The translations under genes were made by a program, and so were the position numbers. The notes below the pieces were generated by a model that was not told where the DNA came from, made no database searches, and saw only the letters and a program-made list of their open reading frames with translations. Shown here piece after piece: positions 1-45,909 of a DNA stretch of 45,909 bases. Within the stretch, counting starts at the first letter, position 1. Each line of letters opens with the position of its first letter. Origin of the DNA: Collimonas fungivorans (GTDB lineage: Bacteria; Pseudomonadota; Gammaproteobacteria; Burkholderiales; Burkholderiaceae_D); NCBI RefSeq assembly GCF_028292705.1, contig NZ_JAQGLV010000247.1, positions 1 to 45,909 on the forward strand, in the 5' to 3' direction.

Positions 1-904
<904 letters not shown>

Positions 905-1122
905 TTAGCTTTGCAATAAATAAATGGAAGTTGATATCGAAGCCTGATGCGAAATTACAATAAACTCAAACTCCAGGCTCGCATCGTGCCGACAGACTTG
1001 TCGAGATGCTTCGGATTCAGGTGGGCGCTGTCAATACTCAACTGCGCGAAAAAGAACCGTTCGCTCTTTTCACCCTTTACCATACCAAGTCTTTGACGAC
1101 AAGGAAGCAGCTGATCCTATGA

Positions 1123-2070
1123 GCGATCGTCGAACGCGGCAAGGCGCTGTCGTCGCTGGCTATCGAAGATGCCACGGACTACCGTAGCTTCCTGCGCAAG
1201 CCAATGCCGCGCGAGCGCTGGGTTGGTCCGCCGCGGACGAGGTCATCGCCGGAGTGGAGGCCGTTCGTCCGCGGCCTGTCGGCCCGCTCGACCGCCCATA
1301 TGCTGTCGATACTCGGCGCATTGTTTCGCTGGTTAATTCAACAGCGCTACGTACTGGCCAACCCGTTCGTCGGCCTCAAGGTGCGCGGCAGCAAGCGCAC
1401 GACGACGCTGGAGACTTCTCACGCCTTCACCGAAGGCGAATGGCTGCTGATTCGCGCCATCGCCAACGGGCTCGAATGGTCGTATCGCTGGGAGGTGTCC
1501 GCTACTCGGCGATTGTGTTTCATGCTCGATTTCGGGTATGGGACTGGATTGCGCATCAGCGAGCTGGTCCATGCCACCCTACGAAACATCGAAGTCGATG
1601 TCGTCGGCGATCACTGGCTGCATGTCATTGGGAAAGGCGGCAAGACCGGCAAGGTGACTTTGCCACCGCTGGCGCGTACGGCGCTAGACCGTTATCTGTT
1701 GGAGCGCGGCCTGCCAGTCAGCCGGACGCACTGGAATCCGGCAACGCCGTTGATCGAAAGTCTGGACGGGAGCGATGCCGGCATCACAGCGGCGCGCTTG
1801 TGGGAGATAAAGCGCAGGTTCTTTGCCTTGGCGGCGGACACCATCGCTGGAGATCATCCGGCGGCGGCCGAAAAATTGCTGCATGCAACACCCCATTGGA
1901 TGCACCACACCCATGTAACACATGCCTTGGAACGAGGCGCGGAACTGACGGCTGTTCGCGACAACCTGCGCCACGCTTCGATGTCGACAACACCGATTTA
2001 CCTGCACACTGACGAAACCAAGCGGGCTCGACAATTCGGTAAGGCGTCTGGGATTGATACCAACTTCTAG
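1123..2070 (+). pseudogene. Degenerate tyrosine recombinase (phage integrase), N-terminus lost
   Basis: The longest open frame begins at the ATG at 1204 (288 residues). The family-like reading extends upstream (AIVERGKALSS) to an in-frame TGA at 1120-1122, where a Trp codon is expected; before that the similarity fades. The catalytic domain is recognisable: Arg I in GTGLRISEL, the beta-hairpin Lys in GKGGKTGK, HWMHHTH for the HxxR box, and the nucleophile Tyr in IYLHTDE. In the HxxR box the second catalytic Arg is His (residue 234, CAC at 1903-1905), one G-to-A change from CGC. Loss of Arg II normally abolishes cleavage. I read this as an inactive remnant, either of the integrase of this prophage or of an older element at its edge. 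Confidence 0.75.
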
Positions 2071-2373
2071 ATTACAGAGAATTATCAAAATGGCACCATG
2101 TTACCTGTAATGATGGCTTTACGCTCAGAATAGGCTATATGGCGTCAATTCACGCTCAATGGTAAATCTGGTTATAAAAAAAATCTTTATTATTTTTAGG
2201 CTTATTGTCCAAAATTGTACGAATCCCTACGGTCACCCGTTTTCATGGCAAGGTAACAATATCAGAACGTTGAAAAGGCCGCACAGGACAGCTTTAATCG
2301 AAGCTGGCGCTGGCGCAAAAACACAGCGGCCCTTGGCATAGTTGCCCCTGCAATCTGTTGCGTCCAACAGTCA
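2071..2373. other. Intergenic junction between recombinase remnant and phage lysis genes
   Basis: There is no gene I can support in these 303 bases. The stretch is A/T-rich around 2160-2205. GAATCCCTACGGTCACCC near 2220-2237 resembles the 3' part of a tRNA (T-loop-like, then acceptor-like sequence) but has no matching tRNA body. Such fragments are typical att cores of integrase-linked elements, so this could mark a prophage boundary. The evidence is sequence flavour only. Confidence 0.25.
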
Positions 2374-2898
2374 TTAAAACTGTTTGATCGCATTTGTGGC
2401 CGTTTGTAGATGTGCATAATACTCGCGCAGCCCTAACGCCAATTCTCGCCAGGCGTGACAACTGGTTGCGTTGCCGGCGTCGACGGCAGCGACCTGAGCA
2501 AGCGAAATTCCGGCGGGTTCTCGGTCAGAGTCGGTGGCAGGTCCGGGATCATCACCTGCCCAGGCGGCGTCGTACAAGCGCACAAAGCCGGTATTAACAG
2601 CAAAGCGAGCGTTATCTGCCTGTGTAATATAGATCGGCACTTGCTTTTCAACGATTTCTCCCTTGACGTAAATGGTCTTGATGCGATCAACGTACTTGAT
2701 CTGTGTCTGCGCGACGACGACCCGCTGTGCTTTGGCGATTTTGTTTGAACGCTCGGCCTGTTGATTAACGTAGGCAATGTGTTTTTCACCCTCGCCCTGC
2801 TTGCCTTTGTTGTAGCAGATCGTCCCGAACACAGCAGCAGCCGAAGCGAGGGCCAGCCAACGCGCCCACCGTGGCAACACCTCTTTCAATAGGCTCAT
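2374..2898 (-). CDS. Rz-like inner-membrane spanin
   Basis: The 174-residue protein starts at the ATG at 2898, whose ATGA overlaps the TGA of the endolysin gene, with a G-rich ribosome site just upstream. A longer start at 2922 is possible but lies inside the endolysin. An N-terminal anchor (about residues 10-27, WLALASAAAVFGTICY) is followed by a long charged, probably helical periplasmic region, the layout of i-spanins. A second reading frame inside it encodes a lipoprotein, the classic nested Rz/Rz1 arrangement. It is the last gene of the lysis cassette. The i-spanin pairs with the o-spanin to fuse inner and outer membranes at the end of lysis. Confidence 0.75.
   Translation of the reverse strand: MSLLKEVLPRWARWLALASAAAVFGTICYNKGKQGEGEKHIAYVNQQAERSNKIAKAQRVVVAQTQIKYVDRIKTIYVKGEIVEKQVPIYITQADNARFAVNTGFVRLYDAAWAGDDPGPATDSDREPAGISLAQVAAVDAGNATSCHAWRELALGLREYYAHLQTATNAIKQF
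2433..2651 (-). CDS. Rz1-like outer-membrane spanin lipoprotein, nested in Rz
   Basis: This is an out-of-frame ORF wholly inside the Rz gene. The best start is a TTG at 2651, preceded by a strong GGGAG ribosome site six bases upstream, giving 72 residues. The product begins with a short basic signal, then a hydrophobic stretch ending in LIPALCAC, where LCAC is an acceptable lipobox, then a Pro-rich mature part (TTPPGQV, PDLPPTL). Small size, lipobox and Pro-richness are the hallmarks of o-spanins. An ATG at 2789 in the same frame would add a basic, unlikely N-terminus. Confidence 0.7.
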   Translation of the reverse strand: MKSKCRSILHRQITLALLLIPALCACTTPPGQVMIPDLPPTLTENPPEFRLLRSLPSTPATQPVVTPGENWR

Positions 2899-3551
2899 AC
2901 GACCCCCAAGGAACTTTTGCATGCCACCCAGCGCGCGCGCCGCGCAGCCAAGCTTTCTGCTGTGATGCCGGCGCCATTAATCCGTGTCGACAGTCCATCA
3001 AAATCGCCCCTATCGGCATAGGCATTGCCACCAATCGAGTGCCAGAACCATCCTGCCGAGCGGGCCGCAAGTGCCCTGTCTGTGGAAAGCCGCTGCGGGA
3101 CAGCAACGCAATCAACACAAAGTGCAGTCGAACATGCTGCATAGTTATCGCGAAACGTAATTTGCTTCAGGCCGCTGCCCCGGTAGCGCCAACCATCGCC
3201 GGAAGCGACATCGCCATTTCCGTAGCGATTAGCGTAGACGATGTTGGCGATCCGGATCTGGCGTTCCAGCGGTACGATCTTTTCTCCTGGCTGGCGACCA
3301 AACCCAACTGCATAAGCGGCAATACGCTTGCCAAAGGTGGCAATCAGCCCTTGCGCCGAATAATCAAACGACTCGGATAAGCGAGACAGCCCTGCACTTT
3401 CATGGCCGATTTGCGCAATGAAAGCCGCACACCTTGCCGGCGTGCCGATGCCGAACTCACTCATAGCCGCGTTGATCGGGATCGCCCAATCCGCAGCACG
3501 CGCAGTAGGAATCAGCAAAGCCGTTGAGAGCTGGGAGGCGGACAGATTCAT
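2895..3551 (-). CDS. GH19 chitinase-type endolysin
   Basis: The 218-residue protein starts at the ATG at 3551, overlapping the stop of the preceding holin-like gene by ATGA. It matches glycoside hydrolase family 19 endolysins: the catalytic Glu in GHESAG near residue 50, the core motif GSGLKQIT with its aromatic follow-up, and the C-terminal WFWHSIGGN stretch. GH19 phage lysozymes cut the glycan strands of peptidoglycan. No signal peptide is seen, so it should need a holin for export. The neighbours (two small membrane proteins before it, spanins after) complete a normal lysis cassette. Confidence 0.85.
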   Translation of the reverse strand: MNLSASQLSTALLIPTARAADWAIPINAAMSEFGIGTPARCAAFIAQIGHESAGLSRLSESFDYSAQGLIATFGKRIAAYAVGFGRQPGEKIVPLERQIRIANIVYANRYGNGDVASGDGWRYRGSGLKQITFRDNYAACSTALCVDCVAVPQRLSTDRALAARSAGWFWHSIGGNAYADRGDFDGLSTRINGAGITAESLAARRARWVACKSSLGVV

Positions 3552-3814
3552 CGTTTCCCCAGGCAGTTGCACTGATACCAGCGCCGCCAAAACCATACGG
3601 CCAGAACAGCGACCGCCACATTCGATACCACCTCAGATTGCTCGCTCCAGAAACCAAAGGTATCTGGCCGCACGATGTTCACGAACGACGTAATCGCGAC
3701 CAGGGACAGCGCGACCGTACCGAACACCTTGGTTTCGAGTTGCGTGTTTAGTACCGCCCACAAGCAAAACACCAGCAGCACCAAGTTAGCCAGCATATTA
3801 ATTAGTTGAATCAT
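3548..3814 (-). CDS. Small three-helix membrane protein, putative holin
   Basis: The 88-residue protein starts at the ATG at 3814 (MIQLINML), behind GGGAG; it overlaps the end of the upstream gene by 17 bases and the endolysin start by four. Three hydrophobic segments (about residues 7-24, 32-50 and 63-80) and a basic C-terminus (WRRWYQCNCLGKR) fit a class I holin. The role is inferred from topology and from its place immediately before the endolysin. Confidence 0.6.
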   Translation of the reverse strand: MIQLINMLANLVLLVFCLWAVLNTQLETKVFGTVALSLVAITSFVNIVRPDTFGFWSEQSEVVSNVAVAVLAVWFWRRWYQCNCLGKR

Positions 3815-4157
3815 TTTTAGCTCCCAGATACCGGCGCTTGAGCGTGCCGATGATGTCCGCTTCGTTGATTTCCTTAAACATCTCGCGTGCTGTCGCCAGC
3901 GCAAATAAACCAACCAGAAATTCGATACCGGAATGAGTTCGCGCACCGGTAATCGCGAACCAATCGATCAGGATCGGCGCAATGTAGACTGCGCATGCCA
4001 GGCCGGCGGCGAAACTGGAAAGCTTCTGCCACCAGTTCAAGCCGTCGCCCAGAAATTTCAGAGCGACCGCCGATCCGACTGCCCCCGGCAATAGTGGTAA
4101 AACGTATTTCGTGATTCCCAGCCATACTGCCGCTAGCGTGCTTGTTGGTTCTGCCAT
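3798..4157 (-). CDS. Second holin-like membrane protein
   Basis: The 119-residue protein starts at the ATG at 4157 (MAEPTST), behind a GGGAAGAGGG stretch; an upstream ATG at 4169 has no ribosome site. It has hydrophobic segments around residues 10-30, 45-65 and 75-95 and a charged C-terminal tail (EINEADIIGTLKRRYLG). The pattern resembles small phage holins or holin-associated proteins. It lies directly before the other membrane protein, so one may be the holin and the other an antiholin or accessory; sequence alone does not say which. Confidence 0.5.
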   Translation of the reverse strand: MAEPTSTLAAVWLGITKYVLPLLPGAVGSAVALKFLGDGLNWWQKLSSFAAGLACAVYIAPILIDWFAITGARTHSGIEFLVGLFALATAREMFKEINEADIIGTLKRRYLGAKNDSTN

Positions 4158-4203
4158 CCCTCTTCCCATCAATGATCTGCGTCGGCAGGAACACCACATT
4201 GCC

Positions 4204-4455
4204 CTATCGACTAATTACCTTACCTAGTGACCCTATCGCCTTGATAACCCCATCCAGGCGCCCTACTAAAGCAAGCTGCACCTTTTGCTCCAGCTCCCGA
4301 TTCTTCACCCAGGTATCAAACGTTTTAGATTCCAGAAAGTCCCTCGCATCCGAGATCCCCATACGCATCGCCTCTGGATACGAGGTGCTTGAATATAAAC
4401 TCAAGCTAACCGCCATGTTGCGCAGGTTTTCCAGTAACTCTTTTCGCGAACTCAC
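4204..4455 (-). CDS. Small phage protein of unknown function
   Basis: This frame ends at 4204 and overlaps the C-terminus of the preceding gene. The start is uncertain: a GTG at 4455 gives 83 residues and an ATG at 4416 gives 70; neither has a convincing ribosome site, while the full open frame reaches 4557. The product is helical and charged (SSRKELLENLRNMAVS, VKNRELEQKVQLALVGRL) with no membrane segment and no motif I recognise. It sits between a tail-module gene and the holin genes. Confidence 0.4.
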   Translation of the reverse strand: MSSRKELLENLRNMAVSLSLYSSTSYPEAMRMGISDARDFLESKTFDTWVKNRELEQKVQLALVGRLDGVIKAIGSLGKVISR

Positions 4456-5206
4456 TGACGCAGGCTGAAACTGGAAATCGGGCCGGAGGCAACGACTCTG
4501 CCTCCGATCCCTCATGTGGTAATGCCACGAATCCCTCATCCATTTCGACCGTCTCAAAGAAGTGCATCAGCAGCTTGTTTCCACGGTGGCGCATGGCATA
4601 TAGCCCCAAAAATTCCGATTCCGGATATTCACTGATCACCTGCATGCGGTTTTTCAGCCACTCCAGGTAGTTCAGGGAATCCGACGCTGGATCCGGGGTC
4701 AGCTCGCCCACCCGTAAAAGCTGCGCAGCCATGACGCCCAGCATCCAATGCAACTGGCCGGCCACCTTTGGAATATGGCCGTGCAATTGTTCAATGGCTT
4801 CCGCCATTGCGCCCGTCACGGGTGATATCTGCCATTCGTCGCCGCCATGGCTACCCAGGGCGATGGGGAAGTCCGGTGTGTCTCGACTGACATTCAAGTA
4901 GTCCATGTAATGGCCGTCGCCCAGCATGAAATTGGCGCCGCCGCCCTCTTCTCCTGTGGTGTGGGCCAGGTAGTGGCCGACAACCAACATGCGCTCCTGC
5001 ACCGTCCAGTTTTTCGGGTCGGTGACATGGCGCTCCGTCGGCGCATCGGCCGACTCGATGACCATCTGCAGGAAAGTCGTGGTCGATTCTTCAAAACGCT
5101 CGGACGGCACGGCAACCAGCGCGCCGGCATTCACAATGGAGAGCTCGCGCAGTTTGACCGCGAGGCGGCGAGTTCTGAGGGGGGAGAAAGCAATCATAAA
5201 ATTCAA
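4406..5206 (-). CDS. Phage tail-module protein of unknown function
   Basis: A 266-residue soluble protein with the ATG at 5206, ten bases after the previous gene ends. It contains Gly/His-rich stretches (TTGEEGGGANFMLGDGHYMD, LGSHGGDEW) and a helical second half. I do not recognise the family. The position, after the capsid/sheath block and before lysis, suggests a structural or assembly role in the tail or baseplate, but this is context only. Confidence 0.5.
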   Translation of the reverse strand: MNFMIAFSPLRTRRLAVKLRELSIVNAGALVAVPSERFEESTTTFLQMVIESADAPTERHVTDPKNWTVQERMLVVGHYLAHTTGEEGGGANFMLGDGHYMDYLNVSRDTPDFPIALGSHGGDEWQISPVTGAMAEAIEQLHGHIPKVAGQLHWMLGVMAAQLLRVGELTPDPASDSLNYLEWLKNRMQVISEYPESEFLGLYAMRHRGNKLLMHFFETVEMDEGFVALPHEGSEAESLPPARFPVSACVSEFAKRVTGKPAQHGG

Positions 5207-5216
5207 TATTCCTTAC

Positions 5217-6050
5217 TTAATTGGATGAATAGGAACTCGGCGCCATGATTTTCTTCAGGTCGTCGCGATCCAGCGCGGTCAGGGTCGCCAGCGTCAAGGG
5301 AATGGTGATTTCCGTGTAATAACCGTCTTGGTCAATAGGGGCGTCAATCGGCTCGCCGATCGTCTCGATCACCATCGGCGCCAAGGTCCGCTGCTTATAC
5401 TGAAAACCGATTAGCTGGGGCGCAACGGACGGGAACATGCTGTTGATCGCCCCGTCGATGCCATCGCCACCGCCGGCGGCGCGCGCAACCAGGCTATCGC
5501 CACTGAGTTTCTGTGGCAGCGCCCAGGCCCATAGCTGCTGCAGCGGTGCTGCCACCTCCCTTTTGGGATCGCTAAACGCGCGAAACACCAGTGACACATT
5601 GATTTTAATAGGTGGCATCCCAGTAAAAATCTGTGTCGAGTTCAATTTGGTGATGCCGGTGCGGCCTTCAAATTTCTTAATATTGCGCTCGATTGCACCG
5701 ACATCGGCACTACCGGGTCCCGACTTCGAGTTCCGTCCGAAGAAGGAGTAAAAATCATTCATTCCGGGTAGTAACGCCCCTGACTGCAACATGGCAATCA
5801 AAGCCGGCGCTTTGCTATCAGGGCTGCTTTGCTCGAACGGGGATTGCCAATTCAAGGTCGCTTCCATATTGCCGCCGGCGGTCACCGGTGCATGCACCTC
5901 GATTTGTTCCTGCCCTTCCCGCAGCCCCTTGTTGTCAACCGGATAAATCTTGGCGATCAAATGCTCGGAGAGTCCTAGCCACTGGGAACCGAGGATTTGT
6001 TGGTCTGCCGTCGTACCATGCCCTGGTGCTGCCATATTTCTGCCTGACAT
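5217..6050 (-). CDS. Putative tail or baseplate protein (tube-junction-like)
   Basis: The open frame gives 277 residues from the ATG at 6050, but a hairpin terminator lies only seven bases upstream. The ATG at 6035 (MAAPGHG, preceded by AGG) may be the real start. The protein has Gly/Pro-rich loops (GALLPGMNDFYSFFGRNS), then a beta-rich core (KFEGRTGITKLNSTQIFTG, IKINVSLVFRAFSDP) and a conserved-looking TEITIPLTLATLTALDRDD end. The style recalls baseplate proteins that cap or initiate the tail tube, but I cannot name a family. It is the first gene after the terminator and may depend on read-through from the capsid operon. Confidence 0.45.
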   Translation of the reverse strand: MSGRNMAAPGHGTTADQQILGSQWLGLSEHLIAKIYPVDNKGLREGQEQIEVHAPVTAGGNMEATLNWQSPFEQSSPDSKAPALIAMLQSGALLPGMNDFYSFFGRNSKSGPGSADVGAIERNIKKFEGRTGITKLNSTQIFTGMPPIKINVSLVFRAFSDPKREVAAPLQQLWAWALPQKLSGDSLVARAAGGGDGIDGAINSMFPSVAPQLIGFQYKQRTLAPMVIETIGEPIDAPIDQDGYYTEITIPLTLATLTALDRDDLKKIMAPSSYSSN

Positions 6051-6085
6051 AAAATTGCGGGCAGCCGATTCACCTGGCTGCCCGC
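6051..6085 (-). terminator. Perfect 10-bp hairpin, intrinsic terminator or attenuator
   Basis: GCGGGCAGCC (6057-6066) and GGCTGCCCGC (6076-6085) pair perfectly around a 9-base loop. Read on the minus strand the stem is followed by AATTTT, a short T run. It lies between the stop of the EF-hand protein (6118) and the next ATG (6050), so it should reduce transcription from capsid/sheath into the tail and lysis genes. Confidence 0.65.
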
Positions 6086-6117
6086 TGTATTGAAGTGTTA
6101 ATTCAAGTTGAGAACGA

Positions 6118-6819
6118 TTACTTGCTCAAGCCCATCTTTCGGTTGAGCCGCATTGACTTCATGCGGCGCATGGTGGCGCTGGCCGTGTGCGCCTTCATCT
6201 GCGCCTTGCGAATGCTGACTTTCTGCTTGGCGGTCAGGCGAACGCGGCCCGAGATACGCTTGTTGATCCGCACTTTCTTCCCCTTGCGAATTACCATGCG
6301 CTTCTTGTAGGTGGCGTCCAGCACCGCGTCGCTGCCCTCGTCGCCAAATACAAAATTGTCGATATCGGCGCTGGACGCATCATCGCCATCCGGCATGCTA
6401 GCGGCCAGAAGATCCCGGATCCGGTCAGCGGCTGCTTCGTCCCAATCGTTGAGGAGCTTGCTGCAATCCTCATCCGAGACACCCTTCTCGGCCAGGTAGT
6501 CCCAGGCGAATTCCAATGCCGTCTCCAGCACGTCGGCCTCGTCGTCGCTCAGCTCACCGTCTTTGTTCGCGTCCACCAGGCCAACCATATTCGCCAGGAG
6601 GCGATCAGCCAAGGTTTCGTCTTCATCCAGATCATCGGTTTCAACCCACTCCTGGATGGTTGATGCGACGCCCAGTGCGATATGTGTCGCGGCGTAGTCC
6701 GCCGCGGCATTGCCGCCTTCGTCATCTGACGCTGAATCCAGTATCGTCTGCCGGCCTTTGTGCGCAACATCCTTGCCAAACAAGGTATTGCGGATCGCTG
6801 TTGCAGCTAAATGACTCAT
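6118..6819 (-). CDS. EF-hand, acidic/basic bipartite phage protein
   Basis: The 233-residue protein starts at the ATG at 6819, behind GGAAG; an upstream in-frame start at 6897 would overlap the sheath gene. Residues ~20-165 are strongly acidic and include a textbook calcium-binding loop, DANKDGELSDDE, with Asp/Asn/Asp/Gly/Glu in the ligand positions. The last ~60 residues are strongly basic (KKRMVIRKGKKVRINKR, MRRMKSMRLNRKMG). The split charge suggests a protein that holds another component or DNA through its tail while the acidic part binds calcium; this is inference. It follows the sheath gene and precedes a terminator. I do not recognise a named family. Confidence 0.6.
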   Translation of the reverse strand: MSHLAATAIRNTLFGKDVAHKGRQTILDSASDDEGGNAAADYAATHIALGVASTIQEWVETDDLDEDETLADRLLANMVGLVDANKDGELSDDEADVLETALEFAWDYLAEKGVSDEDCSKLLNDWDEAAADRIRDLLAASMPDGDDASSADIDNFVFGDEGSDAVLDATYKKRMVIRKGKKVRINKRISGRVRLTAKQKVSIRKAQMKAHTASATMRRMKSMRLNRKMGLSK

Positions 6820-6847
6820 CTTCTTCCTTTCATTTTGTAAAGCCCGA

Positions 6848-8467
6848 TTAGCGGGAAAGTGTTTGGGTAACGAACGTTTGGCGATTGGTGCCGTCATATT
6901 TCAAGGAATAGGACACGTCCATGCGATCCGCCGGCCGCAGCGCATTGGGTTGCACCACGTACTGAAACGCTTCCCCGTCCATCTCGGCGCTGGGCACAAT
7001 CCATTTCGCCGTTTTGGCGTCCTTGAACAGCTTTTTGAGGAAGGCATCAGTCTTTTTGACGGACACTTCCATGGGGAGCTGCAATGCCTCTTTGGCAAAG
7101 CGCGTGACCCAGTCATCAATCGCGCTGGACATATCAGCCACTGAGATCAGCTTTTTCATGGAGACCGCCGTTTTAGCGCAAGTCAAGGAGTCGCTGAATA
7201 CGTATTTGCCGCCGCCGTTGTATTTGGCGTAGATCACCGGATTGATCTTGGCATCAGCCAGATCGCTCAAGTCGTCGTCAGGCGTATGGATCTGCACAAT
7301 ACTCGTTCTATCCAGCGGCCAATTTTTACCGGCAATCGGATAGTTTTTTGGCGCAAAGCCATTGGCATCCGTTTGGGCATTGCGCAAGCAGCGCCGTGCC
7401 ACGTTGTACGCCGAGGTGCCAAGCACCACTTTGCCATTCAAGCCCAGCGGGTCGTCAGACTTCAAGGGCGCCCAGTACGCCTGGCAGTAATGAGAATCGA
7501 AATTCAATTGCGCCATGAAGGCAATGGCCGCTTCTGGCGACAGCGTGCCTGGCACGTCCCAAGCAAACTGCCGATTGGTGTCATAGGCCAGCTGGGCCAA
7601 GGCAGATAGCAGCGCCGACGCGTGCGAACCGCCACTGACGATATAGGCGTAGTCGTGCTCCGTCTTCTGCAGCAAATCCCGCGCGCGCGCAAAGTCCGCT
7701 ACACCGTAGGCGGTGCTGCCCTCGGTAAAATAGGCCATCACCGGAGAGATGGCGAACTTGGGCCGACCATTAGTATCTCGCCCGTAGGCATTCGAGGTCG
7801 GCGCAATCTGGGCGCCACCGCCCACCAGCACCTCAACGTTATCAGTCGTGCGCTCCACTACATCGGGCAAATAGGCGCTTTGCTGATAATCGTCCAGGGC
7901 GTCCGGATTGAGCGAACCCACAAATTCGTACAGCGCATTGCGGTCTTTGTCGCGCAATCGCAGTGTCACCAGGCGATTAGCGACGGGTGCGCCATTCTCC
8001 GTCACCGGGTCGGCGTGCAGCTCGACCACCACACCGTCGTTGTAACATTCAAGATGCTTTATCGATAACAAAAATGGCTTTTCGGTCGGTACGGCAGTAG
8101 CTACACTGAAAACAAGATCCGTCGCCGGCACTTCCGGCTGGGTCACGATGATGGTCGACAGCACGGCGGTACTGGTCGTCAGGCGCTGCACCACCGCTGA
8201 GGCTGCGCCCTTTTGCAAGGCTTCATAGACGTGGATATGCGCCTCATTGAGCGCCGATGCGCGCAACGACTCGCCGCGGCCGAGCTTCTTTTGGAAATTG
8301 CCGCGATTGACCCGGAACGGCTTGTCGATACGCCCGCGGGTGGCGCGCATGACGATGCCGAACACCTGATCGGAATTATCCGGCGCGTAGCCATCGGTCA
8401 TATCCCGCAAAGGATTCAATTGCACGCCCGATTGAGAGCCAAGCTGCCGGTTAAAAGCAGTAGACAT
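6848..8467 (-). CDS. Contractile tail sheath protein
   Basis: A 539-residue protein with the ATG at 8467. The N-terminal stretch GIVMRATRGRIDKPFRV followed by NFQKKLG matches the opening of phage sheath proteins (usually 'G..G.a.RG..d.P..v.s...f...fG'). The central region is alpha/beta, and the C-terminus ends in an extended strand (SLKYDGTNRQTFVTQTLSR), as expected for the arm exchanged between neighbouring sheath subunits. Size, and position two genes from the capsid gene as with gp22/gp23 of P1, agree. It would form the contractile outer cylinder of the tail. Confidence 0.75.
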   Translation of the reverse strand: MSTAFNRQLGSQSGVQLNPLRDMTDGYAPDNSDQVFGIVMRATRGRIDKPFRVNRGNFQKKLGRGESLRASALNEAHIHVYEALQKGAASAVVQRLTTSTAVLSTIIVTQPEVPATDLVFSVATAVPTEKPFLLSIKHLECYNDGVVVELHADPVTENGAPVANRLVTLRLRDKDRNALYEFVGSLNPDALDDYQQSAYLPDVVERTTDNVEVLVGGGAQIAPTSNAYGRDTNGRPKFAISPVMAYFTEGSTAYGVADFARARDLLQKTEHDYAYIVSGGSHASALLSALAQLAYDTNRQFAWDVPGTLSPEAAIAFMAQLNFDSHYCQAYWAPLKSDDPLGLNGKVVLGTSAYNVARRCLRNAQTDANGFAPKNYPIAGKNWPLDRTSIVQIHTPDDDLSDLADAKINPVIYAKYNGGGKYVFSDSLTCAKTAVSMKKLISVADMSSAIDDWVTRFAKEALQLPMEVSVKKTDAFLKKLFKDAKTAKWIVPSAEMDGEAFQYVVQPNALRPADRMDVSYSLKYDGTNRQTFVTQTLSR

Positions 8468-8476
8468 AGAAGATCC

Positions 8477-8905
8477 TTATTTTTTGTCGGTATTGGCCGC
8501 GTCGTCCGCTGGCATGTCCGCCGGCGACTTCGATTCAGCACCGGCCTTTTTCTGGCCTTTGCCGGCGGCGGGAGCCTTGGCGGCCACCTCTTCAGGTTGA
8601 GCGTCGTCCAACGCATCCAGTGCCATCGCATCAGCCCATTGGTTCAGTTCCGACAAGGAATCCACATCCGACGCAAAGCGCGTCAGCTGGGCGTGATCCT
8701 TGAACGTCACATCGATCTGGTTGTCTGGCGCGCTGAAGTTCGGCTTCAGCTCGGCTCGGATATCCGGAAACACCAGGTAGCGCGGTGTGTGATTCGTAAG
8801 TCGCAAGTCGAGAGGAAACTCGGATTTCCCGAATGCCTCTTCAACCAATGTATTGACGCTCTTCCCCGTCAGGGAAGAAGCGCCCAAATGTAATGTGCTT
8901 GCCAT
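8477..8905 (-). CDS. Small protein between capsid and sheath genes, unknown function
   Basis: A 142-residue protein with the ATG at 8905, behind GGAG nine bases upstream. The first ~105 residues look like a compact domain (FPLDLRLTNHTPRYLVFPD); the last ~40 are Ala/Lys/Asp-rich low complexity (EEVAAKAPAAGKGQKKAG). The position between the major capsid and sheath genes suggests a head decoration, head-completion or tail protein. I do not recognise a family. Confidence 0.5.
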   Translation of the reverse strand: MASTLHLGASSLTGKSVNTLVEEAFGKSEFPLDLRLTNHTPRYLVFPDIRAELKPNFSAPDNQIDVTFKDHAQLTRFASDVDSLSELNQWADAMALDALDDAQPEEVAAKAPAAGKGQKKAGAESKSPADMPADDAANTDKK

Positions 8906-8932
8906 TTGTGCAGCTCCTTCGGTGTGGATGAA

Positions 8933-10606
8933 TTAGTCGAGATTGATCACTTCAATGACAGCACATCCCATGGCCGACGGGAGATGCGGATTGACCGCCG
9001 TGAAGTTACGCGCATAAAAGCCTTGCTTGTAGCGCTGGTCTTCGTCGGCGTTCATGTTGATCAACATCGGCGCCACGGCGTCACCGAGGACGAATGGGTT
9101 GCGCGCCACCTGAGTCGAGCGACCGATACAGATAATCCGCGAGGTTTTATGATCCACGTCCACGATGCGCGGCGAGTAATACACTTCGTACAGGCCAAAC
9201 AGGCGGCCGACGCGATAAATACCAGGACGTGCAGTCACGCCCGATGGCGTAAACAGCGTGTTCGGCAAGCCCAGAAGCATCGCCGCCATCTTCTTGGAGA
9301 CGTACAAATGGGTGATGCCGTGATCCATAGTGTCTTCGGCCATTTGCTGGCTAGCCGCACCGAGAATGCAGGAACCGTCCTGCCAGATCTGCGCGCGGGT
9401 CTTTTCCAGACCCTGGGTATCCCATTTAAAATCCCAGACCATGGCGTTATTGGCGCCAATACGCGCGGCCTTCTCCAGCACCTGGTAATGACGCTCATTG
9501 GCAAACTGGTTGCGAATGGCCAGCATCGATTCGCCCATGGGATTCAAACCGATTTCGTTCGCCATCTGTGTTTGGCTATCGGTCGACACAAAGGCGTTGG
9601 CCTTCCATGGCGAGGCGCGCAGAATAAAGCGTGTCGCAATGGTATTGACGATCGGGATAATGCCCTTGTTGTTCTCGAAATCGATCACCGCTTCGGCGAT
9701 CACTGTGGTGTTCGCTGGTAAGGCCGGCACAGTCGTGACTTTCACGGCGCCAGTATCCGAGTTCATCGAACCTGAAACAGTAAAAAGCGTGCCGCCCAGG
9801 CGGACATAGCCGCTAATCGGCGAGGCCGACGCTGGCGCATCAGCGCTGGTCTCTTTCGCCACCGGCAAGCCATTGATATAGATGATGGTGCGGCCCTTGA
9901 GCAACTTGGCCGACGGCGCATCCTGATCGCAGGTATCCGCCGCCAGTTGAATCGGCGTAACCTTGCCGCCGAAGTCGTCACCGGTACGTTTCAACAGGTG
10001 GGTACGCTGTGCGGAGGTATAGGCCCGGCCGCTCAGGACGCCGTCCATTAGGTCGCCGGCGCCATAGTGACCGAAGGTGCTGCCGGCTTCGTGTGAGACG
10101 ATCACCAGTGGCGCTTCGTTAGAACCGATATCGGCAGGCAGATAGTTCGCTACAGGAATGGCTTCAGCCATGGCGGCAGTGATTGAGATCACGGCGCGAT
10201 TTTGTTGCAAGGACATGGGATCGTGCGCCAGGTTGGACGCCGAGTCGAGCTTGTACCTGGAGCGCGCATTTTCTGATGTCGCGTAGGCCTGGTGAATAGC
10301 CCATTGCAACACGTCCGCAGTCGGTTCCACCCCGTGTTCTGCCTCGTAAAAGGCGGCACCATCCAAAATAGCGCCGGCGATGCCGGCACGGCCTTCACCC
10401 AACTCATCAAAAAGGATCTGCAGATCCTCTGGAACCTCGACACCGGTAATCGATGCGGACAGGCTCTGGGCGTCGGCAATGAATGCGCCGGCGCTGGCAG
10501 AATCAAACACGCCGGTGCTGCTGACCGCTGTTTCCTTCAATTTCGTGTAAAACGTACTGACTTTTTCTGTTTTTGCGTTGTTATATTCCGCATGTTGCTT
10601 TGGCAT
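8933..10606 (-). CDS. Major capsid protein, P1 gp23-like
   Basis: A 557-residue protein with the ATG at 10606, behind AGGGTG. The N-terminal third is helical and Ala-rich and may be trimmed; a predicted beta-rich core follows, with a long second half containing a NANERHYQ-type helix, TMDHGITHLYVSKKMAAML and GRSTQVARNPFVLGDAV. This is the layout of HK97-fold coat proteins. The length nearly equals that of the P1 head protein gp23, and the gene lies next to the sheath gene as in P1. It is the first gene after a late-promoter-like element and the largest product of that operon. The call rests on size, order and general pattern, not on an alignment. Confidence 0.7.
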   Translation of the reverse strand: MPKQHAEYNNAKTEKVSTFYTKLKETAVSSTGVFDSASAGAFIADAQSLSASITGVEVPEDLQILFDELGEGRAGIAGAILDGAAFYEAEHGVEPTADVLQWAIHQAYATSENARSRYKLDSASNLAHDPMSLQQNRAVISITAAMAEAIPVANYLPADIGSNEAPLVIVSHEAGSTFGHYGAGDLMDGVLSGRAYTSAQRTHLLKRTGDDFGGKVTPIQLAADTCDQDAPSAKLLKGRTIIYINGLPVAKETSADAPASASPISGYVRLGGTLFTVSGSMNSDTGAVKVTTVPALPANTTVIAEAVIDFENNKGIIPIVNTIATRFILRASPWKANAFVSTDSQTQMANEIGLNPMGESMLAIRNQFANERHYQVLEKAARIGANNAMVWDFKWDTQGLEKTRAQIWQDGSCILGAASQQMAEDTMDHGITHLYVSKKMAAMLLGLPNTLFTPSGVTARPGIYRVGRLFGLYEVYYSPRIVDVDHKTSRIICIGRSTQVARNPFVLGDAVAPMLINMNADEDQRYKQGFYARNFTAVNPHLPSAMGCAVIEVINLD

Positions 10607-10700
10607 AGATCACCCTTGTCGTAATTAAGATTTGCCCCAATGTCGGCGCAGGTGAAGTACCCACGCGGTATGTGCAATTCCATTATTACGCGGTGACGCA

Positions 10701-10725
10701 GTGCTATTTTTGGCGGTTTTCCATC
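10701..10725 (-). promoter_or_regulatory. Late-promoter-like element of the capsid operon
   Basis: On the minus strand GATGGAAAAC (10716-10725) is followed seven bases later by AATAGC. It lies about 110 bases before the capsid ATG, in the only gap of this cluster, and is one of six such elements in the window. Confidence 0.55.
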
Positions 10726-10735
10726 TTCGCGGAAT

Positions 10736-11212
10736 TTAGGCCAATGCTGCAATATCTTCCGTGATGGCAGCGATGGCGACATCCAGCGCAGCCGATTTTT
10801 CCTGTAGAGCGACTTCCATTTTTGGCGCCGCTGTCCGTATGCTGTCCGGTAACTGGATACGCACCTTCGCCATGGCGGCCTGGAATTTCGAGCGACCGGC
10901 ATCCATCATGCCGACCATCTCGCCAATGGCCGCTGCCTGGTCTTCCTGGCTTTTAAGCGGCACAATCTTCCCGTTCAGCTTGACCTGAAATATATCTCCC
11001 GATTGCTTAATGGAAAACGTCACCACCTGGCTATCGGCAAACGTCAGCACCATTTCGCGGTAGGAGACACCGGATGAGCGCTTGATATTGGGCGACACGT
11101 CGCCCTGGACGATATGGGAGCCCGCACGCGCGAAGTAGCGCACCACTGCGCGCGTCGCCGCATCTTTCTTGCTGCCCATGTCGTCAAAACTGAAAATGAG
11201 ATTCTTTGCCAT
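10736..11212 (-). CDS. DarA N-terminal-like internal (anti-restriction) protein
   Basis: A 158-residue protein with the ATG at 11212, behind AGGA. The opening (NLIFSFDDMGSKKDAATRAV, then VRYFARAG and VSPNIKRSSGVSYREM) matches my memory of the N-terminal domain of P1 DarA-type proteins, which are packaged with DNA and help to protect it from type I restriction. The remainder is a coiled-coil-like helical tail (MMDAGRSKFQAAMAKVRI, EKSAALDVAIAAITEDIAAL). Here the domain is a stand-alone gene at the end of the tube/spike operon, far from the larger DarA-like and DarB-like genes at 20-29 kb. It may be a head internal protein or a targeting module. The family call is from memory of motifs. Confidence 0.55.
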   Translation of the reverse strand: MAKNLIFSFDDMGSKKDAATRAVVRYFARAGSHIVQGDVSPNIKRSSGVSYREMVLTFADSQVVTFSIKQSGDIFQVKLNGKIVPLKSQEDQAAAIGEMVGMMDAGRSKFQAAMAKVRIQLPDSIRTAAPKMEVALQEKSAALDVAIAAITEDIAALA

Positions 11213-11233
11213 ACCGTTCCTTGTTATTGTTGA

Positions 11234-11827
11234 TTATGCTTTTGCCCGGCCAGTAGGTGGGCCGTCGTGTTCGTCGTGATGGTGCGATTCCACCCCAATA
11301 CCGTTGCTGACAATCTCTCCGCCGGTATTCTCAATGCCACCGTGAATTTGTGCTCCTGGGCCGCCACCGCCGTTAGATCCCGCCAGCCCAGCCTGATAGG
11401 TGAGCAAGCCGACAGACGTCACCTTCTCGGAAAACGTCGCCTGCGGCGTTTTCACGTCGACCATCTCACTGGCATTGATCTCGTAGCGTGCGCAGTTGAC
11501 ACGGAATATCCCGTCCGCGGTCAATTCGATGTTCGCGTGATGCCAGCGCCGCCAGTCGATCGCATTGCCGGCCCTGGCATTGCGAAAGCCGGTAATGATC
11601 GGATAGCGCGGATCGCCGCCCTCGAATGCCAACCAGACAAGATCACCTGGCACGATCTCGATCTCGGTCGCATGGCTGGCCGCTTTGCTCTTGTCGCCAA
11701 TCGGATACTCAATTTCCGCCAGCGGCAGCACATCGGCGCCATCTGTCAGGCCGGGAATTTCGACACGACACTCACGCGAGGCCGCCAAGTAGGAGTAGAC
11801 AATGCCGGGGATACGGGAAGGCAGCAT
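11234..11827 (-). CDS. Baseplate spike / assembly protein (gpV-like)
   Basis: A 197-residue protein with the ATG at 11827, behind GGAGGA. An N-terminal OB-fold-like beta domain (residues ~1-85: CRVEIPGLTDG, EIVPGDLVWLAFEGGDPRYP) is followed by a repetitive beta stretch and a C-terminus containing HHHDEHDGPPTGR. The HxH metal site and the PTG end are typical of membrane-piercing central spikes of P2/Mu-type baseplates, where iron is bound near the tip. It would trimerise under the baseplate hub encoded just upstream. Confidence 0.75.
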   Translation of the reverse strand: MLPSRIPGIVYSYLAASRECRVEIPGLTDGADVLPLAEIEYPIGDKSKAASHATEIEIVPGDLVWLAFEGGDPRYPIITGFRNARAGNAIDWRRWHHANIELTADGIFRVNCARYEINASEMVDVKTPQATFSEKVTSVGLLTYQAGLAGSNGGGGPGAQIHGGIENTGGEIVSNGIGVESHHHDEHDGPPTGRAKA

Positions 11828-11830
11828 GCG

Positions 11831-12724
11831 TTATTCCTCCAGCGTGCCAAGCCAGAACTTGGAATACAGGCGGCTGTCACCGCCGTCCGATCCGCTCTCG
11901 AAGGCATGCGCAGCAGTGATGATGGCGTAGTTGATCCGCTCTATCTGAATGACCTTGCCGGCATTAACAGTCGGGAGATAGTCGGATTTCAAGATCTTTT
12001 TCTGAATCAAGGCGCGCGTCATGTTCCACAGCATGCGGGTATCGGTCCTTGGTTGATAACCAATAGCACGCACCTTGGAACGATTGCCATAGACAAATGT
12101 ACCGGACGCATCAATCGAAAAGAAAGACGGCACCTCGTGGCGCTCCATGAAGCCGCTATCGATATTCTCAGTCGTATCCTGCTCCAGACGCAATATAGGC
12201 TCTTGCTTAAAAATGTCCTGCAGACGAATGAACGTGACTTCACGGCCATCCGTATAAATGGCGCCACCCTCTTCCTGCAGCACCTTGGCGACTTCGTAGC
12301 TCGGCACGCCGCCGGCATAACAGGCAAAGCGTGCAATCGGATAATCCGCATTGATCTTGACGCGTGCGCCACACGCGCCGTAAATACTACCCAGCGTGGC
12401 GCCCTCTTTGATTACTGCCGTCTTGCGACGGAACGCGATTTGATGACAAGGCTCAAACAGCGCCACAATGTGTAAAGCAGCCATCTGTTCGCTGCCCTGG
12501 ACGTTGGCCGACACCTTGCTGCGCTGAACCTGAACGATGCGAAATACGTAGCCCTCACTGGCGATGCTGATGGTTTCACCTTGCTTGAGCCCCGCTACCG
12601 TTGCCTCTGTCGCCCTGACGACGGCTTCTAGCGTCATCGGCACCGGTGCTAGATCAGAATGCAGACAGGCGCTCAGCAACAGATCGCCGCGCAGCACCGT
12701 GCCCGATGACAGGATCAATTGCAT
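11831..12724 (-). CDS. Baseplate hub-like protein
   Basis: A 297-residue beta-rich protein with the ATG at 12724, four bases from the end of the preceding gene and followed at once by the spike gene. It has several barrel-like segments (ISIASEGYVFRIVQVQRSKV, IYTDGREVTFIRLQDIF) and ends with AHAFESGSDGGDSRLYSKFW. The arrangement hub-then-spike and the two-barrel pattern suggest the equivalent of gpD of P2 or gp27 of T4, the trimeric adaptor between tube and spike. The assignment is mainly from context. Confidence 0.5.
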   Translation of the reverse strand: MQLILSSGTVLRGDLLLSACLHSDLAPVPMTLEAVVRATEATVAGLKQGETISIASEGYVFRIVQVQRSKVSANVQGSEQMAALHIVALFEPCHQIAFRRKTAVIKEGATLGSIYGACGARVKINADYPIARFACYAGGVPSYEVAKVLQEEGGAIYTDGREVTFIRLQDIFKQEPILRLEQDTTENIDSGFMERHEVPSFFSIDASGTFVYGNRSKVRAIGYQPRTDTRMLWNMTRALIQKKILKSDYLPTVNAGKVIQIERINYAIITAAHAFESGSDGGDSRLYSKFWLGTLEE

Positions 12725-12727
12725 GGT

Positions 12728-13213
12728 CTACACCGTCACGATAGGCATGCAGAACATCAGGCGCTGCACGTCCACCTCCCTTTGAACGATGTCTTGGGCG
12801 ATTTCAGAGGCCGAGCGGCCATAGACGTCCACGCCGAGCGAGCGCGACGCCTCCAGGTAGACGGCGTTTTCGCGCTCGACGTAGAGAATGAACAACGGAC
12901 GCACAATCGCCCATTCGCTCTGCGTCAGCGGCGTGTCGATCTCGACAAAGTCGCTCGTCGGGTACAGGTTGTCCGGAACAGGAAAACGTGGGTACGACGA
13001 TGAAGACTCCCAGGGATCACGTGCTTCCGACGACATCTCTGCAACAGCCACCGCTGGCAGCAACGCGTCAAATGCGCCATAGCCACCGCAATATCTGGCG
13101 GCGGCCAGCGCCTGGGCAAGCACCGTTTCTTCTTCCAACACGATGCCCACCGGCCGTTCCTTTGCCAGAAAGAGCAAGGCCAGCTCCTTCAGCGCTTTAG
13201 AAAACTCCGCCAT
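12728..13213 (-). CDS. Tail-module protein of unknown function
   Basis: A 161-residue protein with the ATG at 13213, between the probable tube gene and the hub gene. It has a helical N-terminus, an Ala-rich segment (EETVLAQALAAARYCGGYGA), a Ser/Pro linker, then a C-terminal helical part (LTQSEWAIVRPLFILYVERE). In contractile phages this position often holds a tube-baseplate connector or a tail assembly chaperone. I do not recognise the family. Confidence 0.45.
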   Translation of the reverse strand: MAEFSKALKELALLFLAKERPVGIVLEEETVLAQALAAARYCGGYGAFDALLPAVAVAEMSSEARDPWESSSSYPRFPVPDNLYPTSDFVEIDTPLTQSEWAIVRPLFILYVERENAVYLEASRSLGVDVYGRSASEIAQDIVQREVDVQRLMFCMPIVTV

Positions 13214-13218
13214 GACGC

Positions 13219-13707
13219 TTAAATATTGCCCGGAATTTCTTCATTGAAATAATGGAAAAACAGCGTGCCCGAGATATTGAGCACCTGCGAACGGTTTTCC
13301 CAATCACGGTCCGGGTTATCCAGCTGGATGAAGCAATCGTAGATCGGCTTCGCAACAGAGAACTGGGACGGCGTGCCTTCATACACCTTGGCATTGAACT
13401 TGCCGCCGGTACGAATCAGGTTCAGCATCATTTTAGAGACGTGGCCGGCCTTGGTCTCCATCAAGGTGATTTGGCCTTGCTGGTTGATTTTGACCTGTTG
13501 CGCCTCCCATTTCGCCGCGCCGAGCGGCATGGGGATTTCAATTTCACCGGCGCTGGAGAGCTCAGGCCACGGAAACTGCTTGGTCAGCAGCCACATTTGC
13601 TCAAAACCCTCGATTTCGAAGGCGGCGTCGCTGGAGATGGCTTTGTCGCCCATCGCCCGAGCGGTGTTGTACAGGCTCTGCAAGTAAGCGGGATTGGATA
13701 CGGTCAT
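13219..13707 (-). CDS. Probable tail tube protein
   Basis: A 162-residue protein with the ATG at 13707, behind GAGGG. Size and pattern fit tail tube subunits: a short helical start, then alternating beta strands (FEIEGFEQMWLLTKQFPWP, GEIEIPMPLGAAKWEAQQ, INQQGQITLMET) and a final strand set (SQVLNISGTLFFHYFNEE). It is the first gene of an operon that continues with hub and spike genes, as expected for a tube. No sequence search was possible. Confidence 0.5.
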   Translation of the reverse strand: MTVSNPAYLQSLYNTARAMGDKAISSDAAFEIEGFEQMWLLTKQFPWPELSSAGEIEIPMPLGAAKWEAQQVKINQQGQITLMETKAGHVSKMMLNLIRTGGKFNAKVYEGTPSQFSVAKPIYDCFIQLDNPDRDWENRSQVLNISGTLFFHYFNEEIPGNI

Positions 13708-13760
13708 GGTGCCCTCATGCGGGTAAGTTAGATGATGGGCCTAACTTTACCGGCTCATGA

Positions 13761-13787
13761 AAGCCTAGGACGGGGACGTTTTCCATC
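13761..13787 (-). promoter_or_regulatory. Late-promoter-like element of the tube/hub/spike operon
   Basis: On the minus strand GATGGAAAAC (13778-13787) is followed by CCTAGGCT. It lies 71 bases before the probable tube ATG, between that gene and the oppositely oriented H-NS-like gene. Confidence 0.55.
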
Positions 13788-13891
13788 TTTGCACAAATCA
13801 TTTCTTATCAAAACCTGAATGGCACCTTATGTCTGACAAAATCTGATATGTTCTTAATTCCGCAATATTTAATACCGTTTGAATACATTAA

Positions 13892-14230
13892 ATGACTACG
13901 AAAACCATTATGAATATATCAAACCTATCCATTATCGAACTACGCGCACTACTTGAGAAAATTGAAGAAGAAATAAAAATCCAAGAACATGACGAGCGTA
14001 TTCAGGCACGACAAAAGATATTAGCCATAGCGCAACAAGCAGGTATTTCGCTAGAAGATCTGCTCACAGCATCATCGCGTCCTAGCAACCGCCCTGCGAA
14101 AGCCAAAGTTGCCGTGCGCTACCGTCACCCAGTAAATACTTCCTTGCAATGGACCGGTCGCGGTCGTCAGCCCAAATGGATACAGGAATGGGAAGCAAGT
14201 GGTCAGTCTCTAGATGCCTTGAAGGTATGA
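13892..14230 (+). CDS. H-NS family DNA-binding protein (phage-borne)
   Basis: A 112-residue protein; the ATG at 13892 or 13910 could start it and neither has a clear ribosome site. The N-terminal half is a coiled-coil oligomerisation region (LRALLEKIEEEIKIQEHDER). The C-terminal 35 residues are the H-NS DNA-binding domain, YRHPVNTSLQWTGRGRQPKW, with the RGRQP hook that enters the minor groove of A/T-rich DNA. The form is that of betaproteobacterial H-NS-like proteins. It stands alone on the plus strand between two late operons and converges with the transglycosylase gene 19 bases away. The A/T-rich upstream region (13790-13891) contains CTGACA, 16 bases, TAATTC as a possible promoter. It could silence prophage late genes or alter host regulation. 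Confidence 0.85.
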   Translation: MTTKTIMNISNLSIIELRALLEKIEEEIKIQEHDERIQARQKILAIAQQAGISLEDLLTASSRPSNRPAKAKVAVRYRHPVNTSLQWTGRGRQPKWIQEWEASGQSLDALKV

Positions 14231-14249
14231 CCAATCTCCTATTTAATTG

Positions 14250-16613
14250 CTAGCCACCTACTGACATCCCCCCCGTCACTATATGAGCAATTTTTCGGTC
14301 ACGTAAATCTTGTCCGACATCAGACTTTGGCGCCACGACCGTCACCGATGCATTGGACGGTCTGGCATTAAGCTGCGTCGCCGGCAATATTGACGCGATC
14401 TCGGGGATATCCGGCATCTTCGCTATAGCAGGTGCGGTCGGTATGTTCGGAACGGCAGAGATATTCGGCACCGCCGGCGTTTGTGGCGTCATCGCTAGCG
14501 AGGGCATAGTACTCTTCGCCTGCATCGCTCTCGCATCCTGCGCGAAGAACTCGCCCATGCGCATTTTGTTGCCCATATTGTTATAGGCAACGCCGGCAGA
14601 GATCGTCCCGTCACCATACAGGCTTTTATTGTTTTTGATGACGGCCTCAATCCGCAAGCGCTCGCTATCGCTGACCTCACGACCACCCACCAGCGCATCC
14701 CGCACAGAGGTTTCTGGATTATTTTTCACCGCTTTCAGGATGCGGCCAGCATCCCCGTCACCGAGATTGTGATACGCGAAGACGTTCGCCGCGTCGTCCG
14801 TCCCGCCGAGCTTCCTCCCCTTTGCAATATTTTCCCGAGTAAATTCAGCTAGCATGCCAGCCTGAATTTTAGGATCGCTCCGGTACTTCTCTGCATCTTG
14901 CTTCGACAATTTCCCGGCGCCATCAACACCATACTTGCCACCATACTTATTGATCATGTCGGTCCAAGTACCATCGATAAACTGGCCGTAGCCGTGGGCG
15001 CTCGACAGCTTCTTACCGTTTTTCTGGATCGGGGCGGCGTCCTTATTGAAGCCACTCTCGAAATGCGCGATCTGCGCCACCACACCAGGATCGACACCAG
15101 CGGAGCTCGCCCCGCCGACCAGGTAGTCCTTCGCGGCCTGCCAGCGCTCATTGACCACCCGGCCAATGGGTGCGGCCATCTTGGCAACCCGCTCTTGTCC
15201 ATAATTGGCAGCGGCGCCAGCGGCGGCCGTCACTGGTTTGACCACATGCTGATCAACAGTCTCCACAGCAGCAACAGCCGTATTCTTGACTGCCGTAGCG
15301 GCATTGGTCACGTTCGTCTTGACATCAACACCAGTTTTTTCTTTGACAACCTCGTTAGCAGCGTTTCCCGCCTGAACGGCGAGATCCTTCACCACATTGG
15401 CGGCATTCCTGGCAATGTCAAATTTATCCTTAAAAAAGCCCGTAATCGCATCCCAGCCGTCACTGAATTTCTGAACGCCAGCGTCCCAGGTTGCCGTGAT
15501 CTTGCCGCCGATCTCTTTCCAGTCAAAGGTGGATAACCATTCGCCGGTGACTTCCCCCAGCTTGTCACCGATGAAACCGCCGATCATCGCGCCAATCGGA
15601 CCGCCAAAAGCCAGCCCTATGCCGCCGCCAATCAACGCACCGATGCCACTGCCGGCCCCGACAAAGCGGCCTTTCCGATTTTCTGCCTGCGTTTTGTCAG
15701 GATCATCGCTATCGAACATGCTGGCCAGCGCAGAACCGCCCGCCAGCATTGCCCCCAGCAACGGCAAGCGTCGGAACGCCCCTTTACCCAGCCCGAATAG
15801 CCCCTTACCACCCTTGCCTAGCAAATTCCCCAGCATCCCGAGTCCGGGAATTTTTGACGCCAAACGGTTCAGCAATCCTCCTGAGCTGCTGCCGGCGGCG
15901 GGCTTCTTCTCAATCGCGGCCAGCTTGCGCAGTTGCGCCTTGTTGAATTCCGTCTCATCCCGACGTAACCCCCGTAACTCTGTCCAGAGTCGCTTGAACC
16001 AAATAACCTTCTTCTTTTCTTCTCCATCGCGGCCAAGCATCTTGCCGAAACCACGTCCGACCGGCGTCACAATCGCACTGAGCTCCTTGGCGGCGGCGAT
16101 GGCAGGATCCACATCCGGCGCGCGGTCGATCGCATTCGATGCCATGGATCCCACCGCGCCGATTCTTCCGGAAACAGCCGAGCGGCCATCGGTACTATCG
16201 CCCTTTCCATTGCGTTCACTCGGCTGATCTTGCCCGGCGCGCGGCGCATTTGGCGTAATCGCCCGATCTGTCCGCACGAACCTGCCATTGGCATCGCGGC
16301 GCACAGTTGTAGGAAAGGCCGCCCGCAGCACATCCTTACTGACAACCGCCGTCTTCAGCAACGATGTGGGCTGTACAACCGCCCTGGAGGTGATCTGTAC
16401 CACCTTGGCAGCCGCGGCGCTTTGACGGCGCGGTAACGCAAGAGCTGGAGCCGTGCTGCTCTGGGTAGCCCGTTTAGCGGCAGCAGCACTTGAGGTGAGC
16501 GCCTGGCGGATGCCACGCACGTCATCCAGAATAGCCGCCCATAATTTCAGCGCTTCGCCCCAATCAGCAGGATCACCTACCAGGAAGCCAAAGCTATCGG
16601 ATTGAATGGTCAT
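14250..16613 (-). CDS. Virion protein with lytic transglycosylase domain and glycine zipper
   Basis: A 787-residue protein with the ATG at 16613, immediately after the previous stop. It has a low-complexity Ala/Arg-rich N-terminal part; a Gly-zipper membrane-active stretch around residues 310-350 (GAGSGIGALIGGGIGLAFGG); an amphipathic helical region; then an SLT lysozyme-like domain at ~500-640 with its catalytic Glu near 519 (AHFESGFN) followed by SSAHGYGQFIDGTW and NVFAYHNLG. The C-terminus is Pro/Ala-rich. P1 carries a comparable structural injection transglycosylase (Sit). It would open peptidoglycan locally during DNA injection. Its length and hydrophobic centre mean it might also be the tape measure; no other obvious tape measure is in the window. 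Confidence 0.8.
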   Translation of the reverse strand: MTIQSDSFGFLVGDPADWGEALKLWAAILDDVRGIRQALTSSAAAAKRATQSSTAPALALPRRQSAAAAKVVQITSRAVVQPTSLLKTAVVSKDVLRAAFPTTVRRDANGRFVRTDRAITPNAPRAGQDQPSERNGKGDSTDGRSAVSGRIGAVGSMASNAIDRAPDVDPAIAAAKELSAIVTPVGRGFGKMLGRDGEEKKKVIWFKRLWTELRGLRRDETEFNKAQLRKLAAIEKKPAAGSSSGGLLNRLASKIPGLGMLGNLLGKGGKGLFGLGKGAFRRLPLLGAMLAGGSALASMFDSDDPDKTQAENRKGRFVGAGSGIGALIGGGIGLAFGGPIGAMIGGFIGDKLGEVTGEWLSTFDWKEIGGKITATWDAGVQKFSDGWDAITGFFKDKFDIARNAANVVKDLAVQAGNAANEVVKEKTGVDVKTNVTNAATAVKNTAVAAVETVDQHVVKPVTAAAGAAANYGQERVAKMAAPIGRVVNERWQAAKDYLVGGASSAGVDPGVVAQIAHFESGFNKDAAPIQKNGKKLSSAHGYGQFIDGTWTDMINKYGGKYGVDGAGKLSKQDAEKYRSDPKIQAGMLAEFTRENIAKGRKLGGTDDAANVFAYHNLGDGDAGRILKAVKNNPETSVRDALVGGREVSDSERLRIEAVIKNNKSLYGDGTISAGVAYNNMGNKMRMGEFFAQDARAMQAKSTMPSLAMTPQTPAVPNISAVPNIPTAPAIAKMPDIPEIASILPATQLNARPSNASVTVVAPKSDVGQDLRDRKIAHIVTGGMSVGG

Positions 16614-16614
16614 G

Positions 16615-17445
16615 TCAGGCTACCGGAAAGAAGGAATCGAACTGCGAGAACGTCATTTGAATTTCTTGCACCGTGTCGTCTCGCCGCGACAGGTCAAATT
16701 CAATGCTGGCCGGGCGCATATATAGAACGCTCTCGTAGCCGCCGCGATTGCTGGCATCGGTAATAAAGGAATGCAAGATACGGATCTTGACCAGGTATTC
16801 GATGGGTACGCCGACGCACCCGTCCCGCTTGGTCGCCGCTGCCGCCTTCGATTCAAACCATTTTTTGAGCGTACCCACCGAATCGTCCATGGTCGTGAGT
16901 CGCAGATCGACAGATTCCAAGCTATGCACCGAATCTATCGACGCGGATCCGATCCGCATCTTGTCCCCAGTAATCGTCCAGGGCGAATAATTTACTTCAG
17001 TCGCAAACAGGTTGAACATGCTGGCGCCGTCGCCGATCATCAGCTTCGATACCAACGAATCCATGCTGGAAGGCATGAGATCGGTGATTTCAATCAGAAA
17101 CAGGTTTTTCTTGGCATACCGGGTTGCCGAGCATTCATCAAAAATCGCCTTGGCTTCCGCCGGCGTGATGCCGCCCAGGAGCGGCGTCGGCGTGGCCCAA
17201 TAGGCTGCCAACGCGGCCAGGCCGTCCACGCGCGGGAAATAATTCGCGAGTAGACCTGAATCCAGGACAGAGAGTGCGGCACCGCCGAGATCGCCGCTTA
17301 GCAGCTTATTGCCGACACCCAAGCCCGTATTGACCAGCGCGCCCAAGCGCGGCGGTAGATATTTCTTGGCCTGGCCAATGGCCGCAATGGCGCCGGCGCT
17401 CTTCGGCAAGACAATGCTATTGGCAACGTTATCAAACAGTCCCAA
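16615..17445 (-). CDS. Tail-module protein, TTG start, unknown function
   Basis: The open frame extends upstream into the portal gene, but the likely start is the TTG at 17445: AGGAG lies seven bases before it and the product then begins LGLFDNVANSIVLPKSAG. This gives 276 residues with a 14-base overlap of the portal gene. The N-terminal third is Ala/Gly/Leu-rich; the rest looks beta-rich (LFLIEITDLMPSSMDSL, SASIDSVHSLESVDLRLTTM, VLYMRPASIEFDLSRRDD). The C-terminal style resembles tail tube-associated or baseplate proteins. I do not recognise a named family. Confidence 0.55.
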   Translation of the reverse strand: MGLFDNVANSIVLPKSAGAIAAIGQAKKYLPPRLGALVNTGLGVGNKLLSGDLGGAALSVLDSGLLANYFPRVDGLAALAAYWATPTPLLGGITPAEAKAIFDECSATRYAKKNLFLIEITDLMPSSMDSLVSKLMIGDGASMFNLFATEVNYSPWTITGDKMRIGSASIDSVHSLESVDLRLTTMDDSVGTLKKWFESKAAAATKRDGCVGVPIEYLVKIRILHSFITDASNRGGYESVLYMRPASIEFDLSRRDDTVQEIQMTFSQFDSFFPVA

Positions 17446-18970
17446 TGTCGCTCTCCTCGACAGCTTTAGCGGCCATGGCCTTGGCGTAGGCAGCCGCCTC
17501 ATCTTCATCAAGCAACATTTGCTTCGCCAGGAACATGGCGGTCGTCTCTTCATCCAGACCCATCTCTTTAATCTGGGACATGACCTGCGCCAGCATGGCC
17601 GCTGAATTTGCCGACTCCAGGCGCGTTCGCTGCTTCTCTGCTTCCATGGCCGAAATCGAACCGTAGAAATTGATGTTCCAGGGACGCTCTTCCTCAGAAA
17701 AGACAATCCCATACCGGTGCATCGTGTGCAGATCAATCACCGAATTGAAGAAGTCGGACAGCGCGCCACGGATGATGCGAGATTTTTCCGCCACTTGGGC
17801 GCTGACGCGGAAGAAGCCGCCGTCGCCCAACCCGCCGGATAGCTGATCGGCGAAACCCACCATCGACAGGTCTACCCCCAGCGCGCCACCCAGGAGGCGC
17901 GCATGCATCATCACATCCTCGATCGACAGCTCGCCATTGCGACCCGAATCGCCAACCAGCTGCGACAGGTTCGTGAGCTGCTTGTCGCCGTGGTACGGCA
18001 GCACCGTAGTAAACTTCTCCAGAATCGGCTGACCATGTTCAATCGCCCACTGCGCACGTTGCTTAGCCTGCTTCAGCATGGTCATGACGCCATCGCCAAA
18101 TTTCTTCTTCTGGTCTCCCGTCATGCCGTCGCCATTGAACCCCAGCACGCGCTCATCAATCGAATCGGCGAAGCGCTGGCCGATCAAGCCAAGCAATGAG
18201 GCATACAGGTGGTCATATGCTTCTTCCGCCTGGTGCAGGAATGAGCCACCCACCATCGACGGCAGGATCGGCAGCTCATCCAGGTCATTCTCCGACAAGG
18301 CCATCTTGATAACCTTGTCCTGCACCGCAAATTGCGGTACCCACACCAGCCGCGGCATCTTGAGACGCAGTAGCTGCGTTGTATCCAGCCGCTCGATAGC
18401 CTTTGCCCCCGAATACACCATGTATCCTACGGTGCGGTTGCCCTTCTCATAAGCTTGCACCATGGGTGGCCGGACAATCTCACCGAAATACAATTCACGG
18501 ATGCCACTGCTGTCCACATAGGGCCGGGCATAGCTGTCCCCGAAGGTCGCGCCGTTATAGGCCATGCAATGCGCCATTTGATTGAGCTTGGGCGTTAAGG
18601 CAGCATCGATCTCATCAACCATCTTGGCGAGCTTGATATTTTTGATAGTCTCGGCTTTTTTTTCGATGAACACCGTATTGCCGGTCGTCTCATGCCCGCC
18701 GAGTGCAGACGTGACGATCAGCGACAGCGCGCCGGACACAATGGGGTCGCCTTCCATAAACGACCATTTCTGATAAATCTGCGCGCGCATACGGGCGGCG
18801 CGGCGACCAGTACCCAGGAGAGACTGCGATGCAGCCCCAAAATCAAAAGCATACGGGTCATCTTTGCCCAGGTCGTCCACCTTCTCGACGTTCCCGGAAA
18901 ACCATTTTTTTGCCGACGTGCCCATTTTACCGAAGAGGCCGGGCGCATTCTTCTCAGTGTCTTTTGCCAT
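17432..18970 (-). CDS. Portal protein, P1-like
   Basis: The start at the ATG at 18970 (MAKDTEKN) gives 512 residues; the frame is open to 19054 but that extension would run into the late-promoter element. Typical portal features are seen: a helical N-terminal region with ARMRAQIYQKWSFMEGDPIV, a stem/wing part (FGDSYARPYVDSSGIRELYF), a long tunnel-like helix region, and an acidic helical C-terminus (FLAKQMLLDEDEAAAYAKAM). Size and its place at the head of an operon fit the dodecameric DNA gate that docks the terminase encoded at the right edge. The call rests on pattern and context. Confidence 0.65.
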   Translation of the reverse strand: MAKDTEKNAPGLFGKMGTSAKKWFSGNVEKVDDLGKDDPYAFDFGAASQSLLGTGRRAARMRAQIYQKWSFMEGDPIVSGALSLIVTSALGGHETTGNTVFIEKKAETIKNIKLAKMVDEIDAALTPKLNQMAHCMAYNGATFGDSYARPYVDSSGIRELYFGEIVRPPMVQAYEKGNRTVGYMVYSGAKAIERLDTTQLLRLKMPRLVWVPQFAVQDKVIKMALSENDLDELPILPSMVGGSFLHQAEEAYDHLYASLLGLIGQRFADSIDERVLGFNGDGMTGDQKKKFGDGVMTMLKQAKQRAQWAIEHGQPILEKFTTVLPYHGDKQLTNLSQLVGDSGRNGELSIEDVMMHARLLGGALGVDLSMVGFADQLSGGLGDGGFFRVSAQVAEKSRIIRGALSDFFNSVIDLHTMHRYGIVFSEEERPWNINFYGSISAMEAEKQRTRLESANSAAMLAQVMSQIKEMGLDEETTAMFLAKQMLLDEDEAAAYAKAMAAKAVEESDIGTV

Positions 18971-19020
18971 GTTCGCTCTGAATCGTCTGTATTCAGCATT
19001 GTCGGGCAAAAGATGCGCAC

Positions 19021-19041
19021 GACTATTCGGCGGTTTCCATC
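19021..19041 (-). promoter_or_regulatory. Late-promoter-like element of the portal operon
   Basis: On the minus strand GATGGAAACC (19032-19041) is followed by GCCG and AATAGT. It lies 62 bases before the portal ATG and 17 bases from the vapBC operator on the other side. Confidence 0.55.
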
Positions 19042-19057
19042 TCGGAAAATACATAAA

Positions 19058-19095
19058 GAACCAATTTAATCATCAATTGATGCTATAATTGGTTC
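19058..19095. promoter_or_regulatory. vapBC promoter-operator
   Basis: GAACCAATT (19058-19066) and AATTGGTTC (19087-19095) are a perfect 9-base inverted repeat; between them lies the smaller palindrome ATCAATTGAT (19070-19079). A plus-strand TATAAT (19084-19089) overlaps the right arm, so a bound VapBC complex would block the promoter. AGGAG precedes the vapB ATG. Confidence 0.65.
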
Positions 19096-19117
19096 ATTTA
19101 TTTACTAGGAGCCCCCT

Positions 19118-19312
19118 ATGCGTACCACAGTCAATTTAGATGATGCCCTTCTTGCCCGCGCGCAAACATTGTGCGGCTTAGATGAACGCAATGCCCTGCT
19201 GAAGGAAGCGCTGAACGCATTAATTCAGCGCGAAAGCGCGCGTCGCTTGGCGCGTTTAGGCGGCAGCGAACCACAATTGCAAGAAATATCACGTCGCAAA
19301 AGCGAGGCGTAA
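19118..19312 (+). CDS. vapB: VapB-type antitoxin
   Basis: A 64-residue protein with a clear AGGAG ribosome site. The N-terminus (MRTTVNLDDALLARAQ) is the beta strand and first helix of a ribbon-helix-helix DNA-binding fold seen in VapB antitoxins; the charged C-terminus (REKS-like, ending ISRRKSEA) would wrap the toxin. Its TAA overlaps the toxin start in TAATG, so the two are translationally coupled. VapB neutralises VapC and represses the operon through the palindrome just upstream. Confidence 0.85.
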   Translation: MRTTVNLDDALLARAQTLCGLDERNALLKEALNALIQRESARRLARLGGSEPQLQEISRRKSEA

Positions 19313-19683
19313 TGATATTGGTCGATACATCCATCTGGATTGACCACTTGCGCGCCGGCACTCCAGCACTCGCTGGACTATTAGAAATGGGAAGGGGTTA
19401 TTGTCACCCTTTCGTCATCGGCGAGCTCGCATGCGGCAGCCTCGGCAACCGAAATGAAATCTTAAATTTATTGCAATCGCTACCGCAATTACCAACTGCC
19501 ACGAACGAGGAAACATTGTTCTTCATTGAACAACACAAACTCATGGGGCGTGGCATTGGATACATCGATACGCATCTGCTGGCCAGCACGGCAATCCATG
19601 CTGCCCGCTTATGGACCCGAGACAAGCGCCTCAAGGTCATCGCCGATGAAATGGGGCTGGCGTTTGAACCTATGACGCACTAA
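19312..19683 (+). CDS. vapC: VapC PIN-domain ribonuclease toxin
   Basis: A 123-residue PIN-domain protein with the acidic catalytic set in place: Asp5 (MILVDTSIWIDHL), Glu38 (VIGELACGS), Asp86 (YIDTHLLAS) and Asp104 (TRDKRL). VapC toxins cut specific RNAs, often initiator tRNA or rRNA, when the antitoxin decays. The gene stops exactly where the oppositely oriented neighbour stops (19683/19684), a seamless convergent fit. As part of a prophage it would act as an addiction module (the role Phd-Doc has in P1) or as an abortive-infection trigger. Confidence 0.9.
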   Translation: MILVDTSIWIDHLRAGTPALAGLLEMGRGYCHPFVIGELACGSLGNRNEILNLLQSLPQLPTATNEETLFFIEQHKLMGRGIGYIDTHLLASTAIHAARLWTRDKRLKVIADEMGLAFEPMTH

Positions 19684-20112
19684 TTACAAGGGCGTCATCT
19701 CGACGCTCTCATCCATCAACACGTAAAACTCGCCATTGCCGAAAAGGTCGAATTGCCGCACGCCTTGAAATTGGGTAGCACCGTACACCTCAGCAAACTC
19801 AAAGGCGGCAACGATCGTAACGTCGGCATCAAACTCCCATTGCTCATTCTGACCACTATATGTGCTCGCCAGCAACGGCTCAAGCTCACCAGAGTACGCG
19901 TAGCCACGTGCGATCAGTGCTGCCTTCAATGCCCACCAATACGGACCAAAGCGCAGATAATTCTGCGGCGCAGCGCGCACTATCTTGTTGGCAAGCCTCG
20001 CCATGAACTCGCTATGCGATTGACCTGGATTGTTTTTATCAAACTCCACCCGATAGTCCACCAGCTTGTCAGCTAGGTAGTCCTGATCGGGCAAATAATT
20101 AATGAATTGCAT
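19684..20112 (-). CDS. Small phage protein downstream of the DarB-like gene, unknown
   Basis: A 142-residue soluble protein with the ATG at 20112, behind GGAA. It is rich in aromatic and acidic residues (QFINYLPDQDYLADKLVDYR, LRFGPYWWALKAALIARGY, ADVTIVAAFEFAEVYG). It is the last gene of the anti-restriction operon, so a role as partner or chaperone of the giant protein upstream is plausible. I do not recognise a family. Confidence 0.5.
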   Translation of the reverse strand: MQFINYLPDQDYLADKLVDYRVEFDKNNPGQSHSEFMARLANKIVRAAPQNYLRFGPYWWALKAALIARGYAYSGELEPLLASTYSGQNEQWEFDADVTIVAAFEFAEVYGATQFQGVRQFDLFGNGEFYVLMDESVEMTPL

Positions 20113-20124
20113 GTGTATTTCCTA

Positions 20125-23100
20125 TTAAGCAATAGAGATGTTGTAGCTGCGAACCTGATCCGCATAGTCCCGCAGGATCGTTTCATAGACCTCGCGCGGC
20201 ACCACCCACGAATTGACCGGTGCGCTCTGTAACTGCCTGGACGGCCACTTGCCTCGGAACATGGCCTTAAAGCCCATCGTCAGCGCAACCGATTTAATCG
20301 TATCCTTGAATGCCATCGTATTGCCGATGATCGCCACGTATTTTTCTAGTGGCGGCATTACATCAGTGACTGTCGCGGCAGGCACCTCGGCAGCCGGCGT
20401 CGGCGCTGGCTGCGTGAGCGCCAGGAATTTACGACGATAAGCGGCGTTCACCAATACTGAAAACGTCTCTCTGTAATGCGCGTCGATCGCCGGGTCGTCC
20501 CAATCCAGCGCCGCATAATAGGATATATACGCCTGTTTGCACAACCACACCAATTCCTCCGACGTGGTGGCGGCCTCGATGGCGGATACCATCGTGGCGT
20601 AGTCAATCGTGCCGATCACGCCATTGACCGCTCTCACCAGCGCCTCAACCAAGTCCGCGTCATCTTCGTCATGAAAAGCTTTCAGCGCCACCGCACTCAC
20701 TTTCATCCCTTGTGCAATGCCGTACCGTAGCAGCATTTTTGCGGTTTTCTCTAACGACGGCTTGCTGTAACGCTCAACGGTGGCATCGTCCGGCACCAGC
20801 ACACGAACGTTGCCATTCTGATCTGTGACGTATTCAACCTTCCCCTCCTGTTCGGCGACGATACGCTTAATCAGCGGCAAAGACTGGTCCGCCCCTTGTT
20901 TCAGCACGAGTGGAAACATCGGCTCCGGTAAAGTGACTTCATCGGGAAGCGCGCTAATCCTCGGCCCCACCTTCAAGGCGGCTTTCACATCCGCATTCAA
21001 CGCCGAATACAAAAGCCCGATTGTGGCAGCATTCATGCCGCCTTGACCGCGCGTAATCAGCCCGTCGTCAACAGCCGCGGCCCGCAACACCGTGGCACGG
21101 TAGATGGCATTATCCGGGTGTTCCTGGGTAATGATATTGCCGCTAAAGACAATACTTTCATCCGCGCGCTGGAGCTTCGCCGCTTCGGCATCGATTGTAC
21201 GTACGCTACTTGTCTTGCCATCTTCCACAATCCACAGGCGATTCTTGCGATCAATCACGAAGTCCCCTGTACCGACGATCTGATTGCGGATAATCTTTGC
21301 CTCACCGGTTTTAGCTTGTTCAATCCGGCCCAGCGACACGCCGGCGTCGGCACAGAGGCTCAGCGCCTTTGCTTCAGATTCATCAGCAAGCACGCGCGCC
21401 GTCGTCGTCTCAGCATCCCAGTTTTGCGCAATCGGCGACTCATCAACGACGGCGAACTGAAACGAGGTATAACGATTGCCGCCGGCGGAACTGGCAACGC
21501 TGCTCATAATACCGTTGCGATTGATCCCCTTGACTACCTGCGATCCACGCGCAGTCTCTACCCAGCTAGTTTGCCCAAATGCCTCTTCCAGTGTCTTGAG
21601 GCGACTGTCCGTGGCAATCGCGATACTTGCTTTGATCGGATTGGCGATCCGGTCATACACTGCCTGGGCCTTCGACAGCAACTCAGCGGCACGCGCGGTC
21701 TGCGCCGGATCCTTGGCGTCGGCATAGCGTGCATATCGCCCTTTCACCGCCGTCAGCTTCAGATAAGCTTCAGCGGCATCGGCTACCTGCTCGCCCAGGT
21801 AGATACCGACAGTCGGGTAGCGCGCCACGACTTCCCGCTGCGCCATCATGGTCGAGAGGTTGGCCGTCAGTGCGTCTTTGGCGCTACGTTGCCGCTCCAC
21901 CGCCTCACGGCTGGCGATTTTTTCGCGTACAGCACGCATACCCTCAGCGCTGCCGGCAGCCTCGGCCAGCATCTCCACATCCTGATTGGAAATGCCGCCA
22001 GCAATTTTTACCGAATTACCCTTGCCGGACATCAGCTCGCCGATCCAGTCGGCCTTCTTGCTGACGATGCCGCGCTTGTACTCATCGAAGGTACCGTCGG
22101 CGTCGTAATGATAAATCGTCACGCTTTGCAGCTTATTCTCCTGGCGCACGCCGCGCCCGTTGCGCTGATGCAGACTATCCGGCGTCCAACCAACGGTCAG
22201 ATGGTGGATGGCCTGCGTGCCCTTTTGCAGGTTGATGCCGACTTCGGCCTTCTTGTTGGCGATCACGACCGTAAAGCGGTTTTGTTCGCCTTCCGCATTA
22301 AAACCGTCTTGCACATCCTGCATCTGGCCGGCGTCCTTGATCGCCTCGGCATTGACGATGGCAATTGCGCCGGACGGAATGCCGCAGCGCTTGCCCAGCA
22401 TGATGCGGATCTTGTTATGCAGCGCCAGCATGTCGCAAAACACCAACTGCTTCGCCTTGCCGCCGGCCTTAGGTGCAGCCTGCTCCTGCTGGAAGTTGCC
22501 CAAGAACGCAGCCAGCTTGGGCGGGATCGTGACATCCAAGTCCAATTTGAGGGCGGTCGCAATCTTGAGGAACACGTTTTGGGTGGACTGCGACTCGGTA
22601 TCGATCACGATCTTTTCGCCGTCGATCGCAGCCACGACTCGGACTGTCAGCACCTCAACATCAGCGCCATCGCCGTCACCGCCGCCCTTCTTGATCGTCC
22701 GTTTTACTATACTCTCGTCACTTTGCATCAAGGTAGGCCGATTACGCTCTTCCGTCACCTTCTTGGCATTGAACTGATCGACGGCCTGCTGGGCGATCTC
22801 CGCTTGCGAAGCCGGGAACAAGTAGACCGAAGTCTGGCGCGCGGTTTCTGGATCCGCAATGAGCTTACTGACCTTGTTAATAAAATTGAATGGGTGCGCC
22901 ACCAGCTCCGGCGTCTCGCGGCTTTGTTTTAGGTAAGCAAACAATTCATCCTGTTCGTGCGGTGAAACAGGCTTTTCGCGGACGAGACGCGACGCCGTGC
23001 TATACAGCCGCTGCATGCGCTTCAGCTCCTCCGTCATCGCTTCCGGCAACTCGACCGCCGTGGGCAGCTCCTGCGCTTCTGGGATCGACAAATCCACCTC

Positions 23101-26100
23101 TTTCGCCGTCTTGATGTTGGCAATCTGCCCCAGCACATCGCGCAGTAATGCCGTATTTTGCAAGCCACGGAATACGCGCGACAGACGCTCCGTCCCGGCA
23201 AGGGATGTCGTTTCTTCTTCCGTGATGTCGCAGAACGCTTCCATGAAAGCATCAGCCCCGCACACGCCGCCCATGCGCCGATTGACTTCCTGCTCGCCCA
23301 CCGCCAGCGTCAGCATCGCGTAGATTTCCAGCGGGCTGTTCGTGATCGGCGTGGCTGTGAGCACCAACACGCCGTCGCCCAGCTTGCTTTTACCACGCAC
23401 ATACCAAGTTTTGATCTGCGCATCGAGGCCGCGGTCAGAGGTCACTGGCGCCGACAGGAACTTGGCGCCCTTGAAATCCACTGTGGTCTTGCTGTTCTTC
23501 ATCGTATGTCCCTCATCGAACACCAGCGAATCCACGCCCATGTCTTCGAAGAACGGCACCGCTGCCGAACCCTTGCCGCCGGACTTGGTGACGCCGGCCA
23601 GCTTGCCTTCCTTGATGATTGAGGCGGCCTTGCTCTTCGTCTCATCGCCGTCATAGGAAGCGTCGTGCTGCTTCAAATGGCTTTCGTAGTCTTCCAGCGT
23701 GGCAGTGCGCATTGGAATCATGGCGAACGCTTCCAGCGTCATAAAGATCTTGCGATGGCGGTTTTCCAGAACAATATTGAGGTCACGCGCGTAGTTACCA
23801 GAATTCAATTGTGCGGAACCGTCGGCGGCTGTCTCCAAGCCGACAAACAGGCAATCCTCGGTCGACGCGTAGCAGCTCTTGGTTTCCTTCTGCCAGTTGG
23901 TCAAGGTTGAGTTAGGGACCACAAAGAAGGTTTTCTTCTTCACACCGATACTCTGGATGTGCTGCATGGTCGTCAATGAGGTAAACGTTTTACCCAGGCC
24001 GACGTCGAAGCCCAAGATCCCACCCATACGCTTGGCATACCGGCGAATCGTGGCATTCTGGTAACCATGCGGTTGAAATGCGGGGTTTAAGCCGGGAATT
24101 TCCAGCGGCGTCGTATCGTCCACCTCGCGGAAGAACAGATTATCAGGACGTTCGAACTGCGACTTCAGGCTAGCCTGGATGCTGGTATTGGCTTTCGTCC
24201 AGGCGTCAAACTTCTGATTGGTCTGGGTAATGAGCTGTTTTAGGCGCTCGATGCGCACCGGCTCCAGGGTCGAATCGATGGCCTTGTCTTCCTGCTTGGT
24301 ACGGGTGCTGAGGCCGCCGCTCTTGACGTATTCGGCATAACGTTTCAGGTTGCGGAAATCCTCATCCGCCATCTTGCCCTTCGTACCCTCGAAGCCGATC
24401 ACCGGCCCGTCCGCGCTAGACACGACGGCAAAGCCCGGATGCAGATACTTGCGCAAGAACTCGGCCTTACGTTCGATCTCGACAAATGGCGTCGCCAGGT
24501 TCATCGTCAGCGCCGTCACATCGGGCTTGACCAGGCGCTCATCGGCGGCCTGCCGCTGGCGCACCAGCTTGTCGCGGATGGCGGGATCCGTCACCGCCTC
24601 AATTTCCGCCGTATTTCGCTTCAAGAAATCGGCGTAGTTGCCCGCATAATAATCTTCGGCGGACATGGCGCTCTGGCCGTCCGGCGAAATACACCAGGCG
24701 TCGCCGCCCATCGGGTCGAAGTCACTGCCCAGCACGTCTTTCAAGTGTGCCAGCGCGATAAAGCCGGCGTCGTCTGCATGCTCGTACTTGGCCCGCTCGT
24801 ATTTCTGGGTGGGTGCCAGCTCAGCGACCGCTACTTCGGCCAGGGAAGTTCCCATCCAGCGATTGCTGAAGGCGCGGATCTTGACGTTGTACCAAATGCC
24901 CAGGAGTGCTGCAGCATCGCGCAACGCTTTCGGCACACTGGACGGCACGACCTTGGCGCCCTTGACCTGGCCCTTGATCGCCTCGCCCAGTTGCGGATAG
25001 ACCTCGGCATAGTTAAATGGCTCTTCAGGCGCATGCTGATTAACGACGTCCCGCAGTGCCAGCGCTGTTTTAAGGACATCGAATACCGCCGCCTGTTCGC
25101 TCAGATTGACCGCATTGTCGATACCGACGACGCAATCCTTGACCCATGCTGGCATACCCTGATAATCCGCCTTCTCGATCATGTAGGCATATAGACGACT
25201 GGCATCATTCCATGTAGCGGCCTGAGTGACGGCACGCAGCGGCGAATACAAGCGATCGGCCATATCGACCATCTCGGCGTCTGCCGGCGACTGTTTCACT
25301 GGCGCAAACACGCCGTTCTGATAGACCATCGTACGGCCAGCGACCGCAATGGCGTCACCATCGCTGTAACTGATGGGCAGCGTCGGCGTCGCGTTCAAAC
25401 TGTCCCAATCGATGCGCGACTCGCCAAAGCGTCGCAGCAACTTCGAGATGTTTCCGATGCTGTCATCGCTGACAACCTTCTCGACCTCGCCGAAACGCCC
25501 CTTGTCCACGGTGATTTCGCCCAGCATGAAACGCCGGCCAGCGCCCTTAAAGTAGCCGCCGGCCAGAAATTCGTCCCACAGCACACCGGCCTCGTGCAAT
25601 TTATCAGGATCCTGCTGCTGCAGTTCCTCGATCTTCTCGGCGGCCTCGTTGCTATATTTGCGGAACACAATCACGTCGGTAGTCACATCGGCGCCCGTCG
25701 CATCGAACATCTTGTTGGGCAAGCGATATGCACCCATGAATTCAGCCTTCAACGATGCCTTGTAACGCAGCTTCTGCTCGCCGACACTGCTGACAAAGGC
25801 TTTACTGGTGATGAAACAGGCCAGACCGCGCGGGCGCAGTTTCTCTAAGGAACGCAGGATAAAGTACGCTTCCAGTGATTCGCTTTGATAGCGAGGATCC
25901 TTGAGCTTTTCTTTTCCGCGCGCGGCATTGTCGCCAAACGGCACATTGGTCACGACCGCATCATAGATCTCGTCCGGCGTATTGGCGGCCACGGCTTCGA
26001 AGGCGCTGACCGTGACGTGATTGCGCGCGCTGCCATTGACCAGCTGATTGACGCGACCAGAGGTTGCGTCCAGCTCCACCGCATCGATCACGGCATGCTG

Positions 26101-26973
26101 CGGCGAGGTTGCCCCGAAAATGCCGGTGCCGGCAGCGGGATCGAGCACCTTGCCGCCCGTAAAACCCATATCAGCCATCAACGACCAGACACCCTCGGCA
26201 AGCGGCTTCGGGGTGTAATACTCGTATTGGCTTCCGGTCTTGCCATCAGCGCCCGTCATGCCGCCGCCATTACCGGAATACCCGGCCAGGATGGTTTTTT
26301 GTTCCGCGCTCAATGCCTCGGTATCGATCTGGCCAGCATCAATCTGCTTGAGCAACGCCAGGGCTGCCTTATTCTTCTTCTGGCGCGCGGACGGTTTGAT
26401 GTGCTCATCGAACTCAAAATAGGACGACGTATCGGTACCTGCCGCAGCGTCGGACAACTGCGCCCGGCCCAGCAGCGCCATAATCTCGCTGACGCGCGCG
26501 GCCAGCTTCAGCATAGTGAGTTGATCCGATACTTGATCGCTGCCCTTGAGCTTGCTGTATTGCACCACCAGGCTACCCAGCTCGGCAGTCAAGCGTAACG
26601 TGGTCAGCGAGCCGGCGTCATCCAGCAACGCCCCTTCAACCACGCTCGGGTCGGTCAAGCCCTGGAGATATTCCGGCACGTCGACCGCACGCACCTCGAT
26701 TGTCGACAGTTCGCCGCCTGATGTGTCTTGAACGGTGACAAATCCACTGCCATCGCGAAACGCATAGCTTGCGTATTCGTAAGGCGCGTCTGCCGCCGAC
26801 GCATTGCGATATTGGATCTGCCGGCCAGAGATAAACTGGGTGACGAATTCAGCGTCCACGGGAACAACGCTACGCTGCCCCTCCCAGGCTTGCTGAAACG
26901 CCGCATCAAGAACCACAGGCGCATCGATCATTTCACTTGTTTCTACAGCACGTACATCTAATACTTGGTTCAT
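20125..26973 (-). CDS. Giant DNA methylase-helicase, DarB-like anti-restriction protein
   Basis: About 2282 residues from the ATG at 26973 (MNQVLDVRAV), six bases after the previous stop; the frame is open to 27048 but that part overlaps the upstream gene. The N-terminal part is unassigned. Residues ~255-450 are an adenine-methylase fold with motif I DPAAGTG (278-284) and an NPPF-like TNVPFG near 343. From ~970 a superfamily 2 helicase follows: Walker A GLGKT (Lys 995), VFDEGH, motif III LVLTATPITNS, and QKGTQ...QRNGRGVRQ as motif VI. The last ~600 residues are unassigned. P1 DarB has nearly the same size and domain order; it is packaged and injected to shield DNA from type I restriction. The catalytic motifs look intact. 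Confidence 0.8.
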   Translation of the reverse strand: MNQVLDVRAVETSEMIDAPVVLDAAFQQAWEGQRSVVPVDAEFVTQFISGRQIQYRNASAADAPYEYASYAFRDGSGFVTVQDTSGGELSTIEVRAVDVPEYLQGLTDPSVVEGALLDDAGSLTTLRLTAELGSLVVQYSKLKGSDQVSDQLTMLKLAARVSEIMALLGRAQLSDAAAGTDTSSYFEFDEHIKPSARQKKNKAALALLKQIDAGQIDTEALSAEQKTILAGYSGNGGGMTGADGKTGSQYEYYTPKPLAEGVWSLMADMGFTGGKVLDPAAGTGIFGATSPQHAVIDAVELDATSGRVNQLVNGSARNHVTVSAFEAVAANTPDEIYDAVVTNVPFGDNAARGKEKLKDPRYQSESLEAYFILRSLEKLRPRGLACFITSKAFVSSVGEQKLRYKASLKAEFMGAYRLPNKMFDATGADVTTDVIVFRKYSNEAAEKIEELQQQDPDKLHEAGVLWDEFLAGGYFKGAGRRFMLGEITVDKGRFGEVEKVVSDDSIGNISKLLRRFGESRIDWDSLNATPTLPISYSDGDAIAVAGRTMVYQNGVFAPVKQSPADAEMVDMADRLYSPLRAVTQAATWNDASRLYAYMIEKADYQGMPAWVKDCVVGIDNAVNLSEQAAVFDVLKTALALRDVVNQHAPEEPFNYAEVYPQLGEAIKGQVKGAKVVPSSVPKALRDAAALLGIWYNVKIRAFSNRWMGTSLAEVAVAELAPTQKYERAKYEHADDAGFIALAHLKDVLGSDFDPMGGDAWCISPDGQSAMSAEDYYAGNYADFLKRNTAEIEAVTDPAIRDKLVRQRQAADERLVKPDVTALTMNLATPFVEIERKAEFLRKYLHPGFAVVSSADGPVIGFEGTKGKMADEDFRNLKRYAEYVKSGGLSTRTKQEDKAIDSTLEPVRIERLKQLITQTNQKFDAWTKANTSIQASLKSQFERPDNLFFREVDDTTPLEIPGLNPAFQPHGYQNATIRRYAKRMGGILGFDVGLGKTFTSLTTMQHIQSIGVKKKTFFVVPNSTLTNWQKETKSCYASTEDCLFVGLETAADGSAQLNSGNYARDLNIVLENRHRKIFMTLEAFAMIPMRTATLEDYESHLKQHDASYDGDETKSKAASIIKEGKLAGVTKSGGKGSAAVPFFEDMGVDSLVFDEGHTMKNSKTTVDFKGAKFLSAPVTSDRGLDAQIKTWYVRGKSKLGDGVLVLTATPITNSPLEIYAMLTLAVGEQEVNRRMGGVCGADAFMEAFCDITEEETTSLAGTERLSRVFRGLQNTALLRDVLGQIANIKTAKEVDLSIPEAQELPTAVELPEAMTEELKRMQRLYSTASRLVREKPVSPHEQDELFAYLKQSRETPELVAHPFNFINKVSKLIADPETARQTSVYLFPASQAEIAQQAVDQFNAKKVTEERNRPTLMQSDESIVKRTIKKGGGDGDGADVEVLTVRVVAAIDGEKIVIDTESQSTQNVFLKIATALKLDLDVTIPPKLAAFLGNFQQEQAAPKAGGKAKQLVFCDMLALHNKIRIMLGKRCGIPSGAIAIVNAEAIKDAGQMQDVQDGFNAEGEQNRFTVVIANKKAEVGINLQKGTQAIHHLTVGWTPDSLHQRNGRGVRQENKLQSVTIYHYDADGTFDEYKRGIVSKKADWIGELMSGKGNSVKIAGGISNQDVEMLAEAAGSAEGMRAVREKIASREAVERQRSAKDALTANLSTMMAQREVVARYPTVGIYLGEQVADAAEAYLKLTAVKGRYARYADAKDPAQTARAAELLSKAQAVYDRIANPIKASIAIATDSRLKTLEEAFGQTSWVETARGSQVVKGINRNGIMSSVASSAGGNRYTSFQFAVVDESPIAQNWDAETTTARVLADESEAKALSLCADAGVSLGRIEQAKTGEAKIIRNQIVGTGDFVIDRKNRLWIVEDGKTSSVRTIDAEAAKLQRADESIVFSGNIITQEHPDNAIYRATVLRAAAVDDGLITRGQGGMNAATIGLLYSALNADVKAALKVGPRISALPDEVTLPEPMFPLVLKQGADQSLPLIKRIVAEQEGKVEYVTDQNGNVRVLVPDDATVERYSKPSLEKTAKMLLRYGIAQGMKVSAVALKAFHDEDDADLVEALVRAVNGVIGTIDYATMVSAIEAATTSEELVWLCKQAYISYYAALDWDDPAIDAHYRETFSVLVNAAYRRKFLALTQPAPTPAAEVPAATVTDVMPPLEKYVAIIGNTMAFKDTIKSVALTMGFKAMFRGKWPSRQLQSAPVNSWVVPREVYETILRDYADQVRSYNISIA

Positions 26974-26978
26974 GGTGT

Positions 26979-29498
26979 TCAATTGCTCAGTGTTTGGGAG
27001 GCTGCTGCCATCATGGCGGCGGTATAGGTAGAAACGGCACGCTGCCATTTCGCAAGGATCTCGGCGTCGTCGGGATTGCGCGTCAGGATGGCTTCGATAT
27101 TGGTCGACAGCGCCGGATCAAAGATGTCGACCTGGCCGTCGATCACAGACTGCAGGAATGCTTCGTCTGCCGTCATTTCGGCTGGCAGCTCAGGAATTGC
27201 GGGCGCGGATTGTTCAACCGGCGTCGGCTCATTTACCACGGCAGGTTCAGCGACCGCCTCTTGGGTAACTTCCACCGGCGCTGGAACGGCTTCGGCTTCG
27301 GCAACGATTGGCAATTCGGTCACCGGCTGCGACTCTGGAACTGGCGTTGGTTCTTCTACAGCCGCTTCCGGTGCGGTGGCGGCCATTGGCGCCACTAGCT
27401 CAGCCGATTTTCGCTTACCCTTCGAAAAAGCCCGCTCCAATGCATACTGAATGCCCAAGGCGTTCGTTTCCAGCTTGACGACATATTTGCCGCGCTTACC
27501 GGCGACGGTGATCGTCGCGCCGTCAATGGCATCCACCACGCAATTGGTATTAACCTTAAAATCGTTGAAGACCAGCGTGCCCAATGTAGTGCCCACCCGG
27601 AGGTTCAACTTGCCCTCGGCATCGGCCAGCGCCTTGCGCGCGCTCTGATTACGAATGAATTCCCGAGCGTAGTAGACCTCCATACCAAAAATTCCACCCT
27701 CAACTTCGCCTTTACCGACCTCCGTGTCGCCGGGACGCAAATAGCTACCAAAATCCGTAATCACGGACGCCAGGACGTCGGTGGTATAGAACTTGCCGGC
27801 ATCTAACGCACGTTGAACGGCTTCAATGACCTTTTGCATATAGGGCTCAATCGTTCCAGCTCCATTGGTCGCGGCACGCCAGCGCGCGGAAGCCTCGGCG
27901 ATGTTTTCGGATAGGGGGTAATAGTCGCCATCGTCGGCTTGATCGCCTGCGGGATCCGCCACCGCCGCAGGTGCGACAACAGCCGGATCGGTTTCGGCAA
28001 CTGGATCAACTGTCACAACCGCAGGGATAGCGGGAACAAGATCGGCGGCCGCCAGCGGCAATACCACTTCGGAAATTGGATTGTTCCCCTCCGGCGCTTC
28101 AACGGCCGGTGGCGCCACGATCTCTTCCGGTGTAATGTCGCCCGTCTCGACCGAAACAGGATCCGCGACAGGTTCGGGCGGTGTCGCAACCACGACAATT
28201 GGTTCAGGGGCTGATTCCGAAGCTGGCTCAGTGATCGGCTCAGCGACAGGATCAGCGATAGGTGCCGCCGGCGTGGTGCTGATACTATCCGGAACACTGG
28301 GCGTAGACTCCTTCTCGACGCGCCTGACTTCCAGCTCGCGCTGCAACCGTGCCAAGGTAGCTTCTTTTTCCGTGATCGCTGTCTTCAATGCGTCAATCGC
28401 CTGCATGCGCGCAGAGCGCTTCGCATTGGCGCGCTGGAACGTGGCCGAATTCCGTTCGGCTAAGCGCATCAGGCGATTTGCCACCTCGCGCACGTTCAGA
28501 TCAACGCCACGCTCAGGGGCAGCAACAATTGTCACGTCCTTCTTGTTGAGCATCCACTTCCAGGAAATGAGATCGTCCGTTGGCGTGATCTTTTGCGGCG
28601 TCACATCCGGATTGTGAAAGAAGATACTGAGCGTCTGCCCATCCGACAGTTCGTAGACCACCGCTACATTGGCCGTTCCCCGCTGCTTGAACGGTTCGGT
28701 GATCTGCATGGCGACCGGCTTGACAGTGCCGCCAGTGCGCTCCATGACGTTTTGCAGGATCTGCATCTTGCGCTCAAGCTTCGCAAATGGCGTCACCAGC
28801 GCATCGAAGGTATAGACACCTTCCGCATCATCCAGAATATCCGTCACGCTCAACGGGTCGTACATCAACCCGTCATCATCGTGGCGCCGAATGTCGTACA
28901 GCAGCCCGTCATAGGTATTGCCAATGGGAGACTCACCGTCCCACATTACTTTTTTCATGTTGTCGTACCCTAAAATTGGAAGAGACGCCGCGTTGATCGG
29001 CTTGGTGTGGTTGCCATGCTTGGCCCACCATTTGAGTTGAGAAATGGGAATCGGGACGATGTCACCCAGCCCTTGCCAGCCTCGGTGATAGCTTTCCAGA
29101 TAGGCGCAGAATGCCGATTGCGCATCCGGAAAGCCCAGCATGATTTTGTGCTCATCAAACGCACCTGCCTGCTGATCGACCTGGTTAATCACAAAAGCGG
29201 CTCGGGATTCTGGGTAATAGCCGATGAATACGTCCAGCGCGTCTCCATCATTGCCAGTCGTACCAACGAGATAGCCGTAATGCGCTGACATTCTGTTCTG
29301 CCATGGCCGGCCGGCAGCATCGACGCCGGAGCGAAACGATCCGCGCGGCTGCTCGATGGCGACGGCCATGCCGTGAAGGGTTGTTCTACCTACTTTGTAA
29401 TTACTCGCCAGTTTCTGCGCCTGAGTCGGCTCCGGCAGATTGTTGTGCCCCATTGCGCCACGATGGGCGTCGGCTTCGATGCGCGTGAATTCGTCCAT
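26979..29498 (-). CDS. Polyvalent protein: pyrophosphatase-like domain plus DarA C-terminal-like region
   Basis: An 839-residue protein with the ATG at 29498. Residues ~25-175 resemble the inorganic-pyrophosphatase-like domain of phage polyvalent proteins (KVGRTTLHGMAVAIEQPRGS, GYLVGTTGNDGDALDVFIGY, WWAKHGNHTKPINA). Residues ~195-390 (YDPLSVTDILDDAEGVYTFD, WKWMLNKKDVTIVAAPERGV) look like the C-terminal region of DarA-type proteins. Pro/Ala/Glu/Val-rich linkers follow at ~400-520 and ~690-770, separated by a globular domain, with a short helical C-terminus. Polyvalent proteins are known to be injected with phage or plasmid DNA. It is the first gene of the operon with the DarB-like protein, and probably its partner in protecting incoming DNA. 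Family names are from memory of motifs. Confidence 0.6.
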   Translation of the reverse strand: MDEFTRIEADAHRGAMGHNNLPEPTQAQKLASNYKVGRTTLHGMAVAIEQPRGSFRSGVDAAGRPWQNRMSAHYGYLVGTTGNDGDALDVFIGYYPESRAAFVINQVDQQAGAFDEHKIMLGFPDAQSAFCAYLESYHRGWQGLGDIVPIPISQLKWWAKHGNHTKPINAASLPILGYDNMKKVMWDGESPIGNTYDGLLYDIRRHDDDGLMYDPLSVTDILDDAEGVYTFDALVTPFAKLERKMQILQNVMERTGGTVKPVAMQITEPFKQRGTANVAVVYELSDGQTLSIFFHNPDVTPQKITPTDDLISWKWMLNKKDVTIVAAPERGVDLNVREVANRLMRLAERNSATFQRANAKRSARMQAIDALKTAITEKEATLARLQRELEVRRVEKESTPSVPDSISTTPAAPIADPVAEPITEPASESAPEPIVVVATPPEPVADPVSVETGDITPEEIVAPPAVEAPEGNNPISEVVLPLAAADLVPAIPAVVTVDPVAETDPAVVAPAAVADPAGDQADDGDYYPLSENIAEASARWRAATNGAGTIEPYMQKVIEAVQRALDAGKFYTTDVLASVITDFGSYLRPGDTEVGKGEVEGGIFGMEVYYAREFIRNQSARKALADAEGKLNLRVGTTLGTLVFNDFKVNTNCVVDAIDGATITVAGKRGKYVVKLETNALGIQYALERAFSKGKRKSAELVAPMAATAPEAAVEEPTPVPESQPVTELPIVAEAEAVPAPVEVTQEAVAEPAVVNEPTPVEQSAPAIPELPAEMTADEAFLQSVIDGQVDIFDPALSTNIEAILTRNPDDAEILAKWQRAVSTYTAAMMAAASQTLSN

Positions 29499-29540
29499 GT
29501 ACCCCCTTCATTGCAGTGCATGATAGGGGTAACGGGAGAG

Positions 29541-29563
29541 CGATTTTAGGAGTGTTTTCCAGC
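29541..29563 (-). promoter_or_regulatory. Late-promoter-like element of the Dar-like operon
   Basis: On the minus strand GCTGGAAAAC (29554-29563) is followed by ACTCC and TAAAAT, the best -10 match of the six copies. It lies 56 bases before the ATG of the polyvalent protein. Confidence 0.6.
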
Positions 29564-29696
29564 GAAGATAAGGCGAAGAAATTGTAACGTTTATTGGCTG
29601 AATTTATCGTCGTTGTTTTTAGTTCAAAATGAGCTAAAACATTCTCAACATTTCTATTTTGCACTACTATATCAGTACAACGTATCTGGGATGATT

Positions 29697-30410
29697 ATGA
29701 GAATTGCTATTCTTGACGATGACCTCTCTCAACTCAACTTTGTTTGTCAAATACTGGAAAGTAAAGGACACAATTGTCATGCATTTCAAAGCGGAAAAGA
29801 GATATTGAAAGAGCTGCATCGAGAAAGCTACGACATGCTCATTCTGGATTGGCAGGTTCCCGACTTAAGCGGGATGGACGTATTGCGCTGGGTGCGAGAA
29901 AAATTATCTAAAACTCTTCCGGTATTATTCATGACGAGCCGCACAGGCGAAGACGATATCGTCGAAGGTCTAACTGCCGGCGCTGACGACTATATGACAA
30001 AGCCAATCCGGCATTCCGAACTGGTCGCGCGTACTCAAGCCTTGCTGCGACGTGCATATCCGGTCAAAAATTCGAGCGAACAAATCGTATTTAATGACTA
30101 TTTGTTCGAGACAAATGCCATTCGCATCACCGTTGCTGGCGAATCGATTGAAATAACGCAAAAGGAATTTGATCTTGCGTTGCTATTCTTTTACAACCTC
30201 GGTCGCCCGCTCTCACGTGCCTATATTCTCGAAAAAATATGGTCGCGTGACATCGAAATTCCTTCACGAACAATGGACACGCACGTCTCGCGCTTGCGAA
30301 GCAAGTTACACTTACGACCAGAAAACGGATATCGACTGGCTCCCGTATATAGCTATGGATACCGCTTGGAGCAACTAAATTCCAAGGACGACACACTCCA
30401 ATTGGCCTAA
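29697..30410 (+). CDS. Orphan OmpR/PhoB-type response regulator
   Basis: The 237-residue product starts at the ATG at 29697 (MRIAILDDD); an ATG two codons earlier and an open frame to 29613 exist. The receiver domain is complete: acidic pocket Asp7-Asp9, phospho-acceptor Asp51 (LILDWQVPDLSGMD), Thr80/Ser81 and Lys102 (TKPI). The C-terminal winged helix has the recognition-helix pattern SRTMDTHVSRLRSKL. No histidine kinase is adjacent. It stands alone on the plus strand between two late operons and stops nine bases from the convergent neighbour. TTTTAG and CTAAAA form an inverted repeat in its leader (about 29619-29641). It might couple host signalling to prophage genes, or be cargo; the kinase partner would have to be a host one. 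Confidence 0.85.
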   Translation: MRIAILDDDLSQLNFVCQILESKGHNCHAFQSGKEILKELHRESYDMLILDWQVPDLSGMDVLRWVREKLSKTLPVLFMTSRTGEDDIVEGLTAGADDYMTKPIRHSELVARTQALLRRAYPVKNSSEQIVFNDYLFETNAIRITVAGESIEITQKEFDLALLFFYNLGRPLSRAYILEKIWSRDIEIPSRTMDTHVSRLRSKLHLRPENGYRLAPVYSYGYRLEQLNSKDDTLQLA

Positions 30411-30419
30411 CGTTTTGAA

Positions 30420-30923
30420 TTATTCGGCTTTAAATCCGTCGATATAAGTCAGGTCATCACGCTTGTTCAGTATGTATTTTCTGTTATACGGTGCAATATT
30501 GATGTCGCCATCAATCGCCACAATTTCATAGGCGATTTTTACCTTCGCATGCAGCAGGATGTACAGCACGTCCTTGGTCTTTGCCGTAAAGTGCGCGGGA
30601 TCCTCCACCGGCCTCAATGCCTCGATCAGCGCGACAATTTGCGGCTCGGCGTTATCCAACGCATCGCCACGGGTAACCACCGTCGATGGCTGGAAATTCT
30701 CGACAATCAGCAACTTGGCGTCACCCAACAGGTCCCATTCTACATCCGGCTCGTCTGACGAATCCAACACGCCGAGACCACCCAGCGTCGGCATACCACC
30801 CATGCTGCCGTCTGCGTGACGCAATACGCGTTGTCGAAAAGCGTGACATGGAATGCCGTTCGGATGGCGCAACGTGACGCTACGCGCCGCCTTGTTGATT
30901 TGCGTTGGAACGCTATGTAACAT
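30420..30923 (-). CDS. Phage protein of unknown function, end of the fibre operon
   Basis: A 167-residue protein with the ATG at 30923, two bases after the preceding stop. The N-terminus has a Gly/Met-rich loop (GSMGGMPTLGGLGVLD); the middle is acidic alpha/beta (DVEWDLLGDAKLLIVENFQP) and the end has KIAYEIVAIDGDINIAPYNR. I recognise no family. It is the last gene of the operon that begins with the tail fibre. Confidence 0.5.
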   Translation of the reverse strand: MLHSVPTQINKAARSVTLRHPNGIPCHAFRQRVLRHADGSMGGMPTLGGLGVLDSSDEPDVEWDLLGDAKLLIVENFQPSTVVTRGDALDNAEPQIVALIEALRPVEDPAHFTAKTKDVLYILLHAKVKIAYEIVAIDGDINIAPYNRKYILNKRDDLTYIDGFKAE

Positions 30924-30925
30924 GA

Positions 30926-31924
30926 TTAGCCCTTCAATTTCATTGTGATCACGTTAAAGTCCGCTTGGGAGAGCTGGCCGGCATCCTTGAGTTTTTGGAG
31001 TGTCTTTTGTGCCTCAATAACCGCCATGCCTGCCGCCTTATCCGCCTTCTTTGCTGCAGCCATCACGGCACTCTTCAGACTTGCGGAAGATTTTCTCGGT
31101 TGCTTGACGTGGATAGCGCGATTTTTGCGCGCTTGTGCTGCAGCGATCTCGCGTGCCTTGGTTTGCGCAATCACCGCTGACTGTTTGATAGCGCCCTTTT
31201 GTCCGCGCTCCACCATGCCAGCCACGATCCCTCGCACGGCCAAGCTGCTGCTGAATTCTTTCATCACGCGCAGCGCATGCTTGCAAGCCACGCCGCTAAG
31301 CCTAGGATTCCGCAATTTGGGATAGGCGGCTTCCTGCCGGCCTTTGACGAAGCCGCCCACAGTGGCGATATAGCGATACCAGTAGGTAAAACGGCCGCAG
31401 TCGCATTCAAACTTCAAGGGGCTGTCCTTGACGAGCCATTTAGCCAGTGCCTTGGGATCTGTCGGCGACGCTACCGCCGCATCGAAATTCATGATCTCCA
31501 CCGAGACATAATGCCGGGTGACATCCGAGTCAGGCGAAGCGTCTGTCACAAACCGAATATCTCCCCTGTTCGTTCCCGTCGGCACAGCCATCCTGATCTG
31601 CTCATTGGCCCGCTCCCGGTCCTCCGGTAACGACAGATTGATAATTTGCTGCGCCGTTAAGCCTGGCTTGAGCTTGCTGCCGAGCGTCTTGGCGTTCTTC
31701 CTAAAGACCACCAAGTCATCGTTGGTAATCAGTCGCACCTCACCACCCAAAGAAGTCAGTAACAGGCGTTCCGCGCTATATTCGCCTTTGACCTCATGCG
31801 GACGGAGGAGATTGACTGCCTTGGCACGACGCTCCGCATCGGCCTTTCGGAGCTGATCCGCAGCCTTCGCTGAACCGCGAATGCCCAGTACTGCGGCCAA
31901 TTTCGCGCTATTGATGTTTGCCAT
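30926..31924 (-). CDS. SWIM-type zinc-finger phage protein
   Basis: A 332-residue protein whose ATG at 31924 overlaps the preceding stop (TAATG). A SWIM-like zinc site is visible: CDCGRFTYW near residue 176, followed ~36 residues later by GVACKHALRV, giving the CxC...CxH pattern. SWIM fingers occur in transposases, helicases and recombination factors and bind DNA or protein partners. The C-terminal ~110 residues are Ala/Lys-rich and basic (AIHVKQPRKSSASLKS), suited to DNA binding. Expressed late with fibre genes, it may be a DNA-associated internal head protein; that is inference. Confidence 0.6.
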   Translation of the reverse strand: MANINSAKLAAVLGIRGSAKAADQLRKADAERRAKAVNLLRPHEVKGEYSAERLLLTSLGGEVRLITNDDLVVFRKNAKTLGSKLKPGLTAQQIINLSLPEDRERANEQIRMAVPTGTNRGDIRFVTDASPDSDVTRHYVSVEIMNFDAAVASPTDPKALAKWLVKDSPLKFECDCGRFTYWYRYIATVGGFVKGRQEAAYPKLRNPRLSGVACKHALRVMKEFSSSLAVRGIVAGMVERGQKGAIKQSAVIAQTKAREIAAAQARKNRAIHVKQPRKSSASLKSAVMAAAKKADKAAGMAVIEAQKTLQKLKDAGQLSQADFNVITMKLKG

Positions 31925-32223
31925 TAGCCGAAGCTCCCAAACCGCGCAGTCGTCTTCAGCGCCAGCAGCTGAGACTCCGTCGGCAGCACCAGCAATTGCT
32001 CCGGCAATTCCTGCTCGACAGAATCCAGGCCGGCCGCCGCCATCACCACCAGGAACTCATCCGGACGCCCATAGACGCGCCGGGAGATCAAGGTCATATC
32101 AAAGCGCTCGTCGGGCTTGGACTGATAGCGGATCGCCATACCCCATACCGGTGTTTTTTCCACAAAATCTCGCACCTGGCGATAAAATATCGCTGTCGAT
32201 GCCGTGTTCTTGTTGACGCTCAT
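31924..32223 (-). CDS. Small baseplate protein (gp53 / tail protein X-like)
   Basis: A 99-residue protein, start overlapping the previous stop (ATGA) and end overlapping the next start. The central pattern FDMTLISRRVYGRPDEFLVV followed by LPEQLLVLPTESQL resembles short baseplate proteins with a LysM-like module (gp53 or tail protein X), where a 'YG.p..w..i...N' core precedes 'i..g..l.lP'. Such a protein would sit in the baseplate wedge or tube end. Confidence 0.45.
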   Translation of the reverse strand: MSVNKNTASTAIFYRQVRDFVEKTPVWGMAIRYQSKPDERFDMTLISRRVYGRPDEFLVVMAAAGLDSVEQELPEQLLVLPTESQLLALKTTARFGSFG

Positions 32224-32831
32224 GCTGAAACCAATGCAGTGCTGGCGTCATCAGGTGCAACCGGCCAAACGACGGGATGTGGAAAATGCGTTTGCTCCGG
32301 AACGCGGTTCAAATTCACCCGATATTTTTTCCACGCTTTGAGCGCGATAACATCGTCATCACTGGCCACCTCCACATCGACTCGGTCCTGATACTTGGTT
32401 ACCTGGTCATTGGCGCGACGCAGCTCACGCGCAATACGTGATAGCGCCGCATCCAAGAGCTCGGTATGAGTTGGAAAATAGTCCGGTGCCGGTCCGCGCT
32501 TACCAGACTTACACTCGGCATAAATTGCACGTCCGTGTATCTCAATATCATCTTCGCATGCTAAGAAAGTCAAATAGTCATCCCTGGCATCAAATTTGAC
32601 CGAACATCGATATCCATTTGGAAGCCGTACGATATTTTTGATCTCGGAATATGCGAACGGATCGACCTGTTCTAGCGCAATTGCTGGCGCTGGCAGTTGT
32701 GGTGGCACCACAACTTTCGACGCTGGGATGGGCATAGGATCGACAATAATAGGCAATTCCGTCTCTGCCGTGATCTCTTCATGTTGCCCATTTTCTGACA
32801 CCAACTCCATTGGTTTTTCTATCATTTCCAT
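32220..32831 (-). CDS. Tail fibre assembly protein
   Basis: The best start is the ATG at 32831, coupled to the fibre stop as TAATG, with AGGG before it, giving 203 residues; upstream starts would lie within the fibre gene. The N-terminus is acidic and Pro-rich. The C-terminus has the signature of fibre assembly chaperones: a helical region then ALKAWKKYRVNLNRVPEQ and a final VVWPVAP. The position just after the fibre gene fits. Its C-terminus continues ~15 residues past the Trp-Pro motif. Confidence 0.7.
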   Translation of the reverse strand: MEMIEKPMELVSENGQHEEITAETELPIIVDPMPIPASKVVVPPQLPAPAIALEQVDPFAYSEIKNIVRLPNGYRCSVKFDARDDYLTFLACEDDIEIHGRAIYAECKSGKRGPAPDYFPTHTELLDAALSRIARELRRANDQVTKYQDRVDVEVASDDDVIALKAWKKYRVNLNRVPEQTHFPHPVVWPVAPDDASTALVSA

Positions 32832-34882
32832 TACGCTACCCTTTGCCATAAAGCCGTTCGTGTGCCGCCGCCGCCATCGCCGCCCGACCCGAAGTCGTAG
32901 GCATAGCCGCGCGGTTCCCACGCGCCGGCGACCTCAGGAGAAGTCCAGTTCTTGTTCAGGATGTACCCGCCAATGCTTTGGTTTTGTAATCCCGGACCGG
33001 TCAGTTGGTTCGCATAGACGGCATTGACGGCGGAGCCGACCGCCAGCGCGGTGCGGTTGTAGATAGAGAACTCGTTGTGACCGGCTTCGATGGCCAGAAT
33101 GTAATAAGGCTGATTGCCCAGCGGATTCTCCGCGTACCGTAGCGGCATACCAGCCCATTTATCGGCGTTACCTGCACTGGTCGCATAGTTGGCGCTATTG
33201 GCATAGCTGACGTTGAAGTTAGACGGGTTGTAGACGCGTACATCACCTGGCGCATTGCCGCCGAGAAGCCAGGAGGGCTGGCCACCCATGCCGGACCATG
33301 CCAGGGCGATGCCGGCGCCGTTGACTTTGCTGCCGGGATCGAAATTACCGGAATGCCAGAACTTGCTCCAGCCGCTCCAGGTCGTCCCCTTGCCGGACCG
33401 ATACCAGACATTGTTACTGTCGGTAAATCCAAACTGATGTGCGTTACCGCCGCTGAAATCCACGCCTTCGCCCCAAGGGCGAAAGGTCATGGCGCCGTGA
33501 TATGAGCCGCCATCATTCAAACCGGCAGCGGCGTTGCTCTTCATGTCGAAGTAGGCGCCGACATTGCGATCCTGGGGCGCGTAGTTGCTGGCGCGGGTGT
33601 CCCTGGAGGCAACTATGTCGGCGATACCAGCAGTGCGGGCATAACCCACCCGCAGATTATTGGTCGTCATCAGTCGGGCGCTGGTCGGGCCGTCGCTGCC
33701 CCATACCCAGGCGGTTTGTCCACCTGAATCGCCCCACATAAATTTCATCCAGTCGGCGCCGTTGGTCACCGAATTGGCTTTCTGCGCCGAATTGACGTCG
33801 AAATTCAAAGGGTCATACAGGTTGACGTCGCCGGCGGCGGCACCGCCCAACAGCCCGGACGGTTGCCCGGCAAGACCTTTCCAATTAATGCGAATTGACC
33901 GGTCCCCAAACACAAAGCTACCCATGTCCGTTTTGTCGACCGTGGCCTTTAGCCCTGCGCCATCTGACCAGCCAACCTTGACGGCATTCGCCGTTTGACC
34001 AATACCGGTGCCTTGCTGGATCGGCGTAAACCCTAGCTTGTCTTGCTTGGCGCCTGGATCAAACGTCGCGGCATCCCAGAGCAGTTTCCAGTCATGGCCC
34101 TCAAAGGGATTATTGGCGCCCAGGTAGCCGGTACGTTCCCAGGTGCGGTGGGCAATCGTGGCCTCTGCATAGACCTGCTGCACGAACTGACCGCCGTTCT
34201 CGGTGGTCAAGGTGCCGTAACCATCGGCGCCCATCGGCAGTCTGGTGGCCGCGATGACGCCGCGATCATTGGCTACCGAGACATCGCGCACGCCTGTTTC
34301 CAGCAGAATGTCGCAGTCGGTATCGCTATTGGTATACGCTGGCAGCTTGCGGTAATACCGGCTATCGCCACGTACCTGAGTTAGATATTGCGGATGAGGA
34401 TCGCCGGCAGTCTCGTGTGCACCAATCAATTGAATTGCCGTATTAACGTTCGGATCGACCAACACCGACACTGAATCAGACGGTAGTGCGGTTAAGCCCA
34501 GCGTGTAAGAGACAGTGGTAACACTGTCATCTGCAAAATACAGAATGGGCTGATCCGACTTGCTGTAGACCGCGAACAGAGTGTCGCCAGCATAAAAGCC
34601 GATTTCACCACACCAGAATGGTGATCCAGCGGGCGCGATCGCTTCAGCATGCACCTGAATCTGCGTCGGAGACACCTTACCGCCGCCGGCAATTGCTACC
34701 CGCATCATTTCATGCTGCAAGCCTATTTCGGCGCCATTCGGCCTATATTTACCCGTACCGAAAGCAATATGGCTGACGGCAACCTCAACCCCGGTTTTAG
34801 GGACATTAATCGCGGCCATCACGCCGGCCCCGGTGAGGGTCGGGCTAATCGTTCTTGGTTGCGTCTTGATTTGGGAGCTCAT
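32831..34882 (-). CDS. Tail fibre protein
   Basis: A 683-residue protein with the ATG at 34882. Residues ~5-150 match the N-terminal attachment domain of P2/Mu-type fibres (TLTGAGVMAAINVPKTGVEV, HIAFGTGKYRP, WCGEIGFYAGDTLFAVYSKS). HETAGDPHPQYLTQV follows, then knob-like modules with GYGTLTTENGGQFVQQVYAE and ATFDPGAK. Two related modules repeat: QPSGLLGGAAAGDVNLYDP and QPSWLLGGNAPGDVRVYNP, about 210 residues apart. The tip is Gly-rich (GSGGDGGGGTRTALWQRVA). It should bind the host surface. No invertible alternative C-terminal segment, as in P1 or Mu, is visible here. Confidence 0.85.
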   Translation of the reverse strand: MSSQIKTQPRTISPTLTGAGVMAAINVPKTGVEVAVSHIAFGTGKYRPNGAEIGLQHEMMRVAIAGGGKVSPTQIQVHAEAIAPAGSPFWCGEIGFYAGDTLFAVYSKSDQPILYFADDSVTTVSYTLGLTALPSDSVSVLVDPNVNTAIQLIGAHETAGDPHPQYLTQVRGDSRYYRKLPAYTNSDTDCDILLETGVRDVSVANDRGVIAATRLPMGADGYGTLTTENGGQFVQQVYAEATIAHRTWERTGYLGANNPFEGHDWKLLWDAATFDPGAKQDKLGFTPIQQGTGIGQTANAVKVGWSDGAGLKATVDKTDMGSFVFGDRSIRINWKGLAGQPSGLLGGAAAGDVNLYDPLNFDVNSAQKANSVTNGADWMKFMWGDSGGQTAWVWGSDGPTSARLMTTNNLRVGYARTAGIADIVASRDTRASNYAPQDRNVGAYFDMKSNAAAGLNDGGSYHGAMTFRPWGEGVDFSGGNAHQFGFTDSNNVWYRSGKGTTWSGWSKFWHSGNFDPGSKVNGAGIALAWSGMGGQPSWLLGGNAPGDVRVYNPSNFNVSYANSANYATSAGNADKWAGMPLRYAENPLGNQPYYILAIEAGHNEFSIYNRTALAVGSAVNAVYANQLTGPGLQNQSIGGYILNKNWTSPEVAGAWEPRGYAYDFGSGGDGGGGTRTALWQRVA

Positions 34883-34950
34883 CGGATGGAGAGCGATCTT
34901 GATGACCGCCGTAGCTGAAAATGTTGGTGCTATTTTCTGCTACGCCGTTC

Positions 34951-34975
34951 CCTACTATTGGTGATGTTTTCCATT
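34951..34975 (-). promoter_or_regulatory. Late-promoter-like element of the tail fibre operon
   Basis: On the minus strand AATGGAAAAC (34966-34975) is followed by ATCACC and AATAGT. It lies 84 bases before the fibre ATG and touches the end of the upstream operon. Confidence 0.55.
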
Positions 34976-35442
34976 CAGATCGTGATGAACCCGCCCTGCC
35001 CAGCCTCGAGAAACCAGTCTTGCATTTCCATCGCGCTGCCGATGCCCAACGCCTTCTTGACATATAGCGCCGTCGCCAGCACCGCCACCTGCCCACACGT
35101 GATATCCGGCGACACGCGGTACAGACGCTTGCCAAAATCGCTCATGCCGTCCGGTTCCAGCTTCTGACGTGGATCACAGCGCGCGGCCTTGTCGTCAATC
35201 ATCAGTGTTTTGCCATTAGAGCGAATGAAAAACTCTTCGATGGCGTCCATGAAGTCGACATCAGTAAACAAGCAGTCCCGTTCGGCCAGGCCGACGCCAC
35301 CGATCAGAATCGCATCGCTGAAACGGTCGGCGCGGTATGCCGCCTCTTTACTGACCAGCAATATGTCCGATTCCGCCTCGTAGAAGGAATACACAGTCGC
35401 GGGCGCCATTCCATAGCCGGAGATCGAGGCTTGAATCTTCAT
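34975..35442 (-). CDS. Phage protein of unknown function, end of the baseplate operon
   Basis: A 155-residue protein, start overlapping the preceding stop (ATGA). It looks alpha/beta (QASISGYGMAPATVYSFYEA, ILIGGVGLAERDCLFTDVDF) with a C-terminal helical part (VAVLATALYVKKALGIGSAM). No family is recognised. It ends exactly at the late-promoter element of the next operon. Confidence 0.5.
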   Translation of the reverse strand: MKIQASISGYGMAPATVYSFYEAESDILLVSKEAAYRADRFSDAILIGGVGLAERDCLFTDVDFMDAIEEFFIRSNGKTLMIDDKAARCDPRQKLEPDGMSDFGKRLYRVSPDITCGQVAVLATALYVKKALGIGSAMEMQDWFLEAGQGGFITI

Positions 35443-36221
35443 AGTTTCGGCGTCCCATGATGCCAGGACACATCTGGCGCACCATCAACAACATGACTAT
35501 GGACGTTCTGCACCAAGTCGTGCGAGACCACTTTCCCTACTGCCGGATAGCCATGCGGATTATCGGCACTGCCATCGCCCTTCCCGTCGTTCGGTTCCCC
35601 CGCCTTTGGCTCAGAAAACAATGGAATCGTCTCTTTCAGCGTCAGATCGATCGCCAAGATCGTCAGGTTCTTCTGGCCAGAGTCGATATTCATGGCCGGC
35701 ACGTCAGTCGCCTCTAGCATCACCGGCCATTGATGATTGATGCCGGCAAAGCGGTATGTCGCATCAAACCGGCGATTGACGACCGCAGCAATAAACAAAG
35801 TGAACTGGGCGGCCATGCTGCGTGCCGTCTCATCCTCGGCGGCGCAAATGACAATCTGGGCACGGCGTTCGCCCTGCATCTGCCGCAGCTGAAAAATCCG
35901 ATTGTGCGGATCTCCTGGCAGCGTCACCCACTCCGACTCCGGTACTTGCCGAGAAAAATCCCCCAACACCGGCGAATAATCCTTGCCAGTCGCCACAATC
36001 ATGACCGGCAGATGGGCGCTGCTGCCCGGCCCGCCGTCATTGTCGTTCTTGCGCCAGGTGGCTAGCATGTCCTGCACCTGGTCAATCATCCGATCCGGCG
36101 CCCAGACGATGCTCTTACTGATTCCCCGCTCAGCAAATGACTTCATCGCCCTGGTGGTTGGCGTGAGCGAGACGTAATAGCGTCCCATGTACCGGCCAAA
36201 GGCTTCTTTCAATTCAAGCAT
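35439..36221 (-). CDS. Phage tail/baseplate-operon protein of unknown function
   Basis: The start at the ATG at 36221 (MLELKEAF), behind GAGGA, gives 260 residues; an open frame to 36347 overlaps the previous gene. The core is alpha/beta (MIVATGKDYSPVLGDFSRQV, AQIVICAAEDETARSMAAQF, QKNLTILAIDLTLKETIPLF) with a Gly/Asp-rich C-terminal tail containing several His (NVHSHVVDGAPDVSWHHG). Fold and role are unknown; the position among baseplate genes suggests a structural protein. Confidence 0.5.
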   Translation of the reverse strand: MLELKEAFGRYMGRYYVSLTPTTRAMKSFAERGISKSIVWAPDRMIDQVQDMLATWRKNDNDGGPGSSAHLPVMIVATGKDYSPVLGDFSRQVPESEWVTLPGDPHNRIFQLRQMQGERRAQIVICAAEDETARSMAAQFTLFIAAVVNRRFDATYRFAGINHQWPVMLEATDVPAMNIDSGQKNLTILAIDLTLKETIPLFSEPKAGEPNDGKGDGSADNPHGYPAVGKVVSHDLVQNVHSHVVDGAPDVSWHHGTPKL

Positions 36222-36228
36222 GGGATCC

Positions 36229-37059
36229 TCAGCGGCGCAGCAGGCGATTGACCAGATTGTCGACACCTCGACCCTCTGGCTGATCCGGCACAATGATGCC
36301 AGGCAAGATCGCCCGTTTGAATTCAGCAGCATCTGCGCGCATCGCATTCAACCCGGCCTTGCTGACCATCATGGGAAGCGATCCAGCCGAATCCAACGTG
36401 GCCTGTCTACCGACCAGCATAGCGAGGTATTGCTCGTTTTCCTCCTCCAGTCTGGCAATGACCGTCAGCGCACGCTCATGATCTGCCCGAGCATCCCCTA
36501 AACTGGCTTGTGCGCTGTCCAGCAGCGCCAGCATGCCGTGCAGATTCTGGTTGTAGTCGGCAATCACAGCATCGTCCAGAATCGCGCCACCGTCATCTGC
36601 GCTTGCCGCATCCAACACGTAGCCGCGGTTGTCATCGAAGTTGGGCTCATTGACGTAATCGAAGCCAAAGAAGCGCCCTTCGACCTCGCTCAATGCAGAC
36701 GAGAAGCCACCCTTTTTGCTTTCGAACATCTTTTGCGCGGTACGGCCAGCATCCGTCTCCAGGAACTCTTCCTCATGCTCGATGGTGCCATCTGGGAAGG
36801 CCTTCAGATGCACCGTCGCAATGGCAGGCTCCAACTTGACCAGTTTACCCTGATAAATCCCACCTTCCGGAGGCATCATGCCAAATTTGACGCGCGGCCA
36901 ATGGCCGTAATAACCAAACATGTCGCGCTTTTGAATTCGCTCCTGCGTCCTGGCACCATTGATAAAAGCGGCTACCTTGCCGATATTGAATTGCCGCGGC
37001 TTCCCCGTCAGTTCGCGACCGCGCTCATTGAGGTTGTACTGAATCACACCTGTTCGCAT
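36229..37059 (-). CDS. Probable prohead protease / scaffold protein
   Basis: A 276-residue protein with the ATG at 37059. The first half has the pattern of phage prohead serine proteases: IYQGKLVKLEPAIATVHLKA, then a His in GTIEHEEEF and a Ser in ESKKGGFSSALSE, spaced like the His and Ser of that fold. The second half is a coiled coil (QASLGDARADHERALTVIAR, LEEENEQYLAML) with a basic end (VNRLLRR), as in scaffold segments fused to such proteases. It would cut head proteins during maturation. This is pattern-level inference; the operon is otherwise baseplate genes. Confidence 0.45.
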   Translation of the reverse strand: MRTGVIQYNLNERGRELTGKPRQFNIGKVAAFINGARTQERIQKRDMFGYYGHWPRVKFGMMPPEGGIYQGKLVKLEPAIATVHLKAFPDGTIEHEEEFLETDAGRTAQKMFESKKGGFSSALSEVEGRFFGFDYVNEPNFDDNRGYVLDAASADDGGAILDDAVIADYNQNLHGMLALLDSAQASLGDARADHERALTVIARLEEENEQYLAMLVGRQATLDSAGSLPMMVSKAGLNAMRADAAEFKRAILPGIIVPDQPEGRGVDNLVNRLLRR

Positions 37060-37073
37060 CCTACTCTCTCCTG

Positions 37074-37718
37074 TCAGTGCGGTGAAGGCAGCAACACTTC
37101 GCCTTCAGCTCGATAAAATTGCTGCGCCATGGCGCCGTTAAAAAGACCTATCTCATTCTCAAAGCGCTTTAGCAGCGATAGCTGCAGCACATACTTGGCG
37201 GCAATCACCGCGCGCAATGCGGGCGCCACCATCGGAATATTCATTCCCATTTCTCCTTCATCATCGATCGACACCCGGATCCGGCTGGTCAGATAATGGG
37301 TAGCGCTAGGATCTGCGCTGCCAATGCTGCTAGCACTGCTCAAGGCCGTTGGATAGGACTTGTTCTTATCCTGCCAAAGCTGCTCGACAATCCAGCCATT
37401 CGGCCAGAGCAGTTGCAGATACATCCGAAGGAAATGCAATCCCCGCTTGGGATTGCGCGCGCGCCAGGCTTTATAGAGATAGCGCATGGCCGGCTCTTCG
37501 GTACGAATCAGCGCCAGCCCCTCCCGTTTGACGTGCCGCTCGATCAAGGGCAAGGAACCCAGGTGCGGCACGCCGTAGACGTTTAACTCTCGCTCAGCAT
37601 CCCGCAAGTGGGTCTCGAACAGAAACAGGACAAGCTGCTTTAGCTCAGCTTCCAGCGCATTGGCATCGTGGCTGTGCTGGAGCGGCGCAAGCGATGGGAT
37701 TCTGCTGTCGACGCCCAT
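37074..37718 (-). CDS. Putative baseplate protein (gpI-like position)
   Basis: A 214-residue protein whose ATG at 37718 overlaps the stop of the gpJ-like gene (TAATG). It contains LNVYGVPHLGSLPLIERHVK, RNPKRGLHFLRMYLQLLWPN and GWIVEQLWQDK, then RVSIDDEGEMGMNIPMVAPA. In P2-like and P1-like baseplates the gene after gpJ is commonly gpI, which joins fibres to the wedge. The family call rests mostly on order. Confidence 0.45.
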   Translation of the reverse strand: MGVDSRIPSLAPLQHSHDANALEAELKQLVLFLFETHLRDAERELNVYGVPHLGSLPLIERHVKREGLALIRTEEPAMRYLYKAWRARNPKRGLHFLRMYLQLLWPNGWIVEQLWQDKNKSYPTALSSASSIGSADPSATHYLTSRIRVSIDDEGEMGMNIPMVAPALRAVIAAKYVLQLSLLKRFENEIGLFNGAMAQQFYRAEGEVLLPSPH

Positions 37719-39154
37719 TACTGGCCCCAGGAACCAAGGTTGTAATTGGCCAAAGTCACGGAGACGTGCAGGCTATCCGGCGTCATGTAGCGGAAATGTT
37801 CAGGCAGCTGCTTACCTTGCATCGGTGTAATCGTCACTGAAAAATCACTCCCCGAATCCTGCAACGCCTGAACGTTGTTCTTGAGCAGCGCGTAGATCGC
37901 CTTGTATTTCACCACCAGCATGCCGGCGCGAATTGGCACAGCCTTCTCACCGTATTCCTTCAGCAGTACATCCAGAATCTGCTTTTTAACAGCAACGGCA
38001 TCATGAATACGCGCTACCTCGGCGACGATGGTCATACCGATAGCAAGAATGGCTGGAGTGATGAACACGATGCGATAGGAGTCGTCGGCGGCTTTGATGA
38101 CGCGCACAATCTCTTGTTCGATCGATTCGCGCGTGGCGCCATCGGGTGGAACAAAAGAGACGAACAGCCGGTTGATATTGTCCAGGCTCGACCCGCGTAC
38201 CAACTCTTCAATCGTTTCATTCCAGATCGAGAGGAATTTCAAACCGGCGATATTGCGGCGAACCAGGAAATCAAACTCACCCAGGTACACCGCCGTCTGA
38301 TCATAGGCGGACGGGTATTTGCAGAGCTCTCGCAGCGTCGCAATATCAATAGGCGCGGCGCCCGGAATCAATAGCGAGTCCATCGTGATTTTAATGAGGC
38401 CGTCTTGCGGCGCTATCGCATAATCCAGGGCAAAGGGGCTGCCGGCGTCCGGCCGCACGTCCCCGGTGGTCTCATATACAGTCAGGGTGAGAATCTCGCC
38501 GACGCTGGGTTGAAAGCCGACATAGCCAGCGTATCCAAAGACGACAAACAAGCGCCGGTATTCGTCGCATTCCACATGGAATACCTTGTCGCCATTGGCA
38601 ACATTCGTAAATTCCACACTATATGTATACGGTGTTCCGGCCGCATCGGCGACTGAGATGCCGCTGATAAAGCGCCCATCGCTGGGCTGCGGCACCTCAA
38701 TCTTATAGAACGGCTGCGAGAAGGTCACAGTATGCTCAATGGCGCGAACCTGCTTTTGCATCAACTCAGCATGCCCCACGCCGCCGGCCGACACCGTCAC
38801 CGGCGAGTCGGCAACGTACATGCGGCCGCTCGAATCCAGCAGGCCGCGACCGGCGCCAATGGAAAACGCAGCATTGGTAGGATTCTCAACTTTCACCTTC
38901 ACGCGCGCCGGCGTTGCCATCGGCATCAGGCCCTTCAGCGAGGCATCAGCCAGCACAGTCGAATCTCGCACCTTGTCAAAGGGCTCCATCGCGCCAAGCT
39001 CGATCTGCTGCGACATCATCGCCATCATCTGCGCAATGGCAGATTGCGCCTGCAGCAGCCGCGGATCGCCCACCTGGTACAACGCCGCCAGCTCAGGGAA
39101 CTGCGAGACGGAATTGACGATCACCCGATCAAAATCTTCTTTGGAATAGGCCAT
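37718..39154 (-). CDS. Baseplate wedge protein, gpJ-like
   Basis: A 478-residue protein with the ATG at 39154, one base after the gp25-like stop. The N-terminal helical region (ELAALYQVGDPRLLQAQSAI, QQIELGAMEPFDKVRDSTVL) precedes the bundle ASLKGLMPMATPARVKVKVE and GRGLLDSSGRMYV, the pattern of baseplate J proteins ('..a...g....pa.g....v'). The C-terminal half has FVPPDGATRESIEQEIVRVI, then the arm region with AEVARIHDAVAVKKQILDVL. It follows a gp25-like gene as gpJ follows gpW in P2. It forms the wedge ring of the baseplate. Confidence 0.7.
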   Translation of the reverse strand: MAYSKEDFDRVIVNSVSQFPELAALYQVGDPRLLQAQSAIAQMMAMMSQQIELGAMEPFDKVRDSTVLADASLKGLMPMATPARVKVKVENPTNAAFSIGAGRGLLDSSGRMYVADSPVTVSAGGVGHAELMQKQVRAIEHTVTFSQPFYKIEVPQPSDGRFISGISVADAAGTPYTYSVEFTNVANGDKVFHVECDEYRRLFVVFGYAGYVGFQPSVGEILTLTVYETTGDVRPDAGSPFALDYAIAPQDGLIKITMDSLLIPGAAPIDIATLRELCKYPSAYDQTAVYLGEFDFLVRRNIAGLKFLSIWNETIEELVRGSSLDNINRLFVSFVPPDGATRESIEQEIVRVIKAADDSYRIVFITPAILAIGMTIVAEVARIHDAVAVKKQILDVLLKEYGEKAVPIRAGMLVVKYKAIYALLKNNVQALQDSGSDFSVTITPMQGKQLPEHFRYMTPDSLHVSVTLANYNLGSWGQ

Positions 39155-39155
39155 G

Positions 39156-39443
39156 TCAGCTCACGCGCTCCTGCCAGCCGGCGACGTCAACAATCAACTC
39201 GCGGCGATCCGGCAGCGCATCCACGTAGAAGACATTCACGGCGCCAGCCGGCATCGCCTCCAGCGCCGGCACGTCCTCGCGCATCTTGCCGATGAAAGCA
39301 TCGCCGATGCCGGCGGCCATGGGATTTTGCAGCAACGACTGGGGATCAGCGCCATAGTCGGAACCGAGATAGCCGTTAGGTGGCGTACTCAGCCAGTGGC
39401 TGACCATGGCTTGAATGTCTTGGGCGGTGATTGTCGGTGTCAT
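39156..39443 (-). CDS. gp25/gpW-like baseplate wedge protein
   Basis: A 95-residue protein with the ATG at 39443. The central NGYLGSDYGADPQSLLQNPM and the C-terminal beta part ending in ELIVDVAGWQERVS recall gp25-like baseplate proteins, where a 'G...YG.d...ll..p' segment is followed by a short beta sheet. It is the first gene of the baseplate operon and directly precedes the gpJ-like gene, the usual order. Confidence 0.6.
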   Translation of the reverse strand: MTPTITAQDIQAMVSHWLSTPPNGYLGSDYGADPQSLLQNPMAAGIGDAFIGKMREDVPALEAMPAGAVNVFYVDALPDRRELIVDVAGWQERVS

Positions 39444-39471
39444 GGCGATGATGATAGGGCCATCGCCGAGG

Positions 39472-39494
39472 GTGAGATAAGGGGGTTTTCCTAC
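39472..39494 (-). promoter_or_regulatory. Late-promoter-like element of the baseplate operon
   Basis: On the minus strand AGTAGGAAAAC (ending 39485) is followed by CCCC and TTATCT. It lies 42 bases before the gp25-like ATG; the core differs from the others in TA for AT before GGAAAAC. Confidence 0.5.
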
Positions 39495-39609
39495 TGATCA
39501 GAGATCTAATGGAAATGTGTTCAGACTGCTATTATTTGCCTGTAAATCAACATTTACCGTACGACGTATAGACCTGATGTGTTGAAATCAACAGCTTGCA
39601 TAGGTGGAA

Positions 39610-40278
39610 ATGATGGCGAAAAAAACGAATACCCCAAGGCCGGAGTCGGAAACCGTCGCGCAACAGCCAGAACGCATTTGGTGGAAGAGAATGTTCGGCG
39701 CTGCAACGGTGGCTATTGTGGCGTCCACTGGAGGTGTTCTAGTGGAAGCGTATACCGGCGCACTCACCAGCTTTATCAAGCCCACCTTGGCTGCAGGTTG
39801 GAAACAAATGCAAGATCACCTGTTCCCGATGCCTGATGACAAGCTCATTGCGGTTTCTCTGCAGTTCTTCATCCCTCCCAACGTCAATAAGGAGAGATCG
39901 GCCGAAGGAATAAGTGCGACTTTTTGGCCGGCGCGATGCAAACGACCTGAGGGAGACTCCTTCAAGAGGCCATTTGATGGTGGAGAACGCGATTCTTACA
40001 CCAACGCCATCGTAAACATTTCGTGTCGGGCTTCGGGTAGAACCTTGATTACGCTCACCCCTCAAAGTGGAACTACACATACGCTGTATGACGGCATCCT
40101 CAAGGATGGTGAGAAGCTAGCCTTTCCTGGCGTGCCAGGAAGCTACTATGCCGGCATAGTAAGCTTATATCTGCTCGACACCAAGATGCCGGATGGCCCT
40201 TGGCGTCCAGTCAACAAATGCCAAATTAACAATTCATGTGCTGCCGAATTAGGCGCGAATACTCAAGTGCAGCACTAA
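39610..40278 (+). CDS. Membrane-anchored accessory protein of unknown function
   Basis: About 222 residues; the ATG at 39610 or 39613 is placed behind AGGTGG. A basic N-terminus (PERIWWKRMFGAATVAIVAS) leads into one predicted membrane segment at ~27-48, followed by a soluble beta-rich domain with four Cys (WPARCKRPEG, IVNISCRAS, KCQINNSC). The soluble domain contains TLITLTPQSGTTHTLYDGIL and FPGVPGSYYAGIV. It is on the plus strand, opposite to the late genes, and starts the accessory islet that continues with a GIY-YIG gene. No family is recognised; superinfection exclusion or another prophage trait is possible. Confidence 0.6.
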   Translation: MMAKKTNTPRPESETVAQQPERIWWKRMFGAATVAIVASTGGVLVEAYTGALTSFIKPTLAAGWKQMQDHLFPMPDDKLIAVSLQFFIPPNVNKERSAEGISATFWPARCKRPEGDSFKRPFDGGERDSYTNAIVNISCRASGRTLITLTPQSGTTHTLYDGILKDGEKLAFPGVPGSYYAGIVSLYLLDTKMPDGPWRPVNKCQINNSCAAELGANTQVQH

Positions 40279-40406
40279 GCTGGGCGGCCTGGCGCGCTAT
40301 CTCCAATCCTGATGCGGCCCCGCTGTCGCCGTCTGCTCCGCCTCCTATACACGCCCTGCGACGACGCTTAGATTTTGGATAATTATGCCAACTGTGAGGG
40401 CATAGA

Positions 40407-41495
40407 ATGACAGAAGATCAAAACGAACATTCACGCGCTACCATACAGATCACCGAAGAGTTTCTGCGCTCTGGCGCCAGTGCGCGCGGAGGCTGGACCC
40501 GTGAACAACTCTGCCTGCTCAGCGTCGGCTGGCCAGCTCCCAAGGGATGGAAGCGATCCATCCTCGGTCAGACCATTGACATCGCGCAAGCGCAGGAATT
40601 CCTAGCGATAGGACTAGCACGCCGAAATCCCGGCGCCATCGAACCTGCCAAGCTCTCCGTGCGCTCGAACCCTGCCACGTTGTGGCTCTACGTGCTCGAA
40701 CTGGCGAATAACAATTTCTACGTCGGAATGACGCGCAATGTCGAGGCTCGATTCAAACAACATCATTCCGGAGTAGGCTCGCAATGGACAGCCCAGCACC
40801 ACCCCCTGCGAGTGATGCGCTGCGCTAACACCGATTTGACATCGGATAGCGAGGCCGCGCGCATCGAAGATGCCCTGACGGTCCAGACCATGGAACAGTT
40901 CGGTCGCCAGCACGTGCGAGGTGGGCAGTACTGCATGCTTGATCAGGCAGAGGTGGACGCGGCGCTGGTGCGCCAAGGTCAATGGGAACGTGTCCAGCGA
41001 GCCGCCCTGAACCGCAGCAGCTATGAGCTACAGGGCAGTTGGCACGTGGCACTTGAAAATATACTGACGCTGGCCCTGCTGTACTACGAATCGCCGTCCC
41101 CCAGCCTGCGCGATGAATTGTTTTCGGCCTTGTACGGATTGACGCGATACCGATTTTGGCACAGCGATTTCGATGCCGCACTGGAAGGTGCATTCTGGGA
41201 TGAAAAAGGAATCTTGCCGGTCCTGCTCAGCTTCCGTGGCAACCGACCCGCGGCTTCCAATTGCCAAGATGCGTTCTGCGTGCTAGGTGGCGCAATGGCG
41301 CGCAGACGCCGGAACGGCCCGCCATTCCATCACCTGTTTCTACTCGGATGGACAGCATTTGTGCCGTTGGCCACAAGCGCGCAGGTAGCGAGAATCGAAC
41401 AGTGGCTGCGTGAGTTGCCCGCAGAGCGCGACCGTCGTTATGACGAGTTCACAGGTATTCTGCTACCGCAAATGCGCTACCTGTTGCGACGTTGA
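40407..41495 (+). CDS. GIY-YIG nuclease-domain protein
   Basis: A 362-residue protein with the ATG at 40407. After an N-terminal ~85-residue domain, the GIY-YIG core is at ~92-165: LWLYVLELANNNFYVGMTRN has the YVL...YVG pair, then Arg115 (EARFKQHH) and Glu-rich helices (SDSEAARIEDALTV). The remaining ~190 residues are helical with no known motif. GIY-YIG enzymes cut DNA as homing, restriction or repair nucleases. It is 128 bases after the membrane protein and converges on the methylase cassette, stopping 50 bases from the end of the DGQHR gene. Cleaving foreign DNA is the most natural guess, but a homing function is not excluded. Confidence 0.75.
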   Translation: MTEDQNEHSRATIQITEEFLRSGASARGGWTREQLCLLSVGWPAPKGWKRSILGQTIDIAQAQEFLAIGLARRNPGAIEPAKLSVRSNPATLWLYVLELANNNFYVGMTRNVEARFKQHHSGVGSQWTAQHHPLRVMRCANTDLTSDSEAARIEDALTVQTMEQFGRQHVRGGQYCMLDQAEVDAALVRQGQWERVQRAALNRSSYELQGSWHVALENILTLALLYYESPSPSLRDELFSALYGLTRYRFWHSDFDAALEGAFWDEKGILPVLLSFRGNRPAASNCQDAFCVLGGAMARRRRNGPPFHHLFLLGWTAFVPLATSAQVARIEQWLRELPAERDRRYDEFTGILLPQMRYLLRR

Positions 41496-41545
41496 CCGGC
41501 GATCAACCTGATGGAACGGTAACGCTTCCTGCTTACTAATTTCCG

Positions 41546-42721
41546 CTAGAAAAGCTTATGATTTCCGTCTAACCCAGATTGGGTCATAAAGGTTTTGAAT
41601 AGATTCGATTCGCCGCTCGTACCAGGATTGAAACGATCAACTGTGAAATCATCGTCATGTATATCGATCTTCTTGAGCACCGTTAGGAAGTCCGCTTTTG
41701 AGGTAATGTCGCCCTTCCAGCGCAGATCTAAATAGACTGGCTTCAAAAATCGCATCAGTGCTCGAAAGCCGTTTGTCTTATTCAAGATCAAGCCTTCGCC
41801 GCCGGTGAGCCATGCAGTTGGCCAACGTTCTGCGACGGCCGTGAAGTAGTTAAAGATAATGTCAGTAATTTCCAGATCTCGTTCCTGAATGAACAATGAA
41901 CGGAAGATAAGCTTGTCCGCCTTGGACTCTTCCAGTTTTGGCTTCTTGTGCCGACGATATAAATCACGGTCGAGAACTTTATCATCCGTAAGATAACCAA
42001 TGAGCGCCTCAACGAATGTCGCCTGGGTGAGCGTCTCTGTGAACTTCCCCTCAGTCGCAGTACCAAGCCGTTTGATCTTCGAATAAAACGGGCTCTTGTC
42101 GTAAGAATTGAGCGCGACGGCTATCTGGTGACAGGTTTTTTGTGGGCTACGCGCCTTCGACAACTCAAACAAGTCATACACCAAACTCTTATTAACCTTA
42201 GTTTGCGCCAGGTTCACCGTCGAGAAAACGTACGCTTGGCTTTCAACGTCCATGTCCACAAAGATGCTTACGTTTACATCAAATTGCTCTCCGCCGTAGG
42301 CCTGCAAGCCGGCAATGCGGTGCTGACCGTCGAGCACCTGAGCAATACGCGTTGACTCGAGATTTTCGTTTTCGCTTTCTTCGTCAGTGAAATTGCGCAA
42401 GATCATTCGATTTTCGCTTTCGATGTACTCCACATACCTACCATCGATGGCCAGGATGATAGCCGTTGGAAAGCATGCATCTACCGTATTGACATACTGT
42501 CCGATTTCTTTCACTCGCGTTGGAGATAGTGGGCGCTGAATGCCCAAATACTGCTCAAACTGGCGATCCTCCTGTTCCATGCGGCGCACGTCAGAATAGG
42601 TAATTTGGCAGAGTGTCTTTGCGTCAATGGTCGCAATAAAGAAATCACCAATGGGCTGGCGCAGCTTTAGGCAGGGAATGGACTCTTCGAATTTCTCGGT
42701 CAGGATGGTTTGTTGTTTCAT
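41546..42721 (-). CDS. DGQHR-domain protein, DndB-like
   Basis: The ATG at 42721 (MKQQTILT), two bases after the previous stop, gives 391 residues. The signature DGQHRIAGLQ is at residues 131-140, followed by VSIFVDMDVESQAYVFSTVN and LAQTKVNKSLVYDLFELSKA. This is the core of the DGQHR family (ParB-like fold) that includes DndB, the regulator of DNA phosphorothioation. Upstream, SYSDV-like and LSPTRVKEIGQYV segments also fit. No dndCDE or dptFGH genes accompany it. Here it is the third gene of a tight operon with an adenine methylase and a membrane protein, so it may sense or regulate DNA modification or act as the effector. Confidence 0.8.
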   Translation of the reverse strand: MKQQTILTEKFEESIPCLKLRQPIGDFFIATIDAKTLCQITYSDVRRMEQEDRQFEQYLGIQRPLSPTRVKEIGQYVNTVDACFPTAIILAIDGRYVEYIESENRMILRNFTDEESENENLESTRIAQVLDGQHRIAGLQAYGGEQFDVNVSIFVDMDVESQAYVFSTVNLAQTKVNKSLVYDLFELSKARSPQKTCHQIAVALNSYDKSPFYSKIKRLGTATEGKFTETLTQATFVEALIGYLTDDKVLDRDLYRRHKKPKLEESKADKLIFRSLFIQERDLEITDIIFNYFTAVAERWPTAWLTGGEGLILNKTNGFRALMRFLKPVYLDLRWKGDITSKADFLTVLKKIDIHDDDFTVDRFNPGTSGESNLFKTFMTQSGLDGNHKLF

Positions 42722-42723
42722 GA

Positions 42724-43356
42724 CTATTGCCCTTTGTTCTCTGCGTGCGCGACCCACCGATCGGCGAAGACTTTATCCTGCTTCGGCCCCGATGCATCGG
42801 CAGTCGCCAGCATCTTTTGGTAGACCACGGTTGTATAACGCAAGAATAGAGCGACAGCAAAAACATAATAGGACATACTCTTTACTGCCCCCATGTTGAG
42901 GCCCAAATTGATGTTTGGTGCCACAGTTTGAACTTTCAGCAATCCGGATATAATCGCCGCAACTATGGCAAAGACCCACAGTGCGACGACATGCCAAATA
43001 GCTCCTGGAAAAGGCACTTTTCCTGAGCGATCCTGCGCCGCGACAAGTAAGATCGGGGCAGCAAAGGATACCGAAAAGATCAGAAGCTCACCGTTCGATA
43101 CGGTCTTCAAAATCAAGTCGAAGGTGCTTGTCGATGAGTAAACGACTAGTACGCTCATGATGACCACGGTAATCCAGAAAGTCGTAGTGGAAAATACCAA
43201 GGCGAGGAAGAATTCTCTCACAGCCAACTTATGGTCGCGACCGGTACAATCAGCCAACCCTCCAACGAGCGGAAGCTGTCGCAACGACGAAAGCAGAAAG
43301 TCTATAACTTTCTTGAGGACGTGCGCAAAAACCGCGCGAACTTTAGATAGGCTCAT
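42724..43356 (-). CDS. Four-helix membrane protein of the methylase cassette
   Basis: A 210-residue protein with the ATG at 43356, six bases after the methylase stop. It has a basic amphipathic N-terminus, then four hydrophobic segments at ~48-74, 90-108, 120-141 and 161-180, and a charged cytoplasmic end (GPKQDKVFADRWVAHAENKG). No family is recognised. Spacing to both neighbours is minimal, so the three genes are one transcript. A multi-helix membrane partner beside DNA-modification genes suggests membrane damage as the effector step of an abortive-infection system; this is inference only. Confidence 0.7.
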   Translation of the reverse strand: MSLSKVRAVFAHVLKKVIDFLLSSLRQLPLVGGLADCTGRDHKLAVREFFLALVFSTTTFWITVVIMSVLVVYSSTSTFDLILKTVSNGELLIFSVSFAAPILLVAAQDRSGKVPFPGAIWHVVALWVFAIVAAIISGLLKVQTVAPNINLGLNMGAVKSMSYYVFAVALFLRYTTVVYQKMLATADASGPKQDKVFADRWVAHAENKGQ

Positions 43357-43362
43357 GGTTCT

Positions 43363-44196
43363 TTAGGTGGATACGATAAGTAATTCCTCATAGGCCTTTC
43401 TGGCGGATGAGGATCCAGCAATGACGCTCATACGTGATACGGGCGTCAGCGAAAAGCCTTCGTTGTACAGGGCTTGAACGCTTTCGTGGTTTGCATTAGT
43501 CATAATGACCTTGGCACCGCGCGCAGCCGCACGCACTAAGGCATCGCGCAAGCGGATTTGATCTTGCCACGAGAAGATGTTCTCGTTGTACTTGATAAAG
43601 CCGTTGTGATTATGGTGGATCGTGTAAGGAGGATCAGCAAAGATCACGTCGTTCCGGCCAGCGAGGTTAATAGTTGCCTCGAAGTCACGGCAATATAATT
43701 CGGTGCGGCTAAGCAGTTCAGCGGTAGCTGGAAAGTCGTCAGTATCTAAGATGACCTTGGTTTTGGTACCAATCGGGACATTAAAATCACCGGCAAGGTT
43801 CACGCGGTAAAGGCCATTCCAGCACGTCCGGTTCAAGTAAATGAATTGTGCCGCACGCGTGTGCTGCGCACGCATGATCTTGGCCCGCACCTCGTAGTAA
43901 TAATCCTTAGTGTGCTGGCGATGATGATGCCGCAGAACAGTATTCACTTTTTCAGCATCGTCTCGGATACTCGCATACGCGTTAATAAGGTCTGCGTTTA
44001 AGTCAGACAGCACTGCGGCCTTCGGCTGGAGTGAAAAGAAGATTGCTCCACTGCCAAGGAAAGGCTCGTAGTATGTTGAAAAATCATCGGGAATCAGGTC
44101 GAGCACGTGTTCGGCAAGCCAGCGTTTTCCGCCGGCCCATTTAAGGAATGGCGTGAGTGGCTGAGTCGTGGCTTGAATTATGGCTGTAGCGGTCAT
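43363..44196 (-). CDS. Dam-type (D12 class) adenine-N6 DNA methyltransferase
   Basis: A 277-residue protein with the ATG at 44196. All D12-class motifs are present: PFLKWAGGKR at the start (motif X), EPFLGSGAIFF (motif I, 44-54), AVLSDLNADLINAY (motif II), LNRTCWNGLYRVN (target-recognition side), and VIFADPPYTIHH (motif IV, DPPY at 188-191). It should transfer methyl from S-adenosylmethionine to adenine, GATC or a related site. It heads the three-gene cassette, under its own promoter, between terminase and baseplate genes. Protecting phage DNA from GATC-sensitive nucleases, or marking self DNA for the neighbouring genes, are both reasonable roles. Confidence 0.9.
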   Translation of the reverse strand: MTATAIIQATTQPLTPFLKWAGGKRWLAEHVLDLIPDDFSTYYEPFLGSGAIFFSLQPKAAVLSDLNADLINAYASIRDDAEKVNTVLRHHHRQHTKDYYYEVRAKIMRAQHTRAAQFIYLNRTCWNGLYRVNLAGDFNVPIGTKTKVILDTDDFPATAELLSRTELYCRDFEATINLAGRNDVIFADPPYTIHHNHNGFIKYNENIFSWQDQIRLRDALVRAAARGAKVIMTNANHESVQALYNEGFSLTPVSRMSVIAGSSSARKAYEELLIVST

Positions 44197-44277
44197 TTGG
44201 CGTATTAGGTTGGGCGCCCGGATCGGCTGTTACTAAAAGTTTATTTTTTGCGCAGCCATGGGGGCCGATCTTACTTC

Positions 44278-44332
44278 ATTTCAGAAATTTTTGGTACTTT
44301 TTGACAATATTTCGCATCATTAATTGCGAAAT
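44278..44332 (-). promoter_or_regulatory. Promoter and palindromic operator of the methylase cassette
   Basis: ATTTCGCA (44309-44316) and TGCGAAAT (44325-44332) are a perfect 8-base inverted repeat with an 8-base spacer. On the minus strand it lies directly upstream of TTGTCA (44302-44307), 18 bases, TGAAAT (44278-44283), a plausible sigma-70 promoter for the methylase gene. The whole gap 44197-44406 is A/T-rich and contains no gene I can support. Confidence 0.5.
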
Positions 44333-44406
44333 TAGTAATTATCAATTTATTCTATTGATAGATATGTGATTTTTGTAATTCATCACAATGAATAAATAAG
44401 CTAAAT

Positions 44407-45909
44407 CTAGGCTTCGGCAAACGCATCTGCCGCAGCCCTACGCGCCGCGTTCACGCCGGATAGATCGGCGTAATCGTCATCATTTCCAATGTAATGAGCG
44501 CTCTCCAAGAAAGCCATGCAGACTGTATCCCACAGATCAGGCGACGGAATACCCTCTTCCTTCATTTTGTCCTTGGGTTCAATGTGATAGCGGGCCTTTT
44601 CATCGAAGAAATAGGGGATCTTGGACGCCTGATCGAGCAGGTCCTGGACGTGTTGGCTGGAGAACGTGATCCGTGCGTCCTTCACGGCCTCGGCGGCCAG
44701 CACTGAACATTGCGCCCGGAGGTTGAAGAAGCGATCCTTATTTTTCTTCTTGAAGCATGGATTGCCCCAGTTGATCTTGACGACGTTGGGGCAACCGAGG
44801 TTTTCGAGCATCTTGGCGAACTGGATACCTTGGCCGCCGACGTCGACCAGGATGGTGCAGTTGGACAGGCGCTGCGTGTAATGGAATACTTCGCCGGCGA
44901 TGTGCTGCCAGTCCAGGGCGCTCGAGAAAATCGGCACGTCCATGATGTCCACACGCCGCGGATCCGCATCGATGCGGTCGCCGTTGCCGATCACCCGCGC
45001 GTAGGTGCCGACGGTCTTGTCGCGGAACACGCCGGCGGCCACGTCGATAATGAACAGGTTGCCGTAAGGCTCACCGGCGCTGATCGTACGTTCAGCGCCA
45101 ACCAGCTTCTCCACCTGGCTGCGGCCAAGCAGGAAGCGCTCTGACTGCTCGGGGAACAGGCCCAGCACGCGGATCTGATACTCCACCGAATCCCGGCCAC
45201 CACTCTCCTTCTCGCGCTCCTTGAGCCATTTGGTCGTCGCGAATGGTGAGCGCTCCGAATTGAAGCGCAACGCATGCCAGGAACCGCCATTGCGCACCGA
45301 CAGCTTGTGGTGGGAGGCATGGTGCCTGCCACTGCTGCGGACGCCCTGGGAGGCGATCAGCGTCCGGTTACATGGCTGCGTCTGGGTGCCGTCGATCACG
45401 TCGAAATGGTCGTCGCTCACGCCGGCGGCCTCATCGACAATAATCAGCTGCGCCCAGCGGTGCTTACCGGCGATACCAACGGACTGCCCCTTGGCAAGCG
45501 CGACCCGACCAACAAACCATTGTTCTTCGAAGCCGGTCACATACACGCGGGTCTTCGTGATGACGAAATAATCGCACAGCCAGGCATGGGGACCGTTCGC
45601 CATAGCAATCTTCGAGTCCTGCATTTCCTTCCATACCCCGTCTGCGACCTGCTGCAGGTTCGGCGCGCCGATGTAGGTATTGGAGCCAATCTCAAGCTTG
45701 CCGTCGTAGACCGCATAGGGATAGCACAGCAGGTGCCAGAGCGCGATACGGCCGAACGAGTTCGTCTTCCCAGTGGATGTGCCGGACACCACACTGACCT
45801 TGGCATCCATGGGCTCCATGGCCTGATACAAGTCAATCTGGTCCGCGCTGGGCGATACGCCGCATACCTCGACGGCGAAGCGCAGCGGGTCGAACTGATA
45901 CCGCTCTAC
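44407..45909 (-). CDS. Terminase large subunit (PacB-like), 5' end beyond the window
   Basis: The frame is open from base 45909 to the stop at 44407, about 500 residues; the true start lies outside. The first internal start (TTG at 45831) is not credible because similarity continues upstream (RYQFDPLRFAVEVCGV). ATPase motifs: Walker A variant SGTSTGKTNSFG, Walker B LIIVDEAAG, and a coupling SQGVRSSGRHH. The RNase H-like nuclease has Asp in FIIDVAAGVFRDKT, ILVDVGGQG and SPDLWDTVCMAF. It packages DNA into the capsid through the portal. Size and form fit PacB of P1; the small subunit would be upstream, outside the window. The A/T-rich gap after its stop separates it from the accessory cassette. 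Confidence 0.85.
   Translation of the reverse strand, partial: VERYQFDPLRFAVEVCGVSPSADQIDLYQAMEPMDAKVSVVSGTSTGKTNSFGRIALWHLLCYPYAVYDGKLEIGSNTYIGAPNLQQVADGVWKEMQDSKIAMANGPHAWLCDYFVITKTRVYVTGFEEQWFVGRVALAKGQSVGIAGKHRWAQLIIVDEAAGVSDDHFDVIDGTQTQPCNRTLIASQGVRSSGRHHASHHKLSVRNGGSWHALRFNSERSPFATTKWLKEREKESGGRDSVEYQIRVLGLFPEQSERFLLGRSQVEKLVGAERTISAGEPYGNLFIIDVAAGVFRDKTVGTYARVIGNGDRIDADPRRVDIMDVPIFSSALDWQHIAGEVFHYTQRLSNCTILVDVGGQGIQFAKMLENLGCPNVVKINWGNPCFKKKNKDRFFNLRAQCSVLAAEAVKDARITFSSQHVQDLLDQASKIPYFFDEKARYHIEPKDKMKEEGIPSPDLWDTVCMAFLESAHYIGNDDDYADLSGVNAARRAAADAFAEA

Follow-up and report, generated by a model that had tools for sequence, protein, structure and literature searches.

The closest described system is the late regulon of phage P1. 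According to the published account, P1 has 11 late promoters, in which a 9-bp repeat is the site of the activator Lpa, and the gene order is lpa-pacA-pacB (PMC10695390). In the P1 annotation, 4 nt separate the 9-bp box from the -10 hexamer at 10 of the 11 promoters, and 9 nt do so at LPhot. Class II geometry is known from lambda cI at PRM and from the controller (C) proteins of restriction systems, which combine an XRE-type fold in their helix-turn-helix (HTH) part with a site adjoining the -35 region. As a rule, XRE proteins are dimers on palindromic sites, and the operators of lambda cI and the C proteins are roughly symmetric. Mu C, Mor, P2 Ogr and the late and middle factors of T4 are likewise phage proteins acting at late or middle promoters, where they compensate for weak or missing promoter elements, but these proteins and their sites differ from those considered here. 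XRE factors are reportedly common to Caulobacter and its phage phiCbK, according to one study. For the phage-plasmid/prophage group treated below, no description of late control was found in the open-licence literature.

The window, a stretch of 45,909 nucleotides from Collimonas fungivorans (contig NZ_JAQGLV010000247.1), carries seven elements which are probably sigma70-type late promoters devoid of a -35, with a box 28 nt before the -10 that would be read by an XRE/HTH_3 activator of the phage. They are compiled here together with the terminase gene:

39485..39491, minus strand: promoter 1, putative activator box GGAAAAC
39451..39456, minus strand: promoter 1, -10 TATCAT, 28 nt past the box; the ATG of the ORF at 39156-39443 starts 7 nt later
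34966..34972, minus strand: promoter 2, putative activator box GGAAAAC, tail fibre gene 32831-34882
34932..34937, minus strand: promoter 2, -10 GAAAAT
29554..29560, minus strand: promoter 3, putative activator box GGAAAAC, gene 26979-29498 for 839 amino acids, with the DarB-like gene 20125-27048 downstream
29520..29525, minus strand: promoter 3, -10 TATCAT
19032..19038, minus strand: promoter 4, putative activator box GGAAACC, portal gene with its likely start read at 18970
18998..19003, minus strand: promoter 4, -10 GACAAT
13778..13784, minus strand: promoter 5, putative activator box GGAAAAC, tail tube gene 13219-13707
13744..13749, minus strand: promoter 5, -10 TAAAGT
10716..10722, minus strand: promoter 6, putative activator box GGAAAAC, gene 8933-10606, with the sheath gene downstream
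10682..10687, minus strand: promoter 6, -10 AATAAT
4426..4432, minus strand: promoter 7, putative activator box GGAAAAC, holin gene 3798-4199 and GH19 endolysin gene 2895-3596
4392..4397, minus strand: promoter 7, -10 TATATT
44488..45909, minus strand: large terminase gene, truncated where the contig ends; upstream of it, and thus beyond this contig, relatives have a small terminase gene and an XRE gene

A 98% counterpart of the product of gene 8933-10606 matches P1 gene 23 (major capsid).

Six elements, exactly one for each late operon, had been described in the earlier note. All six are present at the minus-strand positions reported, as exact TGGAAAAC at 10716, 13778, 29554 and 34966 and as the variants TGGAAACC at 19032 and AGGAAAAC at 39485; the tally of one per operon and a total of six needs a small correction, because a further promoter, overlooked at the time, lies at 4426-4432 before the holin/lysis operon and is conserved in relatives. 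Exact TGGAAAAC occurs eight times in the window, where 1.42 copies are expected and none of 100 shuffles reached eight. The remaining four copies are located on the plus strand at 11011 and 38860, at 23761 inside the DarB-like gene, and at 4426 ahead of the holin gene. If the box (GGAAAAC or GGAAACC) is required to be followed after 28 nt by a hexamer with a -10 score of at least 2, seven matches are obtained on the minus (late) strand and none on the plus strand, as compared with a mean of 0.09 and a maximum of 2 in dinucleotide shuffles (0 of 300 reaching 7). With the hexamer relaxed to xAxxxT, an eighth minus-strand match appears at 23767 in the DarB-like gene (AAGCGT), which is taken for chance. 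None of the seven sites has more than three of six matches to TTGACA in the -35 region, such that several operons of the window share one promoter type without a -35 hexamer.

The spacing places the box far from where it had been put. The TA-containing boxes proposed as -10 begin 4, 4, 5, 6, 7 and 8 nt after the element and score poorly, with means over the six sites of -1.14 bits at offset 5 and -2.23 bits at offset 4. At offset 28 the mean is 5.78 bits, the next best offset gives -0.37, and none of 20000 random shifts matched the value at 28; the scoring frequencies were textbook values. The six sites had been picked without regard to spacing, yet the score peaks only at this offset. At seven of seven window sites a sigma70-like -10 hexamer begins exactly 28 nt downstream of the box, which therefore occupies -47 to -41, with its centre near -44 rather than at -20 to -25 as suggested before, and adjoins the -35 region at a fixed distance, as a class II sigma70 activator site does.

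The comparison with P1 is instructive. The likeness is that many late operons each have their own promoter without a -35, and that a box stands at a near-fixed distance from a sigma70-like -10. As to gene order, lpa lies directly upstream of pacA-pacB in P1, and in the relatives the gene of the XRE protein, the candidate activator, lies upstream of the terminase. On the other hand, the P1 box is AAGTGACTT-like and mostly precedes the -10 by 4 nt, whereas here GGAAAAC and its variants precede it by 28 nt, and Lpa (phrog_1704) is without sequence relation to the XRE protein. Thus, the proposal of a P1-type late signal holds insofar as the promoters are P1-like in lacking a -35 and likely have an activator of their own specificity, but with the box centred near -44 and the -10 following 28 nt on, this is not the -22 box of P1 in another sequence.

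The position of the start codons supports the start site as well. Of the 92 sites kept out of 139 on deduplication, 13 have an ATG 6-7 nt past the -10, compared with 1.6% of 5412 control hexamers (p 4e-9; ORFs of at least 60 codons, with the 6-7 nt window chosen after the histogram had been viewed). This placement suggests that some late mRNAs are leaderless, possibly including that of the ORF at 39156-39443.

A motif search in relatives, as advocated earlier, recovered the architecture in the window and seven other sequences; the eight come from Collimonas, Xanthomonas, Ideonella, Burkholderia and Pseudomonas. The boxes differ by lineage (GGAAAAC, GGAAAG, CGCAAACC): the elements of Collimonas, Xanthomonas and Ideonella have a GGAAAA core in common, GGAAAG occurs in the plasmid of P. 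psychrotolerans, and CGCAAACC in those of P. putida, P. atacamensis and P. fluorescens. With gene starts listed by hand from the annotation, the -10 score peaks at offset 28 in three relatives (Rb1, Ideonella and P. psychrotolerans) and one nucleotide further on, at 29, in P. putida and B. vietnamiensis; the peak of B. vietnamiensis is weak, with 61 of 5000 shifts scoring as high, and two of the seven Rb1 elements score better at offset 27 or 31. A blind search then tried every 6-mer at offsets 10-44; for P. psychrotolerans it covered positions 1-70000 of a plasmid of 114250 bases, and for Ideonella a 41.7-kb stretch surrounding the sheath gene. In all eight sequences the box was the top match of the late strand, with log10 p values of -5.6 to -16.9, as against -3.2 to -6.9 on the opposite strands. 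Taken alone, the window is not significant in this search (-5.6 versus -5.0 on its opposite strand), and in P1 no motif stands out (-5.2 and -5.1). In Rb1, a GGAAAAA-N28-GATAAT element overlaps the annotated start of the XRE gene; a CI operator upstream of that gene was considered and rejected, a strict TACCTCGGGGTA-type pattern matching only at 9081 and 13958.

No second half-site was detected in 48 deduplicated promoters (101 sites, reduced to 55 by removal of those with at least 60% identity, and to 48 by a -10 score above 1), so that the two-fold symmetric operator of XRE proteins was not found; since the pattern used to collect the sites prescribes GGAAAA followed by A or C, as well as positions -11 and -7, the information at these positions arises by construction. 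In contrast to the symmetric operators of lambda cI and the C proteins, a single asymmetric box is present here.

An activator gene outside the window had been predicted, and in relatives a regulator gene does lie upstream of the terminase; it encodes an XRE protein, not an Lpa-like one. This phage XRE/HTH_3 protein is likely the activator. In eleven gene sets (P1, the window and nine relatives, those of Ideonella and C. humicola being partial), 14 hand-picked genes were looked for; alone among the regulators, the XRE family is present in the sets of all nine relatives, and it is absent from P1. The gene lies on the terminase strand and upstream of the terminase in seven of seven annotated relatives, at a distance from the small terminase gene of 3 kb in P. 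psychrotolerans and 8-10 kb in two Collimonas genomes. Of the 16 better terminase loci (L035-L050), 13 contain it, the stretches fetched for the other three being without it, as are 12 weak terminase loci; fragments under 180 aa were left out of the XRE set. The draft assembly from which the window derives (86.9% complete, 418 contigs) has no match, and the contig ends within the terminase gene. Two of 15 Collimonas genomes (G005, G009) have the XRE gene but no sheath gene. HTH_31 is matched by 14 and HTH_3 by 11 of 15 candidate members (E 0.01), and there is a weak RstR-family match under the curated cut-off. Other candidates were considered: an AlpA-family gene directly before the small terminase in C. 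humicola was rejected as absent from the other sets, and a 133-aa gene adjoining the XRE gene is found only in Collimonas among the sets scanned. The Rb1 gene annotated as an MvaT regulator is widespread, but as it is also present in P1 (at gp25, tail) and matches a tail-protein PHROG, it is regarded as structural.

In the structure model of the XRE protein the HTH part is confident and the model as a whole is not (pTM 0.43), and the fold search therefore counts for the HTH only. Among the best 50 Foldseek matches C.BclI came first, accompanied by C.AhdI and the 434 and lambda repressor domains; only the HTH part was matched, none at E 0.001 or better, and the long helical tail was left uncovered by the best matches. 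Helix 64-71 of the model corresponds to the recognition-helix segment. Twelve of 14 XRE proteins were compared (omitting OK412 as a near-duplicate of COL and L041 for want of an established box), using pairs with at most 20% C-terminal identity. Box classes came from the blind search for Rb1, Ideonella, B. vietnamiensis and the four Pseudomonas plasmids, and from site searches for L024, L028, L031 and L046, the last based on few sites; COL has the Collimonas box. The identity of the recognition helix is 0.64 in 10 same-box pairs versus 0.26 in 35 different-box pairs, the ranges touching at 0.45 (lowest same-box and highest different-box), while the gaps of the other four HTH segments are -0.09, 0.12, 0.03 and -0.08; on these sequences, the recognition helix appears to track the box far more than the other segments do. 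With the C-terminal limit relaxed to 25%, gaps of 0.15 for helix 2 and 0.13 for helix 4 appear in addition. The pairs are interdependent, with in effect three box classes and few changes.

Building on the box, its fixed spacing, the -10, their conservation, the place of the XRE gene and the covariation of helix and box, the following mechanism can be proposed. An XRE/HTH_3 protein of ca. 200-250 aa, encoded close to the terminase and consisting of an N-terminal HTH followed by a long helical part, would be made on induction, and its recognition helix would bind the box beside the position of sigma region 4. There, we infer, it would activate and would touch sigma: RNA polymerase would be recruited by a contact replacing that of the -35, in the class II manner known for lambda cI at PRM. 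The operons for virion and lysis proteins would thus be switched on together.

Among the alternatives, the one that survives best keeps the promoters as described and has the box read by a phage protein outside the XRE family, for example one of AlpA type or an unannotated small protein. The AlpA gene that C. humicola has directly before its small terminase gene and the unusual binding of an XRE protein to a half-site without a palindrome speak for it, and an unrecognised DNA-binding protein is possible since just 14 hand-picked genes were compared; the restricted occurrence of AlpA and of the 133-aa neighbour, together with the helix-box covariation favouring XRE, makes it unlikely. Rather improbable is a role of the XRE protein as a repressor that blocks the late promoters in lysogeny through the box. 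XRE/HTH_3 proteins are often repressors, and the weak RstR match points the same way, but a box at -47 to -41 lies upstream of the core promoter, and promoters without a recognisable -35 should need an activator. Moreover, the XRE gene occupies the place that lpa has in P1, and a CI-like repressor is encoded by a gene of its own in Rb1, B. vietnamiensis and C. humicola. A host transcription factor could account for the window having no activator gene and its incomplete draft genome no XRE relative, but is very improbable, as boxes differ within one host genus (P. psychrotolerans versus the other three Pseudomonas species) and the GGAAAA core crosses the hosts Collimonas, Xanthomonas and Ideonella. 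Finally, an Lpa-type box near -22, for which the TA box shortly after it would serve as -10, although the late region is P1-like and such a TA box follows each of the six elements, is scarcely credible given the scores at offsets 5 and 28, the spread of the TA boxes over 4-8 nt, the want of a peak in their range in five relatives (save P. putida at offset 5, a poor fifth with -4.31), the different sequence of P1's own box, and a search of ORFs for Lpa relatives that found P1 only, with none in the window, whose element is incomplete, or in the sets of nine relatives, two of them partial.

Returning to the XRE activator, a broader picture with about even chances of being correct is that of a non-enteric P1-like branch in which an XRE protein in the lpa slot binds a single asymmetric half-site at -44 and takes over from the -35 contact, as a second late switch unrelated to Lpa; recognition helix and box would drift in step, leaving related phage-plasmids deaf to each other's late programmes, and some late mRNAs would be leaderless. 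If right, the finding would describe the late-gene switch of a wide phage-plasmid/prophage group in Collimonas, Xanthomonas, Burkholderia, Ideonella and Pseudomonas, in which an unrelated protein would have taken over from the P1-like master late activator, with its gene in the same position and with a different promoter geometry. The pairs of XRE protein and box would constitute a natural series for reading the DNA specificity of a recognition helix, and the promoter signature, which fits on one line, may be used to annotate late operons.

All six elements that the earlier note reported on the minus strand are present in the window. When a generic sigma70 -10 matrix was slid along the sequence that follows each of the six boxes (GGAAAAC or a variant), the scores by distance showed one sharp peak, 28 nt past the box, with a mean of 5.78 bits (next best -0.37), a value reached by 0 of 20000 random shifts. 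Offset 5, close to the box like the TA boxes that had been taken for the -10, scored a mean of -1.14 bits, and the TA boxes are very unlikely in this role. Exact TGGAAAAC is indeed enriched (8 exact copies vs 1.42 expected), but two copies reside on the plus strand, one inside the DarB-like gene. A search of the whole window for GGAAAAC or GGAAACC with a -10 score of at least 2 at 28 nt returned the six reported sites plus a seventh on the minus strand, and no match on the plus strand; a looser hexamer requirement adds one match, at 23767, within the DarB-like gene. The count of one element per late operon, six in all, has to be amended by the following promoter, found by this box plus -10 search:

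box 4426-4432, -10 TATATT 4392-4397, minus strand: seventh promoter, ahead of the holin gene

It is conserved, again with TATATT, in 11 of 22 sheath loci (L012, L014-L018, L022, L025, L031-L033) and occurs with a related spacer in 5 of 15 Collimonas genomes, two more genomes matching through unrelated sequence.

At 45909 bases, the window takes up all of contig C175, one of 418 in a draft genome that is 86.9% complete. It represents the late region of a P1-like myophage prophage, with portal, sheath, tube, baseplate and tail fibre genes, and also encodes Hdf-, Ulx- and DarB-like proteins, a holin and a GH19 endolysin. A tyrosine integrase is located at one end and the large terminase at the other. 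The terminase is 99% alike in sequences of Collimonas humicola and Collimonas sp. OK412, which places the host in Collimonas or very close to that genus. Further features are:

1204-2067: the tyrosine integrase
40407-41495, plus strand: GIY-YIG protein
41546-42757: DndB-like protein
43363-44196: D12 adenine methyltransferase

The C. humicola copy sits on a 1.9-Mb contig, and for this reason the element seems to be integrated; most annotated relatives are plasmids.

The same promoter architecture was found in relatives. There, gene starts were listed by hand, an element was accepted solely on a short core ahead of such a start, and the -10 was scored by offset. The peak lies at 28 in Xanthomonas phage Rb1 (elements at 7 of 31 starts), the Ideonella element (6 of 10) and the P. 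psychrotolerans plasmid (core GGAAAG, 8 of 15). It lies at 29 in B. vietnamiensis pBVIE05 (7 of 29), where it is weak, 61 of 5000 shifts reaching it, and two sites are at 28, and also at 29 in P. putida pKF715C (core CGCAAA), where 14 elements, some of them not real sites, fall at 9 of 26 starts. Because these cores had first been picked out by eye, a blind test was made of every 6-mer at every offset of 10-44 on the late strand (about 143,000 tests per strand). The box ranked top on the late strand in eight of eight sequences, the window and seven relatives, including the P. atacamensis and P. fluorescens plasmids, whose promoters had not been inspected beforehand and which both gave CGCAAACC. 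Values of log10 p were -7.7 for Rb1, -15.5 for Ideonella, -8.3 for B. vietnamiensis, -16.9 for P. psychrotolerans, -9.3 for P. putida, -7.9 for P. atacamensis and -10.3 for P. fluorescens; on the opposite strands of the eight the values ran from -3.2 to -6.9, and P1 gave -5.2 on one strand and -5.1 on the other. The window alone (-5.6) is not significant in this test, the weight of which is the agreement across eight sequences.

In an alignment anchored at the -10, the boxes have G(-47), G/C(-46), AAA(-45 to -43), A/G/C(-42) and mostly C or T at -41, which is also A in Rb1; B. vietnamiensis boxes are mostly shifted by one base. Among 48 deduplicated GGAAAA-class sites, in which the box, -11 and -7 were fixed by the search pattern, the most informative free positions are -9 and -8 (about 0.5 bits) and C/G at -38 (0.46), and neither a -35 nor a second half-site is seen. 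Of 92 deduplicated sites, 13 have an ATG (ORF of at least 60 codons) that follows the -10 hexamer by 6 or 7 nt; among 5412 control hexamers the share is 1.6% (p 4e-9, with the range of 6-7 nt picked after the histogram was seen). Contributing sequences are the window, Rb1, Ideonella (2), B. vietnamiensis, P. psychrotolerans, P. fluorescens and the loci L020, L022, L026, L027, L031 and L046, and none of the sites is from P. putida or P. atacamensis. Examples are:

window 39156-39443: ORF with ATG 6-7 nt after the -10
Rb1 65072: ATG 6-7 nt after the -10
locus L006 29531 and 41312: ATG 6-7 nt after the -10

Such spacing is support for the predicted start site that does not depend on the box, and it hints that leaderless mRNAs may occur among the late transcripts.

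In P1, lpa lies directly upstream of LPpac-pacA-pacB; in the relatives this place is taken by a gene of the XRE/HTH_3 family. By tblastn with terminase proteins and annotation, it is upstream of terminase on the same strand in seven of seven annotated relatives. In Ideonella, P. atacamensis, P. putida and P. fluorescens it adjoins the small terminase, at distances of roughly 20 to 700 bases. The two are separated by one small gene in Rb1 and by 3 kb in P. psychrotolerans, and in B. vietnamiensis the XRE gene is one gene upstream of the large terminase, the intervening gene not being recognised as small terminase. In OK412 and C. humicola, other genes spanning 8 to 10 kb lie between the XRE gene and the small terminase. 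In C. humicola an AlpA-family regulator (PF05930; L035 8802-9044) directly precedes the small terminase; the other sets searched yielded no such gene. Several extra fragments along the same chromosomes (G008:C11, G013:C1) repeat the 3' part of the XRE gene, and these, together with the 8-10 kb of intervening genes, point to a possible insertion hot spot at the 3' end of that gene. In the P. psychrotolerans plasmid record CP018759.1 there are two large-terminase copies of equal identity (14017-15429 and 108259-109671), to be explained by a long duplication or by overlapping ends of the assembled record.

An XRE profile matched 13 of the 16 better terminase loci (L036-L041, L043-L048, L050; frame broken in L047 and L048), none of L035, L042 and L049 (the L035 copy lies just outside, in L090), none of the 12 weak terminase loci L051-L062, and 6 of 22 sheath loci. 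The sheath gene occurs in 4 of 15 Collimonas genomes; three of these are good assemblies that all have the XRE gene, and the fourth is the window's own draft genome, in which it was not found. Two of the 15 have the XRE gene without the sheath gene. When 14 hand-picked genes were tried, the XRE family appeared in all nine sets from relatives and was absent from P1 and the window; one of the other queries, a second XRE gene of Rb1, picked up this same family. Lpa was found in P1 alone among these sets. The other widespread gene of the 14 was rejected as a tail protein also present in P1:

Rb1 33621-34700, XPA09441.1: annotated transcriptional regulator MvaT, in the family of P1 gp25 and a tail-protein PHROG

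Its MvaT annotation looks wrong.

The recognition helix of the XRE proteins follows the box. GGAAAA boxes go with YSNSSQLSKIE (Collimonas), YSNSSKLSKVE (Ideonella), YANPSKLSKVE (Rb1) and YANSTQLSLIE (B. vietnamiensis), GGAAAG with QKQCSQVSQWE (P. psychrotolerans), and CGCAAACC with HKGVTQISLFE (P. putida), HEGVTQISLYE (P. atacamensis) and HSNLTMISLFE (P. fluorescens). At C-terminal identity of at most 20%, the 10 same-box pairs average 0.64 identity in the helix and the 35 different-box pairs 0.26, figures to which no p-value is attached because the protein pairs are not independent; the corresponding gaps are -0.09, 0.12, 0.03 and -0.08 in the other HTH segments and 0.01 in the C-terminal part. 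Raising the limit to 25% (17 and 35 pairs) gives a recognition-helix gap of 0.42, with 0.15 and 0.13 for helices 2 and 4. The Collimonas and Ideonella proteins share 82% identity in this helix vs 27% in the remainder, and in a structure model the segment is the third helix of a confidently predicted HTH, after which come two long helices.

No description of this late-promoter system was found in open-licence literature on P1-like late promoters, phage-plasmid late motifs, XRE late activators and the named phage and plasmid records, which is no proof of novelty. P1 is described in PMC10695390 as having 11 late promoters with a 9-bp inverted repeat as the Lpa site. The main weakness of reading the XRE protein as activator is that no symmetric operator is seen. 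CI-like repressor genes are present in Rb1, B. vietnamiensis and C. humicola, and TACCTCGGGGTA-type palindromes upstream of Rb1 genes (9081 and 13958) are possibly operators of the Rb1 repressor. Late activation would work in a fashion similar to that of P1, while differing in box position and in Lpa, two defining P1 features. The XRE protein would most likely bind the box beside the sigma region 4 site and recruit RNA polymerase there, standing in for the -35 contact.
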